From: Kutzneria sp. 744 | GTDB lineage: Bacteria; Actinomycetota; Actinomycetes; Mycobacteriales; Pseudonocardiaceae | Length of the DNA stretch: 54,445 nucleotides | NCBI RefSeq assembly: GCF_000568255.1 | Contig: NZ_KK037166.1 | Coordinates: forward strand, 10,958,458 to 11,012,902 | Reading direction: 5' to 3' | Shown: positions 1-54,445 of the stretch, in pieces | Layout of the letters: each line of letters opens with the position of its first letter | Position numbering within the stretch: the first letter of the stretch is position 1 | Notes under the pieces: model-generated | What the model was told of the DNA's origin: nothing | The model's database searches: none | The model's input: only the letters and a program-made list of their open reading frames with translations | Program-made: the position numbers and the translations under genes

Positions 1-72
1 CGGGAAATCGCCCCGGTGGGCCGGGACGGCGCGCCTGGTTCGGCCGCCGGACAGCGGGTACCCGCAGCGTGA
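1..72 (+). CDS. possible C-terminal tail of an upstream gene (partial)
   Basis: Frame 1 is open from the first base to a TGA at 70-72, giving 23 residues rich in Gly, Ala and Pro. It has the same direction as the next gene and lies 21 bases before its start, so it may be the end of an upstream co-transcribed gene. The stretch is too short to identify, and an open frame of this length is expected by chance at this GC content. Confidence 0.2.
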   Translation, partial: REIAPVGRDGAPGSAAGQRVPAA

Positions 73-93
73 CGAGCACGAGGAGGCACGCTG

Positions 94-1050
94 ATGATCG
101 GGTACACGCTGATGACCGAGCAGGCCGGGCCGCGGGCGCTGGTGGAGCACGCCGTGCACGCGGAGCGGGCGGGGTTCGACTTCGAGGTGATCAGTGACCA
201 CTACTCGCCGTGGCTGGTCGAGCAGGGGCACGCGCCGAACGCCTGGGCGGTGCTGGGCGCGATCGCGCAGGCCACGGAGCGGGTACGGCTGATGACGTAC
301 GTGACGTGTCCGACCATGCGGTACCACCCCGCGGTCGTCGCGCAGCAGGCGGCAACGGTGCAGCTGTTGTCGGACAACAGGTTCACGCTGGGACTGGGCG
401 CGGGGGAGAACCTCAACGAGCATGTGGTCGGCCAGGGCTGGCCGCCGGTGAACGTGCGCCACGAGATGCTGGGCGAGGCGCTGGAGATCATCTCCCGGCT
501 GTTCAACGGCGGCCACGTGGACTTCGTGGGCCGGCATTTCCGGGTGGACTCGGCCAAGCTGTGGGATCTGCCGGAGCAGCGCGTGCCGGTCGGGGTCGCG
601 GTGTCCGGCCCGCAGTCGGTCGAGCTGTTCGCGCCCAGCGCGGACGCCATGATCGCTGTCGAGCCGGACGCCGACCTGTGCCGGCAGTGGCGGAAGGCGG
701 CCCCGGACGCGGACCGGATCATCGGGCAGCTGGCGGTGTGCTTCGACCGTGACGAACTGGCCGCGATCGTCCGGGCCCACGAGCAGTTCCGGTGGTTCGG
801 CGGCGGCTGGAAGGTCAACTCCGAGCTGCCGGGACCGCCGGCCTTCGCCGGGGCGACGCAGTTCGTGCGGCCGGAGGACGTCGCCGCGTCGATCCCGTGC
901 GGGCCGGAGGTGAAGCCGATCGTCGAGGCGGTGGCGAAGTTCCAGGACGCCGGCTTCACCGACGTGGCGCTGGTCCAGATCGGCGGCGACCACCAGCACG
1001 AGTTCCTCGACTTCGCCCGGGAGGAGCTGCTGCCGGCGCTGCGGGCCTGA
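94..1050 (+). CDS. LLM-class F420-dependent oxidoreductase
   Basis: A 318-residue luciferase-like (TIM-barrel) flavin/F420 oxidoreductase of the G6PDH-like subgroup. The N-terminus MIGYTLMTEQ, the SDHYSPW segment near residue 35 and the GAGENLNEHVVG segment near residue 100 are typical of this subgroup. Such enzymes bind reduced deazaflavin F420 in the cytoplasm and transfer hydride to varied substrates; the substrate here cannot be read from sequence. The start is firm: AGGAGG at 81-86 lies 7 bases before the ATG. The gene is convergent with the next one, and the two share a large hairpin downstream. Confidence 0.9.
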   Translation: MIGYTLMTEQAGPRALVEHAVHAERAGFDFEVISDHYSPWLVEQGHAPNAWAVLGAIAQATERVRLMTYVTCPTMRYHPAVVAQQAATVQLLSDNRFTLGLGAGENLNEHVVGQGWPPVNVRHEMLGEALEIISRLFNGGHVDFVGRHFRVDSAKLWDLPEQRVPVGVAVSGPQSVELFAPSADAMIAVEPDADLCRQWRKAAPDADRIIGQLAVCFDRDELAAIVRAHEQFRWFGGGWKVNSELPGPPAFAGATQFVRPEDVAASIPCGPEVKPIVEAVAKFQDAGFTDVALVQIGGDHQHEFLDFAREELLPALRA

Positions 1051-1089
1051 TCGGCATGGTTGTGGAGCAGTACAACTACCGGTTCACGC

Positions 1090-1176
1090 ACCCCCGCGAG
1101 TCCCGCCTACCGTCACACCGAAAGCACGAATCCGATTCACGCGTTCGGTGTGACCGTGAGCGGGACTCGCGGGGGT
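1090..1176. terminator. large nested inverted repeat, bidirectional terminator
   Basis: The outer arms 1090-1106 and 1160-1176 are perfect 17-base complements (ACCCCCGCGAGTCCCGC and its reverse complement). Inside them a second pair, 1112-1122 and 1144-1154, is complementary over 11 bases (GTCACACCGAA). A third small pair, GAATC at 1128-1132 and GATTC at 1134-1138, sits in the loop. The structure fills the space between two convergent genes and abuts the stop codon of the minus-strand gene. A terminator acting on both strands is the simplest reading. It has no long T tract, which is common in actinomycetes. Confidence 0.75.
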
Positions 1177-1632
1177 TCAGTCCTCGTCGCGGATGATGTG
1201 GACGGCGGCTTCCTCGGCGGAGGCGCCGGCGCCGTCGATGCCGACGTCCACACCGAGCAGGTCGGCGTCCCACTCGCCGCCGCCGACACTGGCGGCGTCG
1301 GAGGCCACATAGGACTCGCTGACCAGGCGGCCGGCGCGGGCGTCGCCGACCTCGTCGTAGTCGCGGAGCTCGCCGTCGGAGCCCGAGAGGTCGCCGAGAC
1401 CGTCGTCATCGTCGGAGTCGCCGGCGCCGAACTCGGGGACCTCGCGGGCGAGCCGGTCGTCGAGGGACTGGCCGTCGTGCTGCTCGCGCGGGGTGGTGCC
1501 CCAGTCGTCGAGCACCCAAGGCTTCTCGGCGGGGGAGAAACCCTCGTCCAAGGGGTCGCCCGGCCCGCCGTCGAGGGTGTCCGAGGCATCGAGCTGCTCG
1601 AACGCGTCGTCGTCGAACTCGTCGCGGTCCAT
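1177..1632 (-). CDS. DUF5709-like acidic protein
   Basis: A 151-residue, strongly acidic protein beginning MDRDEFDDDAFEQLD. It contains the run PWVLDDWGTT followed by EQHDGQSLDDRLAREVPE, which matches the actinobacterial DUF5709 family of unknown function. The reading frame stays open far upstream, but the ATG at 1632 is preferred because it begins the conserved family N-terminus and has GGGAG upstream. No membrane segment or signal peptide is seen, so it is probably cytoplasmic. It is divergent from the membrane protein at 1759. Confidence 0.8.
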   Translation of the reverse strand: MDRDEFDDDAFEQLDASDTLDGGPGDPLDEGFSPAEKPWVLDDWGTTPREQHDGQSLDDRLAREVPEFGAGDSDDDDGLGDLSGSDGELRDYDEVGDARAGRLVSESYVASDAASVGGGEWDADLLGVDVGIDGAGASAEEAAVHIIRDED

Positions 1633-1758
1633 GAGGGCGGCTCCCGTCGTACTCGGTGTGGCGCGAGCCAGGATAGTCGCGTACGCCGGAACGCGTAGTC
1701 CGCAGGTACGTCCTGCGTGCGATGTCTGCCGGCCGGTCACGGCCCTACCGTCGACGCC

Positions 1759-2622
1759 ATGAGGATCGAACGCGCGTGTTACCTGGTGGCGGCCGTCCTG
1801 TTCGCCAGCGGCCTGGCGCACCTGGGCGTGCAGGCGGTGCTGGGCGGCCCGTGGGACGGCCCGGTGTCCTGGCGCAAGCCGGCGGACTTCGGCATGGCGT
1901 TCGGGCTCACGCTGTTCGCGGTGACCTGGGCGAGCACGTGGATCGACGTCCGGCCCCGCCGCGCGGTGCTCACCGGCTTCGCGGCGGCCTCGGTCGTCGA
2001 GGTGGTGGCGATCTCGGTGCAGGCCTGGCGGGGCGTGCCGTCGCACTTCAACACCACGACGCCGCTGAACTCCGCCTTCGCGTTCAGCGCGGCCGCTGGC
2101 GGCGCGGTGATCATCGTGACGACGCTGGCCCTGCTCAGGGCGGCTTTCCGGCCGTCGGACGCCACGCGCGGCCAGCGGCTGGCGGTGCAGGTCGGCTTCG
2201 GCAGCCTGCTGGTGGGGCTGGTCATCGGCGCGGTGATGATCGCCATCGGCACCGCCCAGGCCCGCACGGTCTCCCTCGACGCCGCCTACGACGCCGCGGT
2301 GGTGCTCGTGCCGGCCCACGCGGCGGCGATGCAGGGCATCCTGGTGCTGCCGATCCTGGCTTGGCTGACCGGTTTCACGTCCTGGCCGGAGCCCGCCCGC
2401 ACCCGCGTCACGGCCCTGGGCTGCGCCGGTTACCTGGTCTGTGCCGGCACGATCGTGCTGGAGGCGTTCCTCGGTTTCGACGGCTTCGACCCGGCGAGCG
2501 CCCCCGTCCTCGGCACCGTCGTCGCGGCGGCCGGGGCGGCCCTGCTGGTCGGGGCCGGTGTGGCGACGCTGGCCGGCCTCGACCGGGGGAGTCGGCTTCG
2601 CCAGACCGCTGCGAGTCGCTAG
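1759..2622 (+). CDS. multi-pass membrane protein of unknown function
   Basis: A 287-residue protein with about seven hydrophobic segments spread over its length. Recognisable blocks are PVSWRKPADFGMAFGL near residue 35 and the motif SHFNTTTPLNSAF near residue 95. I believe these recur in uncharacterised actinobacterial membrane proteins, but I know no function for them. The ATG at 1759 is chosen because it begins directly with the first transmembrane segment; an upstream in-frame ATG at 1717 would add a non-hydrophobic leader. It is divergent from the DUF5709-like gene. Confidence 0.75.
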   Translation: MRIERACYLVAAVLFASGLAHLGVQAVLGGPWDGPVSWRKPADFGMAFGLTLFAVTWASTWIDVRPRRAVLTGFAAASVVEVVAISVQAWRGVPSHFNTTTPLNSAFAFSAAAGGAVIIVTTLALLRAAFRPSDATRGQRLAVQVGFGSLLVGLVIGAVMIAIGTAQARTVSLDAAYDAAVVLVPAHAAAMQGILVLPILAWLTGFTSWPEPARTRVTALGCAGYLVCAGTIVLEAFLGFDGFDPASAPVLGTVVAAAGAALLVGAGVATLAGLDRGSRLRQTAASR

Positions 2623-2655
2623 GGTCCGGGGCCAGGCGATCTCAGGGGGGACAGC

Positions 2656-3572
2656 ATGCGTAAGCACGCGTGGATGACGGCGCTCACGGCCGGTGCGTTG
2701 GCTGCGACGATGATCACCGGCACGGCCAGCGCGGGCGAATGCGCCTGGACCGGCACGGCCCTGCCGCACGACGGCGACGCCATCGCTCAGGTCCAGGCGG
2801 CCGGCGACATCCTGGGCTTCGGCGACGGCCATTGCTGCGCTGGAGCAACGGCGCCGTCACCTCCACCGCCCTGCCCGACGGAGCCACCCAGCTCCAGCTG
2901 CGTGGTGCCGACAGCGCCGGCCGGGCGGCCGGCACGATCAACTCCCCGAGCCACGCGATCACCGTCCGGGATGGCAAGATCACCGAGTTCTCCCTGCCCG
3001 CCGGCGCGAGCAACGGCGAGGTCAAGGGCGTGAACCAGCGCGGCGATGTGGCCGGCGTCGCCACCGGGCCGGGCCCGCAGCAGCGGCGCTACCTGGTGTG
3101 GGCCAACGGTTCGACGGGCCCGACCGAGGTCCTCGTGCACGCGGACCAGTTCCGGGCCCTGACCGGCATCGCCGATGACCGCCGCCTGCTCATCGACTGG
3201 GCCACCACCGACGGCCACACCCGTGCCGCCACCTTCCTCGGCGGTGGCGCGACGCTGCTGGCCCTGCCCGCCGGTGCCACGGATTCGTCGTCCACGGCCG
3301 TCGCCGGCAGCTGGATCATCGGCAAGATCGGTGGGCAGTCCGTGGTGTGGGACCCGAGCGGCACTCCGCGCCTGCTGCCGGCCGGCTTCGACGCCGTCTC
3401 GGTCAACCGCTCGGGACTGGTGGCCGGCCGCTACGACGGCCAGGTCGCCATGGTGACCCTGGACAACTCCGTCCAGGAGCTTGGGGCCGGCAGCGAGCTC
3501 GGTTCCGTCGCCGACGACGGCACGGTGCTGGGCGCGGCCGGCGGTGTGCCGACGACGTGGTCCTGCCGCTGA
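2656..3572 (+). pseudogene. secreted repeat protein (HAF-repeat or propeller-like), frameshifted
   Basis: The ATG at 2656 opens a clear signal peptide (MRKHAWMTALTAGALAATM, cleavage near TASAG), then a mature start reading to GFGDGH. At about 2830-2832 this frame turns into Pro-rich nonsense, while another frame continues sensibly from LLRWSNGAV to the TGA at 3572. Inserting one base between GGC and TTG would join them into a protein of about 305 residues. Short repeated units (LVWANG, VVWDPSG, GLVAGRYDG) suggest a propeller or HAF-type repeat protein, probably exported. The stop lies 1 base from the stop of the convergent nSTAND gene. This is either a true null allele or a sequence error. 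Confidence 0.7.
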
Positions 3573-3573
3573 C

Positions 3574-6388
3574 TCACTGCTGGCACGGCATCGGCAGCAC
3601 GTTGTTGGCCGCGAACGACGGCCACATCTCGGCCACGTGCGGCGCGTTCTCATTGAGGTGACCGCAGATTCCGGCGATCGCCGAGCCGACGTCGAGCGTC
3701 ACCGCCAGCTGCGTCTCGGTGGTGATGATCGTCAGCCGCCGGTCCGGCGAGACGGCGGCGGCCAGCACCTGGCCCTTCCATCCGGACAGCGCGGCGTACT
3801 CGTGCGGGTGGTGCGGATCGCGAATGTCCCACACGGCAATGCCGTTCGCATCGTCGGGCAGGATGACGTACGTGCCGTCCCGGCTGAACACGGGCTGGAG
3901 TGTGCCGCCGCCGGCGGGCACCGGCTCCTCGACCTCCTTGACGTCGCCGTCGGGCTGGACCGTGTACATGCTGATCGGAACGTGCGGATCGAACGCCCCC
4001 ATCACGACGGTGCGGCCGTCCGGCGACAGGGCCATCGGGGGCGCGAGCATGTCGGACCGGGTCGCCAGCGGCAGTTGGGGCGGAGCGGAATCCGTGGCAT
4101 AGACCCGAATTCCGTCCCCGCGCTCCATCGACCGCACCGCGACCCGGGGCGCGTCGGCGGCGAACGCGGCTTGGCCCCAGGAATCGGCGAACGTCCGCAC
4201 CGGTGCCGTGAGGTCGTTGACGTTCCACAGTTCGAGCTGGGGATAGCGGGAGACGTCCTGGCGCCAGTTCGCCGTCGTCTCGCCGATGGCCAGTGTCCGG
4301 CCGTCGGGGCTGAACGACAGATAGGTCCGCCGGCCGGTCCACGTGCGCTGGAGAACCGGGTCCCCGGCGGTGTTCCAGAGGTCGGCGACACCGTCCTGAT
4401 AGGACACTGCGACGTGTTTGCCGTCCGACGCCACAGCAATCGACTCGACGGTCGCACCGTGCGCGGGAATCTCCTTGCGCGGCCAGTCAGCAGGCTCGGG
4501 GGCCAGCGCGATCGTCGCCGTGTCGGTGACCGACGCCGAGAAGGAGCCTGTTGGGTCGAGCACCGCCATGGTCCGCGGGGTTCGCGGCGGCGTCGTCCAG
4601 CCCTGGTACCACCAGCGGAACAGCTGCCCACGGTGCTGCGGCGTCGGATCGGACTGGTAGTCGGCGACCGCCAGCGCGGCGACGTCCGTCGGGTTCATCG
4701 GCGACTCGCTCAGGACGGCGGTTTCCACCTGCTGCAACGTTTCCCGGTGCAGGGCGTCGGCGGTGCGGCCCTGCTCACGCAGCGAGTACGCCGTCGTGCC
4801 GGACACCGCGACGAGCAGCACCACCAGCAGGACGACCAGACGGACGAGGCGGCGGGACTGGCGGCGGCTGGTCGCGGCGCTGGCGTCGAGGAACGCCCGC
4901 TCGTCGACGCTGAGCCGGGTCCGTGTCCGCTGCAACCAGTCCTGGGTGAGTGCGAGCCGGGCGCCCCGGTACAGGGCGCCGGCGTCGCGGTTGAGCGTCT
5001 TCCACTCGGCTGTGGCCTCGGTGAGCAGGCGGTGGGTGCGTAGCCCCTCGCGGTCCTCGCCCAGCCAGTCGCGCAGCCGGCCAGTGGCTGATCAGTGCCT
5101 CGTGCGTGATCTCGACGTGGTCCTGGTCGACGGTGATGAGGCGGCTGGCGGTGAGCGCCGCCAGCACGGCCTCGCTGCCGGCGTCCAGTTCCGCACGGCT
5201 GAGCCGGCGTTTGGTGTCCTCGTCGCCCAGCGCGACCAGGCGGAGGAACACCTGCCGCGCGACGGTCTGCTGCTCGGCGTCGAGGCGAGTGAACACGGCC
5301 TCGGCGGTGCGGGCGATGGCGTGCTGAATGCCGCCGGCTGCCTCGTAGGCGGCCAGCGTCAGCGCGATGCCTTGCCGACGTTGCCACGTCTCGCGCAGGG
5401 CGTGTGACACGAGCGGCAGGGCCCCGGCCTCCTTGCCGGCGTCGGCGAGAATCCGGTTCACCAGCGCGGTTTCGATGGTGAGTCCAGCGTCGGTGGCCGG
5501 CCGGACGACGGCCTCCCGTAGCTCCTCGGGGGTCATGGCGCCGACCAGGACCGTGCGGTCACGAAGCGCCTCGCGCAGCGCGGGAACGGATCCGCAGTGC
5601 CCGAAGAAGTCGGCTCGCACGCCGAGCACGACCCGCACCCGGCTGCCTTCCGCGTTCGCGGCGTGCACGAGGGCGTCGATGAAGGGGGCCCGGTCGGCAC
5701 CGAGGGTGAAGACCTCTTCGAACTGGTCGACCACCAGCAGCAGGTCTTCGCGCCGGTCGGCCAGCGCCTGGCTGATCCGCCGGTGCAGGCCCGTGGGGTC
5801 GGCGGCGAACTCGGCGCGCAGGACGGCCGGGACCTCGCCGGTCAGGTCGGACAGCCGGGCGGCGCATTCGTGGAGCGGGTCGGCGCCTGGCGTCATCACC
5901 ACCACGGGGCCGGTCACGGCCGCCGCCAGCCCGGCCCGCAGCAGCGACGACTTGCCCGAGCCGGACGCGCCGAAAACACCGATGAATCGGTGCTCGCGGA
6001 GATGGCCGAGCAGTTCTTTCCGCAGGTTTTCCCGCCCGAAGAAGCGGTCGGCGTCGGAAATCTGGAATGCCGCCAGCCCCGGATACGGGGACCGTTCCGT
6101 ATCCGGTTCGGGGCGCGATGGCGCGAGGTGATCGGCCACCTTGCGCCAGCGCGTCGCCCATTCGTCGGTGTCGCCCTCGCAGGCGGTCACGAAGGCCAGC
6201 GTGACCGCCTTGCTCGGGAATTTGCGCCCGCCCGCCGCCTCGCACAGCACGGCCGTCGAGTAGTTCGCCAGCTTGCTGAGCTCCCGGTACGTCGGATTGC
6301 CGGCCCGCCCGCGCAGCGTGCGCAGATCGGCGGCGAATCTCAGCAGTGGAGTGTCGCCCGCGTCGAGCGGGCGCTCCGGTCGTGCCAT
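3574..6388 (-). pseudogene. nSTAND1 NTPase with WD40 propeller, frameshifted
   Basis: The N-terminal part (from 6388) has a small predicted helix-turn-helix region (residues 12-65), then a STAND NTPase with Walker A GASGSGKSS (residues 140-148) and Walker B LLLVVDQFEE (216-225). After EALISHW at about 5082 the frame goes wrong. One base earlier or later, the other frame continues as RLRDWLGEDREGLRTHRLL, then a transmembrane segment (VRLVVLLVVLLVAVSG) and a C-terminal beta-propeller with WD40-like blades. One missing base in TGGCCGGCTG would explain it. Intact length would be about 938 residues, usual for this architecture. Such proteins are thought to act in signalling or defence; the trigger is unknown. 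The second half could still be made from an internal start near 4935. Confidence 0.8.
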
Positions 6389-6465
6389 CCCTACCTACCC
6401 CCAGATCAGGTGTCGACAGCGATGTTTGCCCCGGTCACAGTTATCTGGCAACCAATCGCCGACAC

Positions 6466-7722
6466 CTAATAATCCAGCAGGGCCCGGACCGCGGTGGTGT
6501 TGTGGTCGAACCACTGGGCGTGCTCCGGGTTCATGGCGGCCGCCGCGGCGCGCCAGGCCGGTCTGGTGAGGACGTCGAGGTACTGCCGGACCAAGTCCTC
6601 GGCGTGCGCGGCGCCGCATCCGCATTTCCCGGCGTCGACGGTCAGGCGGTTGGCGAGGATGGCGCCGTTGATATAGCGGAGAGCGGTCGGTTCGAGCCGG
6701 GCGAAACGGGTGGCGTGGGCCGTGAGCACGATTGATGCCGGGGGATAGTGTTCGAGGGTCGTGCCCATTCCCTCGCAGCCGCTCATGATTCTCAACACCG
6801 CACCGGTGTGGTCGACGAGTTCGTCGTCGACTTCGTCAGCGGTAATGGCCTGGTGCAGATGGGCGGCAGTGGCGATCTGGCCGGCGAAATAGCCGCTGAG
6901 GGGGTCGCCGTCGCAGGAATGGCGCAGCAGCCAGTGTCGGGCCTCATCCGACAGTCCCCAGCGGCAGAGCGCGTCCACCACGTAGACGCGCCCCCACCCG
7001 GCGACCCGCTTGGCCAGCCAGAGCAGGTCCTCGCCAGCGCCGCGGCGGCGAAGACCTTCGGCCGCCAGCGGCCCGAAGTGGTTGGACAGCAGGCCGATGG
7101 TGCGGATGAGGGGGCTGTCCTCTTTACTAGTATTGATCCGGCCTAACTGTCGACGTTTTTGACGTCGCGTAGCACACGGAGTTACGATAGCTAATCGTAT
7201 CTAATTCATGAGGATCGCCACCTGCACTCAGAACGGTTAATTGAGGTCTAAGTTCCGAAATACCCTCGTAGGATCAGGCAAACCAAAGATGCTGTGTAAA
7301 TGCAAGGGGAGGAAACTATGATCAGGCTACGTCGCGTGTTTCCGCTCAATATCGGGCTACATCGGGGTGCGCACAATCTAGCAGAGGATATCAGTGACCA
7401 AAATCGCGTCATACTATCACTACCGGCTAATCGGCTGTCTAGTACCTCGAACCGAGCATGCCTTTCCTTGTTACAATGAAGAGTCGTGGCAGACCTCGGC
7501 CAGGGCACTCGGGCGACGCTTTCGAGATCGGCGAAATAGCCCCAGCAGGGCCGCGACGTCGGGCGCCCCGAGCCGCTGGTCAGCATTGCGCCATCGGCGG
7601 CCACGGTGCCGGTCGTGGTCCGGGAACGGCTGGCCGTCGCGCGGCAGCGGCTCGTCGGGAGTGAGCTCGTGCAGGCGCAGGGCGTGGTCGTACAGCGTGT
7701 TGTCGTGCTGGGCCGCGCTCAT
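6466..7722 (-). pseudogene. hypothetical helical-repeat protein, interrupted by a low-GC block
   Basis: Two coding pieces lie in the same minus-strand frame. The 5' piece starts at the ATG 7722 (MSAAQHDNTLYDHALRLHEL) and reads sensibly to about 7481. The 3' piece resumes near 7122 (DSPLIRTIGLLSNHFGPLAAEGL) and runs to the TAA at 6466, with WLLRHSCDGDPLSGYFAG inside. The gap is about 357 bases, or 119 codons. As I recall, related actinomycete proteins are about 420 residues and carry such a middle, so the block appears to replace native sequence without shifting frame. Within the 5' piece (7487-7560) a second frame also looks coding (GYFADLESVA), hinting at small indels. Function is unknown. 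The ATG has no clear ribosome binding site. Confidence 0.6.
7123..7480. other. low-GC, non-coding block replacing the middle of a gene
   Basis: About 357 bases at roughly half GC, against about 70% around it. All frames on both strands carry frequent stops and there is no third-position GC bias. No inverted terminal repeats, target-site duplication or gene is visible. It lies inside the gene at 6466-7722, with the same frame on both sides. It looks like unrelated or scrambled sequence substituted for native coding sequence rather than a mobile element. Confidence 0.65.
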
Positions 7723-7747
7723 CCGCGGAGGGAAGACTCGATTCTCT

Positions 7748-7768
7748 CGATCATGCGGCCCATGATCG
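7748..7768. repeat. perfect 8-base inverted repeat
   Basis: CGATCATG at 7748-7755 pairs with CATGATCG at 7761-7768 across a 5-base loop. It sits between the end of the epimerase gene (7788) and the start of the broken gene (7722), both on the minus strand. It may be a weak terminator or an operator. On the minus strand it also opens a short frame, MGRMIERIESSLRG, whose stop overlaps the ATG at 7722; that could be a leader or part of the true N-terminus. Confidence 0.4.
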
Positions 7769-7787
7769 CAGCCCCTGGCAAGCGCGT

Positions 7788-8720
7788 TTAGCGCGGGTTG
7801 CCCGCACGCAGCCAGGACAGGTAGTCGGCGACGGCCCGCTCGGTGTCGAACTCGGGCTGGTAGCCGGTGTCCTTCCGCAGGCGGGTGATGTCGAGCGGGG
7901 GGAACACCTGGCCGCCGTCGGGGAGGTCGACCTCGGCGTCGGGCACGACCTTCTTGATCGCGGCGATGATCTCGGCGTTGGTGGTGGCACGGCCGGAGCT
8001 GACGTTGTAGGTGCGGTGGTCGAGGCGGTCGGCGGTCTGGAGCAGGGCGAGGGCGCGGCCGCAGTCCTTGGCGTAGCAGAGGTCGATGGCGTCGCCGGAC
8101 CGCGCGTTGGTCTCGGGCCTGGTGCCGCGGGCGGCGGCGTGCACGAGTTGTGACGCGGCGAAGAAACGATCGACGAAATGGCCGCGCGGCCCCCAGATGG
8201 CGCCGATGCGGTAGTTCACGATGTCCAGGCCGGCGGCATCGGCGAGGTGGTCGACCAGCAGTTCGCCGATCTTCTTGAACGCCGGGATGACGTGGGCCGA
8301 GGTCATCGGCAGCGGCAGGTCCTCGGTGTACGAGTCGGCGCTCACGCCGCCGTACACGCCGATGGTGCTGGCCACGCCGACCCTGCTCACACCCCATTCC
8401 TGCGCCACCTGCAGCACGTTGAACAGGCTGCCGAGAGCCGTCCGGGCCGCCTCGATCGGCTGCTGGTCGGGGCCGGATTGCTCGGGGGCGGGCGGCCAGG
8501 GCATCGACCCGGCCAGGTGCAGGATCCCGGTGATCTTGTGACGCCGGCCGATCGCCCGTAACGAGTCGAGGTCGGCGATGTCGGCCTGCACGATTTCGGC
8601 AGGCACGGGCGGGTCCGAGGCCGGGCGGCGCTGCGCGAGGACGCAGGGCCGGCCCAGGTCGAGCAGGGCGCGGGCGGTGTGGGTGCCGATGAAGCCGAGA
8701 CCGCCGGTGACCAGGATCAT
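7788..8720 (-). CDS. NAD-dependent epimerase/dehydratase (extended SDR)
   Basis: A 310-residue Rossmann-fold enzyme with the cofactor motif VTGGLGFIG at residues 4-12 and the SDR signature segment SRVGVASTIGVYGG. The catalytic YxxxK is not intact: the matching segment reads HVIPAFKKIGE, with Lys kept but no Tyr at the expected place. It may therefore be an atypical SDR, using a different acid or binding rather than converting a sugar. The segment GHFVDRFFAASQLVHAAARG and the C-terminus are otherwise normal for the family. It is divergent from the MarR gene at 8808, and the short gap carries two inverted repeats. Confidence 0.82.
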   Translation of the reverse strand: MILVTGGLGFIGTHTARALLDLGRPCVLAQRRPASDPPVPAEIVQADIADLDSLRAIGRRHKITGILHLAGSMPWPPAPEQSGPDQQPIEAARTALGSLFNVLQVAQEWGVSRVGVASTIGVYGGVSADSYTEDLPLPMTSAHVIPAFKKIGELLVDHLADAAGLDIVNYRIGAIWGPRGHFVDRFFAASQLVHAAARGTRPETNARSGDAIDLCYAKDCGRALALLQTADRLDHRTYNVSSGRATTNAEIIAAIKKVVPDAEVDLPDGGQVFPPLDITRLRKDTGYQPEFDTERAVADYLSWLRAGNPR

Positions 8721-8750
8721 CAGTTCTCCTTACGGTTCGCTGTACTGAAC

Positions 8751-8788
8751 GTCAGGCTGACAAATCATCAGTGGAGCTGACAATCAGC
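8751..8788. promoter_or_regulatory. candidate MarR operator, two inverted repeats
   Basis: GTCAGGCTGAC at 8751-8761 is a perfect palindrome around one base. GCTGACAATCAGC at 8776-8788 is a perfect 5+3+5 repeat. Both contain the half-site GCTGAC/GTCAGC and lie in the 87-base gap between the divergent epimerase and MarR genes. Regulators of this family usually bind such sites in their own divergent promoter, so these are likely operators for the product of 8808-9257. Confidence 0.55.
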
Positions 8789-8807
8789 GTAGCGATAAGA
8801 TTGCCGG

Positions 8808-9257
8808 GTGTCCAGCGACCAGGCGAGCCCCCGGCTCGCGTACCTGCTCAAGCACGCCAACCTGCGGATCTCCGAGCTGACCGAGAAGGCGCTGCTGCCC
8901 TACGACATCAGCGGGCGGGAGCTGGGCGTGCTCAACGTGCTCAACGGGCGCGAACCAGGCTCGCAGCAGCACGCGGCGCAGCGGCTGGGCATCGACCGCA
9001 CCACCATGGTCGCGCTGTTGGACACGTTGGAGGACAAGGGCCTGGTGTCCCGTCACCCCGACGCCGACGACCGCCGGCGCAATGTGGTCGAGCTGACCGA
9101 GAAGGGCCAGAACATCGTCCGCTGGGCCGGTTCGGCGGCCGCGGAGGCGGAGCAGGTCTTCCTGCGCCCGCTGACCGAGGCGGCCGGCCAGCAGCTGCGG
9201 GAATCGCTTCAGGCCGTCGTTGCCCGACCGGACAGTTCTGGACAGGTCCGGCCGTAG
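8808..9257 (+). CDS. MarR-family transcriptional regulator
   Basis: 149 residues with a winged helix-turn-helix. The segment QQHAAQRLGIDRTTMVALLDTLEDKGLV (about residues 48-75) is the recognition region, followed by the wing RHPDADDRRRNVVELTEKG. Such proteins act as dimers and usually repress a divergent gene until a small ligand binds. It starts at a GTG, directly after the inverted repeats at 8751-8788. The epimerase at 7788 is its likely target, and possibly the amidohydrolase 18 bases downstream. Confidence 0.88.
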   Translation: MSSDQASPRLAYLLKHANLRISELTEKALLPYDISGRELGVLNVLNGREPGSQQHAAQRLGIDRTTMVALLDTLEDKGLVSRHPDADDRRRNVVELTEKGQNIVRWAGSAAAEAEQVFLRPLTEAAGQQLRESLQAVVARPDSSGQVRP

Positions 9258-9275
9258 GACCTCTAGGGTCGAGGG

Positions 9276-10751
9276 ATGCAGACACTGCTGCGGGGCGGCC
9301 GGGTGATCGATCCGGGCGCCGGCCTCGACGGACTGTCCGACGTGCTGATCTCCGACGGCAGGATCGCGGCGGTCGGGCCGGGCCTGGAGGCGCCACCGGG
9401 CGCCGAGGTCGTGGACGTCACCGGGCTCGTTGTCGGACCCGGGTTCGTGGACGTGCACAGCCACGTGCACTCCATCGTCGGGCACCGCATGCAGGCGATG
9501 GACGGCGTCACGACCGCCCTCGACCTGGAGGCGGGCGTGATGCCGATCGAGAAGGGCTACGCCGACGCGGCCAAGGCCGGGCGGCCTCTGAACTACGGCT
9601 TCTCCGCCTCCTGGGGCGGCGCGCGGGCGCAGGTGCTGCTCGGCGCCGAGCCCAATGCCAACGTCGGCAGCAGCCTGGCGATGCTGGGCAACGAGGCCTG
9701 GCGGCGGTCGTCCTCACCGGCCGAGCTGACGGCCTGGCTGTCGCTGCTGGAGAGCGAGATCGCCGCCGGGGCGCTGGGCATCGGCGTGCTGCTGGGGTAC
9801 GCGCCGATGACCGACCCGGGGGAGTTCCTCGCCGTCGCCCAGCTGGCCGCGAAGGCCGGCGTTCCCACGTACACGCACGTCCGCGAGCTGGCGGAGGTGG
9901 ACCCCTCGACCCCGGTCGACGGGTCGGAGGAGATCGCCCGAGCCGCCGGGGAGACCGGCGCGGCCATGCACCACTGCCACGTCAACAGCACCTCGGGCCG
10001 GCACGTCGACCGCGTGCTGGGAACCTTGGACCGCGCGCAGCGGCTCGGGTCGCGCGTGACCGTGGAGGCCTACCCCTACGGCGCGGGCAGCACGGCGATC
10101 GGCGCCGCCTTCATCGCCCCGGAGCGGTTGCGGATGAAGGGCCTCGGCCCGTCCAACATCATCGTGGTGGAGACCGGTGAGCGTGTCGCCGACGAGAAGC
10201 GGCTGCTCCAGCTGCGCCAGGACGACCCCAGCGCGCCCTGCCTGATGGAGTTCCTGGACGAGAGCCGGGAGGCCGACCTCGAGATGCTGCGCCGCACGTT
10301 GGCCTTCCCGGACTCGATCGTCGGCAGCGACGCGATGCCGCTGTTCTGGCCGGACGGCAGCTTCGAGAGCACCGAGTGGCCGCTGCCGCCGGGCGGCTCG
10401 ACCCATCCGCGCGCGGCCGGCACGTTCTCGAAGACGCTGCGCCTGATGGTGCGGGAAACCGGGGTCTGGACCTGGTTGGAGGCGTTCAGGCGGTGTTCGT
10501 ACCTGCCGGCGCGGCTGCTGGACGACTGCGCGCCGGCGGCGCGGGCCAAGGGGCATCTCGGAGTCGGGGCCGATGCGGACGTCGTGGTGCTGGACCCGGC
10601 GCGGATCAGCGACGCCGCGACCTACCGGGACCCGCTGCGGCCGTCGATCGGCGTGCGGCATCTGTTCGTGGGCGGAACTGCTGTTGTGCGGCAAGGGGAA
10701 ATGCGGACGGATGCGCTGCCGGGACGGGCGCTACGCGGGGAGGCACGATGA
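9276..10751 (+). CDS. D-aminoacylase-type metal-dependent amidohydrolase
   Basis: A 491-residue amidohydrolase-superfamily protein close to N-acyl-D-amino-acid deacylases. The metal-binding motif VDVHSHVH lies near residues 61-68. MHHCHVNSTSG and the late GSDAMPLFW supply further ligands. The small beta-sandwich made by both ends is visible as LLRGGRVIDPGAG at the start and GADADVVVLDPARI near the end. Expected chemistry is hydrolysis of an N-acyl or amide bond on a D-amino acid or similar; the exact substrate is not readable. Its stop overlaps the next start (ATGA at 10748), so the two hydrolases are translationally coupled and may act in sequence. Confidence 0.85.
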   Translation: MQTLLRGGRVIDPGAGLDGLSDVLISDGRIAAVGPGLEAPPGAEVVDVTGLVVGPGFVDVHSHVHSIVGHRMQAMDGVTTALDLEAGVMPIEKGYADAAKAGRPLNYGFSASWGGARAQVLLGAEPNANVGSSLAMLGNEAWRRSSSPAELTAWLSLLESEIAAGALGIGVLLGYAPMTDPGEFLAVAQLAAKAGVPTYTHVRELAEVDPSTPVDGSEEIARAAGETGAAMHHCHVNSTSGRHVDRVLGTLDRAQRLGSRVTVEAYPYGAGSTAIGAAFIAPERLRMKGLGPSNIIVVETGERVADEKRLLQLRQDDPSAPCLMEFLDESREADLEMLRRTLAFPDSIVGSDAMPLFWPDGSFESTEWPLPPGGSTHPRAAGTFSKTLRLMVRETGVWTWLEAFRRCSYLPARLLDDCAPAARAKGHLGVGADADVVVLDPARISDAATYRDPLRPSIGVRHLFVGGTAVVRQGEMRTDALPGRALRGEAR

Positions 10752-11830
10752 CGGATCTGTTGGCGGACATCGAGGAACTGGTGCGGTGCGAGTCGCCGTC
10801 GTCGGATCACGACGCGGTGGCGCGCAGCGCCGATGTGGTGACGGAGCTCGGCCGGCGGCTGCTCGGCGCCGAACCCGAACGGATCGTGACCGACGGGTGC
10901 ACGCACCTGCGCTGGCGGTTCGGCGACGTGCCGAAGGTCCTGCTGCTCGGGCACCACGACACCGTGTGGCCGCACGGATCCCTTGAGACCCACCCGTTCT
11001 CCGTGGTCGACGGCGTCATGCGCGGGCCGGGCTGCTTCGACATGAAGACCGGCGTCGTGATGATCCTGCACGCCGTCGCGGCGCTGGAGGACCGTTCCGG
11101 CGTGACGATCCTGATCACCGGCGACGAAGAACTCGGCTCGCCGCGGTCCCGGACGCTGATCGAGGACGAGGCGCGGGGCTGCGAGGCCGCGTTCGTGCTG
11201 GAAGCGGCCGGCCCCGGCGGGGCGCTGAAGACCCGCCGCAAGGGCACGTCCATCTACCGGGTCGTGGTGCAGGGCAAGGCATCCCACGCCGGGCTGGAGC
11301 CCGAGAAGGGCGTCAACGCCGCCGTCGAGATCGCGCACCAGATCCTCGCGGTGTCCGCATTGGACGATCCTGCGCGCGGAACCTCCGTCGTGCCAACGGT
11401 GCTCAACGCCGGCACCACGTCCAACACCGTGCCGGCTAACGCTGCGGTGTCGGTGGACGTGCGGGCATGGGACCGCGACGAACAGGTTCGGGTCGACGAG
11501 GCCATCCACCGCCTGACGCCCGTGCTGCCCGGTGCTCAGATCCGTATCGAGGGCGGCATCAACCGACCGCCGCTGGATGCCAAGTCCTCGGCCGGGCTGT
11601 TCGCGCTGGCGTCCGCGGTGGCCGGTGAGCTCGGACTCGGTGAGCCGGCCGAGACGGCCGTCGGCGGGGCTTCGGACGGCAACTTCACCGCCGGCGTGGG
11701 CGTTCCGACGCTCGACGGCCTCGGCGCGGTGGGCGACGGCGCCCATGCCGACCATGAGCACGTGATCGTCGAGGAGATCCCTCGCCGCACGGCACTGCTC
11801 ACCGGACTGATCAAGGCGGTACTCGCCTGA
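10748..11830 (+). CDS. M20-family metallopeptidase (carboxypeptidase G2-like)
   Basis: 360 residues. Ligands of a di-zinc M20 peptidase are all visible: GHHDTVWP near residue 76, CFDMKTGV, the catalytic pair in GDEELGS, and HADHEHV near the C-terminus. The dimerisation domain lies in the middle (KGTSIYRVVVQGKASHAG). The closest general type is carboxypeptidase G2/ArgE, which removes a C-terminal amino acid or an acyl group. The ATG at 10748 is chosen because it overlaps the stop of the amidohydrolase by 4 bases. There is no signal peptide, so it is cytoplasmic. Confidence 0.87.
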   Translation: MTDLLADIEELVRCESPSSDHDAVARSADVVTELGRRLLGAEPERIVTDGCTHLRWRFGDVPKVLLLGHHDTVWPHGSLETHPFSVVDGVMRGPGCFDMKTGVVMILHAVAALEDRSGVTILITGDEELGSPRSRTLIEDEARGCEAAFVLEAAGPGGALKTRRKGTSIYRVVVQGKASHAGLEPEKGVNAAVEIAHQILAVSALDDPARGTSVVPTVLNAGTTSNTVPANAAVSVDVRAWDRDEQVRVDEAIHRLTPVLPGAQIRIEGGINRPPLDAKSSAGLFALASAVAGELGLGEPAETAVGGASDGNFTAGVGVPTLDGLGAVGDGAHADHEHVIVEEIPRRTALLTGLIKAVLA

Positions 11831-11866
11831 CGGCAGTTCTCGACACACAACAAGGGGGGGAGTGGC

Positions 11867-13882
11867 ATGACTCGACGCATGCGGATCGAGGACCTGTACG
11901 ACCTGGCCGTCCCGGCGCAGCCCGCGCTGTCGCCGGACGGCCGCCGGATCGTGTACGTGCTGCGCACGGCCGATCGGGCGGCGGATCAGAACCTCACACA
12001 GCTGTGGGAAGTCGACACGAGCGGGGGAGCGGCGCGGCAGATCACCCGTGGCGCCAACGACTCCGCGCCGGCCTGGTCGCCGGACGGCTCGGCGCTGGCG
12101 TTTCTGCGCGAGGAACAGGTGTGGCTGCTGGAAACCGGCGAGCCCCGGCAGCTGACCTCCCTGCCGTCGGGCGCCGGCGCCCCGAGGTGGAGCCCGGACG
12201 GCACCAAGATCGCGTTCACCGCCCTGGTCGGCCCCGACCAGCCGACGGCGCCGATCGTGATCGACCGCTTGGCCTACAAGGCGGACGGTGTCGGCATGAT
12301 CGGGGCGAAGCGGGGACACCTCCACGTCCTCGACGTCACGACCGGCGAGGTCCAGCAGGTCACCTTCGGCGACTGGGACGCCGGTGATCCGGCATGGTCG
12401 CCCGACGGCACGCTCCTGGCCTTCAGCGCGGCCCGGGGCGACGACGCCGACCTGACTTTCCGTTCCGCCGCCTACGTTGTCGAGATCGGTGGCGAACCCC
12501 GGCTGGTCGGCACCGCCGACGGCGTCTGCCAGCGGGTCGCATGGACGGCCGACGGGACCGCGCTGTTGGTCGTCGGCACACGGACCCTGAAGGTCGGCAA
12601 CGCCCGGTTGCTGCGGGTCCCATTGGATGGCGGCGAGACCGTCGACCTGGCCGAGTCGTTGGACCGCAATGTGATGGCCGGCGAGGCCGGCTACCCCGGG
12701 GTCGTGCCGCAGGCGGTCGGTGACACCGTCTACTTTGCCGTCCGTGACCGGGGCTGTACCCACCTGTATGCGGTCGAGGACGGCGATATCAGGCTTGTTC
12801 TCGGCGGCGACGGAAATGTTGTGTCCGATGTGGACGTCGTTGGCGGCAAGGCGGCGGCTGTACTGGTCACGCCGTTGTCGTACGGCGAGGTCGTGGTGGT
12901 TGACCTACACCGCGGCGATGTCGACGTCCGCACCGCCCATGGCAACGCCAACATCACACCGTTCCCCTGTGAGGAAAGGGAATTCGCCATCTCCGACGGC
13001 ACAGTCGTGCACGGCTGGCTGATGCGCGATCCCGCCCGCAGGGGCCCGCTGCCGCTGGTCCTGGACATCCACGGCGGCCCGCACAACGCCTGGAACGGCG
13101 CCGCCGACTCCACGCGGACCTACCGCCAGGAGCTGGCGGCACGCGGCTGGGCCGTCTTGCTGCTCAACCCGCGCGCCAGCGACGGCTACGGCGAGGCGTT
13201 CATCTCCGCGGCCGTCGGTGCATGGGGCGAGGCCGACGCCAAGGACTTCCTTGAGCCGCTGGACCAACTGGTGGCCGAGGGCGTGGCCGACGCCGACCGG
13301 CTGGCCGTGGTCGGCTACAGCTACGGCGGCTACATGACCTGCTACCTCACCAGCCGTGACAACCGTTTCGCGGCGGCGGTCGCGGGCGGCATCGTCGCCG
13401 ACACCACCAGCATGGCCGGCACCTCCGACGGCGGGCACTACCTCAAGGTGATCGAGTTCGGCGACGGGGACTGCTCGCCCCTGAGCCGAGTCGACCAGGT
13501 CCGCACGCCGACCCTGATCCTGCACGGCGCGGCCGACGACCGTTGCCCGGTCGGCCAGGCCGAACAGTGGTTCACCGCGCTGCGGGCCCAGGGCGTGCCA
13601 GCACAACTGGTGCTCTACCCGGGCGCGTCGCACATGTTCATCCACAATGGACTGCCTTCGCACCGTGTCGACTACAACCGCCGGGTCGGCGACTGGCTCC
13701 CCTGGTTCCGAGCTGATTTACTCTCTCTCTCGTTGAGCTCCGCGCCGACCACTGGCGGCGACGACTGGCCGAGTTGGCTCGCAAGCATCACGTTCCCGGT
13801 GCGGCGCTGGGCATCCTGCGCGGCGATGAGCTCGTCCAGGTCAGCGCGGGCGTGCTCAACAAGGCGACCGGCACGTCCGTGA
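11867..13882 (+). CDS. S9-family serine peptidase (acylaminoacyl-peptidase type), 3' end disturbed
   Basis: A PD40-type beta-propeller (residues 1 to about 370, with blades such as PAWSPDGSALAF and PRWSPDGTKIAF) is followed by an alpha/beta hydrolase domain. The catalytic triad is visible as Ser485 in GYSYGG, Asp557 in HGAADDRCP and His589 in GASHMF. Homology should end near DWLPWF at about 13,710. Instead the frame runs on 170 bases into the next gene and stops at 13882. A lost base near the CT repeat at 13,718-13,732 would restore the TGA at 13714-13716. A GC-rich leader with a G8 run (11853-11860) supplies the ribosome binding site. It probably hydrolyses short or acylated peptides in the cytoplasm. 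Confidence 0.85.
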   Translation: MTRRMRIEDLYDLAVPAQPALSPDGRRIVYVLRTADRAADQNLTQLWEVDTSGGAARQITRGANDSAPAWSPDGSALAFLREEQVWLLETGEPRQLTSLPSGAGAPRWSPDGTKIAFTALVGPDQPTAPIVIDRLAYKADGVGMIGAKRGHLHVLDVTTGEVQQVTFGDWDAGDPAWSPDGTLLAFSAARGDDADLTFRSAAYVVEIGGEPRLVGTADGVCQRVAWTADGTALLVVGTRTLKVGNARLLRVPLDGGETVDLAESLDRNVMAGEAGYPGVVPQAVGDTVYFAVRDRGCTHLYAVEDGDIRLVLGGDGNVVSDVDVVGGKAAAVLVTPLSYGEVVVVDLHRGDVDVRTAHGNANITPFPCEEREFAISDGTVVHGWLMRDPARRGPLPLVLDIHGGPHNAWNGAADSTRTYRQELAARGWAVLLLNPRASDGYGEAFISAAVGAWGEADAKDFLEPLDQLVAEGVADADRLAVVGYSYGGYMTCYLTSRDNRFAAAVAGGIVADTTSMAGTSDGGHYLKVIEFGDGDCSPLSRVDQVRTPTLILHGAADDRCPVGQAEQWFTALRAQGVPAQLVLYPGASHMFIHNGLPSHRVDYNRRVGDWLPWFRADLLSLSLSSAPTTGGDDWPSWLASITFPVRRWASCAAMSSSRSARACSTRRPARP

Positions 13883-15099
13883 CCGACGATTCGGTGTTCC
13901 AGATCGGGTCCATCACCAAGACCTGGACCGCCACCCTGGCGATGCAGCTGGTCGACGAAGGCCGCCTCGACCTGGACGCGCCGATCGCCGACGTGCTGCC
14001 GGATCTGCGACTGTCCGATCCGGACGTGACCAAGCAGGTGACGATGCGGCACCTGTTGACCCACACCAGCGGTATCGACGGCGACGTGTTCACCGACACC
14101 GGCCGCGGCGACGACTGCGTGGCCAAATACGTCGACCGGCTCGGCGAAGCCGCCCAGGTGTACCCGCTCGGCGTCACTTTCTCCTACTGCAACTCGGGAT
14201 TCGCGCTCGCCGGCCGTGTGATCGAGAAGATCACCGGCCAGACCTGGGACGCCGCGCTGCGGGAGCGGCTGATCGATCCGCTCGGCCTCAAGCACACCGT
14301 GACCCTGCCCGAGGAAGCCATCCTGCTCAGCGCCGCCGTCGGCCACGAAGCCCCGGCCGGTCGGGAACCTCTTCCCGTGTCAACGTTTCTGCTGCCGCGC
14401 TCGATGGGCCCGGCCGGACTGATCACCGCTTCCACCGCCGATGTCCTGGCTTTCGCCCGACTGCACCTGACCCGCGGCCTCGGTCCCGACGGCGACCGAC
14501 TGCTCAGCGAGGCGTCCGCGGTGGCCATGACCGAGAACCACGCCGATGTGCCCAACAAGTACGTCTTCGGCGATTCATGGGGCCTCGGCTGGATGCGGTT
14601 CGACTGGGACGGTCGCCAGGTCATCGGACACGACGGCGGCACCCGCGGGCAGTTCGCCTTCCTGCGCATCGTGCCCGAACTCGGACTGGCCGTCACGCTG
14701 CTCACCAACGGCGACAACGCGATCGACCTCTACCAGGAGCTGTTCCGGGAGCTGTTCGCCGAGATCGCCGGCATCACCCTGCCCGAACCCGTCTCGCCGC
14801 CGGCACAGCCGCCGACGGTCGATGCCGCACGCTACCTCGGAGCGTACGAGCGAGCCGGCAGTCGCATCGAGATCTTCGCCGGTGAGAACGGGTTGCGGGT
14901 GCGGTCGATCGCGACCGGCCAGATGGCCGAGATCGTGCCTGAACCCGTCACCGAGCACGATCTGTTGCCCGTCGGCGACACACTGTTCGTGTCGCGGGCC
15001 GAAGGCCGGCAGTGGTGGACGCCGATCGTGTTCTTCAGCCTGCCGACCGGCGAGCCGTATGTTCAGGTCGGCGTGCGGACCTACCCGAAGGTGGGATAA
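13774..15099 (+). CDS. class C beta-lactamase-related serine hydrolase
   Basis: 441 residues from a TTG. The penicillin-binding fold motifs are present: SITK (Ser46 to Lys49), YCN (Tyr138 to Asn140) and HDGG near residue 289. A C-terminal extra domain follows at about residue 350. Members are D-aminopeptidases, esterases or carboxypeptidases more often than true beta-lactamases. The start is unsure: the frame reads back sensibly through ELRADHWRRRLAEL, but no ATG or GTG precedes it after the TGA at 13714. An indel near the CT repeat has probably hidden the true start. It is in line with the S9 peptidase, as part of a peptide-hydrolase group. Confidence 0.82.
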   Translation: MARKHHVPGAALGILRGDELVQVSAGVLNKATGTSVTDDSVFQIGSITKTWTATLAMQLVDEGRLDLDAPIADVLPDLRLSDPDVTKQVTMRHLLTHTSGIDGDVFTDTGRGDDCVAKYVDRLGEAAQVYPLGVTFSYCNSGFALAGRVIEKITGQTWDAALRERLIDPLGLKHTVTLPEEAILLSAAVGHEAPAGREPLPVSTFLLPRSMGPAGLITASTADVLAFARLHLTRGLGPDGDRLLSEASAVAMTENHADVPNKYVFGDSWGLGWMRFDWDGRQVIGHDGGTRGQFAFLRIVPELGLAVTLLTNGDNAIDLYQELFRELFAEIAGITLPEPVSPPAQPPTVDAARYLGAYERAGSRIEIFAGENGLRVRSIATGQMAEIVPEPVTEHDLLPVGDTLFVSRAEGRQWWTPIVFFSLPTGEPYVQVGVRTYPKVG

Positions 15100-15128
15100 C
15101 CCGCGCGATCGTGGGTACCCGGGGGCGC

Positions 15129-15305
15129 ATGAAACAGCAGACCACCTACGACCCCGCGCCGCCCACCACGCCGATTCCTGCCGCGCCGATCCCGCCCGCG
15201 CCGCCGACAACGCCGATTCCCGCGCAACCCGAGCAACAGGAACCCTTGCCGGAGACCGAATCGGTGCTGGGGGCCATGCCGAACGAGCAGCCGGGCATAG
15301 AGTGA
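15129..15305 (+). CDS. small Pro-rich hypothetical protein
   Basis: 58 residues, MKQQTTYDPAPPTTPIPAAP at the start, with APPTTPIPA occurring twice and an acidic tail. No domain or membrane segment is visible and a disordered protein is expected. The ATG follows GGGGGCGC. It is similar in style to the Pro-rich protein at 35003. It could be a chance frame, but codon use and the clean start make it plausible. Confidence 0.45.
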   Translation: MKQQTTYDPAPPTTPIPAAPIPPAPPTTPIPAQPEQQEPLPETESVLGAMPNEQPGIE

Positions 15306-15356
15306 GCGGGGAGGACGTCGCCTGCCGTCCTCCCCGCCCAGTCCTGCTGGCTCAGG

Positions 15357-17636
15357 CTAGCTCAGGGTCACAGCCGCGTCGTCGACGACGAACGAGGTCT
15401 GCAGCGAGCTGTCCTCCGCCGCGGTGAACTTCAGCGCGAGGGTCTGCCCGGCGAACGACGAGACGTCGATCGACTTCTGGACGTAGCCCGCGGCCTTGTT
15501 CAGGTTGGAGTAGGTCGCCAGGGTGGAAGTGCCGCCGGCGACGGTCAGCTTGTCGAACTGGGTCGTCCCGGTCGTCTCGGCCGAGTCGATGTGCAGGTAG
15601 AACGTCAGCGTGGCGTGGCAGCCGGCCGGGATGGCCACCGACTGGGACAGCGTGTCGGTGTGGCTCGTGCCGTAGCCGTCCATCCAGGCGTTCCAGGTGC
15701 CGCCGTGGGCGGGCTGGTCGGGCGCGTTCTGGCCGATCACGCCAGAGGACGAGGTCCAAACCGTGGCGCCGGACTCGAAGCCGGGGTTGCCGAGCTTCTG
15801 ACCGGTGCAGTTGCCGCTCACCGTGCCGACCGTCCAGCTGAACGAGGCCGAGCCGCTGTGGCTGGCGCTGTCCGTGGCGGTCACCGTCACGTTGCTGCTG
15901 CCGGCGGTGGTCGCGGTGCCGGAGATCGTGCCGGTGGAGGCGTTGATGGACAGGCCGGCCGGCAGGCCGGTCGCGGTCCAGCTGTACGGCGCGGTGCCGC
16001 CGCTGGCCGACAGCGGCAGGCTCACGGCCGCGCCGGTGGTGGTGGACTGGTTGCCCGGGTTGGACACCGTGACCGTGCCGGTGGCCGAGCAGGTCGGGTC
16101 GCCGGCCTGCGCCGGCACGGAGATCGCGTCCCACGCCGCCTTGACGGTGTTGAACTCGGTGCAGCTGCCCGGGAACATGTTCTTGGCCGCGGTCAGCGTC
16201 CAGGTCCGGTACTTCAGGTAGGAGCTGCCGGTCGTCTTGAGCAGCATGGCGTTGTAGAAGATCTTCAGCGCGTTCTGCACGCCGAGCCCGGTGATGGTGG
16301 AGCTGTTGCAGGTGGTGCTGGTCGGCTGCCCGTTGGTCGGGTTCGTGCCCTCGGCCAGCAGGTAGAACCAGTGGTTGCCGGGACCGGCCGAGGCGTGCAC
16401 CTCGCCGCCGGGGACGCTGCTGTCGTAGCAGTTCTTGTCGCCCAGGGCGGACGGGTTGTACATGTTGCGGATCGGGCCGGAGCCGACCAGGTTGATCTGC
16501 TCGCCGACCAGGAAGTCGGGCACGTCGTAGGGCGCCGGCTCGTTGGCGAACCACTCGGTGGACGCGCCGAACACGTCGGCCACGAACTCCTGGGTGCCGT
16601 TGCCGGAGATGCCGCCCGGGGTGTGGTCGTCGATGCCGTGGCCGTGCTCGTGGGCCACCACGTCGATCGAACCGATCCACTGGTTCTGGCTGTTGTGGCC
16701 GATCTGCACCTGGCTGCCGTCGTAGTAGGCGTTCTCGTCGGCCAGGCCGACGCGGATCGGCCAGCCGCCGCCGTTGCCGTCGAAGCTGTTGCGGCCCAAC
16801 CACTGCGACAGCATCTTGTTCTCGGTCTGCACGCCGAACAGCGCGTCGACGCAGCCCGTCTCCTTGCTGGTGGCGTTACCCGTGCCCCAGCTGTCGGAGG
16901 TCTTGGTGAACGTCGTGTTGTTCGCGGCGTCCTGGCAGCTGACGTTGGTCAGCACCGGGTCCTTGAGCGAGAAGTTGCTGCCGGAGTGCGTGGTGTCCAG
17001 GTGTACCGGGTTCGGACCGTTCCAAGCGGACGTTCCGTCGCCGAACAGCACGTGTTCCTGGGTGTGCAGCACCTTGCCGCTGACCGCGTCGACGACGACG
17101 TCCAGCTTGCTGGGCTCGTTGTCCCGGGTGCCGGTCACGGTGCTCTGCCACGCCAGCGTGGGCGTGCCGAGCGCGAAGGTCACCAGCTGCGCGGCGCCGA
17201 CGCTGTCCACCTTCGACAGCTGGCCGCGGGCGACGTTCTGCGCCTGCGCCGAGGTCAGTTTCGGCGTGGTGGAGGCGAGATTGATGGTCGCGTCCTGGGC
17301 CACGGAGGTGCCCAGGACCTGGCCGGTGGAGTTGGTGGCGACCACGAAGTCGCCGCCGACCACCGGCAGACCCTTGTACGTCCGCTGGTACGGCACGTAC
17401 TTCAGCCCGTTGGTGGAGGAGATGGTGCTCTGCTGCGTGAAGACGTCGTCCGAGCTGGCGTGCAGCGCGGCGGGCCGGGAGGCGACGAGGCTCTGGGCCG
17501 CGTTGACGGCCATCGCGTCGGCGGTGAGCGGGTTCGCCGCGGGCGCGGATGGCTGCGCCTGTGCGGCCGTGCTGGTGGTGACCGCGGCGACCAGAAGGCC
17601 GGCCGCGACGACAACGGTGGAGCGTCTCAGGAACAT
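15357..17636 (-). CDS. secreted M4 (thermolysin-like) metallopeptidase with Ig-like and C-terminal domains
   Basis: 759 residues. A signal peptide (MFLRRSTVVVAAGLLVAAVT, cleavage near AAQAQ) is followed by an FTP/PepSY-type propeptide to about residue 210. The M4 catalytic domain carries the zinc motif HEHGH at residues 329-333 with the third ligand in GTQEFVADVFG. An Ig-like putative domain (VSNPGNQSTTTGAAVSLPL) follows near residue 530. The end is a jelly-roll-like domain of about 140 residues that probably binds substrate or cell surface. It is an exported, self-processed protease. The ribosome binding site GGAGGAG lies 9 bases before the ATG, after a long leader of about 200 bases. Confidence 0.93.
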   Translation of the reverse strand: MFLRRSTVVVAAGLLVAAVTTSTAAQAQPSAPAANPLTADAMAVNAAQSLVASRPAALHASSDDVFTQQSTISSTNGLKYVPYQRTYKGLPVVGGDFVVATNSTGQVLGTSVAQDATINLASTTPKLTSAQAQNVARGQLSKVDSVGAAQLVTFALGTPTLAWQSTVTGTRDNEPSKLDVVVDAVSGKVLHTQEHVLFGDGTSAWNGPNPVHLDTTHSGSNFSLKDPVLTNVSCQDAANNTTFTKTSDSWGTGNATSKETGCVDALFGVQTENKMLSQWLGRNSFDGNGGGWPIRVGLADENAYYDGSQVQIGHNSQNQWIGSIDVVAHEHGHGIDDHTPGGISGNGTQEFVADVFGASTEWFANEPAPYDVPDFLVGEQINLVGSGPIRNMYNPSALGDKNCYDSSVPGGEVHASAGPGNHWFYLLAEGTNPTNGQPTSTTCNSSTITGLGVQNALKIFYNAMLLKTTGSSYLKYRTWTLTAAKNMFPGSCTEFNTVKAAWDAISVPAQAGDPTCSATGTVTVSNPGNQSTTTGAAVSLPLSASGGTAPYSWTATGLPAGLSINASTGTISGTATTAGSSNVTVTATDSASHSGSASFSWTVGTVSGNCTGQKLGNPGFESGATVWTSSSGVIGQNAPDQPAHGGTWNAWMDGYGTSHTDTLSQSVAIPAGCHATLTFYLHIDSAETTGTTQFDKLTVAGGTSTLATYSNLNKAAGYVQKSIDVSSFAGQTLALKFTAAEDSSLQTSFVVDDAAVTLS

Positions 17637-17778
17637 CGGCAGTTCTCCTCCGAGCAGGGGCTATCACGACCCGGGTCTCGGGCCGCGTTCGGCAGAGGTG
17701 GAAGGTGTCGACCGCGGACCAGGATCGGCGCTCGGGGAACCGGGAACAACCGACGAAGGTAGTGAACTTTGCATGAAT

Positions 17779-17825
17779 CGCCTGAACGGCCTTATTGCGT
17801 CGTAGGGGTGTGGGCCGCTCAGGCG
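17779..17825 (-). terminator. hairpin downstream of the alpha/beta hydrolase gene
   Basis: CGCCTGAACGGCC at 17779-17791 and GGCCGCTCAGGCG at 17813-17825 pair over 13 positions with one mismatch and a 21-base loop. The hairpin lies just past the stop of the minus-strand hydrolase gene and ahead of the protease gene on the same strand. It is probably a terminator for the hydrolase transcript. The rest of the 17637-17866 gap should hold the protease promoter, which I cannot place. Confidence 0.5.
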
Positions 17826-17866
17826 ACGTGACCCGGTTTTGTTGATCTAGCAAAGAAAGGGTCTTC

Positions 17867-18550
17867 CTACGAGGTTTTGGCCGCCGCTTCGAGGATCAGG
17901 TCGGTCACGGTGTCCGCCTGGGACAATGCGAGCAGGTGCGAGCCGTCGATCTCGACAACCGTGGAGCCCGCCCGCTGGGCCCCGAAACGTTGGACGGTCG
18001 GATGGATCGCCTTGTCGGCGCTCGCCACCGCGTGCCAGGACGGCAGGGTCCTCCACCCGACCGGCCCTGACTTCTCGCCCAGCGCGACCGCGGCGATCGG
18101 CCGCTGGCTCACCGCGAGCAGCGAAGTCACGTCCTCGGGCAGGTCTTCGGCGAGCACCCGGCGAAATCCCTCCGTGCTCAGGTAGAAGTCGTCGCCGATC
18201 GCGCGGAGGTTCGGGCCCAGTTCGGAATCGGGGAAGTTCGCGGCCATCTCCAGCACGCTCTCGCCTTCGTCGGGCACGAACGCGGCAATGTGCACGAGCG
18301 CATTCACATTTGACATTTGTGGCGCGGCCGCCCCGATCACCGCGCCGGCGTAGGAATTGCCGACGAGCACGACCGGGTCGTCGATTGCCGCGACCGTGCC
18401 GGCGACGAAGGCTGCGTCGTGGGCGAGGCCGCGCAGGGGAGTAGCGACGGCCTTGGCCGTGATGCCGGCGGCTTGGAGCCGCCGGATCACGCCGGCCCAG
18501 CTGCCCGTGTCGGTGAAGGCGCCGTGCACGAGCACCACGGTGGGAGTCAT
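17867..18550 (-). CDS. alpha/beta-fold hydrolase
   Basis: 227 residues of the EstC/methyl-esterase-like hydrolase group. The oxyanion-hole region VLVHGAFTD, the nucleophile elbow GNSYAG and the final His in IDGSHLL are visible. Expected action is hydrolysis of an ester or similar small substrate in the cytoplasm. The ATG at 18550 (MTPTVVLVHG) is preferred to the longer frame, whose extra residues lie over an operator. It is divergent from a TetR gene, with two matching palindromes between them, so it is very likely repressed by that TetR protein. Confidence 0.85.
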   Translation of the reverse strand: MTPTVVLVHGAFTDTGSWAGVIRRLQAAGITAKAVATPLRGLAHDAAFVAGTVAAIDDPVVLVGNSYAGAVIGAAAPQMSNVNALVHIAAFVPDEGESVLEMAANFPDSELGPNLRAIGDDFYLSTEGFRRVLAEDLPEDVTSLLAVSQRPIAAVALGEKSGPVGWRTLPSWHAVASADKAIHPTVQRFGAQRAGSTVVEIDGSHLLALSQADTVTDLILEAAAKTS

Positions 18551-18577
18551 CAGGTCCTCCGAGTCTTGGCGAGAGAA

Positions 18578-18659
18578 AGAACGTTCGTTCTGCCCGTGGT
18601 GCACGCTAGGGGCGGTGGCTCCCGGCCGTCAAGGGTTCGGCAGAAAGAACGGTCGTTCT
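18578..18659. promoter_or_regulatory. two TetR operators between divergent genes
   Basis: AGAACGTTCGTTCT at 18578-18591 and AGAACGGTCGTTCT at 18646-18659 are two copies of the same 6+2+6 palindrome. They extend to a shared sequence GAAAGAACG-N-TCGTTCTG. The first lies 27 bases upstream of the hydrolase ATG and the second 8 bases upstream of the TetR ATG, so each covers one promoter. This is the clearest operator pair in the window. Confidence 0.85.
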
Positions 18660-18667
18660 GTAGGCTG

Positions 18668-19222
18668 ATGTCCATGAACGAGGCCCCACGCGACCGCCTG
18701 CTGACCACCGCGGCCCGGCTGTTCTACGCCGAAGGGATCCGGGCCGTCGGCATGGACCGCCTGGTCGCCGAGGCCAACGTCACCCGGTCCACCTGCTACC
18801 GCCACTTCGCCGGCAAGGACGACCTCGTACTGGCCTACCTCGACTCGGTCGACCGACTCATCCGGGACGCGGTCGAGACGATCGTGGCCGAGCGGCCGCC
18901 GGTCGAGGCACTGGTGGGGATCTTCGAGTTCTATGCCGACTTCGCCGCCAGCGAGGACTTCCGAGGCTGCAACTTCCTCAACGCCGCCGCCGAGCACGCC
19001 GACCGGAACAGCCCGCCACGGCGCCTGATCGCCGCCCACCGGGCCTGGCTACGCGAGACTTTTCGGTCCCTGCTAGGGCAAACTGGTCACCCGCAGCCGG
19101 ATCAGGCTGCCGGGGCGCTGGTCTTGCTACGTGATGGGGCCATGTCCGCCGCCGAGCTGGACGACCCGGCCACCGTGCGGGAGACCCTGCTGCACACGGT
19201 CGGAGGTGTGATCTCCGGCTGA
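18668..19222 (+). CDS. TetR-family transcriptional regulator
   Basis: 184 residues. The N-terminal helix-turn-helix is GMDRLVAEANVTRSTCYRHFAGKDDLVLAYL (about residues 28-58). The C-terminal ligand-binding part has the DFRGCNFLNAAAE segment typical of the subgroup next to hydrolases and reductases. Starts at 18668 or 18674 are both in frame. It should bind the two AGAACG-NN-CGTTCT palindromes in its own promoter, repressing itself and the divergent hydrolase until an inducer binds. Confidence 0.88.
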   Translation: MSMNEAPRDRLLTTAARLFYAEGIRAVGMDRLVAEANVTRSTCYRHFAGKDDLVLAYLDSVDRLIRDAVETIVAERPPVEALVGIFEFYADFAASEDFRGCNFLNAAAEHADRNSPPRRLIAAHRAWLRETFRSLLGQTGHPQPDQAAGALVLLRDGAMSAAELDDPATVRETLLHTVGGVISG

Positions 19223-19564
19223 GTCAACCTTCGATCGTCGTGTGTGTGAGACCGCTTCCATCCTCCCTGTGGAGGCGATCGGCGACGGCCTTCGCGGCGG
19301 TCGCCCGCAGCGCCCACATTGCCTCGGTGCTGGTGATCGGGCGGGGAAACGAGGATTGCTCTGTTCGGTTCGCCCAATGGAACCGCGGCGCCTCGGTGGA
19401 CACCGCCGCCCCGGGGTGAAACCGGAGCGGCGGTGCAATGCCCTTGGTGGCATTCCAGTCGTGAGTTTGCGGGCGGCGTCCCTTGCGGAGCGGCCTTCGG
19501 CGCAATCTCGTCGGTGACGTTCCAGCGGCGAGCATTCCGGCCACAGCCCTCGTGAAGCCGGTCC
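19223..19564. other. convergent intergenic region with a weak ORF
   Basis: This 342-base gap lies between the TetR gene (+) and the leftward biosynthetic operon (-). AATGCC at 19437-19442 and GGCATT at 19449-19454 form a short inverted repeat that may serve as a terminator. A minus-strand frame, 19224-19535, gives 103 residues ending STEAMWALRATAAKAVADRLHRE. That helical tail looks protein-like, but the first half is basic and unstructured and I recognise no family. It may be a gene remnant. Confidence 0.35.
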
Positions 19565-20866
19565 TCAGCGCCGCTTCCTCAACAACCCTCCCGCCACCAT
19601 CAATCCCACTAATCCCGCCGCCCCCTGCAAGATCCGGCGCTGGCGGCGGGCGCGGTCGCGGGCGTCGGCGTAGGGCATGGTGGTATTCGTGATCATGGCG
19701 TGCAGAGGCATCCATCGATGCCGCAAGGCCTTCTCCAACACCACGTCACAGGCCTTCTCCAGCCGAACGGCGGGGGAACGGACGGTGTCGCGGAGCTCGG
19801 CGAAGTTCTGGCGGGACATCTCGGCCAGGGCGTCGGTGTGGGGCTTGCGTCGCTGGTAGAACCGCTCGACGGCGTCCGGGGCCGAGGCAGGGAAGGCGGA
19901 GAAGGCATCGGCCAGCTCCAAGCCGTCCTCGAAGGCGGCGTTCATGCCCTGGGCCAGGAACGGGTACACGGCGTGGCAGGCGTCGCCGATGAGCACGACC
20001 TTGCCGTTGTGGTGCCAGGGAGAGGTCCGCGTGGTGACGAGCTTGAACGTGGGCTGGTCGAGGAAGACCTTGCCGACATCGGGCACGAGATCGAGGACGT
20101 CGGGGAACAGCTCACGGAACAGGGTCTCGACGTCGTCCGAGGTGCGAAGGGTGTCGAAGCTGCGAGGACCCCGGAACGGCAGCACGCAGGAGCAGGTGAA
20201 GGAGCCGTCACGGTTGGGGTGGGCGAACATCATGGTCTCGCCACGGGGCCAGAGGTGGAAAACGTCGTCGGCCATGCGGTGCTGGCCGTCGGCGCCGGCC
20301 GGGATGTGCAGTTCCCGCCAGCCCCATTCCAGGAACTCCTGGTGGAAGTCGGCCCGCTCGTCCCGGTGCATGTGCTTGCGCACGACGGAAAATGCGCCGT
20401 CGGCGCCGACGATGACGTCCGGGGTGACGGTGAACGCCGTGCCGGACTCGGAGACGAAGTCGGCGGCGGGGAGGTCCCGGTCGATGCCGACGCAGCGGGT
20501 GTCGAACACGAACCGCACGTTGGCCGACCGGGTGGCGGCCTCGATGAGCTGGACGCCGAGATCATGGCGCTGGATGGCCAGAATGCCGCCCTCGCCGTAG
20601 GTGGAGAAGCGCAGCGACCGGTCCTGGCTGTGCACGAGCCGGCCCCGCATGGGCATGACGTGTCGGGTGATCTCCTGCCGCAGACCGAGGCGCTCCAACG
20701 CCTTCAGCCCACGCTCGGACAGGCCGAGGTTCATCGAGGTGGTGTGCACGGCGTTGACCCGGGGATCGGGTCGCCGCTCGTACACGGTCACCGTGTGGCC
20801 CTGCCGGCCGAGGGCGAGCGCGAGGAACGCCCCGGCCATGCCGCCGCCGACTACCGCGAATTCCAC
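19565..20866 (-). CDS. FAD-dependent monooxygenase, kynurenine 3-monooxygenase-like
   Basis: 433 residues of the aromatic hydroxylase (PHBH) group. The FAD motifs are VVGGGMAG at residues 5-12, VGADGAFSVVRK in the middle, and GDACHAVYPFLAQGMNAAFED. The last block, with QGMNAAFED, is the signature shared with kynurenine 3-monooxygenase. A hydrophobic, basic C-terminal tail (GAAGLVGLMVAGGLLRKRR) could attach it to the membrane, also as in that family. The GTG start overlaps the stop of the upstream ATP-grasp gene by 16 bases. It is the last gene of the leftward operon, probably a tailoring hydroxylase; whether its substrate is kynurenine is open. Confidence 0.85.
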   Translation of the reverse strand: MEFAVVGGGMAGAFLALALGRQGHTVTVYERRPDPRVNAVHTTSMNLGLSERGLKALERLGLRQEITRHVMPMRGRLVHSQDRSLRFSTYGEGGILAIQRHDLGVQLIEAATRSANVRFVFDTRCVGIDRDLPAADFVSESGTAFTVTPDVIVGADGAFSVVRKHMHRDERADFHQEFLEWGWRELHIPAGADGQHRMADDVFHLWPRGETMMFAHPNRDGSFTCSCVLPFRGPRSFDTLRTSDDVETLFRELFPDVLDLVPDVGKVFLDQPTFKLVTTRTSPWHHNGKVVLIGDACHAVYPFLAQGMNAAFEDGLELADAFSAFPASAPDAVERFYQRRKPHTDALAEMSRQNFAELRDTVRSPAVRLEKACDVVLEKALRHRWMPLHAMITNTTMPYADARDRARRQRRILQGAAGLVGLMVAGGLLRKRR

Positions 20867-22119
20867 TGCGGACTCCCGGTCGTGACGACGTGCACCTGGT
20901 CGATCGCCTTCTCCGCCAACGCCACGGCCTCGGCGGCGGTGGGCGCCAGCACCATGACGGAGCCGATCCGGTCCCACGAGCTGCGCAGCTCCCGCACCGG
21001 ATCGCCGACGCCCGGCCCCATACCGAAGCTGACCACGCCGGGCATCTCTTGGGCGGCGTCGAGGCCGTCAATGCTGACGATCTCGCCCGGCGGCACCTGC
21101 ATGAACCGCACGGCGGCGGCCTGCGGCGCCACGGACGGCATCTCCGGCGGCTCCAGGCCGCGCATGACCGAGAAATAGCGCTCGCCGATCGGGTCCTCGT
21201 AGGCCCGCTCGATCATCTCGATGATGCCGTCGCCCGGGAACCGACCAGCGCACTCCACCAGGTACGGCGTGCCGTCGTCGCGGACGATCCACTCGCAGTG
21301 CACGACCCCGGAGCCGAAACCGACGGCCCGCAGCACCGCCAGTGTGCTCACGACCAGCTTGTCCCTCAACGCCAAGGGAATCGCCGCCGGCAGCACGTGC
21401 CCGAGCTCGACCGGCCGCGGCCCGGGGTAGAGGACCTTGTCGGTGATGTTGGCGAACAGCGACTGACAGTCGCGGACGACCATTTCCACGCTGTACTCGT
21501 GGCCGGCAACGTACTCCTCGACCAGCATGCGCACCGCCCGCTCACGGTCCGGCACGAACATGCCCTCATCGTGCTGAATACACGATTCCCAGGCCGCGGC
21601 AACGGAATCCGCGTCGTGCAGGACCTGCGTGCCGACCGCGCCCTGGCGATTGGCCGGCTTCAGGATCACCGGGACGCCGTGGGCGGCGATGAACGCGGTC
21701 ACCTCCTCCGGCGACCCGACCTCAGCGGATGCCGGATTGGGCACACCGGCGGCGCTGGTCACCCTGCGCAGCAAGGACTTGTCACGCAGCACCTCGGCCG
21801 CCCCCAGGCTGGCGCCGGGCGTCCCGAGCCGTTCGGCCAGCCGGGCGGCGAACGGCGTCGCGTACTCGACCAACGGGACCACGGCCGACGCGGCGAGATC
21901 AGGCCGACTGGCCAACAGCGTGTCGGCCGCACCGGGCAGTTGGTACTCCCACTCGACGAGCTCGCGCACCAGTGCCGATTCGGCAATGTGGTTGCGGACG
22001 TCCCGCTTGCGCACGACGTCCGGCTCCTCGACGATGATCAGCGACTGCTCGGGCAGGAACTCGGCCAGCTTGCCCAGCGCGGCCACGAAGCCCACCAGGA
22101 TGATCGGTCGTTCGGACAC
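20851..22119 (-). CDS. ATP-grasp carboxylate-amine ligase (1)
   Basis: 422 residues. The ATP-grasp core is visible: the ATP-binding lysine segment PVILKPANRQGAVGTQ near residue 150, the EEYVAGHEYSVEMVV strand and the metal-binding GTPYLVECAGRFPGDGI near residue 280. It most resembles the L-amino acid ligase/carnosine-synthase-like group, which joins a carboxylate to an amine through an acyl phosphate. It lies in an operon with a second ATP-grasp enzyme, so two amide bonds are likely in the product. It overlaps the downstream monooxygenase gene and begins 12 bases after the upstream gene. Confidence 0.88.
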   Translation of the reverse strand: MSERPIILVGFVAALGKLAEFLPEQSLIIVEEPDVVRKRDVRNHIAESALVRELVEWEYQLPGAADTLLASRPDLAASAVVPLVEYATPFAARLAERLGTPGASLGAAEVLRDKSLLRRVTSAAGVPNPASAEVGSPEEVTAFIAAHGVPVILKPANRQGAVGTQVLHDADSVAAAWESCIQHDEGMFVPDRERAVRMLVEEYVAGHEYSVEMVVRDCQSLFANITDKVLYPGPRPVELGHVLPAAIPLALRDKLVVSTLAVLRAVGFGSGVVHCEWIVRDDGTPYLVECAGRFPGDGIIEMIERAYEDPIGERYFSVMRGLEPPEMPSVAPQAAAVRFMQVPPGEIVSIDGLDAAQEMPGVVSFGMGPGVGDPVRELRSSWDRIGSVMVLAPTAAEAVALAEKAIDQVHVVTTGSPQWNSR

Positions 22120-22131
22120 GTCAGCGCTCCT

Positions 22132-23328
22132 CTACTTCGCGATGCCGAGGCACAGGCCGAATTCGGGGGTGCCGCCCAGCAGGTGGGCGCCGCCGGACTG
22201 GAGGATCCGCTCCTGCGCGAACAGGTGCTGGCACATCGTCGTGGTGTCACGCAGCCAGCGGTCCATCGGCGACGCGCGGTGGATCGAGGCGGTCTGGAGC
22301 AGGTCGTAGATCCGGGTCACGATCGACCGCGCGGTTCGGAAGGCGTGCAGCCGCGACAACGGCAGTGCTGCCCGCTCGGTGCGGGTGAGGTCGTCGAGGG
22401 TGCCGCCGCCAGTCAGCACTTCCTCCAGCCGCAGCAACGCGCCGCGCACACCGAACCGGGTGGCGTTGTAGTCGGCCTCGCACTCGGCGATGATCGTCTG
22501 CACGCGACGGTTGTCGGCCCACCGATCCCCGTTGGGGTAGCGTCGGTTCTCGGCCAGCTCGCGGACGTAGTCCAGCGCCGCGCGAGCGACTCCCAGCGGC
22601 ACGCCGGGCAGGCACCGCATGAACGTCTCCGGCTCGGTCCTGGGGCTGGAGTGGTCACGCAGCTGGCTGAACACCAGCGTGTGCTCCTCCGGCACGAACA
22701 CATCGACGATGGTGTAGTCGCAGCTGCCGGTGCCGGACAGGCCGGTGGTCTCCCAGTTGTCGATCAGGCTGACGTCCTCGCGGCGCACCATGAACAGCCG
22801 GGAGTCATGAGGGTCCTTGCCGTCCGGGCTCGGATCCGGTTGGCCGTCACGGTAGATGAACGCACCGGAGATCACCCAGTCGCAGGTGGTCACGCCGCTG
22901 CCGAAGGTCCACCGGCCGGACAGCCGGTAGCCGCCGGGCGCCCGCTCGGCCCGTCCGACCGGGAACAGCGCGCCGGCGGTGATCATGTCCAGGCTGGGGA
23001 ACATCACCCGCGCCGCCGAGTCGTCCAGGTAGCGGGCGAAGTGACCGGTGTGCGCGCAGACCTCCGCGGTCCAAGCGGCCGATGCGTCCCCATAGGACAG
23101 TGCTTCGACGATGTCCAGCTCCTGCAACGACGTCAGGTCGGGACCGCCCCAGGCGTGAGTGAAGCCGGCCCGGTAGATGCCGGTGTCCCGCAGCTTCTCG
23201 ACGATGTCGTCGGGCAGGTGCCGGGTCCGCTCGATCTCCGCCGCCCGCTCGCGCAGCTCCGGGGCGAGCGCCTTGGCCCGGGCCAGTATCTCCGCGGCAG
23301 TCAGCGTTGCCTCGGGTGCGATGGTCAT
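22132..23328 (-). CDS. acyl-CoA-dehydrogenase-like flavoenzyme (group D monooxygenase type)
   Basis: 398 residues with the acyl-CoA dehydrogenase fold. The blocks YRLSGRWTFGSGVTTCDWV and WETTGLSGTGSCDYTIVDVFVP belong to the HsaA/DszC-like two-component flavin monooxygenase branch rather than to true dehydrogenases. The catalytic Glu of dehydrogenases is not evident. In natural-product clusters this branch hydroxylates carbon or nitrogen with flavin supplied by a partner reductase, and no such reductase gene is seen here. N-oxidation of an amine or hydrazine is an attractive but unproven role. It lies 11 bases downstream of ATP-grasp 2. Confidence 0.82.
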   Translation of the reverse strand: MTIAPEATLTAAEILARAKALAPELRERAAEIERTRHLPDDIVEKLRDTGIYRAGFTHAWGGPDLTSLQELDIVEALSYGDASAAWTAEVCAHTGHFARYLDDSAARVMFPSLDMITAGALFPVGRAERAPGGYRLSGRWTFGSGVTTCDWVISGAFIYRDGQPDPSPDGKDPHDSRLFMVRREDVSLIDNWETTGLSGTGSCDYTIVDVFVPEEHTLVFSQLRDHSSPRTEPETFMRCLPGVPLGVARAALDYVRELAENRRYPNGDRWADNRRVQTIIAECEADYNATRFGVRGALLRLEEVLTGGGTLDDLTRTERAALPLSRLHAFRTARSIVTRIYDLLQTASIHRASPMDRWLRDTTTMCQHLFAQERILQSGGAHLLGGTPEFGLCLGIAK

Positions 23329-23339
23329 CTGCTCACTCC

Positions 23340-24629
23340 TCACGCGTCGGTGTCCAACAGGCCGGCGGGCATCTCGAAGGCGGCATCGGCTTCCGGTGGC
23401 CCGATGGGCTGGGCGTCGACCTCGACCATGGCCGAGGTGTCGAGCAGCCGCCGCCGGCAGGTCGGCACGTCGTCGGCCTCGCACACCACGAAGGAATGAC
23501 GGGCCAGGTAACCACCCGGCGGCAGCCTCAAAGTGGTGCCGGGATCGACCATCGGCGACGCCGTCACCAGGCCTTCCGCCACGGAGGGCACCGTCACCGA
23601 TCGCACCACGCAGTCGGCGGCCGGCAGCCCGAAGCGGATCCCGGCCACGGAACGCTTGGACGGCGCGATGTCCGGCCGCTGCCCGGTGGCCACGTCGAAC
23701 AGAACGTCGCCGGAGTCGATACCGGTGGCGATCTTGCCCAGCAGCGGGATCAGGTCCCCGCCGACCCGGCCGTTGATCTCGATCACCACCGGGCCGTCCG
23801 CGGTCAGCCGCATCTCGCTGTGGGTGATGCCGTCCTCGATGCCCAGCGCGCGATGGGCCCGGGCCAGGGTGCACACCAGCGACTGGTCGGCCAGCAGCGG
23901 GTCGGCCGCGTCGACGACGTGCCCGATCTCCTCGAAGTACGGGTGCTCTCCGCTTTCTTTGCGGGCCAGGAACATCGGCAGGTACTCGCCCTTGTGCACG
24001 GCCCCGTCGACGCTGATCTCCGGGCCGTCGGCGTAACCCTCCACAATGGCCTGAGCACCGTAGACGCCCTGGTCCACTTCGCTGGCCGCCAGGGCGACGG
24101 CGAAGGCGGCGTCGAACTCCGACTCGTCCCGGGCCAGCACCACGCCGATGCTGGCGCCGAGCGCCCGGGGTTTCACCACTACCGGGAACCCGATGCCCAC
24201 AGCGGCTTCCCGTGCGACGGCCGGATCGGACGTCATGGCGTAACCGGGTTGAGGTAGGCCCGCAGCCGTCAGCAGATCACGGGTACGGTGCTTGTCGCGG
24301 CACCCGTGCACGCCGGCCAACCCCAGGCCAGGCACGCCGAACTCGGCCGCCAGCTCGCCGGCCGTCAACACGAGCGGCTCGTCCCAACACATCAGCCCGA
24401 CGATCTGCTTCTGTTCGGCGACCTTGCGGGCCTCGGCGATCATCACCGCCGGGTCGAACACGTCGGCCAGCACGATCTCGTCGAAGTACTCGCTCTGCCA
24501 GGTCGGCTTGAGATTGTTCAGCAGCACCAGACGCAGCCCGGCCTCACGGGCCCGGCGGTGGATGGAAGTGACCAGGTACTCCCGGTAGTACCGCAGCCCG
24601 CTGCCGATGACCAACAACACACCGTTCAC
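23340..24629 (-). CDS. ATP-grasp carboxylate-amine ligase (2)
   Basis: 429 residues. The N-terminal Rossmann-like domain is followed by the ATP-grasp core: VVVKPRALGASIGVV near residue 152, EGYADGPEISVDGAV near residue 200, then THSEMRLTADGPVVIEINGR and GGDLIP supplying Mg ligands. It is clearly distinct from ATP-grasp 1, so the pair is not a recent duplication. A ligase joining an amino acid or hydrazino acid to another amine is the family expectation. The GTG start overlaps by 4 bases (GTGA) the stop of a 26-codon frame that is itself coupled to the MFS gene. Confidence 0.88.
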   Translation of the reverse strand: MNGVLLVIGSGLRYYREYLVTSIHRRAREAGLRLVLLNNLKPTWQSEYFDEIVLADVFDPAVMIAEARKVAEQKQIVGLMCWDEPLVLTAGELAAEFGVPGLGLAGVHGCRDKHRTRDLLTAAGLPQPGYAMTSDPAVAREAAVGIGFPVVVKPRALGASIGVVLARDESEFDAAFAVALAASEVDQGVYGAQAIVEGYADGPEISVDGAVHKGEYLPMFLARKESGEHPYFEEIGHVVDAADPLLADQSLVCTLARAHRALGIEDGITHSEMRLTADGPVVIEINGRVGGDLIPLLGKIATGIDSGDVLFDVATGQRPDIAPSKRSVAGIRFGLPAADCVVRSVTVPSVAEGLVTASPMVDPGTTLRLPPGGYLARHSFVVCEADDVPTCRRRLLDTSAMVEVDAQPIGPPEADAAFEMPAGLLDTDA

Positions 24630-24706
24630 TGCGGCACCTCGCTAGCGCTCGGTGTCCGCGTTCGCGGACGTACTGCGTTGAATGATTCGCTCGCAAGCTC
24701 GCTCAT
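24626..24706 (-). CDS. possible 26-residue peptide ORF coupled on both sides
   Basis: The ATG at 24706 overlaps the MFS stop (ATGA), and its TGA overlaps the GTG of ATP-grasp 2 (GTGA). The peptide begins MSELASESFNAVRP and ends SASEVPQ; it is polar, with no Cys. Exact 4-base overlaps at both ends are what a translated operon gene would show. Against this, the stretch contains a perfect hairpin (24654-24669), and GAGCGAGC...GCGAATCATTC resembles a palindromic element that I recall as scattered through actinomycete genomes. If so, its open frame is incidental. The two readings are about equally likely. Confidence 0.4.
   Translation of the reverse strand: MSELASESFNAVRPRTRTPSASEVPQ
24654..24669. 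repeat. perfect 7+2+7 hairpin, REP-like element
   Basis: GTCCGCG at 24654-24660 and CGCGGAC at 24663-24669 pair perfectly over a TT loop. They lie in the 73-base space between the MFS gene and ATP-grasp 2. Flanking sequence (CTAGCGCTCG on one side, GCTCGCAAGCTCGCTC on the other) is also partly symmetrical. It could be an extragenic palindrome that tunes expression of the genes downstream. Confidence 0.6.
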
Positions 24707-25953
24707 GCCACGGCCTCCTCAGCGATCACCGGCTCCACCTCGGGTTCCGGCTTGACCTTGATGCCGGCCCAGGCCAGCGCGCCGGTGATGATGCCGAGCA
24801 CGGTCAGCACCGGGAAGAACACGTTGCCCAGCGCGGCCCACGCCAGCACGCCGACGATCGGCCCGAGCGCCTGGGCCATGCCCATGACCGAGCTGGTGAC
24901 GCCCAGATAGCGGGCCCGGTAGCGGGCGGGAGTCTTGGCCGGGCGGGCGAACATGGTCGGGCCGGACATCATCAGGCCTCCGGTGAACAGCGCGGCGCTG
25001 ATGATCACCGCCGCCGGGTTGCCCGAGGACAGGCCCCAGCCGACGAAGGCCAGCCCGAACACCACGTGGCCCAGGAACACCGCCAGCGAAGGCGGCCACT
25101 TCACGATGTACGAGGTGATCTTCAGCTCGCAGGTGATCAGCACGATGCCGGAGGTGGCCAGTACGAAGCTGTACAGGTCGGTGGACAGGCCGTCGGCGAC
25201 GATCTTCAGCGGCAGCGCGACCGTGTACTGGGCGTACACCACCGTCCCGATGAACACGGCGGCCAGGTACATCAGGAACCGGCCGTCCCGGGCCAGCACC
25301 GCGTAGGCCGAGCTGCGCGGCGCGTTCTCGCCGGGCGTGGGCTTCTCCTCCTCCGGCGCGACCACGTTGGGCAGCAGCGAGAACGCCAGCAGCGAGTACG
25401 CCAGCGCCGTCGCACCGTCCACATAGAACAGCAGGTCCCAGTTCACGCCGATGAACACGGTGGCCAGCAGCGCCGCGCCGGCCGCGCCGGCGTTGAGGGC
25501 GATGCGCATCATGGAGAACGCCATCACCTGGAACTTCTCCGGCATCAGTTCGGCCAGCATCACCGACGCCGCCGGCCGGTAGGCCTGCGTGACCAGGCCG
25601 GCCAGGCCCACGTCGAGTATGAGCAGCCAGAACGTGCCCGGCCCGCTCAGCAGTGGGATCAGCGCGACCAGCGGGCCGGACGCGGCCATCGCCAGCCCGA
25701 TGGTGTACCGGGTACCGAGCCGGTGCGCGAGCTCGCCGCCCAGTGTGCTGCCGATGATCGCGCCGACGGCGTAGGCGACCAGGCCGACGCCGGCCAGCTC
25801 CGCCGTGACGCCGCGGTGCACCAGGTACAGCAGCAGGAAGGACTGGACGAACGCGCCCAGCTGGTTGAGCAGCATGCCGCCGAGCAGGTACCGGATCGAC
25901 GTCGGTGTCGCCCTGATCGCGGCGAGCACGCCGTCGGACGCCCTCTCGTTCAT
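24703..25953 (-). CDS. MFS transporter
   Basis: 416 residues with about 12 hydrophobic segments. The loop GGELAHRLGTRYTIGLAM near residue 75 matches the MFS signature between segments 2 and 3. It is an inner-membrane secondary transporter, and its place inside the biosynthetic operon suggests export of the product and self-protection. Its ATG overlaps the stop of the DAO gene (ATGA at 25950-25953), and its stop overlaps the small frame downstream. Confidence 0.88.
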   Translation of the reverse strand: MNERASDGVLAAIRATPTSIRYLLGGMLLNQLGAFVQSFLLLYLVHRGVTAELAGVGLVAYAVGAIIGSTLGGELAHRLGTRYTIGLAMAASGPLVALIPLLSGPGTFWLLILDVGLAGLVTQAYRPAASVMLAELMPEKFQVMAFSMMRIALNAGAAGAALLATVFIGVNWDLLFYVDGATALAYSLLAFSLLPNVVAPEEEKPTPGENAPRSSAYAVLARDGRFLMYLAAVFIGTVVYAQYTVALPLKIVADGLSTDLYSFVLATSGIVLITCELKITSYIVKWPPSLAVFLGHVVFGLAFVGWGLSSGNPAAVIISAALFTGGLMMSGPTMFARPAKTPARYRARYLGVTSSVMGMAQALGPIVGVLAWAALGNVFFPVLTVLGIITGALAWAGIKVKPEPEVEPVIAEEAVA

Positions 25954-26948
25954 GCTGTTGCCTCCATGGCCTCGACGATCGTGCGAGCAACGAGCGGTGC
26001 GGCGGCGAAACCCGAGCCGCCGCAGGCGGGCCGGACCCACAGTCCCGGCCCGAAGTGGTGGAGCAGTGGGCCGCCGGTGCCGGGATCGGTGGCGTAGTGG
26101 CATTCCCGCACCGCCACCACCTGGTAACGGTCCATTTCGGACAGAATCGGCTCGGCCAGCAGCCGGTCGACCCACGGCCCGGGTTCGCCGCCGGCCGTGG
26201 AGTCCACGTCGCGGCACACCAGGTCCGAACTGATCTTGAGCAGGGTTCCGTCGCCCGGCGGCAGCAGCCAGGCGCGGCAGTCCGCGCCCAGACCGCCCGC
26301 GCCGGGTGCGTGTTCCCACCACGCCGCCAGATCGGCCGGCGGGCGCAGGTACACCATGGTCTGCCGATACAGCTTCACCGGGATGTCGACCAGTTCACGG
26401 CTCCACGGCCCGGCCGCGACGACTACGACGTCCGCCCCGAGGGCGGTACCGTCCACAAGCGACACCCAATGCTCCGCGACGAATTTCACCGAGCACTCCG
26501 GCCGCACGGTCACGTTGGGCCGCCTGGACAACCATCGTGCAGCAGCATCCAGGAACCGGTCCGCCAAAAGGACTCCAGCGTCGGCGTCGAGCACACCGAC
26601 CGTGTCATGGGGGAATCTGATGTGCGGCAGCTTCTCCGGCTCCACGACGGTCAGTGCCCCGACCTCGTTCCGCGGCCAGGCCGTCACGATGCCGACCTGG
26701 CGGAAGAACCGCTCGCCCAGCAACGACTCCAGCTCCAGCCAGCATGTGCGGGCCGACGCGAACTGGGCCGTCATGACGGGGTCGCCGGGCCGCAGCACCC
26801 GCAGTGCTCGGTGCTGGTCGGCCGACGTGGACGCCGGGTTGGGGATGGGGCCGCGGTCGAGCAGCGTCACGCGGTGTCCCACCCGCGCGCACTCGATCGC
26901 CGTCACCATCCCCGTGACCCCGGCGCCGACGACAACGATGCTGGACAT
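25950..26948 (-). CDS. DAO-type FAD-dependent oxidoreductase (glycine/D-amino acid oxidase-like)
   Basis: 332 residues. The dinucleotide motif VVVGAGVTGMVTAIECAR is at residues 5-22, and the C-terminal FAD contact is RPACGGSGFAAAPL. The family oxidises amines or amino acids to imines. In the s56-p1 (Spb39) and triacsin (Tri27) pathways, as I recall, an enzyme of this type follows the hydrazine synthetase and oxidatively cleaves the lysine-derived hydrazine to release hydrazinoacetate. The same role fits here, since the gene directly follows the MetRS-like gene with a 1-base overlap (TGATG). Substrate is inferred, not shown. Confidence 0.85.
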   Translation of the reverse strand: MSSIVVVGAGVTGMVTAIECARVGHRVTLLDRGPIPNPASTSADQHRALRVLRPGDPVMTAQFASARTCWLELESLLGERFFRQVGIVTAWPRNEVGALTVVEPEKLPHIRFPHDTVGVLDADAGVLLADRFLDAAARWLSRRPNVTVRPECSVKFVAEHWVSLVDGTALGADVVVVAAGPWSRELVDIPVKLYRQTMVYLRPPADLAAWWEHAPGAGGLGADCRAWLLPPGDGTLLKISSDLVCRDVDSTAGGEPGPWVDRLLAEPILSEMDRYQVVAVRECHYATDPGTGGPLLHHFGPGLWVRPACGGSGFAAAPLVARTIVEAMEATA

Positions 26949-28483
26949 CAGCCGCCGGCCCCGGTCAGGCGCGGCAGTGGAGTGGGAGTGACCGTCACGG
27001 CGTCCTGGCGGGCCGGGATCGTGGTGTCCGGTAGTGCGGCGCCCGCGAGGTCGATCAGCACCGGGGCGGCGCAGCGGAGGAACACATCGACTTCGTGGCA
27101 CAGGTCGCCGGCGGTCTCCTTGGTCACCCCTGCCGCCATCTGGTCCAAGCGGGCCAACTGTTCTGACATCGTCGACGCCACGGCAGTGAGGCTGAAGCGC
27201 CGCACGCCGTACCCGGCGGCGAACCGGTCGACCATCCGCTGCGCGGACCGCCGCGACCGCTCGGACACCGGCAGCGCACCGCGGCCCACCCACGCGTCGA
27301 CCGCCGCCGCAACGCGGTTCCACGGCCGGACCAGACGCGTGTCGGTGACGCGGACCAGGGCCTCGCGGGTGAAGTCGGTGCGCTGGAACTCGGGGCTGGT
27401 GGCCGACAGGTGGAACCGGATCAGGTCCCGCGGCACCTCGGCCGCCAGCTCCCGCCCCGACACCACGTGACCGCGGCTGGTGGAGAACTTCTCGTTGGCC
27501 AGCTCATAGAAGTCGTTGGTGACGTACTGTGCCGGCACCACGTACTCGCCCAACGCCGTCAGCATCGCCGTGCCGACGACTGCGAACGGATACGTGGCGT
27601 CCAGACCGGTGAAGTAGACGACGGTCGTGCCGGAGTCCTTGCGCCACAGCTCATCGTCCGACTTGAGGACCGCGCCCCGCCGCTCGGCCGCCAGCGCCGT
27701 GGTGAACATGCTCCACGGCATGCCCTCCATGTGCGGGTAGATCACCTGGCCCGGCACCTCGGGGAACGGCGCCGGGATGCCCCACGAGGTCGGCTGCGTG
27801 ATGGGGAAGTCGGGCAGCGGCCCGGCCATCACGTCCTCGATCATCTGCGCCATGTGCGGGCGCATGGTTGTCCCCGCGAAGTACGCGGTCAGCTCGGCCC
27901 GGTACTCCTCGACCGGGAACACCAGGATCTCCGCCTCGCGGATCTCCAGGGGCTCGTCCGGGTACAGCGTCGAGCGGGGGTCGAGCAGATCCCCGGGCGC
28001 GACCGGCAGGCCGCAGCTCTCGCAGATGCCGGCGTACCCGGTGGCCAGGCAGAACGGGCAGCCGCCGAGCACGTAGGCGTCCATCAGGTACTCACCGGTG
28101 CTCGGCAGGTACGGGAAGCGCCAGGTGCGGAGCTTCAGCCGGTCCTGGCTGTGCAGCCGGTCGTAGAAGTCCAGCACCATCTTGGTGAACCGGTCGCCGA
28201 TGCAGCCGAAGCCGTCCACCTCTATGCCCATGGCCGCCAGCGTCCGTTCGACCTGCTCGGCCGACCGCACCCGGAGGTGCTCCGGGGACACGCCCAGCTT
28301 GCGCGCGGCCGTGACCACATAGTTCTGGGTGAAGTGCATGCCGGTGCCGTACAAGGCCTCCACGCCGGTGGCACGGGCGTAGCGGGTGCATACGTCGGCG
28401 GCCAGGAAGGGACCGGCCAGGTGGCCGACGTGGAGGTCGCCGTTGGCCGTCGGCGCCGGCGAGATGATCACCAGCCGTTCCAT
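26948..28483 (-). CDS. stand-alone MetRS-like enzyme, predicted half of a split hydrazine synthetase
   Basis: 511 residues with class I aminoacyl-tRNA synthetase features of methionyl type. The HIGH-like motif HVGH is at residues 18-21, the zinc knuckle is C142/C145 with C154/C157, and the KMSKS-like KFSTSR is at 332-337. A helical C-terminal part follows. In a biosynthetic operon beside an N-hydroxylase and a DAO enzyme it matches the MetRS-like half of cupin-MetRS hydrazine synthetases (Spb40, Tri28). There that half activates an amino acid and esterifies it to an N-hydroxyamine. No cupin domain is fused here; a separate cupin is encoded at 30906. A drug-resistant MetRS copy is the main alternative. 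Confidence 0.85.
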   Translation of the reverse strand: MERLVIISPAPTANGDLHVGHLAGPFLAADVCTRYARATGVEALYGTGMHFTQNYVVTAARKLGVSPEHLRVRSAEQVERTLAAMGIEVDGFGCIGDRFTKMVLDFYDRLHSQDRLKLRTWRFPYLPSTGEYLMDAYVLGGCPFCLATGYAGICESCGLPVAPGDLLDPRSTLYPDEPLEIREAEILVFPVEEYRAELTAYFAGTTMRPHMAQMIEDVMAGPLPDFPITQPTSWGIPAPFPEVPGQVIYPHMEGMPWSMFTTALAAERRGAVLKSDDELWRKDSGTTVVYFTGLDATYPFAVVGTAMLTALGEYVVPAQYVTNDFYELANEKFSTSRGHVVSGRELAAEVPRDLIRFHLSATSPEFQRTDFTREALVRVTDTRLVRPWNRVAAAVDAWVGRGALPVSERSRRSAQRMVDRFAAGYGVRRFSLTAVASTMSEQLARLDQMAAGVTKETAGDLCHEVDVFLRCAAPVLIDLAGAALPDTTIPARQDAVTVTPTPLPRLTGAGG

Positions 28484-29757
28484 CAGGCGCTCCTCAGCTC
28501 GCCGCGGCGGGCCAGCAGGTCGTTGACGATGTCCTGCGACCGGTGGGCCAGCACGCTGATCAGCGAGTCCGCGATACCGTGCGTGCCCTCGTTGACGCCC
28601 TGCAGATACATGGCGCCCCAGGTGGAGTCGCCGAGGTCGACGCGGTAGCAGCGGCTGACCGTGACCTCGTCCAGGCCGACCCGGTCGGCCAGGTCGCGGA
28701 CCATCTCCGGCATCCGCTGGTCGAAGCCGGTGCCGACCAGCACGACGTCGCAGCGCAGCGGCTCGACCTTGCCGCTGGTCCGGTCACGCAGGTCCAGAAC
28801 CACCTCGTCGCCGTCCATGCGAGCGCCGACGACCTCGGTCAGGGCCCGCACCCGTGACCGTTCCTGGCCGACACCGCGCTGCTGGTACAGCATGGTGTAG
28901 AGCTGCTCCAGGAACGGCGGCGCCAGGCCCGCGTAGTTGGTCAGGTGCATCTCGTCCAGCAGCTGCTTGCGGACCTCGGGCGCGCTGTCGTAGAAGGTGT
29001 CCACAAAGGACGGGAAGAACAGCTCGTTGACGAACTTGCTGGTCTGGTAGTTCTGCAGGCCGATGGAGCGGACCACCATGGTCAGCTCGCTGTTGGGCAG
29101 GTTCTGATGCAGCGCCATGAACATCTCGGCCGCGCTCTGCGCCCCGCCGACCACGACCGCGCGCAGCGGCGCCTCGGACGGCAGCGCGGCGATTCTGGTC
29201 CGATACTGTGCGCTGTGGATGACCCGGTCCGACGGCAGGTCGGCGAAGACCGCCGGGACGTGCCGGTCCCGGCCGCCGCCCACCACCAGGTCCCGACAAC
29301 GGATGGTGTCGCCGCCGTGCAGCGTGACCGTCCACCCGGTGATCGACCCGTCCGCGGCGCGGGTCGGCTCGATGCACTGGGCCCGCGAGTTGAACCGGAT
29401 GTTCACCCGGTCCAGTGAGCGGGCCACCCACTGGAGGTAGTCGGAGATCTCCCAGCGGAACGGGTTGAAGGTGCCCAGGTTCACGAACTCGTCCAGGCGC
29501 CCGGAGTCGTGCAGGAAGTTCAGGAAGGAGAACTTGCTGCGCGGGTTGCGCAGCGTCACCAGGTCCTTGAGGAACGACACCTGGCTGCGTGCCCACGGCA
29601 TCAGCAGGTCGCGCTGCCACTTGATGTCCGGGCTCTGGTCCAACAGCAGCGTCTCGTCGGCCAGTGCGTCCGAACCGGACTCCTCGATGGCCACCGCGAG
29701 CGCCAGGTTCGCCGGCCCCGCGCCGATGGCAAGCAAGCCCACCTCTTGGTCAGTCAC
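28483..29757 (-). CDS. L-ornithine/L-lysine N-monooxygenase
   Basis: 424 residues of the SidA/IucD/PvdA flavin N-hydroxylase family. The FAD motif IGAGPANLALAVAI begins at residue 11, the NADPH motif is VVVGGAQSAAEMF near 206, and the late VLVGTGFDQRMPEM is the ATGY-like segment. It hydroxylates the side-chain amine of ornithine or lysine, using NADPH and O2. No siderophore synthetase is nearby, so it more likely supplies the N-hydroxy amine for N-N bond formation. The GTG at 29757 is preferred over an upstream ATG because it starts the family N-terminus. It is the first gene of the leftward operon, and its stop overlaps the next start by 1 base. Confidence 0.88.
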   Translation of the reverse strand: MTDQEVGLLAIGAGPANLALAVAIEESGSDALADETLLLDQSPDIKWQRDLLMPWARSQVSFLKDLVTLRNPRSKFSFLNFLHDSGRLDEFVNLGTFNPFRWEISDYLQWVARSLDRVNIRFNSRAQCIEPTRAADGSITGWTVTLHGGDTIRCRDLVVGGGRDRHVPAVFADLPSDRVIHSAQYRTRIAALPSEAPLRAVVVGGAQSAAEMFMALHQNLPNSELTMVVRSIGLQNYQTSKFVNELFFPSFVDTFYDSAPEVRKQLLDEMHLTNYAGLAPPFLEQLYTMLYQQRGVGQERSRVRALTEVVGARMDGDEVVLDLRDRTSGKVEPLRCDVVLVGTGFDQRMPEMVRDLADRVGLDEVTVSRCYRVDLGDSTWGAMYLQGVNEGTHGIADSLISVLAHRSQDIVNDLLARRGELRSA

Positions 29758-29854
29758 AGCTGCACCTCGTTCATCGTGATCGATTCGCACGCCGAGCCGG
29801 TGGCTTCAGGCGGTGACGGGTGATGTGCCGAGCGAGTGACCAGCTCGTGACCCG

Positions 29855-29890
29855 ATGCTATGGTCGGGCCCTTCCCTGTAGATAGGGAAG
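29855..29890 (-). promoter_or_regulatory. candidate promoter and activator site for the leftward operon
   Basis: CTTCCCT at 29871-29877 and AGGGAAG at 29884-29890 form a perfect 7+6+7 inverted repeat. On the minus strand TAGCAT (29860-29855) makes a plausible -10 element, which places the repeat over the -35 region where a LuxR-type activator would bind. The start codon of the N-monooxygenase is about 98 bases further on. The flanking gap 29758-30076 also holds TTGACA at 30020-30025, a possible -35 for the regulator gene. Confidence 0.5.
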
Positions 29891-30076
29891 CTTTGCCCGT
29901 CCGGCGGGGAATCTGCCGGCGCCGGCGTGCTTTCAGCGGTAGTGACTAGTCGCTTCGGGGGGATCGCACCCCTGGTCTTTTGTGCCGCAACTAACGTTGT
30001 CAGGTGGCGGTTCGCTAGCTTGACATCCCAGATGGGCGGGCACTGGGGGGAGCCTGAGGACCTTTTGGGGGACCAC

Positions 30077-30787
30077 ATGACTCACCCGGCACAGATCGAG
30101 GGTTTGTTCGCGGGCGGACGACACGGCGCCACCCTGGAGACCGTCACGGTGCTGCTGGCCGACGCACATCCCGTCGCCCGCAGGCGGATCCGGTCCACGT
30201 TGGAGCGAGACGGCGGCTGCGTGGTGCTCGGCGAGGCCACCACCGCCGCCGAGACCTTCGCCGAGACCGCATGGCACCGGCCGGACGTGCTGGTCGTCGA
30301 CCCGCACCAGTTCGGCCCGCTCGACGTGGCCGGCATGATCGGTCATGTGGCCCGGATCGCGCCCGGCACAAGGGTTCTCGTCGTCACCTCGGTCGACGAC
30401 GACGCGGCCGTGCGGTCCGCGCTGCACGCCGGCGCCCGGGGCTACCTGGTCGCCGCCGACGCCGATGCCGACCAGGTGTTGCGCGGGGTTCAGGTGGTGG
30501 CCAACGGAGAGGTCATCGTCGGCCGGTCCGTGGCCGGCCGGCTGCCGGCGCTGTTCAGCCCGACCGGCGGGCACGTGCCGTATCCCTTCCCGCAGCTGAC
30601 CGCCCGGGAACAGCAGGTGCTGGAACGGATCGCGGCCGGCAAGTCCAACCTGGCCATCGCCCGCGACCTGGCGCTGGCCCCCAAGACCATCAGCAACCGG
30701 GTCTCCTCGGTGCTGGGCAAGCTCGGCGTCAACGACCGGGCCCAGGCCATCGTGCTGGCCCGCGACGCCGGCCTCGGGCGCGGCTGA
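30077..30787 (+). CDS. LuxR/NarL-type orphan response regulator, probable cluster regulator
   Basis: 236 residues. A receiver-like domain (about residues 22-140) keeps one acidic residue (LLADAH), the phosphoacceptor-like Asp in VVDPHQFGP and the Thr in VVTSVDD, but the conserved Lys is replaced (GYLVAADAD). It may thus work without phosphorylation. A LuxR helix-turn-helix ends the protein (LTAREQQVLERIAAGKSNLAIARDLALAPKTI). No kinase gene adjoins it. The ATG at 30077 has GGGGGA upstream; the frame is open further but non-coding in style. Its position between the two operons suggests that it activates both. Confidence 0.85.
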   Translation: MTHPAQIEGLFAGGRHGATLETVTVLLADAHPVARRRIRSTLERDGGCVVLGEATTAAETFAETAWHRPDVLVVDPHQFGPLDVAGMIGHVARIAPGTRVLVVTSVDDDAAVRSALHAGARGYLVAADADADQVLRGVQVVANGEVIVGRSVAGRLPALFSPTGGHVPYPFPQLTAREQQVLERIAAGKSNLAIARDLALAPKTISNRVSSVLGKLGVNDRAQAIVLARDAGLGRG

Positions 30788-30803
30788 CCCCGTTGGCGGG
30801 CAA

Positions 30804-30865
30804 GGGATTTCCCCGCGTTGTGGGATAACTTCCCCTACCGGCCGGGAAACATCCGACATTAGCCT
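30804..30865 (+). promoter_or_regulatory. candidate promoter and activator sites for the rightward operon
   Basis: GGGATTTCCC at 30804-30813 fits the core GGGAWWTCCC that I recall for PAS-LuxR regulators such as PimM. GGGATAACTTCCCC follows at 30822-30835. TAGCCT at 30860-30865 is a possible -10, so the second motif abuts the -35 position. The half-site TTCCC/GGGAA is shared with the repeat in front of the leftward operon. The spacings differ, so a common regulator is an inference. Confidence 0.45.
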
Positions 30866-30905
30866 CGGTCAGCGTCAACAGGATTCGGCTGATCGGAGTG
30901 GGGAC

Positions 30906-31310
30906 GTGACCGACCAAGAGCCCGTGGCCGTGGACATCCGCCGACTGGAGCACGAGAATCTGGTCCGCGCCTACGGACTGGAGATGAAGCTGCTCTACCC
31001 GTGGGACGGCCTGACGGCCCCGTTCGAGGGCGCCTGGTGCGTGCTGCGGCCGGGCGACACGTCGGTGACGCATGCCCACCACGAGCACGAGATCTTCATC
31101 GGCATGGCGGGCCGCGCCGAGGTGGTGACGCCCGCCGAGCGCTATGCGTTCAACGCCGGGGACGTCGCCTTCCTGCGTCCCGGCATCGAGCACCATCTGA
31201 CCAACGCGGGCGACGAGGACTTCGCCTACTACGCGATCTGGTGGGACCGGGCGATGTCCGAGGGCTTCGTCAAGCAGGAGGAGGAGCGCGCCGCCGGTGG
31301 TGGTCGGTGA
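30906..31310 (+). CDS. stand-alone cupin, predicted half of a split hydrazine synthetase
   Basis: 134 residues of single-domain cupin. Motif 1 is complete: Gly50, His56, His58, Glu62 and Gly69 (GDTSVTHAHHEHEIFIGMAG). Motif 2 is GDVAFLRPGIEHHLTN at 85-100 with His96 and Asn100. These residues form a metal site, zinc in characterised hydrazine synthetases. In those fused enzymes the cupin part rearranges an aminoacyl ester of an N-hydroxyamine into an N-N bond. This gene opens the arm opposite the MetRS-like gene, which is why I propose a two-protein synthetase. Many small cupins do other things, so the pairing needs testing. The GTG start follows GGAGTGGGG; the stop overlaps the next GTG. Confidence 0.82.
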   Translation: MTDQEPVAVDIRRLEHENLVRAYGLEMKLLYPWDGLTAPFEGAWCVLRPGDTSVTHAHHEHEIFIGMAGRAEVVTPAERYAFNAGDVAFLRPGIEHHLTNAGDEDFAYYAIWWDRAMSEGFVKQEEERAAGGGR

Positions 31311-31639
31311 TCGACTACGACGGCCGCCGGTTCCGCAAGGAGGGAGCCGGCGACGCGCCGGTGGCCGTGTACCGGCAGCGCGGCGACGTCGTGTGGACGG
31401 AGGTCTCCGGCGGCCCGGTGCTGCGCTGTTCCGTCACGGGGGTGCGGGATTCCCGAGACATCCTCCACATGGGATACACGATCGTGCTCGACTCCGGGGA
31501 CGTGATCTGCGGTCGCACCGTGAACACGCCGGAGGTGGCCGACGACGGCCGGATCCGGCTGCGCGAGCAGTGGGAGCGGTACGGCGCGCATGCCGCCACC
31601 GGCACGTCCTACCTCGAAGAGGTGAGGGATCTCAGATGA
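31307..31639 (+). CDS. small predicted beta-barrel protein of unknown function
   Basis: 110 residues starting MIDYDGRRFRKEG (GTG). Alternating hydrophobic strands, the segment HMGYTIVLDSGDVICGRTVNTPEV and the ending IRLREQWERYG suggest a small avidin- or lipocalin-like barrel. I recall similar short proteins often labelled N-acetylglutamate synthase in databases, a name that looks unjustified because no GNAT motif is present. The GTG overlaps the cupin stop (GTGA), and its own stop overlaps the next ATG (ATGA). It is tightly coupled to the pathway and may bind or protect an intermediate. Confidence 0.75.
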   Translation: MIDYDGRRFRKEGAGDAPVAVYRQRGDVVWTEVSGGPVLRCSVTGVRDSRDILHMGYTIVLDSGDVICGRTVNTPEVADDGRIRLREQWERYGAHAATGTSYLEEVRDLR

Positions 31640-33009
31640 AGTCACCGTCCGAACAGGACTGGCGACGGCTCGGCCGGGCCGTGACAGGCCGTGTGCTCCG
31701 CCCTGGGGACAACGGCTTCGGGGCCGTGAGCACGCCGTTCAACCGGCGCTACGCCGCGACCGTGCCGGCCGGCGTCGTGTCCGTGGCCTCCACCGTCGAT
31801 GTGCAACGGGCCATCGCCTGGGCCCGGGACGTCGGCGTCGGCGTTGCCGTGCGGGGTGGAGGGCACAGCTACGCCGGCTTCTCCGTCGGCCCTGGCCTCG
31901 TGATCGACCTCGGCGCGCTGAACACCGTGTCCGCCAGCGCTTCCACCGGCCTCGTGACGGCCGGCGGCGGTGCTTCGATGTCCACCGTGTACGCCGCGAT
32001 CGAGCCGTGCGAGATGGCCTTCGCGCTCGGCAACGGCGCCTCGGTCGGCATCGGTGGGCTGACCCTCGGCGGCGGTTACGGGGCGACGTCTCGGGTGCAT
32101 GGAATCACCGCCGACGCACTGGTGGCGACGACGCTCGTGACCGCCGACGGGGAGGTGCTTCGCTGCGACGCCAACGAGAATGCCGACCTGTTCTGGGCTT
32201 GTCGCGGCGGTGGCGGCGGCAACTTCGGCGTGAACGTGTCTTTCACGTTCCAGGCCGAGCCCGTGTCCGACTGCGCCACCTACGTGCTGCTGTGGCGGAT
32301 GGAGGACGCGGAGAAGGTGTTCTCGGTGGTGCAGGAGACTGTCCGTTCGGCACCGGATGCGTTCGCCGCCCGCGTCGGCGTGAGCACCACGGGGGCGGAC
32401 GCGATCGTGTCGTGCATCGGGCAGCACCTGGGCCCGGCGTCGGAGCTGCGGGAGATCCTCGATCCCGTGCTGTCGGTGGCGCAGCCGTTCCGCGTGATGA
32501 TCGAGGATCGAACCTATTGGCAGGCCAGGGATGATCTGCTGCACGACACCTCGGCCGGCGCCTTCGCGGCCCGGACCAGTGTGCTGACCCAGCCGTTGCC
32601 GGACGACGCCATCAGCGCGATGTTGGCACAGGTGCGTCGATGGCCCGGCGGCGGGAATGCCGACGGCGGCGGGGCGGCCCTGTTCTCGTGGGGCGGTGCC
32701 GTGAATCGGGTTCCCGTGGCCGACACCGCTTTTCCGCACCGCGAAGCGAAGTTCCTGCTGTCCATGGACACCTCGTGGGCGGAGGACGATCCCAGTGCGG
32801 TGGTGGACGCCAACCTCGGGTGGCTGGAGGAGTTGGCCGCCTCCATGGCTCCGTACGGCGGCGATCGTTCGTACCTGAACTTCACCGATCCCGACCTGAA
32901 GTCCTGGCGCAGCGCTTACTACGGGAACAACTACCCGCGGCTGGCCGAGATCAAGCGGCGGGTCGACCCGGACGGCTTCTTCGCCTTCGAGCAAGGGATC
33001 GGGTCATGA
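31636..33009 (+). CDS. BBE-type FAD-linked oxidoreductase, mono-covalent flavin
   Basis: 457 residues of the berberine-bridge/VAO family. The FAD-attaching His77 is in VRGGGHSYAG. The second attachment Cys of bicovalent members is absent: the matching segment GNGASVGIGGLTLGGG has Gly134 there. The C-terminal BBE segment YYGNNYPRLAEIKRRVDPDGFF is intact and carries the usual NYP. No signal peptide is present, so it acts in the cytoplasm, unlike many secreted relatives. It should oxidise an alcohol, amine or C-C bond, giving for example a hydrazone or ring. It is coupled on both sides by ATGA overlaps. Confidence 0.87.
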   Translation: MKSPSEQDWRRLGRAVTGRVLRPGDNGFGAVSTPFNRRYAATVPAGVVSVASTVDVQRAIAWARDVGVGVAVRGGGHSYAGFSVGPGLVIDLGALNTVSASASTGLVTAGGGASMSTVYAAIEPCEMAFALGNGASVGIGGLTLGGGYGATSRVHGITADALVATTLVTADGEVLRCDANENADLFWACRGGGGGNFGVNVSFTFQAEPVSDCATYVLLWRMEDAEKVFSVVQETVRSAPDAFAARVGVSTTGADAIVSCIGQHLGPASELREILDPVLSVAQPFRVMIEDRTYWQARDDLLHDTSAGAFAARTSVLTQPLPDDAISAMLAQVRRWPGGGNADGGGAALFSWGGAVNRVPVADTAFPHREAKFLLSMDTSWAEDDPSAVVDANLGWLEELAASMAPYGGDRSYLNFTDPDLKSWRSAYYGNNYPRLAEIKRRVDPDGFFAFEQGIGS

Positions 33010-33647
33010 CCACGCCGCCGCAGGTCGATGCCCGGGTGCTGTTCTGGTCGGCGGCCGACGTCGACGCCGGGGACGTGCCCGACGGGCAGTTGCCGTACGT
33101 GCGGGAGATCCTGTCCTGGGCGCGAAGATACCTGGTGTCGCCGCATCCGGAGCTGGGTCGCAACGGTCCGGTGTGTCCGTACACGCAGCCGTCCCTCCAC
33201 AAGGGACTGTTCCATCTGGCGGCGTTGTCAGGGGACGGCGACGTCAACGAGGCCGTGGAAAGCCTACGTACGTGGTACGAACGCATCGGCGCCACCATGT
33301 CCGCCGCCGACCGTGAACTGCTCACCGTCCTGTTGGTGTTGCCGCACCTCGATTACACCGATGCCAGCGGGCTCGACGCGTTGCAGCGGGTCGCCAAGGA
33401 CAAGTTCGTCGAGGACGGCCTGATGATCGGCCAGTTCCATCCCGTGTGCGACGCGCCCGGGCTGTGGAACGCCGATTTCAAGGCGTTGCGGGCCCCGGTG
33501 CCGCTGTTGGCGATTCGCAAACTGGTCGTGTTCGACCTGCCTTTTCTGGTGGAGCACAAGGCCCATGCCGAGAGCTACATCCGCCGCTTCGCCCCGGAGA
33601 TCCCGCCTCGCGTCCGCAAGCAGCTGGCGCAGCGGATGACACGCTAG
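33006..33647 (+). CDS. unknown conserved protein (DUF6875-like)
   Basis: 213 residues. Conserved-looking blocks are YLVSPHPELGRNGPVCPYTQPSL near residue 43, GLMIGQFHP near 138 and FKALRAPVPLLAIRKLVVFDLPFL near 158. I think these match the DUF6875 family, found in other biosynthetic clusters without known function, but I hold this only moderately. No cofactor motif or membrane segment is visible. A Cys and several His in the conserved blocks could form an active site. Its ATG overlaps the flavoprotein stop by 4 bases. Confidence 0.7.
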   Translation: MTTPPQVDARVLFWSAADVDAGDVPDGQLPYVREILSWARRYLVSPHPELGRNGPVCPYTQPSLHKGLFHLAALSGDGDVNEAVESLRTWYERIGATMSAADRELLTVLLVLPHLDYTDASGLDALQRVAKDKFVEDGLMIGQFHPVCDAPGLWNADFKALRAPVPLLAIRKLVVFDLPFLVEHKAHAESYIRRFAPEIPPRVRKQLAQRMTR

Positions 33648-33652
33648 GGGGC

Positions 33653-34960
33653 ATGGATCCTATTGACGAGTACGTGGCGCGGCACGGCGACCGGCACGAG
33701 CGGGAGCTCGCGGAGTGGGTTGCCGTGCCGAGCGTCAGCGCTACCGGGGAGGGCATGGTCGAGGCCGCTGCTTACGCTCGTGAGCTGCTGGTTCGCAGCG
33801 GCCTGACGCCTCGGGTGGTGGAGACCGTGGGTTGGCCACTGGTCGTCGGGCACGCTGCCGGTCCGGGTCCGCATGTGGTGATCTACGGCCATTACGACGT
33901 ACAGCCGGCCGGTCCGTTGGGGGAGTGGGACAGTCCGCCGTTCGAGGCCGTCATCAGGGACGGTCGCATGTTCGGGCGCGGCACCGGCGACAACAAGGGC
34001 CAGCACCTTGCCCAGTTGTTGGCGTTGAGGGCCTTGCGGGACTGCTTTGGGCAGTTGCCGTGCGAGGTCACCGTCATCCTCGACGGGGAGGAGGAGATCG
34101 GCAGCCCCAACCTGGCGTCGACCCTGGCCGGCATGCGGACGGAGCTGAACGCCGACGTCGCCCTGTACAGCGACGGGCCGGTGAACGCCGGCTACGAGCC
34201 GACCGTCTCTTTGGGCGTCCGTGGTGTCGTGAGCTTCGAGATCACCGTTCGCGGGGCCGGGGCCGTCTTCCACTCCGGCAACTGGGGCAACGTGGCGCCG
34301 AATCCGGCGTGGGAGCTCGTGTGGCTGCTCGGCACCATGCGTTCCCCGGACGGCCGGATCCTCATCGAGGGCTACGACGCCGGCATCACCCCGTTGACTC
34401 CCGCCGAACTCGCCGCGTTGGCCGCCCTCCCCGTGAGCTCCGGTCTCGATCGTATGGACGTCGTCGCCGGCTCCGTCAACGAGCGGCTGGCCCTGCCGAC
34501 CTTCTCCGTCAACTCTCTGACCTGCCTCGACAACAACGAGCACCGCACCGTCATCCCCGCTGTGGCCGTTGCCCGCTGCGACATGCGCCTGGCCGGCGGT
34601 CAGCGGACAACAACTGTTGTCGAGGCTGTCCGTGCGCATGTCAACCGCCATCTCCCGCACGCCGAGGTCACCGTCAAGGCCTTGATGGAGCCCTCTCGCA
34701 CCCTCCCCGACGCCCCTTTCGCGCAGGTCGTCCTCGATGCCGTCGGCGCCGACCGGCCCGCCCTCTTCGAGCCCGCCATGGGCGGCAGCCTCCCCATCGC
34801 CGGCCTCACCGACGGTCTCGGCGTGCCCTGCTACGGCATACAGCTGGCCAACGTCGACGAGCGCAACCACGCCCCCAACGAGAACTTCGAGCTCCGCCGC
34901 TTCCACGCCGGCATCCGCACCGCCGCCCGCGTCCTGCAGGCCCTCGGCCGCGCCGGTTGA
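33653..34960 (+). CDS. M20-family dipeptidase/deacylase
   Basis: 435 residues. Metal ligands and catalytic residues are visible: YGHYDVQPAG near residue 82, GRGTGDNKGQ near 107, DGEEEIGS near 144 and ERNHAPNE near 405. It resembles cytosolic dipeptidases (carnosinase type), and so is the natural counterpart of the carnosine-synthase-like ATP-grasp ligases in the other arm. It could unmask a peptidyl precursor or cleave the product for self-protection. The AGGGGG ribosome binding site overlaps the stop of the previous gene. It is the last gene of the rightward arm and is distinct from the M20 gene at 10748. Confidence 0.85.
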   Translation: MDPIDEYVARHGDRHERELAEWVAVPSVSATGEGMVEAAAYARELLVRSGLTPRVVETVGWPLVVGHAAGPGPHVVIYGHYDVQPAGPLGEWDSPPFEAVIRDGRMFGRGTGDNKGQHLAQLLALRALRDCFGQLPCEVTVILDGEEEIGSPNLASTLAGMRTELNADVALYSDGPVNAGYEPTVSLGVRGVVSFEITVRGAGAVFHSGNWGNVAPNPAWELVWLLGTMRSPDGRILIEGYDAGITPLTPAELAALAALPVSSGLDRMDVVAGSVNERLALPTFSVNSLTCLDNNEHRTVIPAVAVARCDMRLAGGQRTTTVVEAVRAHVNRHLPHAEVTVKALMEPSRTLPDAPFAQVVLDAVGADRPALFEPAMGGSLPIAGLTDGLGVPCYGIQLANVDERNHAPNENFELRRFHAGIRTAARVLQALGRAG

Positions 34961-35002
34961 GAAACGCCGAGGTGGGTAGTCGATCAGTCGGAGGTGGTGA
35001 CC

Positions 35003-35263
35003 ATGACCGTGCCCGCGCCTGAGCGTCCACTGCCGGGAGACCCCGACGAGCCGCGGCTGCCGAGCCCGGAGCCGGCGGTGCCAGGTCCTGGTCCGGATCC
35101 GGTGGGCCCGGATCCTGTGGTGCCGGGTCCTGGTCCGGATCCGGTGGGCCCGGATCCTGCGCTGCCGGGTCCTGGACGGGTGGTTCCCGAGCCGGGTCCG
35201 GTGGTGCCGCGTGAGATTCCGCCGGAGCCCGAGTCCGCACCAGAACCGCTGATCCCGGGGTGA
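35003..35263 (+). CDS. small Pro/Gly-rich repeat protein
   Basis: 86 residues, almost wholly Pro, Gly, Val, Asp and Glu. It contains two identical copies of VPGPGPDPVGPDP and a third degenerate one, encoded by a 42-base tandem repeat. GGAGG lies 8 bases before the ATG, so translation is likely. No signal peptide or anchor is visible and a disordered protein is expected. The downstream end of the cluster probably lies just before it. Confidence 0.5.
   Translation: MTVPAPERPLPGDPDEPRLPSPEPAVPGPGPDPVGPDPVVPGPGPDPVGPDPALPGPGRVVPEPGPVVPREIPPEPESAPEPLIPG
35078..35176 (+). repeat. 42-base tandem repeat, about 2.4 copies
   Basis: Copies begin at 35078 (GTGCCAGGTCCTGGTCCGGA) and 35120 and are nearly identical; a third, partial copy begins at 35162. 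The unit is 14 codons, so copy-number change keeps the frame of the Pro-rich protein. Confidence 0.85.
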
Positions 35264-35627
35264 GTTTTCTTGGAGCCGGGCGGGGTTTGTCGGATGCTCT
35301 CGACACTCTGCACGTAAGACCGTCAACGCGATCGCGTTCGCGGGTGGCTCGGTGTGGATGCTTGGGCTGTGTTATGCCGTGCGGGGTGTGGGTGTTTTGT
35401 GGGGTGTGGGTGGGTCGATTTGGTGTGGAGCCTCTGGACGATGGCCGCGAGGTGCACGTCAGGGGGCAGGCTTTACCTGCTGACTCGCTGCTCTCCTTCG
35501 CCATGTGCCGGGCTTTCCCCGGCTCGGACTACTACGAGAGCTCCGCATCCACAAGCCCCGCCCCACTCTGCTGACAGCCGACCCCACCCCCTTGACAGGC
35601 TGGGTCTCGTCACGCAACCCTGCCCTG
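35264..35627. other. intergenic region before the molybdoenzyme
   Basis: 364 bases with reduced GC and G/T-rich stretches (GGGGTGTGGGTGTTTTGTGG). No frame in it looks coding on either strand. TTGACA at 35592-35597 could be a -35 element for the molybdoenzyme gene, but no convincing -10 follows. With that spacing transcription would begin close to the GTG at 35628, so a leaderless mRNA is possible. Confidence 0.4.
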
Positions 35628-37958
35628 GTGACCGACATGGCCGACATGACCGACGCCACCTGGCACAAGACCGCGTGCAGCCTCTGCTACGTCAACTGCG
35701 GCATCGAGGTGCTGACGGAGGGCCGGGCGATCACGCGGGTGCGGGGGGACCGGGACAACCCGCGCTCGCAGGGGTACCTGTGCCAGAAGGCGCAGCGGCT
35801 GACCTGGTACGGCAACCACAACGACCGCCTGACCACGCCACTGCGCCGTCGCGAGGACGGCACGCACGAGCCGGTGAGCTGGGAAACGGCGATCAAGGAG
35901 ATCGCGGCGAGGCTCAAGGCGGTGCGGGACGAGGACGCGGCGGCCAGCCGGCCGGGGTCGATGGCGTACGTGGGCGGCGGCGGGCAGGGCAATCACTCGG
36001 GCGGGGGATACGGCTTCGCCCTGCGCCGGTGGATGAACTCGACCCGGTTCTTCGGCGCGCTGTCGCAGGAGAAGACGGGCGACTTCTGGGTCAATGGCAA
36101 GATGTTCGGCGGCCAGACCAACCACACGGCCGAGGGCGTCGAGGAATGCGACCTGCTCCTGGTCATCGGCTGCAACCCCTGGCTGGCCAACGGTTTCAAC
36201 CGGGCCCGCAGCGCGGTCAACGACATCAAGAACGACCCGGGCCGCAAGATGATCGTCGTCGACCCGCGCCGAACGGAGACGGCCGATGTCGCCGACGTGC
36301 ACCTGCCGCTGAGGCCCGGCACGGATGCCTACCTGCTCGGCGCGATCCTGGCTCTGATCATCGAGCGCGGCGGCGCGGACACGGACTTCCTGGCCAAGCA
36401 CACTGACGGCTTCGAAGCGGTCGCGGCGACCCTCGGCAAGATCCCCGTCAACGAGTGGATCGCGCATGCCGAGGTCGAGAGGGTCGAAGTCGACAAGGCG
36501 GTGGACCTGATCCTCGCGGCCGAGGCAATGACCGTCCGCGTCGAGCTGGGCATCCAGCAGGGCCGCAACTCCACGCTCAACAGCTACCTGGAGAAGCTGC
36601 TCTACCTGATCACCGGCAACTTCGGCCGCCCCGGCACGAACGCCCTGCACACCTGGCTCATGCCGCTGTGGTCGGAATCCCGCGGCGAACGCTCGGAGAT
36701 CACGGGCTTCGAGTACATCGGCGGCATGCTGCCGCTGAACACGCTGGCCGAGGAGATCCTGGCCGACCATCCGAACCGGGTCCGCGTGCTGTGGGTGGAG
36801 TCCTCCAACCCCGCCAACACGGCCGCCGACACCGCGGGCATCGAGCGGGCGATCGGCGCCGCCGAGCTGTCGGTGGTGATCGACGTCGCCTTCACGGAGA
36901 CGGCGGCGCTCGCGGACTACGTGCTGCCAGCGGCCTCCCAACACGAGAAGTGGGAGTACACGTTCTTCGACTTCGAGTTTCCGACCAACTACTTCCACCT
37001 GCGGCCACCGCTGTTCGACCCGCTGCCGGGCACGCTCGTCGAGGCCGAGATCTACGCCCGCCTGTTCGAGGAGCTCGGCCTCCTGCCCGATCGGTCCACA
37101 CTGGACGAACTGGCCGGCAAGAGCCGTACGGAGCTGCTCAAGGCCGCAGGCCAGATCCTGCAAGGCAATCCGGCCATCGCGCCGATCCTGCTCTACCGGA
37201 CGCTCGGGCCCTCGCTGCCCGGCAGCGCCGCCTCGGTCGCGGTCCTCTGGCCGGGCTGCCTGGCGCTGGCCAAGCGCATGCCCGTTGCCGTGCAACGAGC
37301 CCTGAACTCCGACCAGGAAGGCCCGGCGCTCGCATCGGAGCTGTTCGACCGGATCCTCAACAGCCCCAGCGGAACGGCCTTCAGCACCCATGAGTACGAC
37401 GAGGTCTGGCAGCTCATGCGGCACGACCGCGTGCATCTCGAAGTGCCGGAACTCCTGTCCTGGCTGGAAAGCCTCGACCCGGCCCAGGATCGCACGGATC
37501 CCGAGTACCCGCTGTCCCTGATCAACGGCCAGCGCCGGCGGCACAACGCCAACCAGATCCTGCGCCCGCCGAGCTGGCGCCGCACCGACCCCGACGGCGC
37601 GCTGCACATCCGCACCGACGACCTGAAGGCCATACAGGCCAGCGAAGGCGACTGGGTGGCGGTGGTCAGCCGCACCGGACGCATCGTCGTGAAGGCCGAG
37701 ATCGACGACTCCCTGCGCAAGGGCCAACTGGCGCTGCCGCACGGCTTCGGCATGGCCGTGCCGGACGGCCACGGCGGCCGAGTCATGAACGGCCCGCGGA
37801 TCAATATCCTCACCGACGCCCACGACCGGGACCCGATCGCCGGCACGCCCCACCACAAGGACATGCCGGTACGGCTGGAACCGGCCACCGTCCAGGAGGC
37901 GGAGGCGGCGGAGCGGGACGCCGAAGTCGTCCGCGCCCTCATCGCCTCTGGTTCCTGA
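35628..37958 (+). CDS. molybdopterin-dependent oxidoreductase with N-terminal 4Fe-4S site
   Basis: 776 residues from the GTG (ATGs at 35637 and 35646 are alternatives; none has a clear ribosome binding site). The N-terminus has CSLCYVNCG and a fourth Cys in GYLCQKAQ, the 4Fe-4S site of the formate dehydrogenase/nitrate reductase branch. Molybdopterin-binding blocks follow (LLVIGCNPWLANG, MIVVDPRRTETA) and the C-terminal MoCo-binding domain (PLSLINGQRRRHNAN, LPHGFGM). No Tat signal is present, so it is cytoplasmic. The electron donor and substrate are unknown, and no FdhD or partner subunit is adjacent. Its last 20 bases overlap the convergent L11-like gene. Confidence 0.85.
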   Translation: MTDMADMTDATWHKTACSLCYVNCGIEVLTEGRAITRVRGDRDNPRSQGYLCQKAQRLTWYGNHNDRLTTPLRRREDGTHEPVSWETAIKEIAARLKAVRDEDAAASRPGSMAYVGGGGQGNHSGGGYGFALRRWMNSTRFFGALSQEKTGDFWVNGKMFGGQTNHTAEGVEECDLLLVIGCNPWLANGFNRARSAVNDIKNDPGRKMIVVDPRRTETADVADVHLPLRPGTDAYLLGAILALIIERGGADTDFLAKHTDGFEAVAATLGKIPVNEWIAHAEVERVEVDKAVDLILAAEAMTVRVELGIQQGRNSTLNSYLEKLLYLITGNFGRPGTNALHTWLMPLWSESRGERSEITGFEYIGGMLPLNTLAEEILADHPNRVRVLWVESSNPANTAADTAGIERAIGAAELSVVIDVAFTETAALADYVLPAASQHEKWEYTFFDFEFPTNYFHLRPPLFDPLPGTLVEAEIYARLFEELGLLPDRSTLDELAGKSRTELLKAAGQILQGNPAIAPILLYRTLGPSLPGSAASVAVLWPGCLALAKRMPVAVQRALNSDQEGPALASELFDRILNSPSGTAFSTHEYDEVWQLMRHDRVHLEVPELLSWLESLDPAQDRTDPEYPLSLINGQRRRHNANQILRPPSWRRTDPDGALHIRTDDLKAIQASEGDWVAVVSRTGRIVVKAEIDDSLRKGQLALPHGFGMAVPDGHGGRVMNGPRINILTDAHDRDPIAGTPHHKDMPVRLEPATVQEAEAAERDAEVVRALIASGS

Positions 37959-38379
37959 GTTCCACCGCCACGCCCATGGATCGGGCGGTGCCGGCGACGA
38001 TACGCATGGCCACCCCGACGTCGGTCGTGTTGAGGTCGGGCAGCTTGCGCACCGCGACCGCCCGCAGCTGCTCAACGGTCAGCCGACCGGCCTCCCGGTG
38101 TCCAGGTCGGTCGGATCCGTTGCCGCCCAAGGCCGTACGGATCAGATGGGACGTCGGCGGCGTCTTGAGACGCAGCTCGAACGACCGGTCGTCGGCCACG
38201 GTGACGACGACCGGCACGACGTCGCCGCGCTGGTCGGCGGTCGCCCGGTCGTAGCCTCGTTTGACCTCGACCAGGTTCACGCCGGTCTGGCCGAGCATCT
38301 TGCCGAGGTCGGCCATGGCGGCGTTGCCGCCCTCCAGATGCAGCGTGACCTGGTGTGTCTGCTTCTTCGCGCGTGCCAT
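37939..38379 (-). CDS. divergent paralogue of ribosomal protein L11
   Basis: 146 residues. The L11 pattern is plain: LGQTGVNLVEVKRGYDRATADQRGDVVPVVVTV in the N-terminal domain, then RSFELRLKTPPTSHLIR, and the C-terminal RNA-binding GRLTVEQLRAVAVRKLPDLNTTDVGVAMRIVAGTARSMGV. It is not the housekeeping copy: the neighbours are not nusG, rplA or the usual operon, and several conserved residues differ. In L11 the N-terminal domain binds thiopeptides and triggers the stringent response. A paralogue may replace L11 under some condition or give resistance. It is encoded convergently with the molybdoenzyme. Confidence 0.85.
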   Translation of the reverse strand: MARAKKQTHQVTLHLEGGNAAMADLGKMLGQTGVNLVEVKRGYDRATADQRGDVVPVVVTVADDRSFELRLKTPPTSHLIRTALGGNGSDRPGHREAGRLTVEQLRAVAVRKLPDLNTTDVGVAMRIVAGTARSMGVAVELRNQRR

Positions 38380-38485
38380 GTCGACGGACGTTATGGTCTG
38401 CCGTTACGTCAGACTCAACGTGATTGGCGTGCCTCGACTCCGGGATGCGCCGGGGTCATACTGACCCGCGTCGAGGTGGCTGCCC

Positions 38486-38707
38486 ATGGATGAGGCACTG
38501 AGGGCGACGGTTCGGAGCCAGGCGTTCGCGGTGGCCCCCGCGCCCTACCTGCTGCTGGACACCGAGCTGCGGATACAGGCGGCCAATCCGGCGTACCTGC
38601 GGGCGACCGGGCGGCATCCGGACAAGCTGACCGGCGAGCCGGTCGCGGAGGGATCGGCTCTGGACACCGGATGCTGTAACGAATGCGGTTCCTCCGCGCG
38701 GAGATAG
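38486..38707 (+). pseudogene. truncated PAS-domain protein
   Basis: 73 residues. MDEALRATVRSQAFAVAPAP is followed by YLLLDTELRIQAANPAYLRATGRHPDKLTGEP, the first half of a PAS sensor domain as found in actinobacterial PAS/ANTAR or PAS/GAF regulators. The match ends at about residue 52, and the remainder (GSALDTGCCNECGSSARR) is unlike PAS. The rest of the gene is gone, so this is a remnant or a very short product. Confidence 0.65.
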
Positions 38708-38720
38708 TCGTTGTACGCGG

Positions 38721-39719
38721 TCACCGAGCCGCATCGGCCTTCAACGACAGGAACTTCTCCGCGTTGCCGCCCAGGATCTTGTCCTTGTCCTGCTGGCTGA
38801 GGAAGTCCGACCGCCGCACCACGTTGCCCACCGGACGCTCCCCGAGCGGGTAAGGGTAGTCGCTGCCGGTCATGACGTTGTCGACGCCGAGGGTGTCCAC
38901 CAGCAGCCGCAGCGCCGCCGGCTCGAACACCACACTGTCCACACTGAACCGCCCGACATAGGCCGACGGCGGCTTCTCGGACGTGCCCAGCAGATCATGC
39001 CGCTGGTGCCAGGCGTTCTCGAAGCGCCCCAACCAGAACGCGAACGAGCCGCCGCCGTGGGCGAAGCAGATGCGCAGGTTGTCCGACACCCGGTCGAACA
39101 CGCCGCCCAGCACCATGGCCACCAGCGACAGGTGCGTCTCGGCCGGCATGCCGGTGATCCACCGGGCCATCCAGCGGTTCAACCGGGGCGAGGCCGGCAT
39201 GTCCCACGGGTGCACGAAAACCGGCGCGCCACGGTCGGCGCAGTGTTGCAGGAACTGGACGATGCCCGCGTCGTCGAGGTCGCGGTCGCCCACGTGGTTG
39301 CCGATCTCCACGCCACGGTGCCCGTTGTCCAGGCACCGGTCCAGCTCCTGGCAGGCCAGATCGGGATCCTGCAACGGAACCTGGCAGAACGGGATCAACC
39401 GCCCGTTCGACGGCCCGGTCAGCTCCAGCGCCGCGTCGTTGAACACCTCGGCGATCCGCAGCGCCTCACGAGGCGACCGGTCGTAGGAGAAGAACACGGG
39501 CGTGGGGGAGACCACCTGGGCGTCCACGCCGTCCTCGCCCATGTGGGCCAGGCGCTCGGCCTGGTCCCAGGAGTTGGACTGGATCGTCCGGAACTCCTTG
39601 GACCCCACCATGATCGTGGCCTCGCGGGCGCTGTCGACCCGCAGCCAGGGTGCGTCATCCCAGCCGAGGGCGGGCCATTTCGCGGGCACGGAGTGGGTGT
39701 GGATGTCGATGACGGTCAT
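38721..39719 (-). CDS. nbaD: 2-amino-3-carboxymuconate-6-semialdehyde decarboxylase
   Basis: 332 residues of the ACMSD amidohydrolase family. Metal ligands: IDIHTHSVP near residue 5, FVHPWD in the middle, FAHGGGS with GRFENAW, and GSDYPYPLG late. It decarboxylates the ring-opened product of 3-hydroxyanthranilate to 2-aminomuconate semialdehyde, limiting quinolinate formation. The ATG at 39719 overlaps the stop of the dioxygenase gene by 4 bases and starts the family N-terminus; the longer frame is not needed. It is the last gene of the catabolic operon. The symbol is by analogy with the 2-nitrobenzoate pathway genes. Confidence 0.88.
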   Translation of the reverse strand: MTVIDIHTHSVPAKWPALGWDDAPWLRVDSAREATIMVGSKEFRTIQSNSWDQAERLAHMGEDGVDAQVVSPTPVFFSYDRSPREALRIAEVFNDAALELTGPSNGRLIPFCQVPLQDPDLACQELDRCLDNGHRGVEIGNHVGDRDLDDAGIVQFLQHCADRGAPVFVHPWDMPASPRLNRWMARWITGMPAETHLSLVAMVLGGVFDRVSDNLRICFAHGGGSFAFWLGRFENAWHQRHDLLGTSEKPPSAYVGRFSVDSVVFEPAALRLLVDTLGVDNVMTGSDYPYPLGERPVGNVVRRSDFLSQQDKDKILGGNAEKFLSLKADAAR

Positions 39720-40246
39720 CGGGCCGACCTTCCCGGGTGGACAGTGCCGCAGTTGCCGCACTTGCGGAGGTTCTCGTCAGCGTAGAACCGCTCGAACACC
39801 GGCGGCAGGTCGACGACGATGTCGCGCACCTGGAGCTCGGCCTCGTGCACCAGGTGGTTGCAGTTCAGGCAGTACCACTGGAACTTCTCCAGCACGCCCT
39901 CCTCGCGGATGCGCTCGATCACCACGCCGACGGAGCCGGGATCGGGGCGCTGCGGTGAGTGCGGCGTGTTGCGGGGCAGCAGCCACATCTCGCCCTCGCG
40001 GACGTGCTGGGTGACGATGCCCTCGTCGGTCTGGAGATTGACGTGCATGTCCCCGCGGAACTGGTAGAACCACTCCTCGTACGGGTCGACGTGGAAGTCG
40101 GTGCGCTCGTTGGGGGCGCCGACCACCTGCACGATGAAGTCGCCCTGGGCCTGCCACATCTGCTTGTTGTTGACCGGCGGCCTGAGCAGGTGCTGGTTCT
40201 CGTCTACCCACTTGACGAAGTTGAACGCCGGGTTCAGCGCGGTCAT
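39716..40246 (-). CDS. nbaC: 3-hydroxyanthranilate 3,4-dioxygenase
   Basis: 176 residues of the bacterial-type cupin dioxygenase. Fe(II) ligands lie in FHVDPYEEWFYQFRGDMHV and NTPHSPQRP. A rubredoxin-like C-terminal metal site is complete (WYCLNCNHLVHE and LRKCGNCGTVHPG). It opens the ring of 3-hydroxyanthranilate with O2 in the cytoplasm. It is coupled to the decarboxylase downstream and lies 3 bases after the deaminase gene, which gives the pathway order of the operon. Confidence 0.92.
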   Translation of the reverse strand: MTALNPAFNFVKWVDENQHLLRPPVNNKQMWQAQGDFIVQVVGAPNERTDFHVDPYEEWFYQFRGDMHVNLQTDEGIVTQHVREGEMWLLPRNTPHSPQRPDPGSVGVVIERIREEGVLEKFQWYCLNCNHLVHEAELQVRDIVVDLPPVFERFYADENLRKCGNCGTVHPGRSAR

Positions 40247-40249
40247 GGT

Positions 40250-40663
40250 TCAGCCTTTCAGGACGGCGACGGCCTGGATCTCGATGAGCAGGTGCGGGTG
40301 GGGCAGCTGGTGCACGGCGACGGTGGTGCGGGCGGGCCCGTTCTCGTCGAAGTGCTGGGCGTAGACCTCGTTGTAGCCGCGGAAGTCGTTCATGGTGACC
40401 AGGTAGCTGGTGATCTGCACGACGTCGGACAGATCGGCGCCGACCGAGGCCAGGATGTCCCGGATGTTCTGGATCACCGCGGCGGTCTGGACCCTGATGT
40501 CCAGTTCCGTGCCGCCGAAGGAGTCCACGGTGGCGCCGGCGATGGTGTTGTCCGGGCGGCGGCTGCTCGTGCCGGAGACGAAGGCAAAACCTCCTGCCAC
40601 GCGCACATGCGGGAAGCGTCCGCGCGGGGTTGCCTTGTCCGGCAGGGTCTTGGCGTTGCTCAT
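40250..40663 (-). CDS. RidA-family 2-aminomuconate deaminase
   Basis: 137 residues of the YjgF/YER057c/RidA family. [27 protein letters not shown] near the C-terminus and [14 protein letters not shown] near the start are typical. In this operon the expected reaction is hydrolysis of 2-aminomuconate to 4-oxalocrotonate and ammonia. General imine hydrolysis is the alternative, but the position between the dehydrogenase and dioxygenase genes favours the specific role. Confidence 0.85.
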
Positions 40664-40671
40664 GTCCGTCC

Positions 40672-42114
40672 TCACAGTGCGACGCAGACGTTGGTGGGCT
40701 CGGTGTAGAAGTGCAGTGAGTGCACGCCGCCCTCGCGGCCGATGCCGGACAGGCCCGAGCCGCCGAACGGGGAGCGCAGGTCGCGCAGGTACCAGGTGTT
40801 GAGCCATGACATGCCGACCCGCATCGCGGCGGCCACCCGGTGCCCGCGCTCCAGGTTCGAGGTCCAGACGGCCGCGGCCAGGCCGTACGGGGTGTCGTTG
40901 GCCAGGCGGACCGCCCCCTCCTCGGTGTCGAACGGCATCAGCGTGGCGACCGGGCCGAAGATCTCCTCCTGCATGATCCGCGCCGAGTTGCCGACGCCGG
41001 TCCACAGCGCGGGCTCGATCCACGAACCGCCGCTCAAGTCTTCCCCGACGGCCGGAATTCCACCGCCGGCCAACAGCTGCGCGCCCTCCTGCTCGGCGAT
41101 CGCGTAGTACGACAGCACCTTCTTGCGGTGGGCCTGGGAGATCAACGGGCCGGTGGTGGTCGACGGGTCGTAGGGACTGCCGAAGCGCAGCTCCTGGGCC
41201 CGCTTGGCCAGGCCGGCGGCGACCTCGTCGAACACGCCCCGCTGGACGTAGACCCGTTCCGTGCACAGGCAGACCTGGCCGGTGTTGGTGAACACCGACC
41301 GGGCCAGGCCGTCGATGGTGCGTTCGAGGTCGGCGTCGTCGAACACCACCGCGGGGTTCTTGCCGCCCAGCTCGAACGACACCGGCAGCACCCGTGGGGC
41401 CACCGCCTGCATGATCGCGGAGCCGGTGCGGGACTCGCCGGTGAAGGTGATGCCGTCGATGTCCGGGTGGGTGGTCAGGTACTCGCCGGCCGAGCCGGGG
41501 CCGAAGCCGTGGACCACGTTGTACGCGCCGGCCGGGGCGCCGGCCTCTGTGATGATCTCGGCCAGCAGGGTGGCGCTGGCCGGCGCCTCCTCGGACGGCT
41601 TGACCACCACCACGTTGCCGGTGGCCAGCGCCGGCGCGACCTTCCACGTCAGAAGGAGCAGCGGCAGGTTCCACGGCACGATCACGCCGACCACGCCCAG
41701 CGGGCGGCGGACTGCGTAGTTGAGGGCCTTCTCGGTGAGGAAGGAGTCGACGCCGAGGCCGGCGACCAGGTCGGCGGCGGCGCGGAAGTTGGCCGCGGCG
41801 CGGGTGACGTCCAGCTCGGTGGCCAGCGCGACCGGCTTGCCGGTGTCGGCGATCTCGGCGGCGAGCAGGTCGTCGAAGCGGGCCTCGATGCCGTCGGCGA
41901 TGCGCCGCAGCAGCGCGACCCGCTCGGTGGCCGTGAACCGGCCCCATTCGCCTTCCAGCGCTCGGCGGGCGGCCCGGACCGCGCCGTCCACCACCTCGCG
42001 GTCGGCCTCCTGGACGCGAGCGACGAGCGTGCCGTCGACCGGGTTGACGTCGTCGAACAGATCGCCGCCGTCGACGTACTGCCCGCCGACAAAGTTCTGC
42101 AGCACACGGCTCAT
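40672..42114 (-). CDS. 2-aminomuconate semialdehyde dehydrogenase (aldehyde dehydrogenase)
   Basis: 480 residues of the ALDH superfamily. NAD-binding [13 protein letters not shown], the Glu motif FELGGKNP and the catalytic Cys in [14 protein letters not shown] are intact, as is [15 protein letters not shown] near the end. By context it oxidises 2-aminomuconate semialdehyde to 2-aminomuconate; the closely related 2-hydroxymuconate semialdehyde is the alternative substrate. The ATG at 42114 begins [16 protein letters not shown], the usual N-terminus. It is the first enzyme gene of the operon after the regulator. Confidence 0.88.
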
Positions 42115-42199
42115 GGACTCGCTCCCCGGCTTCGGTTTCTCGGTGACTCGATCGTCGCCCTGGGTAGTTACGTCCGACAAATGCTTGAATCGCTCGCTG

Positions 42200-43156
42200 C
42201 TATGCCTCGGTGGGCATATCGAGGGTCTCGCGGATCTCCGCGCCGACCTCCTCCAGGTGCTTCATGAACGCCTTCAGGCTCGGGCTCTGGCTCCGCCCCG
42301 CGGCCAGGGTGAGCCCGACCAGCCGCTGCACGTTCGGCAGCTCGATCGGCAACACCGCCAGCGCGTCGTCCCGCGCCAGCAGCGCCGGCAGAGTCGCGAT
42401 CATGTCGGCGTCGATCAGCAGGGACCGCAGTGTCGGCAGCGAGGTGCATTCCACCCGATTGGTGGGCACGCCGAGGCCCTGTCGGAAGAAGACCTGCTCG
42501 ACCTCGGTGCGCAGCGCCGTCTGCGTCACCGGCAGCACCCACGGGTAGTCGATCAGGTCGGCCAGCTGCGGCTGGTCTATCGCCGTCGCCGGGTGCCCCG
42601 CGCGGACCACGAGTCGGATCGGCTCGTGGTAGAGCCGTATCCGGGTGGTCCGCTGGTCCTCGCCCTGCGGGGTCAGCCGGCCGACCACCAGGTCGATGTC
42701 GCCGGTCAGCAGGTCCTCGGTCAGCCGGTCCGGCGTCGCCTCGCGGACGATCACCGTGACGTACGGGAACTGCCGTTTGAGCCGGGCGATCGCCGTCGGC
42801 AGCAGCACGTTGGCCCCGCTCAGGTGGTTGCCGACGACCACCGTGCCGACCATGCCGGTGCTCAGCTCGGCCACGTGCTTCCCGGCCTGCCGGATCTGCG
42901 CGATGATCGCCCGCGCGTCGTCGACGAAGGCCCGGCCGTACGCGTTCGGCGCCACCCCGCGCGGCCCCCGGTCGAACAGCTCCACCCCGAGGATCTGCTC
43001 CAGCTCCCGCAGGCCACGCGTGACCACCGGCTGCGTCACCCGCAGCCGCTCCGCCGCCCCGACCACGCTGCCCTGCTCCGCCACGGTGACCACGAGCACC
43101 AGGTGCCGCACCTTCAGGCGACCGTCCAGCAGCCGGTTGATGTCCATGGGCACCAT
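42200..43156 (-). CDS. LysR-family regulator of the adjacent catabolic operon
   Basis: 318 residues (or 315 from the ATG at 43147). The N-terminal helix-turn-helix is LVLVVTVAEQGSVVGAAERLRVTQPVVTRGLRELE, and the effector domain follows (GTVVVGNHLSGANVLLPTAI). It is closest to the PcaQ/GbpR branch, which regulates aromatic catabolism. It points the same way as the dehydrogenase operon, 85 bases upstream, rather than divergently. A muconate-type intermediate as inducer is likely but not shown. Confidence 0.85.
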   Translation of the reverse strand: MVPMDINRLLDGRLKVRHLVLVVTVAEQGSVVGAAERLRVTQPVVTRGLRELEQILGVELFDRGPRGVAPNAYGRAFVDDARAIIAQIRQAGKHVAELSTGMVGTVVVGNHLSGANVLLPTAIARLKRQFPYVTVIVREATPDRLTEDLLTGDIDLVVGRLTPQGEDQRTTRIRLYHEPIRLVVRAGHPATAIDQPQLADLIDYPWVLPVTQTALRTEVEQVFFRQGLGVPTNRVECTSLPTLRSLLIDADMIATLPALLARDDALAVLPIELPNVQRLVGLTLAAGRSQSPSLKAFMKHLEEVGAEIRETLDMPTEA

Positions 43157-43206
43157 CTTCGGGCCCTACCGGCCGACGAGCATCGCCGTGCGGTCGTCGG
43201 GGGCGA

Positions 43207-44046
43207 TCATGCGACCGGCTGACCGGCCAGGATGTCGATCGCGGCCGCGGAGGGCGACCCGGGCTCGGCCATGTAGGCGAAGATCTCCAGGCCGGGAGCG
43301 GCGGTGACGGCGAGCCGGTCGTAGCGCAGCACCAGTCGGCCGACGCGGGGGTGGTGGAAAGCCTTCTCGGCCGCGAAGTGGTGCCGCACGTCATGAATGG
43401 CCCACAGGGCGGCGAAGTCCGCGGATTCCGCCGACAGTTCGCCGACGAGGTCGTGCAGGTCCCGGTCGAACGGATTGCGTCCGGCCTGGGCCCGCAGCGC
43501 CGCGACGCATTCCTTCGCGATCCGGTCCCAATCGGCGAAGAAGTTCCGCGCGGCCGGGTCCAGATAGGTGAAGCGGGCCATGTTCGCGCGGGCGGCCGAC
43601 TCGAACATGGGGGCGAACAGCGCTCGTCCGAGCCGATTGGCGGCGAGAACGTCCTGGCGGTTGTTGGCGACGAACGCGGCGGCGCCGGTCATCGCGTCGA
43701 TCATCCACTCGATGCTCGGGGGCACGGTCTGCCGGCTCGGGCCGGGCCGCCGGCCGGCGGCGTGGTCCCGCGACGCGCGAGCCAGATCGGCCAGGTGCGC
43801 CCGTTCGGCCGGGTCCAGACGAAGCGCACGCGCGACCGCGGCGAGGATGTCGTCGGAGACGCCGGCCAGATTGCCGCGTTCCATCCGGTTGTAGTAGTCG
43901 ATGCTGATCCCGGCCAGGGTGGCGACCTCCTCGCGCCGCAGCCCCAGGACCTGCCGTGTGCCGTAGGAGACCAGCCCGACGTCATCGGGAGTGATCTTCG
44001 CGCGCCGCGACGTGAGGAAATCCCGTACCTCGACCCTGGTGTCCAC
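43207..44046 (-). CDS. MmyB-like helix-turn-helix regulator
   Basis: 279 residues. An XRE-type DNA-binding domain (RQVLGLRREEVATLAGISIDYYNRMERGN, about residues 31-60) is followed by the MmyB ligand-binding domain with its WMIDAMTGAAAFVANNRQDVLAANRLGRALF segment. Such regulators usually control a divergent oxidoreductase or cupin gene and may sense a fatty acid or similar ligand. The GTG at 44046 is chosen because it precedes the conserved domain. The divergent cupin gene at 44164 is its likely target. Confidence 0.87.
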   Translation of the reverse strand: MDTRVEVRDFLTSRRAKITPDDVGLVSYGTRQVLGLRREEVATLAGISIDYYNRMERGNLAGVSDDILAAVARALRLDPAERAHLADLARASRDHAAGRRPGPSRQTVPPSIEWMIDAMTGAAAFVANNRQDVLAANRLGRALFAPMFESAARANMARFTYLDPAARNFFADWDRIAKECVAALRAQAGRNPFDRDLHDLVGELSAESADFAALWAIHDVRHHFAAEKAFHHPRVGRLVLRYDRLAVTAAPGLEIFAYMAEPGSPSAAAIDILAGQPVA

Positions 44047-44059
44047 AGCCGCGAGCGTA

Positions 44060-44097
44060 ACCCCGCCATCCCGGGGTGTACGGCCAGTACCTGGCCG
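44060..44097. promoter_or_regulatory. two inverted repeats between the MmyB-like and cupin genes
   Basis: ACCCCG at 44060-44065 pairs with CGGGGT at 44072-44077. CGGCCAG at 44081-44087 pairs with CTGGCCG at 44091-44097 around TAC. Both lie in the 117-base divergent promoter. The second, CGGCCAGTACCTGGCCG, is the better operator candidate for the MmyB-like protein. Confidence 0.5.
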
Positions 44098-44163
44098 AAC
44101 GAGTCCTCTCGGCCGTGCCCTCGACCGTGCTTTTCTCAAGGAACACCGAGCACGGAGGACACC

Positions 44164-44559
44164 ATGCGAATCATCAGGAACGGGCTGGAAACCCTGAGCG
44201 GCCAGAGCGACTGGTTCGCCGGACCGGTCTACCTGGACGTCATCGGCACGCCGTCGCCGACCTCGCGGATCATGGGCGGCGTCGTGCACTTCGCGCCGGG
44301 CGCCCGCACGGCGTGGCACACCCACCCGGTCGGCCAGACGATCTTCGTCACCGAGGGTGTCGGCCTGATCCAGCGCGAGGGCGGGACGGTCGAGCAGGTG
44401 CGGCCGGGCGACCGCGTGCACATCGAGCCGGGCGAGAACCACTGGCACGGCGCGACTCCCGGCTGCTTCCACACGCAGGTCGCCTACCAGGAGGCCGACG
44501 ACACCGGCAGCCACACCGAGTGGGGACGGCACGTCACGGACGACGAATGCGCGGGGTAG
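44164..44559 (+). CDS. cupin-domain protein (quercetinase/carboxymuconolactone-type)
   Basis: 131 residues. Cupin motif 1 is PGARTAWHTHPVGQTIFVTEGVGLI and motif 2 is RPGDRVHIEPGENHWHGATP, with His residues in both, so a metal is probably bound. It resembles the small cupins often found next to MmyB-like regulators, whose substrates are unknown. Its ATG follows GGAGGACACC. It is not closely similar to the pathway cupin at 30906. Confidence 0.82.
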   Translation: MRIIRNGLETLSGQSDWFAGPVYLDVIGTPSPTSRIMGGVVHFAPGARTAWHTHPVGQTIFVTEGVGLIQREGGTVEQVRPGDRVHIEPGENHWHGATPGCFHTQVAYQEADDTGSHTEWGRHVTDDECAG

Positions 44560-44575
44560 TGGCTACCCTGGCCCC

Positions 44576-45229
44576 GTGGCGATCAAGCTCGTCGTCGTCG
44601 ACGACCAGACCTCCGTGCGGGAGGCGCTGGCGGTGATGCTCGGGTTGGCCGAGGACGTGGACGTCGTCGCGACGGCCACCAACGGGGCCGAGGCCGTCTC
44701 CGTCATTGCCGAGCATCACCCGGACGTGGTGCTGATGGACCTGCACATGCCGGAGATGACCGGCGTCGAGGCGACCGCCCGCATCCAGGAAACGGCCCCC
44801 GACGTGCGGGTTGTCGTGCTCACGACGTTCGAGGACGACGAGTCGATCCTGGCCGCGCTGCGGGCCGGGGCCTCCGGTTACCTGACCAAGGAGGCGGACC
44901 GGGCGACGTTGCTGCAGGCGGTGCGGAGCGCCAGCCTGGGGCAGTCGGTGCTGGATCCGCGCGTGCAGCGGCGGCTGCTGGAGCTGGCCACGGCCCGGCC
45001 GGTGTCGAGCACGCCGTTCAACCTGACCGCGCGTGAGCTGGAGATCCTCGGGCTGATCGGGGAGGGCCTGCGCAACACGGAGATCGCCAAGCGACTGGTG
45101 ATCAGCGAGGCCACCGTGAAGACGCACATCAACAACCTGTTCGCCAAGGCCGGTTTCCACACGCGGACCGACGCCGTGCGCTACGTGCTGAACAATCGGG
45201 TGGAGACGCCTCTCCACCCGCCGCTGTAG
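44576..45229 (+). CDS. NarL-family response regulator
   Basis: 217 residues. A normal receiver domain has the acidic pair VVDDQ, the phosphoacceptor in VLMDLHMPEM, the Thr in VLTTFEDDE and the Lys in GYLTKEAD. The LuxR helix-turn-helix is LTARELEILGLIGEGLRNTEIAKRLVISEATVKTHINNLF. Its partner is the histidine kinase at 45856, with one membrane-protein gene between. The GTG at 44576 begins the domain directly. Confidence 0.9.
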   Translation: MAIKLVVVDDQTSVREALAVMLGLAEDVDVVATATNGAEAVSVIAEHHPDVVLMDLHMPEMTGVEATARIQETAPDVRVVVLTTFEDDESILAALRAGASGYLTKEADRATLLQAVRSASLGQSVLDPRVQRRLLELATARPVSSTPFNLTARELEILGLIGEGLRNTEIAKRLVISEATVKTHINNLFAKAGFHTRTDAVRYVLNNRVETPLHPPL

Positions 45230-45314
45230 TTCACGAATACGGCGCTGGTCTCAAGACCTCGCCGGTGATTCTTCCTAATCTTGGTCGGGTCGGACCTGAT
45301 GAGGAGGAAACACG

Positions 45315-45851
45315 GTGAGCACGCCGATCGAAATCCTGTTGGTGGTCGCCCTCGTCGGCTACATGCTGATCCGCCGCCTGCTGGGCGAGCCCGCGCAGGC
45401 CAAGCGGATGCTGGTGCTGCCGGCGGTGCTGACGGTGATCGGCCTGTCCGGCGCCAAGGACGTCCTGCACGACCCGGTGCAACTCGGCTTCCTGGTCGTG
45501 ACCACGCTGGCCGGTATCGGCATCGGCGCCTTGCGTGGCCTGAGCATTCGCGTTTTCGTGCGGGACGGAATCGTGAACATGCGGTACACCGGAATGACCA
45601 TTGTGCTCTGGGTGGTGAACATCGCGGTCAAGCTCGGCGGCAATTTCCTGCTGTCCACGATCGACCCGCACGCCGACGGCGGCAACACGCTGATGCTCAC
45701 GCTCGGCGCCGGCCTGCTGATGGAGGGCGCGGTCGTGCTGGCCAAGGCCATGCGCACCGGTGGCCAGGTGATCTGGCAGCAGGGCAAGGACGGCGCACCG
45801 CACCGGACGTCGAGGTTCATCGACGACCTCCAGGCCCGTGGCCGTCGCTGA
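45315..45851 (+). CDS. CcdC/DUF1453-like membrane protein
   Basis: 178 residues with about five hydrophobic segments and a short basic C-terminal tail. The pattern (PIEILLVVALVGYMLIRRLLG, then VLPAVLTVIGL) fits small CcdC-like membrane proteins of unknown function. GAGGAGG lies 8 bases before the GTG. It lies between the response regulator and kinase genes and almost touches the kinase gene, so it is probably part of the same signalling unit. Confidence 0.72.
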   Translation: MSTPIEILLVVALVGYMLIRRLLGEPAQAKRMLVLPAVLTVIGLSGAKDVLHDPVQLGFLVVTTLAGIGIGALRGLSIRVFVRDGIVNMRYTGMTIVLWVVNIAVKLGGNFLLSTIDPHADGGNTLMLTLGAGLLMEGAVVLAKAMRTGGQVIWQQGKDGAPHRTSRFIDDLQARGRR

Positions 45852-45855
45852 CGCT

Positions 45856-46980
45856 ATGTTGCCGGGCATGGTGCCCCTCGACCGGATCGTCGAGAAGGTC
45901 GCCCGCCCCGTGCTGGCGGTCGCGGCCATTCTCGTGACGGCGCTGGAATTCCCCGACCACGCGATCATCGCGCGGCCGTTCGCCATGGGGCTGTTCGCCG
46001 TCGTGGCCGTGCTGTCCCTGGTGACGCTGATCCCGTGGCGGTCCCCGTTGGTGTTGTGGGTCGCCTACGCCGTCACCGCGGCGGCGTTGTTGCCGTTGGC
46101 ACAGACCACTCTCGCGCCGATCTTCGCGTTCCTGGCCTCCGCCGGGGCCGGCGGCCGGTTGCCGTCCCGCAAGGCCGCCTTGGCCATCGCGGTGCTCACG
46201 TCGGTGGCGTCCGCCGTCGCCGTGCTGGTGGTCAACGGGATCTGGCCGACGCCGACGCAGTGGCCGTGGTGGGAGGCACTGGCCACCGGATTGCCCTCGT
46301 ACATCGGGATTGCCCGTGCCGACCGGGCCGCCGCACTGTCCAATGCGGAGCGTGCCGCCGCCGAGGCCCGGCGGGCGGGGGAGTCGGAGGCCCGGGAGGC
46401 GACGCTGGTGGAGCGTGGTCGGATCGCCCGTGAACTGCACGACGTGCTCGGCCATTCGCTGACGGGCATCGCCCTCCAACTCGACATGGCCGACGCCCTC
46501 AACGAGAACGACCGCCGCGATGAGGCCACGGCCGCGATGCGCAACGCCCGGCAGTTGGCCGTGACCAGCATCGGCGACATGCGGGAGGCCGTCCACGCCC
46601 TGCGCGAGGACACCGTTCCGCTCAGCCGAACCCTGCGGGCCGTGGCCGACAACGCCGGCGCCGCCTTCGTCGTGCAGGGGGCGGAGCGAACCCTCTCCGT
46701 CGACGCCGCCTACGCCATCCTCCGCGCCACGCAAGAAGCCCTCACCAACGCCGCCAAGCACGCCCCCGGCGCCGCAGTGTCGGTGAAGCTGGCTTTCTCA
46801 CCGGATTCCGTGGAGCTGGAAGTCGCAAATGGACGGTCCAGGGCACCCGTGCCAGTGGGTATCGGCGGCGGCACCGGCCTGGGTTTGACGGCCATGCGCG
46901 ACCGGGCGGCCGCCCTCGGCGGCACCCTCGACGCCGGCCCGGTCGACGACGGCTGGATCGTTCGCTTGCGGCTGTCCTGA
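45856..46980 (+). CDS. sensor histidine kinase, HisKA_3 type
   Basis: 374 residues from the ATG 45856; GTG 45838 and ATG 45868 are also possible. Five or so N-terminal membrane segments are followed by the dimerisation/phosphorylation helix with His in ERGRIARELHDVLGHSLTGIALQLD. The ATPase has the N box ATQEALTNAAKHA and the G box GGGTGLGLTAMRDRAAALGG. It should phosphorylate the NarL regulator at 44576. The signal is unknown; there is no extracellular domain, so a membrane or intramembrane cue is likely. Confidence 0.88.
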   Translation: MLPGMVPLDRIVEKVARPVLAVAAILVTALEFPDHAIIARPFAMGLFAVVAVLSLVTLIPWRSPLVLWVAYAVTAAALLPLAQTTLAPIFAFLASAGAGGRLPSRKAALAIAVLTSVASAVAVLVVNGIWPTPTQWPWWEALATGLPSYIGIARADRAAALSNAERAAAEARRAGESEAREATLVERGRIARELHDVLGHSLTGIALQLDMADALNENDRRDEATAAMRNARQLAVTSIGDMREAVHALREDTVPLSRTLRAVADNAGAAFVVQGAERTLSVDAAYAILRATQEALTNAAKHAPGAAVSVKLAFSPDSVELEVANGRSRAPVPVGIGGGTGLGLTAMRDRAAALGGTLDAGPVDDGWIVRLRLS

Positions 46981-46984
46981 CCGC

Positions 46985-47404
46985 TCAGAATCGGGTCACG
47001 AACCGGCGCTGCCACGGCGTTTCCACGGCCCGCTTGGAGTAGTGCTCACGGACATAGCCGACCGCCTTGTCGTTCGGCACGCCGTCCAGCACCGCGAGGC
47101 AGGCCAATGCCGTTCCCGTGCGGCCGAATCCGCCGCCGCACGCGATCTCCACCCGCTCCTGCGACGACCGCTCCAGCAGGTCGTTCAGAGCCTCGGCGAA
47201 GGCCGGACGGTCCGTCGGCAGCCAGAAGTCCGGCCAACGAATCCACCGGCTCTCCCACGCCATCGCACCCGGGTCCGAGCCGCGAAGATAGAGCCCGAAC
47301 GCCGGCGTCGGCCCCGGCGGCAGCGGATTGCGGAGGCCGCGCCCGCGGACCGACCTCCCCGACGGCAATCGCAGCAGGCCGGGCGTGTCCGGTTCCCACG
47401 TCAT
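46985..47404 (-). CDS. protein-tyrosine-phosphatase-like protein
   Basis: 139 residues. The active-site loop reads IACGGGFGRTGTALACLAVL, matching Cx5R with a following T/S, as in dual-specificity phosphatases. The His that normally precedes the Cys is Ala, which would lower but need not abolish activity. A general acid Asp may be in WIRWPDFWLPTD. It is short and cytoplasmic. It is convergent with the kinase gene (4 bases apart) and divergent from the glutamyl-tRNA synthetase gene. Confidence 0.78.
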   Translation of the reverse strand: MTWEPDTPGLLRLPSGRSVRGRGLRNPLPPGPTPAFGLYLRGSDPGAMAWESRWIRWPDFWLPTDRPAFAEALNDLLERSSQERVEIACGGGFGRTGTALACLAVLDGVPNDKAVGYVREHYSKRAVETPWQRRFVTRF

Positions 47405-47492
47405 CCGCCCGAGCCTAGGCCAGAGCCCGTGACCGGGCCGCTGATAACCTTGGACAACACCCGTAGACCTGCGTGTTGGAGACCGTGACCCG

Positions 47493-49133
47493 ATGCCTGA
47501 CCGTGCCGTGATCGACGCGTTGTTCCCCGCCGACCTGCCGGAGCCGGCGCACTGGGAGCAGCGCTACCCGCAGCGGCAGCTCCCGGACGGCGCGATGGTC
47601 ACCCGCGTCGGCCCGTCCCCGACGGGCTGGCTGCACATCGGCGCGCTGTACGTGGGCGCGATCAACCGGGACATCGCGCACCGCACCGGCGGCCGCTACC
47701 TGCTGCGTATCGAGGACACCGACCAGGCCCGCGAGGTGGAGGGCGCGGTCGAGCAGTTCACCCGCGCGTTCGACTACTTCGGCCTGCCGGCCGACGAGGC
47801 CGAGGGCCACGGCGACTACGGCCCGTACTTCCAGTCGCAGCGCGAGCAGCAGTACCTGACCTACGCGCGGGAGCTGCTGCGCGAGGGCAAGGCGTACCTG
47901 TGCTTCGCCACCGAGGAGGAGCTGGCCGACATCCGCCGCCGCCAGGAGGCCAGCAAGATCCCGCCCGGCTACTACGGCGGCTGGGCCATCTGGCGCGACC
48001 GGTCCGACGAGGACGTGCAGGCCAAGCTGGACGAGGGCGCGCCCTACGTGGTGCGGTTCCGCTCGCCGGGCGAGGTCGACGGCCGCGCGGTGTTCACCGA
48101 CGCCATCCGCGGCCGGCTGGAGCACGAGGACAACCGCAACGACGTGGTGATCCTCAAGTCCTCGGCCAACGCCGTGCGGCTGCCCACGTACCACTTCGCG
48201 CACGCGGTCGACGACCACCTGATGCGGGTCAACCTGGTGATCCGGGCCGACGAGTGGATCTCCTCGGTGCCCACCCACCTCCAGCTGTTCGCGGCGCTCG
48301 GCTTCGAGCAGCCGACCTACGCCCACATCGCGCCGCTGATGAAGCAGATCACCGGGGGCAAGCGCAAGCTGTCCAAGCGCAAGGACCCGGAGGCCTCGGT
48401 CGACTTCTACATCGCCGAGGGCTACCCGGCCAAGGCGGTGCTGTACTACCTCAAGGGCCTGACCAACGGCCGCATCGCCGAGCTGCCGCTGGCCGAGGCC
48501 CTGGACGCGCCGATCAAGCTGGACGAGATGGGCCTGGCCGGGCCGCTGATCGACATGGCCAAGCTGGACGACATCAGCGCCGACCACATCGCCACCCTGA
48601 CCGGCGCCGAGATCCTGGCCGCCGTGCGGGAGTGGGCGCTGACCCACGACGCCGACCTGGTGCCGGTGCTGGACGCCAACCCGGAGCTGGCGCTGGCCGC
48701 GCTGGCGGTGGAGCGCGAGGGCGTCGAGAATCCGCGCAAGGACCTGCGCAAGTGGTCGGACTTCCGCACCGCGTACGGCTTCTTCTTCCCCGAGCTGTTC
48801 ACGCCGGTGACCGCCGCCGACGAGCGGATCGAGGGCGTGACGCCGGAGCTGGCCCGGGCCTTCGCCGCCGACTTCGCCGACAGCTACGAGCACCTGGCCG
48901 ACGGCCAGGAGTGGTTCGGGCAGATCCGCGAGCTGGCCGCCAAGCACGGCTACGCGAAGAACGCCAAGGAGTACAAGAAGAACCCGGACGCCTACCCGGG
49001 TTCCATCCGCGAGGCCTCGCAGATCATCCGGGTGGCGCTGACCGGCTCCACCCGCAGCCCCGACCTGCACGCCGTGGCCACCACGCTCGGCGCGGACGAG
49101 GTGTTGCGCCGGATCCGCGCCGTGGCTGGCTGA
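47493..49133 (+). CDS. gltX: glutamyl-tRNA synthetase of an unusual, longer type
   Basis: 546 residues. The class I motifs are HIGA (residues 48-51, in GPSPTGWLHIGALYVG) and KLSKR (292-296, in GGKRKLSKRKDPEAS). The catalytic domain is complete, as is the anticodon-binding region ending near residue 540. The usual actinobacterial housekeeping enzyme is about 490 residues and begins differently; this one has an extra N-terminal segment and resembles clostridial-type enzymes. It may be a second copy for stress, resistance or Glu-tRNA supply. It is monocistronic, ending in a strong hairpin. Confidence 0.87.
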   Translation: MPDRAVIDALFPADLPEPAHWEQRYPQRQLPDGAMVTRVGPSPTGWLHIGALYVGAINRDIAHRTGGRYLLRIEDTDQAREVEGAVEQFTRAFDYFGLPADEAEGHGDYGPYFQSQREQQYLTYARELLREGKAYLCFATEEELADIRRRQEASKIPPGYYGGWAIWRDRSDEDVQAKLDEGAPYVVRFRSPGEVDGRAVFTDAIRGRLEHEDNRNDVVILKSSANAVRLPTYHFAHAVDDHLMRVNLVIRADEWISSVPTHLQLFAALGFEQPTYAHIAPLMKQITGGKRKLSKRKDPEASVDFYIAEGYPAKAVLYYLKGLTNGRIAELPLAEALDAPIKLDEMGLAGPLIDMAKLDDISADHIATLTGAEILAAVREWALTHDADLVPVLDANPELALAALAVEREGVENPRKDLRKWSDFRTAYGFFFPELFTPVTAADERIEGVTPELARAFAADFADSYEHLADGQEWFGQIRELAAKHGYAKNAKEYKKNPDAYPGSIREASQIIRVALTGSTRSPDLHAVATTLGADEVLRRIRAVAG

Positions 49134-49168
49134 AACCCGGCGGAGGTTGGCAAGGCGGCTCCTTCTTC

Positions 49169-49201
49169 GACGGGGCGGACGCTCGTAGCGTTCGCCCCGT
49201 C
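49169..49201 (+). terminator. terminator of the glutamyl-tRNA synthetase gene
   Basis: GACGGGGCGGACGCT at 49169-49183 pairs with AGCGTTCGCCCCGTC at 49187-49201 over 15 positions (one G-T pair), with a 3-base loop. GTCGTTTCC follows, a weak T-rich tract. It lies 35 bases past the stop. Confidence 0.85.
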
Positions 49202-49224
49202 GTCGTTTCCGCGGAAGGGTTGCC

Positions 49225-49722
49225 ATGTCGGCCGAAGGGCCGCGCGAGGTGGAGAGCGGCAACGGCCTGTTGTCCTTGCGGGCGGAGTCCCGTTTGGACC
49301 CTTCGCGCGCCGACATCGTCGTGGTGCCAGGGGCTTTGGGCTCGCTGCCGGACGGGATCTCCGAGATCCTCGGCCGCACGCTCGGCACGCCACTGTCGAG
49401 CCTGCTGGCCGAGGCCCTGGCCCGGCCGGAGGTGCTGGTCGCGACCGTGTGCGGGGGATCGCTGCTCCTGGCGATGGCCGGCCTGATCAAGGGCCGTAAC
49501 GCCACCACACATCACCTGGGCCTGGAAGCCTTGGGAGCCAACGGAGTCACCGTCGTCGACGCTCGGGTGGTCGACGACGGTGATCTCGTGACCGCCTCTT
49601 CGGTGACCTCGGGTATCGACCTCGGCCTGTATCTCCTGGAGCGGGAACTGGGCGCCGATGCCGCGATCGCCGTGGAGAGGATGATCGCCCACGAGCGTCG
49701 CGGCACCGTCTGGCGCGCCTAA
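49225..49722 (+). CDS. DJ-1/PfpI-family protein lacking its N-terminus
   Basis: 165 residues. The nucleophile elbow is VATVCGGSLLLAMAGLIKGR and the following ATTHHLGLEAL matches the family. Usual members are about 200 residues and begin with a strand such as VLFDGVELLDVAGP; that first 45 or so residues are missing here. The segment SAEGPREVESGNGL that should sit inside the protein is used as the start. The upstream DNA holds only the terminator of the previous gene, so the 5' end seems to have been deleted. The product may be inactive. Confidence 0.7.
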   Translation: MSAEGPREVESGNGLLSLRAESRLDPSRADIVVVPGALGSLPDGISEILGRTLGTPLSSLLAEALARPEVLVATVCGGSLLLAMAGLIKGRNATTHHLGLEALGANGVTVVDARVVDDGDLVTASSVTSGIDLGLYLLERELGADAAIAVERMIAHERRGTVWRA

Positions 49723-51041
49723 CCGGCCAGGCTGAACTTCTCGGCGTGCACCTGGCGGTCCGGCACCTGCAGCGCCCGGGTGCTGGCCAGCACCGCGTTG
49801 GTCATCGCGGCCGGGCCGCAGACGAAGACGTCACGGGCCCGGATGTCCGGCACCAGGTAGCGCAGGCTCTCCGGGTTGAACTGGCCGGCCGACGGTCCAC
49901 CGAGGACACGGACCACCGGGGCCAGGGCGCGGAGTTCGTCCAGCAGCACGGCATCCCGCTCGTCGCGGACCCGGTACAGCACCACGACGTGGCCCTTGAT
50001 CTCCTCCAGCAGCGCGCGGATCGGCGTGACGCCGACACCGCCGGCGATCAGCAGGGCGTGCTGGTGAACCTGGTTGGCGGTGGTGAAGGCGCCGTACGGG
50101 CCCTCGGCGTAGACGCGCGTGCCGACCTTGAGGTCGCGCAGGGCGGCGCTGGCCGTGCCGACGGCCTTGACGGTAAGCCGCAGGTAGCGGCCGTCCGGCG
50201 CGGCGGACAGGGAGAACGGGTTGGCGCGGTGCCACATGCCCTTGGCCAGGAAGCGCCACACGAAGAACTGGCCCGCCCGCGCCGGCAGTTCGTGCAGGTT
50301 GCGGCCGCTGACGTAGACGGAGACGACGTTGGGCGACTCGTGCACGATGCCGGCGACGCGGAGCTGGTAGCGGTGGTTGCGCAGCAGCGGGCGGATCACG
50401 CGGCCAGTCAGCAGCGTGCCGATCGCGGTGGCCCACAACAGGAGCCAGTAGATGCGGCCGCCGGTGGAGGCGATGGTCGTGCCGGAGATGAACTGGTGGG
50501 TGAAGGCCAGCGCCACGATCGCGTAGGTCAGCAGGTGGATGGCGTGCCAGGTCTCGTAGGGCAGCCGCTTGCGGGCGATGCGGGCCGAGGTCGCGCCCAC
50601 CACGACCACCAGCAGGAAGGCGATGATCGCCAGCAGGACGCCGGTGAACGTGTCGGAGAGGACAAACACCTCGGAGATCACGTCGTGGGCGTCGTGCTGG
50701 GCGTAGCCGGACACGATCAGCACCACGTGGCCCAGCAGCGTCCACATCAGACCGATGCCGTTCCAGCGGTGGTAGGTCGTGAGCCGGTCCATGCCCAGCC
50801 GCTGGTCCAGCCACGGCAGGCGGGCGATCAGCAGGAACTGACCGGCCATCAGCAGACCCGCCACCAGCCCGAAGATCCGGCCTAGGGTGATCAGGATGTT
50901 GGGCGACGCCCCGGTCGCCACCACCAGCGCGGCGACGATCAGCACGTTCACGACCAGGGCCGCAAGCAGCGCCACGCGGGCCGTCCGGCGGCGGTCCGGC
51001 CGTGCCGGCGCTTGCACCGGGTGGTTCTGGGTGGTGGTCAC
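49719..51041 (-). CDS. ferric-reductase-like transmembrane flavoprotein
   Basis: 440 residues. A ferric-reductase-like membrane domain (about residues 20-215) has heme-ligand-type His residues in LLGHVVLIVSGY and WHAIHLLTYAIVALAFTHQF. The cytoplasmic ferredoxin-NADP reductase domain has the FAD motif RANPFSLSA, the NAD motif GGVGVTPIRALLEE and the end motif VFVCGPAAMTNAV. It moves electrons from NAD(P)H across the membrane to iron or another acceptor. It overlaps the DJ-1-like gene convergently by 4 bases. In other genomes an FMN-binding protein gene often precedes it; here the region upstream is the low-GC block. Confidence 0.9.
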   Translation of the reverse strand: MTTTQNHPVQAPARPDRRRTARVALLAALVVNVLIVAALVVATGASPNILITLGRIFGLVAGLLMAGQFLLIARLPWLDQRLGMDRLTTYHRWNGIGLMWTLLGHVVLIVSGYAQHDAHDVISEVFVLSDTFTGVLLAIIAFLLVVVVGATSARIARKRLPYETWHAIHLLTYAIVALAFTHQFISGTTIASTGGRIYWLLLWATAIGTLLTGRVIRPLLRNHRYQLRVAGIVHESPNVVSVYVSGRNLHELPARAGQFFVWRFLAKGMWHRANPFSLSAAPDGRYLRLTVKAVGTASAALRDLKVGTRVYAEGPYGAFTTANQVHQHALLIAGGVGVTPIRALLEEIKGHVVVLYRVRDERDAVLLDELRALAPVVRVLGGPSAGQFNPESLRYLVPDIRARDVFVCGPAAMTNAVLASTRALQVPDRQVHAEKFSLAG

Positions 51042-51049
51042 GGGGTCCT

Positions 51050-51557
51050 TAGTACAATAAACTGAAATGATGCACTCGGATTCGTCTAGGACCGCAGTTT
51101 TTCCGGCCGGGATTTTGATACCTAACCGATCCAGTATGGCTGCTCGTCGGAAACGCCCAGGGCTTCGCGTATCGATTAACCGCTACAGGCAGTACCGGAT
51201 CCGCGTTCTCTCGAGCGGGTGTCCCGAGAGAATTCATCCCGTGACAGTTGCACGAGCCGATAGGTTGGGGGCCGCCAACGAGAGCGAAGCCACGAAATTA
51301 ATTTCCACTGGCCCGATGGCTTTACAATTTAACGTACCGGAAGACTCCGTCTCTTCAAGGCGACACCGAGTTGTTTACTTCGTAGGGCGACACTTCAGTA
51401 TTAGGCTAACTATCCATCTGGGATGAGTGTACAGGCAGCTCCGTCTAAGCCTTTATCGGCGCGGCTACATACTGGAAGGTCGGTCCAAACGTTGGAGAAG
51501 TCGGCTCCAAACAATACGCACTAGTCTTCTTATGAAGCAGTAGTGAGAAGTGTTTTT
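51050..51557. other. second low-GC block without coding structure
   Basis: About 508 bases near 50% GC in a 70% GC setting, with stops in every frame and no codon bias. CTCTCG and CGAGAG around 51212-51234 form a minor hairpin, but no gene, repeat ends or origin is apparent. Its edge at 51558 cuts the C-terminus of the flavoprotein gene. In texture it is the same as the block at 7123-7480. Confidence 0.65.
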
Positions 51558-52892
51558 TTACATGTGCCGGGCCAGCACCAGCTCGTCGAGACCCTTGAGG
51601 TGCTCGGCGGCCTCGGCCACCACCCGGTCGGCGAAGCCCTCGACAACAGATGTTGTCCACGTGCCGTCGGCGGCGATCTCCCCGGCGGCGTCGCCGACCG
51701 GCCGCAGCGGCACGTCCAGCACCTGGATCCGCACCACGGCGCAGCCCTCCGGCGCGCGGCTCGGGTCGACGGCGGTGGCCTCGTGCCAGGACAGCGTGGG
51801 GTGCTTGGGCAGATAGCCGGCCTCGGCCTGCCGCACGGAACGGACCAGCTCGTCGACGCCACGCCCGAGGTTGAGGCCGCCGCCCTGGTCCAGGCGCGGA
51901 TCGGCGAAGGAGGGGCGGGCCGACAGCGCGAGGTTGAGCTGGAAGCAGCCCCGGCGGTAGCTGTACCGGGAGGCCTGGGCGCGGATCGAGTCGCCGATCG
52001 AGACGTCGCGCAGCAGGTGGCCGTAGAGCTGGTCGGGCGTGGTGCTGGCAACAACTGTTGTCGCGGTCAGGACCTCGCCGTCGGCGGTGCGGACGCCGAC
52101 CGCCCGGCCGTTCTCCGTCAGTACGGCGTCGACCCGGACGTTGGTGACGATCTCGGCCCCGTGCTCGGTGACCAGGCCGCTGAGCGCCTCGGCGAGCCGG
52201 CCGCTGCCGCCGACCGGCTGCGGGTTGCCGCCGGGCAGGATCAGGCCGAACAGCGCGATCCACAGCGCGCCGATGGCGTCGTGCGGGCCGATGCCGACGT
52301 GCAGCAGCCACGGCAGCAGCGCTGTCCGCAGCTCCTCGGTGCGAAAACGTTCGGTGACCAGGTCGTGGCCGTTGCCGGCCAGCAGCGTGGCGAACGGCAG
52401 CGCCGCCGTGCGGTCCCGGTCCAGCTTCTGGATCAACTCGGCCGCCTGCGGCTTGGTCAGGTCCATGCCCAGCAGCGGCATCAGCGATTCGAGGTGCGGC
52501 GCCACGTCGGCCATCAGCCCCGCCCAGCCGTCCTGCTCGCCCAGCCGCTCCAGCTCCGCGCCCAGCGCCGCCGGGTCGGTCGGGATGACTGCGGACCGAC
52601 CGTCCGGAAGGGACGATCCCGTGCTGACACCGCCCTGCACGTAACGAAGTCCGTGACGGCCGAGGTCCTCGCCCAGCTCGGCGAAGGCCGGCCCGCCGAC
52701 GAAGATGGGGTGCAGCGCGGAATAGGTGTCGTGCACGAAGCCGGGCAGCGTGAGTTCCTCGCTGCGCACCGCGCCGCCGGGCCGGTCGGACTGGTCCAGC
52801 AGGCACACGCTTCGGCCGGCCTTGGCCAGATACGCGGCGGCGACCAGGGCGTTGTGCCCGGCGCCGACGAAGATCACATCGTAAGACGGCAT
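51558..52892 (-). CDS. phytoene-desaturase-like FAD oxidoreductase, C-terminus truncated
   Basis: 444 residues. The N-terminal FAD motif is DVIFVGAGHNALVAAAYLAKAG, followed by DRPGGAVRSEE. The central PVGGSGRLAEALSGLV and YSYRRGCFQLNLALS segments are normal for the family. As I recall, relatives are about 520 residues and end with a further FAD-binding block containing HPGPGLGGG; here the frame stops at LARHM exactly where the low-GC block begins. About 80 residues and one cofactor contact are therefore missing, and the product is unlikely to be active as shown. A divergent FAD-linked gene and an IclR gene lie just upstream. Confidence 0.8.
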   Translation of the reverse strand: MPSYDVIFVGAGHNALVAAAYLAKAGRSVCLLDQSDRPGGAVRSEELTLPGFVHDTYSALHPIFVGGPAFAELGEDLGRHGLRYVQGGVSTGSSLPDGRSAVIPTDPAALGAELERLGEQDGWAGLMADVAPHLESLMPLLGMDLTKPQAAELIQKLDRDRTAALPFATLLAGNGHDLVTERFRTEELRTALLPWLLHVGIGPHDAIGALWIALFGLILPGGNPQPVGGSGRLAEALSGLVTEHGAEIVTNVRVDAVLTENGRAVGVRTADGEVLTATTVVASTTPDQLYGHLLRDVSIGDSIRAQASRYSYRRGCFQLNLALSARPSFADPRLDQGGGLNLGRGVDELVRSVRQAEAGYLPKHPTLSWHEATAVDPSRAPEGCAVVRIQVLDVPLRPVGDAAGEIAADGTWTTSVVEGFADRVVAEAAEHLKGLDELVLARHM

Positions 52893-52947
52893 GTCCGCAG
52901 GCTATGGCCGGTCGGCCGACGCAGCCAGGCGAAGTCCGGCCAGCGGA

Positions 52948-53586
52948 CTATTGGGGCACTGGCAGGGACTGTTCGGGCAGCGCAAGGCGATCGGCCACCC
53001 GGGCCGCGGTCGCACAGGTGGCGTTGAGCAGCTTGGGCGACGGCTGCGCGCCGTGCGCCATCGTGGTGATCACCGCCGTTGCCTTGCTGGGCAACGGAAT
53101 CGGCACGGCCACACAGGTCAGCCCCTTGGTGACCTGACCGGCGTCGATGTACGGCCGCGGCTCGACCGCCCTGAGCGCGTCGGCCCCCGCCGTGCCTTCC
53201 GGCACCGGTTCGCCCGGTTCCGCTGTCACGCCGAGCGGCTCGTGAGCGTCAATCATCTGCAGGAAAATGCTGCGACCGCCGACATTGATGCTCAGCGTCA
53301 CGCCGGCCCCGGTGTGCGCCGCCAGCTCCGCGACCGGGCGTGCCGCGACGGCCCGCACCCGCCGTTCGATCTGGCCGCCCGCGCCCAGCAGGCTCGCGCC
53401 GAGGCGGTACTTGGTGCCGTCCCGCCGGACCGCGCCGACTGCGAGCAGTTGGCCGAGCAGGCGATGCACGGTCGGCCGCGGGATGCCCGTCGCCGCGGCG
53501 AGATCCAGCAGCCGCGCCGGCTCCTGCTCGCGGACCTGGTCCAGCACCGCGAACGCCGCCTCCAACACCCCTCTACCCGCCTCCAT
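52948..53586 (-). CDS. IclR-family transcriptional regulator
   Basis: 212 residues. The winged helix-turn-helix is LLDLAAATGIPRPTVHRLLGQLLAVGAV (about residues 27-54), and a shortened GAF-like effector domain follows (GVTLSINVGGRSIFLQMIDAHEPLG). It is a little shorter than the usual 250 residues. The ATG at 53586 is chosen as the first one close to the domain. It lies between a flavoprotein gene on its own strand and a divergent FAD-linked oxidase, either of which could be its target. Confidence 0.82.
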   Translation of the reverse strand: MEAGRGVLEAAFAVLDQVREQEPARLLDLAAATGIPRPTVHRLLGQLLAVGAVRRDGTKYRLGASLLGAGGQIERRVRAVAARPVAELAAHTGAGVTLSINVGGRSIFLQMIDAHEPLGVTAEPGEPVPEGTAGADALRAVEPRPYIDAGQVTKGLTCVAVPIPLPSKATAVITTMAHGAQPSPKLLNATCATAARVADRLALPEQSLPVPQ

Positions 53587-53696
53587 GCGACCAGCATGGC
53601 GTGCGGATTCGTCCTGACGGCCAGGGGTGTCGCGGATTCCCGCCAGCACTGTCCGAATGTCCCCGGGCCGTCACGAGCCGTTGCTAGGGTTGAGCT

Positions 53697-54445
53697 GTGG
53701 GTGACGAGGTGGCTCTGCTCAGGGACAGCGCGACGCTGACTCGGGTGTCGACGGACTTCGGTGGGATGATCCGACGGCGACCCGACGCGGTCCTGGTGCC
53801 CCGCACCGCGGCCGACATCGCCGAGGTGATCCGCGGTGGCGGGCCAGTGACCGCGCGTGGGCGGGGGCATTCGACGCACGGACAGTCGCTTGTGGACAGT
53901 GGTGTCCTGGTCGACATGACCGGTTTGGGCGCTGTGCATCGCGTGGAGCCCGGCCACGTCGTGGTCGACGGCGGTGCGTCGTGGCGGACCGTGCTGGGGG
54001 CCACGCTGCCGCATGGGTTGACGCCGCCCGTGCTCACCGACTTCCTTGATCTGTCCGTCGGCGGCACGCTGTCGCTCGGCGGAATCGGCGGCACCAGCCA
54101 TCGTCACGGCTCGCAGGCCGACAACGTGCTGGAGCTGGAAGTGGTCACCGGCACCGGCGCGGTGGTCACCTGCCGGCCGGGATCCGACCTGTTCCGGGCC
54201 GTGCTCGGCGGGCTGGGGCAGTGCGGCATCATCACCCGGGCCACCATCAAGCTCATCCCGGCGCCGTCTACGGTCCTGCACCGCAAGGTCCGATACCCCG
54301 ACACCGCGTCGTTGAACGCGGCGCAGCGGGATCTGGTCCTCGGTGGACAGTGCGACTACGTGGAGGGCTTCATCGTCCAGGACGGCGGCTGGTCGCACGT
54401 GCTGGAGACCGTGTCGGCCGAGGACCACACCCCGCCCGGCCCGGG
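53697..54445 (+). CDS. cytokinin-dehydrogenase-like FAD-linked oxidoreductase (partial)
   Basis: Open from a GTG at 53697 to the end of the window, 249 residues so far, with no stop. The FAD-binding (PCMH-type) domain is clear: the covalent attachment site TARGRGHSTHGQSLV has the RGxGHS His, followed by LTDFLDLSVGGTLSLGGIGGTSHRHGSQADNV and FRAVLGGLGQCGIITRAT. The GRGHS-xx-GQ pattern and VDGGASWRTVL are closest to cytokinin dehydrogenases, which oxidise N6-side-chain adenines, but other amine or alcohol oxidases share them. The gene is divergent from the IclR regulator. Confidence 0.85.
   Translation, partial: MGDEVALLRDSATLTRVSTDFGGMIRRRPDAVLVPRTAADIAEVIRGGGPVTARGRGHSTHGQSLVDSGVLVDMTGLGAVHRVEPGHVVVDGGASWRTVLGATLPHGLTPPVLTDFLDLSVGGTLSLGGIGGTSHRHGSQADNVLELEVVTGTGAVVTCRPGSDLFRAVLGGLGQCGIITRATIKLIPAPSTVLHRKVRYPDTASLNAAQRDLVLGGQCDYVEGFIVQDGGWSHVLETVSAEDHTPPGP

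What the first reader, a model, noticed from the sequence alone, without database searches (positions are those of the whole stretch)
19565..34960. Candidate undescribed N-N bond (hydrazine) biosynthetic cluster with a split cupin/MetRS synthetase
Seen: an ornithine/lysine N-hydroxylase (28483), a MetRS-like enzyme (26948) and a DAO-type flavoenzyme (25950) in one operon, and a complete single-domain cupin (30906) opening the divergent operon. Known: in s56-p1 (Spb38-40) and triacsin (Tri26-28) biosynthesis the same set makes hydrazinoacetate, but there the cupin and MetRS-like parts are fused in one protein. Inference: here the synthetase works as two proteins, and the accessory genes (two ATP-grasp ligases, an ACAD-like flavoenzyme, BBE and KMO-like oxidases) build an unknown N-N compound.
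Basis: partly seen in the sequence, partly recalled or inferred. Interest (0 to 1): 0.88.

Follow-up and report, generated by a model that had tools for sequence, protein, structure and literature searches.

The report
Split hydrazine-synthetase gene cluster, Kutzneria type
A soil actinomycete carries a conserved, uncharacterised gene cluster that very probably joins two amino acids through a nitrogen-nitrogen bond using two separate proteins; the two-protein layout is already known, but the altered amino-acid pocket and the tryptophan-type oxidase in the cluster point to a product not yet described.

Summary
An N-hydroxylase, a MetRS-like protein, a DAO-type flavoenzyme and a separate single-domain cupin lie in two divergent operons (19565-34960), with two ATP-grasp ligases, an HsaA/ACAD-like oxygenase, BBE and KMO/VioC-like flavoenzymes and an MFS exporter. 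The MetRS groups with hydrazine-synthetase MetRS-likes, not with the genome's own MetRS, and the cupin keeps the RHS1 metal/Glu positions. So "N-N cluster" is well supported. "Split synthetase = new" is not: standalone cupin plus MetRS was described in 2010, assayed in 2021 (RHS1) and appears in albofungin. New here: the cluster family (72 loci) has three MetRS pocket types (Trp253 of E. coli MetRS becomes His, Asp or Asn). Only the window's His type carries DUF6875 (14 of 14 loci) and the FMO (13 of 14). A conserved operator, TTCCC-N8-GGGAA, lies at cluster promoters in 14 of 14 His and 19 of 23 Asp loci and in 0 of 35 Asn loci. The amino acid used and the product remain unknown.

The parts
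28483..29757 (-). NOH: flavin N-hydroxylase (Lys/Orn type), makes the hydroxylamine partner (inferred)
   Evidence: PF13434 E 2e-85; present in 72 of 72 His/Asp/Asn loci
26948..28483 (-). METRS: MetRS-like ligase, activates an amino acid and esterifies the hydroxylamine (inferred)
   Evidence: PF09334 E 3e-59; KFSTS (332-336) and C142/C145/C154/C157 invariant, H18/G20/H21 invariant in 12 aligned sequences; tree
25950..26948 (-). DAO-type FAD oxidase, inferred C-N cleavage of the hydrazine
   Evidence: PF01266 E 9e-26; beside METRS in most relatives
24703..25953 (-). MFS exporter
   Evidence: PF07690 E 3e-29
23340..24629 (-). LIG1: ATP-grasp ligase
   Evidence: PF13535 E 5e-18; the NCBIfam hits shown are all below cut-offs, incl. 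BacD 58 of 850 bits
22132..23328 (-). ACAD-fold flavin oxygenase, HsaA-like
   Evidence: PF08028 E 4e-16; HsaA best NCBIfam hit, 131 bits vs cut-off 450
20851..22119 (-). LIG2: ATP-grasp ligase with LAL_C2
   Evidence: PF18603 E 3e-23
19565..20866 (-). FMO: FAD monooxygenase, VioC/KMO-like
   Evidence: PF01494 E 6e-28; VioC best NCBIfam hit, 165 bits vs cut-off 760
29872..29889 (.). operator candidate TTCCCTGTAGATAGGGAA between NOH and the regulator
30032..30787 (+). NarL/LuxR-type regulator, likely binds the operator (inferred)
   Evidence: GerE E 1e-16, Response_reg 4e-9; co-occurs with motif
30809..30826 (+). imperfect operator copy TTCCCCGCGTTGTGGGAT upstream of the cupin
30906..31310 (+). 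CUPIN: standalone zinc-type cupin, rearranges the ester to the hydrazine (inferred)
   Evidence: PF07883; H56/H58/E62/H96 align with RHS1 D63/H65/E69/H103
31307..31639 (+). SMALL: 110-aa protein of unknown function, conserved in the cluster family
   Evidence: no Pfam/NCBIfam hit; found in 48 of the 80 loci clustered
31636..33009 (+). BBE-type FAD oxidase
   Evidence: PF01565, PF08031
33006..33647 (+). DUF6875 protein, heme 'P422' family candidate (tryptophan oxidation in known members)
   Evidence: PF21780 E 3e-60; PMC13307353 passages
33653..34960 (+). M20 peptidase, accessory seen only in same-genus loci at >=45% identity
   Evidence: PF01546 E 4e-27; 2 of 14 His-type loci besides the window

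Best explanation
A secondary-metabolite cluster built on a two-protein hydrazine synthetase. NOH hydroxylates the side-chain amine of lysine (or a shorter diamino acid). METRS adenylates a second amino acid and passes it to the hydroxylamine oxygen. The separate cupin rearranges the O-acyl hydroxylamine to the N-N bond. The DAO-type flavoenzyme then cleaves a C-N bond to release a hydrazino acid. ATP-grasp ligases couple this unit to another residue; in this Kutzneria/Amycolatopsis subfamily that residue, or the METRS substrate itself, is probably an indole or other aromatic unit processed by DUF6875 and the FMO. BBE and the ACAD-like oxygenase oxidise further and the MFS protein exports. The NarL-type regulator drives both operons through TTCCC-N8-GGGAA, which keeps the two halves of the synthetase co-expressed. 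Shown here: gene content, homology, conservation, catalytic residues, and the joint occurrence of pocket type, accessory genes and motif. Inferred: every chemical step, the regulator-operator contact and the aromatic nature of the product.
For: Family hits. Profiles of the window families recover the two halves of fused enzymes and the R. jostii RHA1 system: cupin to L058 E 4e-20, Mesorhizobium L142 E 2e-15, RHS1 E 2e-13; MetRS to the same three E 3e-80, 1e-71 and 2e-59. In a 53-row tree the genome's canonical MetRS and a second MetRS-type protein are split off with 98/97 support; no cupin or N-hydroxylase lies beside the second one in the about 4 kb held. Metal/Glu positions: H56, H58, E62 in 73 of 73 cupins, H96 in 72 of 73 (7 genomes are counted twice there). 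Accessory pattern at >=45% identity: DUF6875 in 14 of 14 His-type loci, FMO in 13 of 14; both 0 of 23 Asp, 0 of 35 Asn and 0 of the 16 remaining loci. The Asp-type Kutzneria buriramensis L067, sister to the His clade in the tree (93/84), lacks both in the stretch held. DUF6875 is otherwise rare: 3 of 296 phylum genomes including this one at E <= 1e-10. Motif: 36 hits in 14 of 14 His loci (shuffle mean 0.25), 24 hits in 19 of 23 Asp loci (0.1), 0 in 35 Asn, 2 W-type and 12 other loci. Purifying selection. Mechanism of the enzyme family: PMC8664883, PMC11705231.
Against: No chemistry is shown. The DAO of this family is not detectably close to the DAO of an azaserine-like cluster (no hmmsearch hit at E<=10; hhalign probability 58% over 182 columns, while the FMO family, which should have another role, scores 91%), so the cleavage step and its regiochemistry are uncertain. 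The pocket mapping rests on sequence alignment, not a structure, and I defined the three types by the residue itself; in the tree the His type is one clade (9 rows, 100/100) but the Asp type is not (L067 groups with His) and the Asn rows are scattered. Pocket and accessory genes may go together by descent, not function. Eight further exact copies of the motif occur elsewhere in the 11.6-Mb genome, and the copies upstream of the window's cupin are imperfect. The family is sparse: in a 296-genome phylum sample no other genome has a METRS relative above 37% identity.
Confidence: 0.72

Rival explanations
1. Ordinary hydrazinoacetate chemistry with a split enzyme: glycine plus N6-hydroxylysine, then Spb39-type cleavage; only the later tailoring differs from s56-p1, triacsin and azaserine.
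For: Same three enzyme classes side by side; glycine is the partner in s56-p1, triacsin and azaserine (PMC11705231, PMC10445470, passages).
Against: Pocket differs: position 251 is H/D/N by type while it is W in 24 of 31 MetRS-likes outside the three types; 257 is W and 300 is F in 72 of 72 family members against A and W in 17 of those 31. The azaserine-like fused L058 has W at 251. The DAO is only superfamily-like. None of 14 cluster genes is a succinyltransferase, adenylase or carrier protein by Pfam. No assayed glycine enzyme was in hand as sequence to fix the glycine code.
Confidence: 0.18
2. The MetRS-like protein is a peptide or ester ligase giving a Met-Lys type dipeptide, as proposed in 2010, and the cupin does something other than N-N bond formation.
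For: Prediction in PMC2922099 for this very class of neighbourhoods; two ATP-grasp ligases present.
Against: Later assays of PyrN and RHS1 show hydrazine formation (PMC8664883); the RHS1 metal/Glu positions are kept; most Met-contacting positions are changed against the own canonical MetRS.
Confidence: 0.06
3. A hydroxamate siderophore cluster: the N-hydroxylase feeds a peptide made by ATP-grasp ligases, and MetRS and cupin are auxiliary.
For: N-hydroxylase and ligases present; MFS exporter.
Against: Pfam shows no acyltransferase, IucA/IucC, NRPS or iron-uptake domain among the 14 genes; METRS has the lowest or near-lowest dN/dS of the cluster.
Confidence: 0.04

Closest known systems
R. jostii RHA1 system (standalone MetRS-like protein plus RHS1 cupin, N6-hydroxylysine + Glu)
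   Same: Two separate proteins, N-hydroxylase alongside, an ATP-grasp gene nearby (L139); same metal/Glu positions except H56 for D63
   Different: 31% MetRS identity; the window's DAO profile finds nothing in the 13 kb fetched, and a saccharopine dehydrogenase is reported there instead (PMC2922099, PMC8664883); other pocket residues
Albofungin Afn8/Afn9/Afn18
   Same: Separate MetRS-like and cupin genes with a lysine N6-hydroxylase (PMC11705231, passages)
   Different: Feeds an aromatic polyketide through an asparagine-synthase-like hydrazine transferase; sequences not compared here
Spb38-40, Tri26-28, AzsLMN (hydrazinoacetate cassettes)
   Same: N-hydroxylase, DAO-type oxidase, cupin plus MetRS functions
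   Different: Fused cupin-MetRS (with a carrier domain in AzsN), glycine used, succinyl/carrier-protein logic in triacsin and azaserine (PMC10445470, PMC11705231, passages); the azaserine-like fused L058 lies outside the window clade in the tree
Pantoea ananatis pOC5aB and Deinococcus ficus pDFI1 clusters
   Same: N-hydroxylase - cupin - MetRS - FAD oxidoreductase, then ATP-grasp (an MFS gene between in Pantoea)
   Different: W-type pocket, a substrate-binding-type protein, no DUF6875 annotated in the stretch; products not known to me
ZigI and other DUF6875 'P422' heme enzymes
   Same: DUF6875 domain (PF21780 E 3e-60)
   Different: ZigI acts in a pyranoquinolone-diterpenoid pathway; the passages seen mention no hydrazine synthetase (PMC13307353)

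Membership tests
MetRS-like/cupin hydrazine synthetase family | MetRS-like ligase distinct from tRNA-charging MetRS, with signature motifs intact | tested here: met
   Tree split 98/97 from the genome's own MetRS; HVGH at 18-21 and KFSTS at 332-336. Anticodon_3 is not detected in METRS but is in the own MetRS; it is weakly detected in fused L058 and L142, so this is no discriminator
MetRS-like/cupin hydrazine synthetase family | Cupin with RHS1-type metal ligands and essential Glu | tested here: met
   H58, E62, H96 = H65, E69, H103; D63 replaced by H56, as in fused L058 and L142
MetRS-like/cupin hydrazine synthetase family | Co-encoded N-hydroxylase | tested here: met
   PF13434 E 2e-85; NOH in 72 of 72 His/Asp/Asn loci
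MetRS-like/cupin hydrazine synthetase family | ATP-dependent hydrazine product | not testable with these tools
   needs an enzyme assay
Hydrazinoacetate cassette (Spb38-40, Tri26-28, AzsLMN) | Cupin and MetRS fused in one protein | tested here: not met
   separate genes 30906-31310 and 26948-28483 on opposite strands
Hydrazinoacetate cassette (Spb38-40, Tri26-28, AzsLMN) | Spb39/AzsM-type DAO | tested here: inconclusive
   same Pfam DAO family but no hmmsearch hit between the families, hhalign 58%; L058 is only an azaserine-like stand-in
Hydrazinoacetate cassette (Spb38-40, Tri26-28, AzsLMN) | Glycine-specific MetRS pocket | tested here: inconclusive
   pocket differs from W-type relatives and from L058 but no assayed glycine enzyme sequence was in hand
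DUF6875 'cytochrome P422' enzymes | DUF6875 domain | tested here: met
   PF21780 203.7 bits vs cut-off 24.5
DUF6875 'cytochrome P422' enzymes | Heme binding and tryptophan oxidation | not testable with these tools
   the defining preprint is not held; H145, H187, C57 and C148 are invariant in 18 cluster homologues, duplicates included, but the published motif was not seen

The most novel reading that the evidence does not exclude
The family is one conserved hydrazine-making chassis whose MetRS gatekeeper has been re-plumbed (Trp253 to His, Asp or Asn, with Trp at 257 and Phe at 300) to accept amino acids not yet seen in any hydrazine synthetase, each type paired with its own tailoring set. In the window's subfamily a heme P422 enzyme and a VioC-like oxygenase make or finish an indole-bearing hydrazine peptide, a natural-product class with no known member, all run by one NarL-type regulator and its TTCCC-N8-GGGAA operator.
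Probability: 0.3. Interest if true: 0.75.

Novelty: new variant of a known kind. Interest (0 to 1): 0.5.

Why it matters
MetRS-like proteins are described as the gatekeepers that set which amino acid enters an enzymatic N-N bond (PMC8664883), and the review passages I saw list only Gly, Ala, Ser, Glu and Tyr as partners (PMC11705231). Three naturally diverged pockets on one conserved chassis, in Kutzneria, Amycolatopsis, Lentzea, Kitasatospora, Nocardia and other actinomycetes, give a ready test set for new specificities. The joint occurrence with a DUF6875 heme enzyme would link P422-type tryptophan chemistry to hydrazine chemistry; I found no such link in print (one paper in the library holds 'DUF6875'). 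The operator gives a handle to switch the cluster on.

Tried and rejected
The title claim of novelty by splitting was rejected on the literature. The idea that DUF6875 might be a second N-N forming heme enzyme of the KinJ/FzmP kind was checked and dropped: KinJ is a much longer protein (residues up to R570 are named) and DUF6875 is described as tryptophan-oxidising. The PEP-mutase-like genes of 27 loci were examined for the recalled EDK..NS mutase motif; none matched ED-K, so a phosphonate product is not suggested. A link to Pantoea natural products was sought and not found. PDB entries 9l8v/9vq4, the closest solved MetRS-likes, could not be tied to a paper. Structure prediction of the 110-aa protein could not be run: the machine was busy at every try. 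The sigma-70 scan gave 1 site (shuffles 0.7) and the terminator scan 7 (shuffles 4.7, sd 2.6), no clear excess. No supplementary files were read; the eight-residue specificity code of Matsuda 2024 was not available. Searches behind 'not in print': in a library without most subscription journals; listings only, except the papers named. What was seen of each paper: PMC8664883 sections 10 and 12 and passages; PMC2922099 section 7 part 1 and passages; PMC12154649 part 1 of 7 and passages; PMC11705231, PMC13307353, PMC13061610, PMC13274452 and PMC10445470 passages only. The P422 preprint and Matsuda 2024: nothing seen but mentions in other papers.


Full report
What is there. The window is G000:C1:10958458-11012902 of an 11.6-Mb genome. 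The nearest named relative of the cluster is Kutzneria sp. CA-103260 (94% MetRS identity). A home-made gene caller trained on the window with Pfam and NCBIfam scans gives two divergent operons. Minus strand: N-hydroxylase NOH, METRS, DAO, MFS, ATP-grasp LIG1, HsaA/ACAD-like oxygenase, ATP-grasp LIG2, FMO. Plus strand: NarL-type regulator, CUPIN, SMALL (110 aa), BBE, DUF6875, M20 peptidase. Junctions in the minus operon run from a 16-bp overlap to a 73-bp gap; CUPIN-SMALL-BBE-DUF6875 overlap by 4 bp each. dN/dS against three relatives is below 1 for every gene compared (0.05-0.71).

Family membership. Profiles built from the window's relatives find both halves of fused enzymes (azaserine-like L058 with cupin, MetRS and carrier domain; Mesorhizobium L142) and the R. 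jostii RHA1 proteins (L139). Zhao et al. worked on the RHA1 pair and report that zinc in RHS1 is held by Asp63, His65, Glu69 and His103 (PMC8664883, sections 10 and 12 and passages). The window cupin has H56, H58, E62 and H96 there; E62 is invariant in 73 of 73 cupins collected (7 genomes counted twice). In a 53-row tree the genome's canonical MetRS (L001) and a second MetRS-type protein (L003) part from all MetRS-likes with 98/97 support; the two fused proteins group together with 100/100, away from the window's clade. No cupin or N-hydroxylase lies beside L003 in the stretch held. The tree program warns of long branches for several outgroup rows, L058 and L142 among them, so the deep order is unsure.

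The split is not new. Iyer et al. 2010 (PMC2922099; passages and section 7 part 1) already noted MetRS paralogues that lack the fusion but have a standalone cupin next door, always with a lysine N6-monooxygenase, and often with ATP-grasp genes; a dimethylargininase is named too. Zhao et al. [quoted passage not shown] The review PMC11705231 (passages only) lists albofungin Afn8/Afn9 and several protein pairs. Plasmid searches show the same split order in Pantoea ananatis and Deinococcus ficus.

A cluster family with three pockets. A scan of the GTDB species collection for two peptide patterns gave 126 stretches, 90 relatives, 80 kept. Twenty more stretches came from a 200-genome sample of the same family, in which 38 genomes match at E <= 1e-40; I took all 16 non-own places of 57% identity or more and 4 more distant ones, of 49 non-own places listed. 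Of these 100 loci, 8 duplicates were dropped and 4 (L122, L125, L133, L138) had no MetRS ORF that passed my filter, leaving 88. By contrast a 296-genome sample of the phylum shows no other genome with a relative above 37% identity, so the family is concentrated in some lineages. Position 251 of METRS corresponds to E. coli W253; the mapping was checked on 3h97, whose altered residues 13, 260 and 301 fall where expected (residue numbers and variant recalled). I sorted loci with more than 50% identity by this residue: His 14, Asp 23, Asn 35, Trp 2, Arg 1, Ser 1; 12 loci are more distant. Outside the three types it is Trp in 24 of 31 MetRS-likes and in both own MetRS proteins; positions 257 and 300 are Trp and Phe in 72 of 72 His/Asp/Asn members but Ala and Trp in 17 of those 31. 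The sorting is by the residue itself: in the tree His is one clade (9 rows, 100/100), Asp is not (L067 joins His, 93/84) and Asn is scattered.

Accessory genes follow the type. DUF6875 is in 14/14 and FMO in 13/14 His loci (at >=45% identity) and in none of the other 74. L067, the Asp-type sister of the His clade, shows neither in the stretch held. B12-radical-SAM genes are in 18 and two ACAD genes in 17 of 23 Asp loci; flavin reductase in 23 and PEP-mutase-like genes in 26 of 35 Asn loci (only loci from L059 up were clustered for these counts, so 10 of 14 His, 21 of 23 Asp and 33 of 35 Asn loci could score). The core NOH-CUPIN-METRS-DAO-LIG1-SMALL-BBE is contiguous in many Asn-type loci. Many loci are cut at contig ends or at 10 kb, so the absence of SMALL, BBE or CUPIN in Asp loci (8, 1 and 9 of 23 show them) is no proof of loss. 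The flavin reductase lies next to ACAD or BBE in 23 loci and next to ACAD itself in 12, which favours a reduced-flavin oxygenase over a dehydrogenase.

DUF6875. [quoted passage not shown] Only 3 of 296 phylum genomes, the own genome included, hold a relative at E <= 1e-10, so its presence in 14 of 14 His-type clusters ties it to this pathway. With the VioC-like FMO beside it, an aromatic, probably indole, component is my inference.

One regulon. TTCCC-N8-GGGAA occurs 36 times in 14 of 14 His loci (31 of them mostly intergenic; mean of 20 dinucleotide shuffles 0.25) and 24 times in 19 of 23 Asp loci (all intergenic; shuffles 0.1), but 0 times in 35 Asn, 2 W and 12 other loci (86 of the 88 scanned); all 28 loci with the NarL regulator in the fetched stretch carry it, 5 Asp loci have the motif without a regulator in view and 4 have neither. 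In His loci the sites sit before NOH, between the regulator and CUPIN, and in Amycolatopsis before the separate MFS-LIG1-ACAD-LIG2 operon; in most Asp loci one site lies before NOH or METRS or before the second NOH. In the window the exact site is 29872-29889 and an imperfect one lies at 30809-30826 before the cupin. The own genome holds 9 exact sites in 11.6 Mb (control pattern: 2). I infer that the regulator binds it and so keeps the two halves of the synthetase in step.

Mechanism and doubts. The reaction order follows the assayed family (PMC8664883, PMC11705231) and is inference for this cluster. Weak points: the DAO resembles the azaserine-like DAO only at superfamily level; which amino acid METRS uses is unknown; SMALL is unexplained (no Pfam or NCBIfam hit; relatives in 10 of 296 phylum genomes including the own). 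ATP-grasp ligation, oxidation and export follow from family labels only. In azaserine biosynthesis an acyl-CoA-dehydrogenase homologue oxidises the hydrazine to a hydrazone (PMC10445470, passages); the window's ACAD may do that or hydroxylate.

Verdict. What deserves attention is the conserved family, the pocket change, the DUF6875 link and the operator.

Noticed in passing
window 37939-38379: A second, divergent ribosomal protein L11 gene (122 bits, below the L11 cut-off of 141.85); the better-scoring copy is at 6.57 Mb. A paralogue of a thiopeptide target may matter for self-protection.
   Followed up: partly
window 47493-49133: A 546-aa GltX-like glutamyl-tRNA synthetase, slightly under the bacterial GltX cut-off (273 vs 290 bits); no other relative was found in the genome at E <= 1e-5.
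   Followed up: partly
window 35628-37958: A molybdopterin oxidoreductase that stays near the cluster in two other same-genus loci (L039, L040); role unclear.
   Followed up: no
L058 and L045 (genome G182): One genome carries both a His-type split cluster (L045) and an azaserine-like cluster with a fused cupin-MetRS-carrier protein (L058).
   Followed up: partly
L106, L143, L060 and other loci: DDAH-like proteins (dimethylarginine hydrolase family) recur in His- and Asn-type clusters, two copies in L106.
   Followed up: partly
L068-L071, L073-L075, L080, L123: Several Asp-type clusters carry a second N-hydroxylase, 68-79% identical to the window's NOH, usually before LIG1.
   Followed up: no
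plasmid collection: 187 of 305 plasmid records that match the MetRS-like protein at E <= 1e-20 are Escherichia; whether these are cupin-linked or ordinary MetRS copies was not looked at.
   Followed up: no
G000, eight places listed: Eight other exact TTCCC-N8-GGGAA sites in the genome; neighbouring genes not examined.
   Followed up: no
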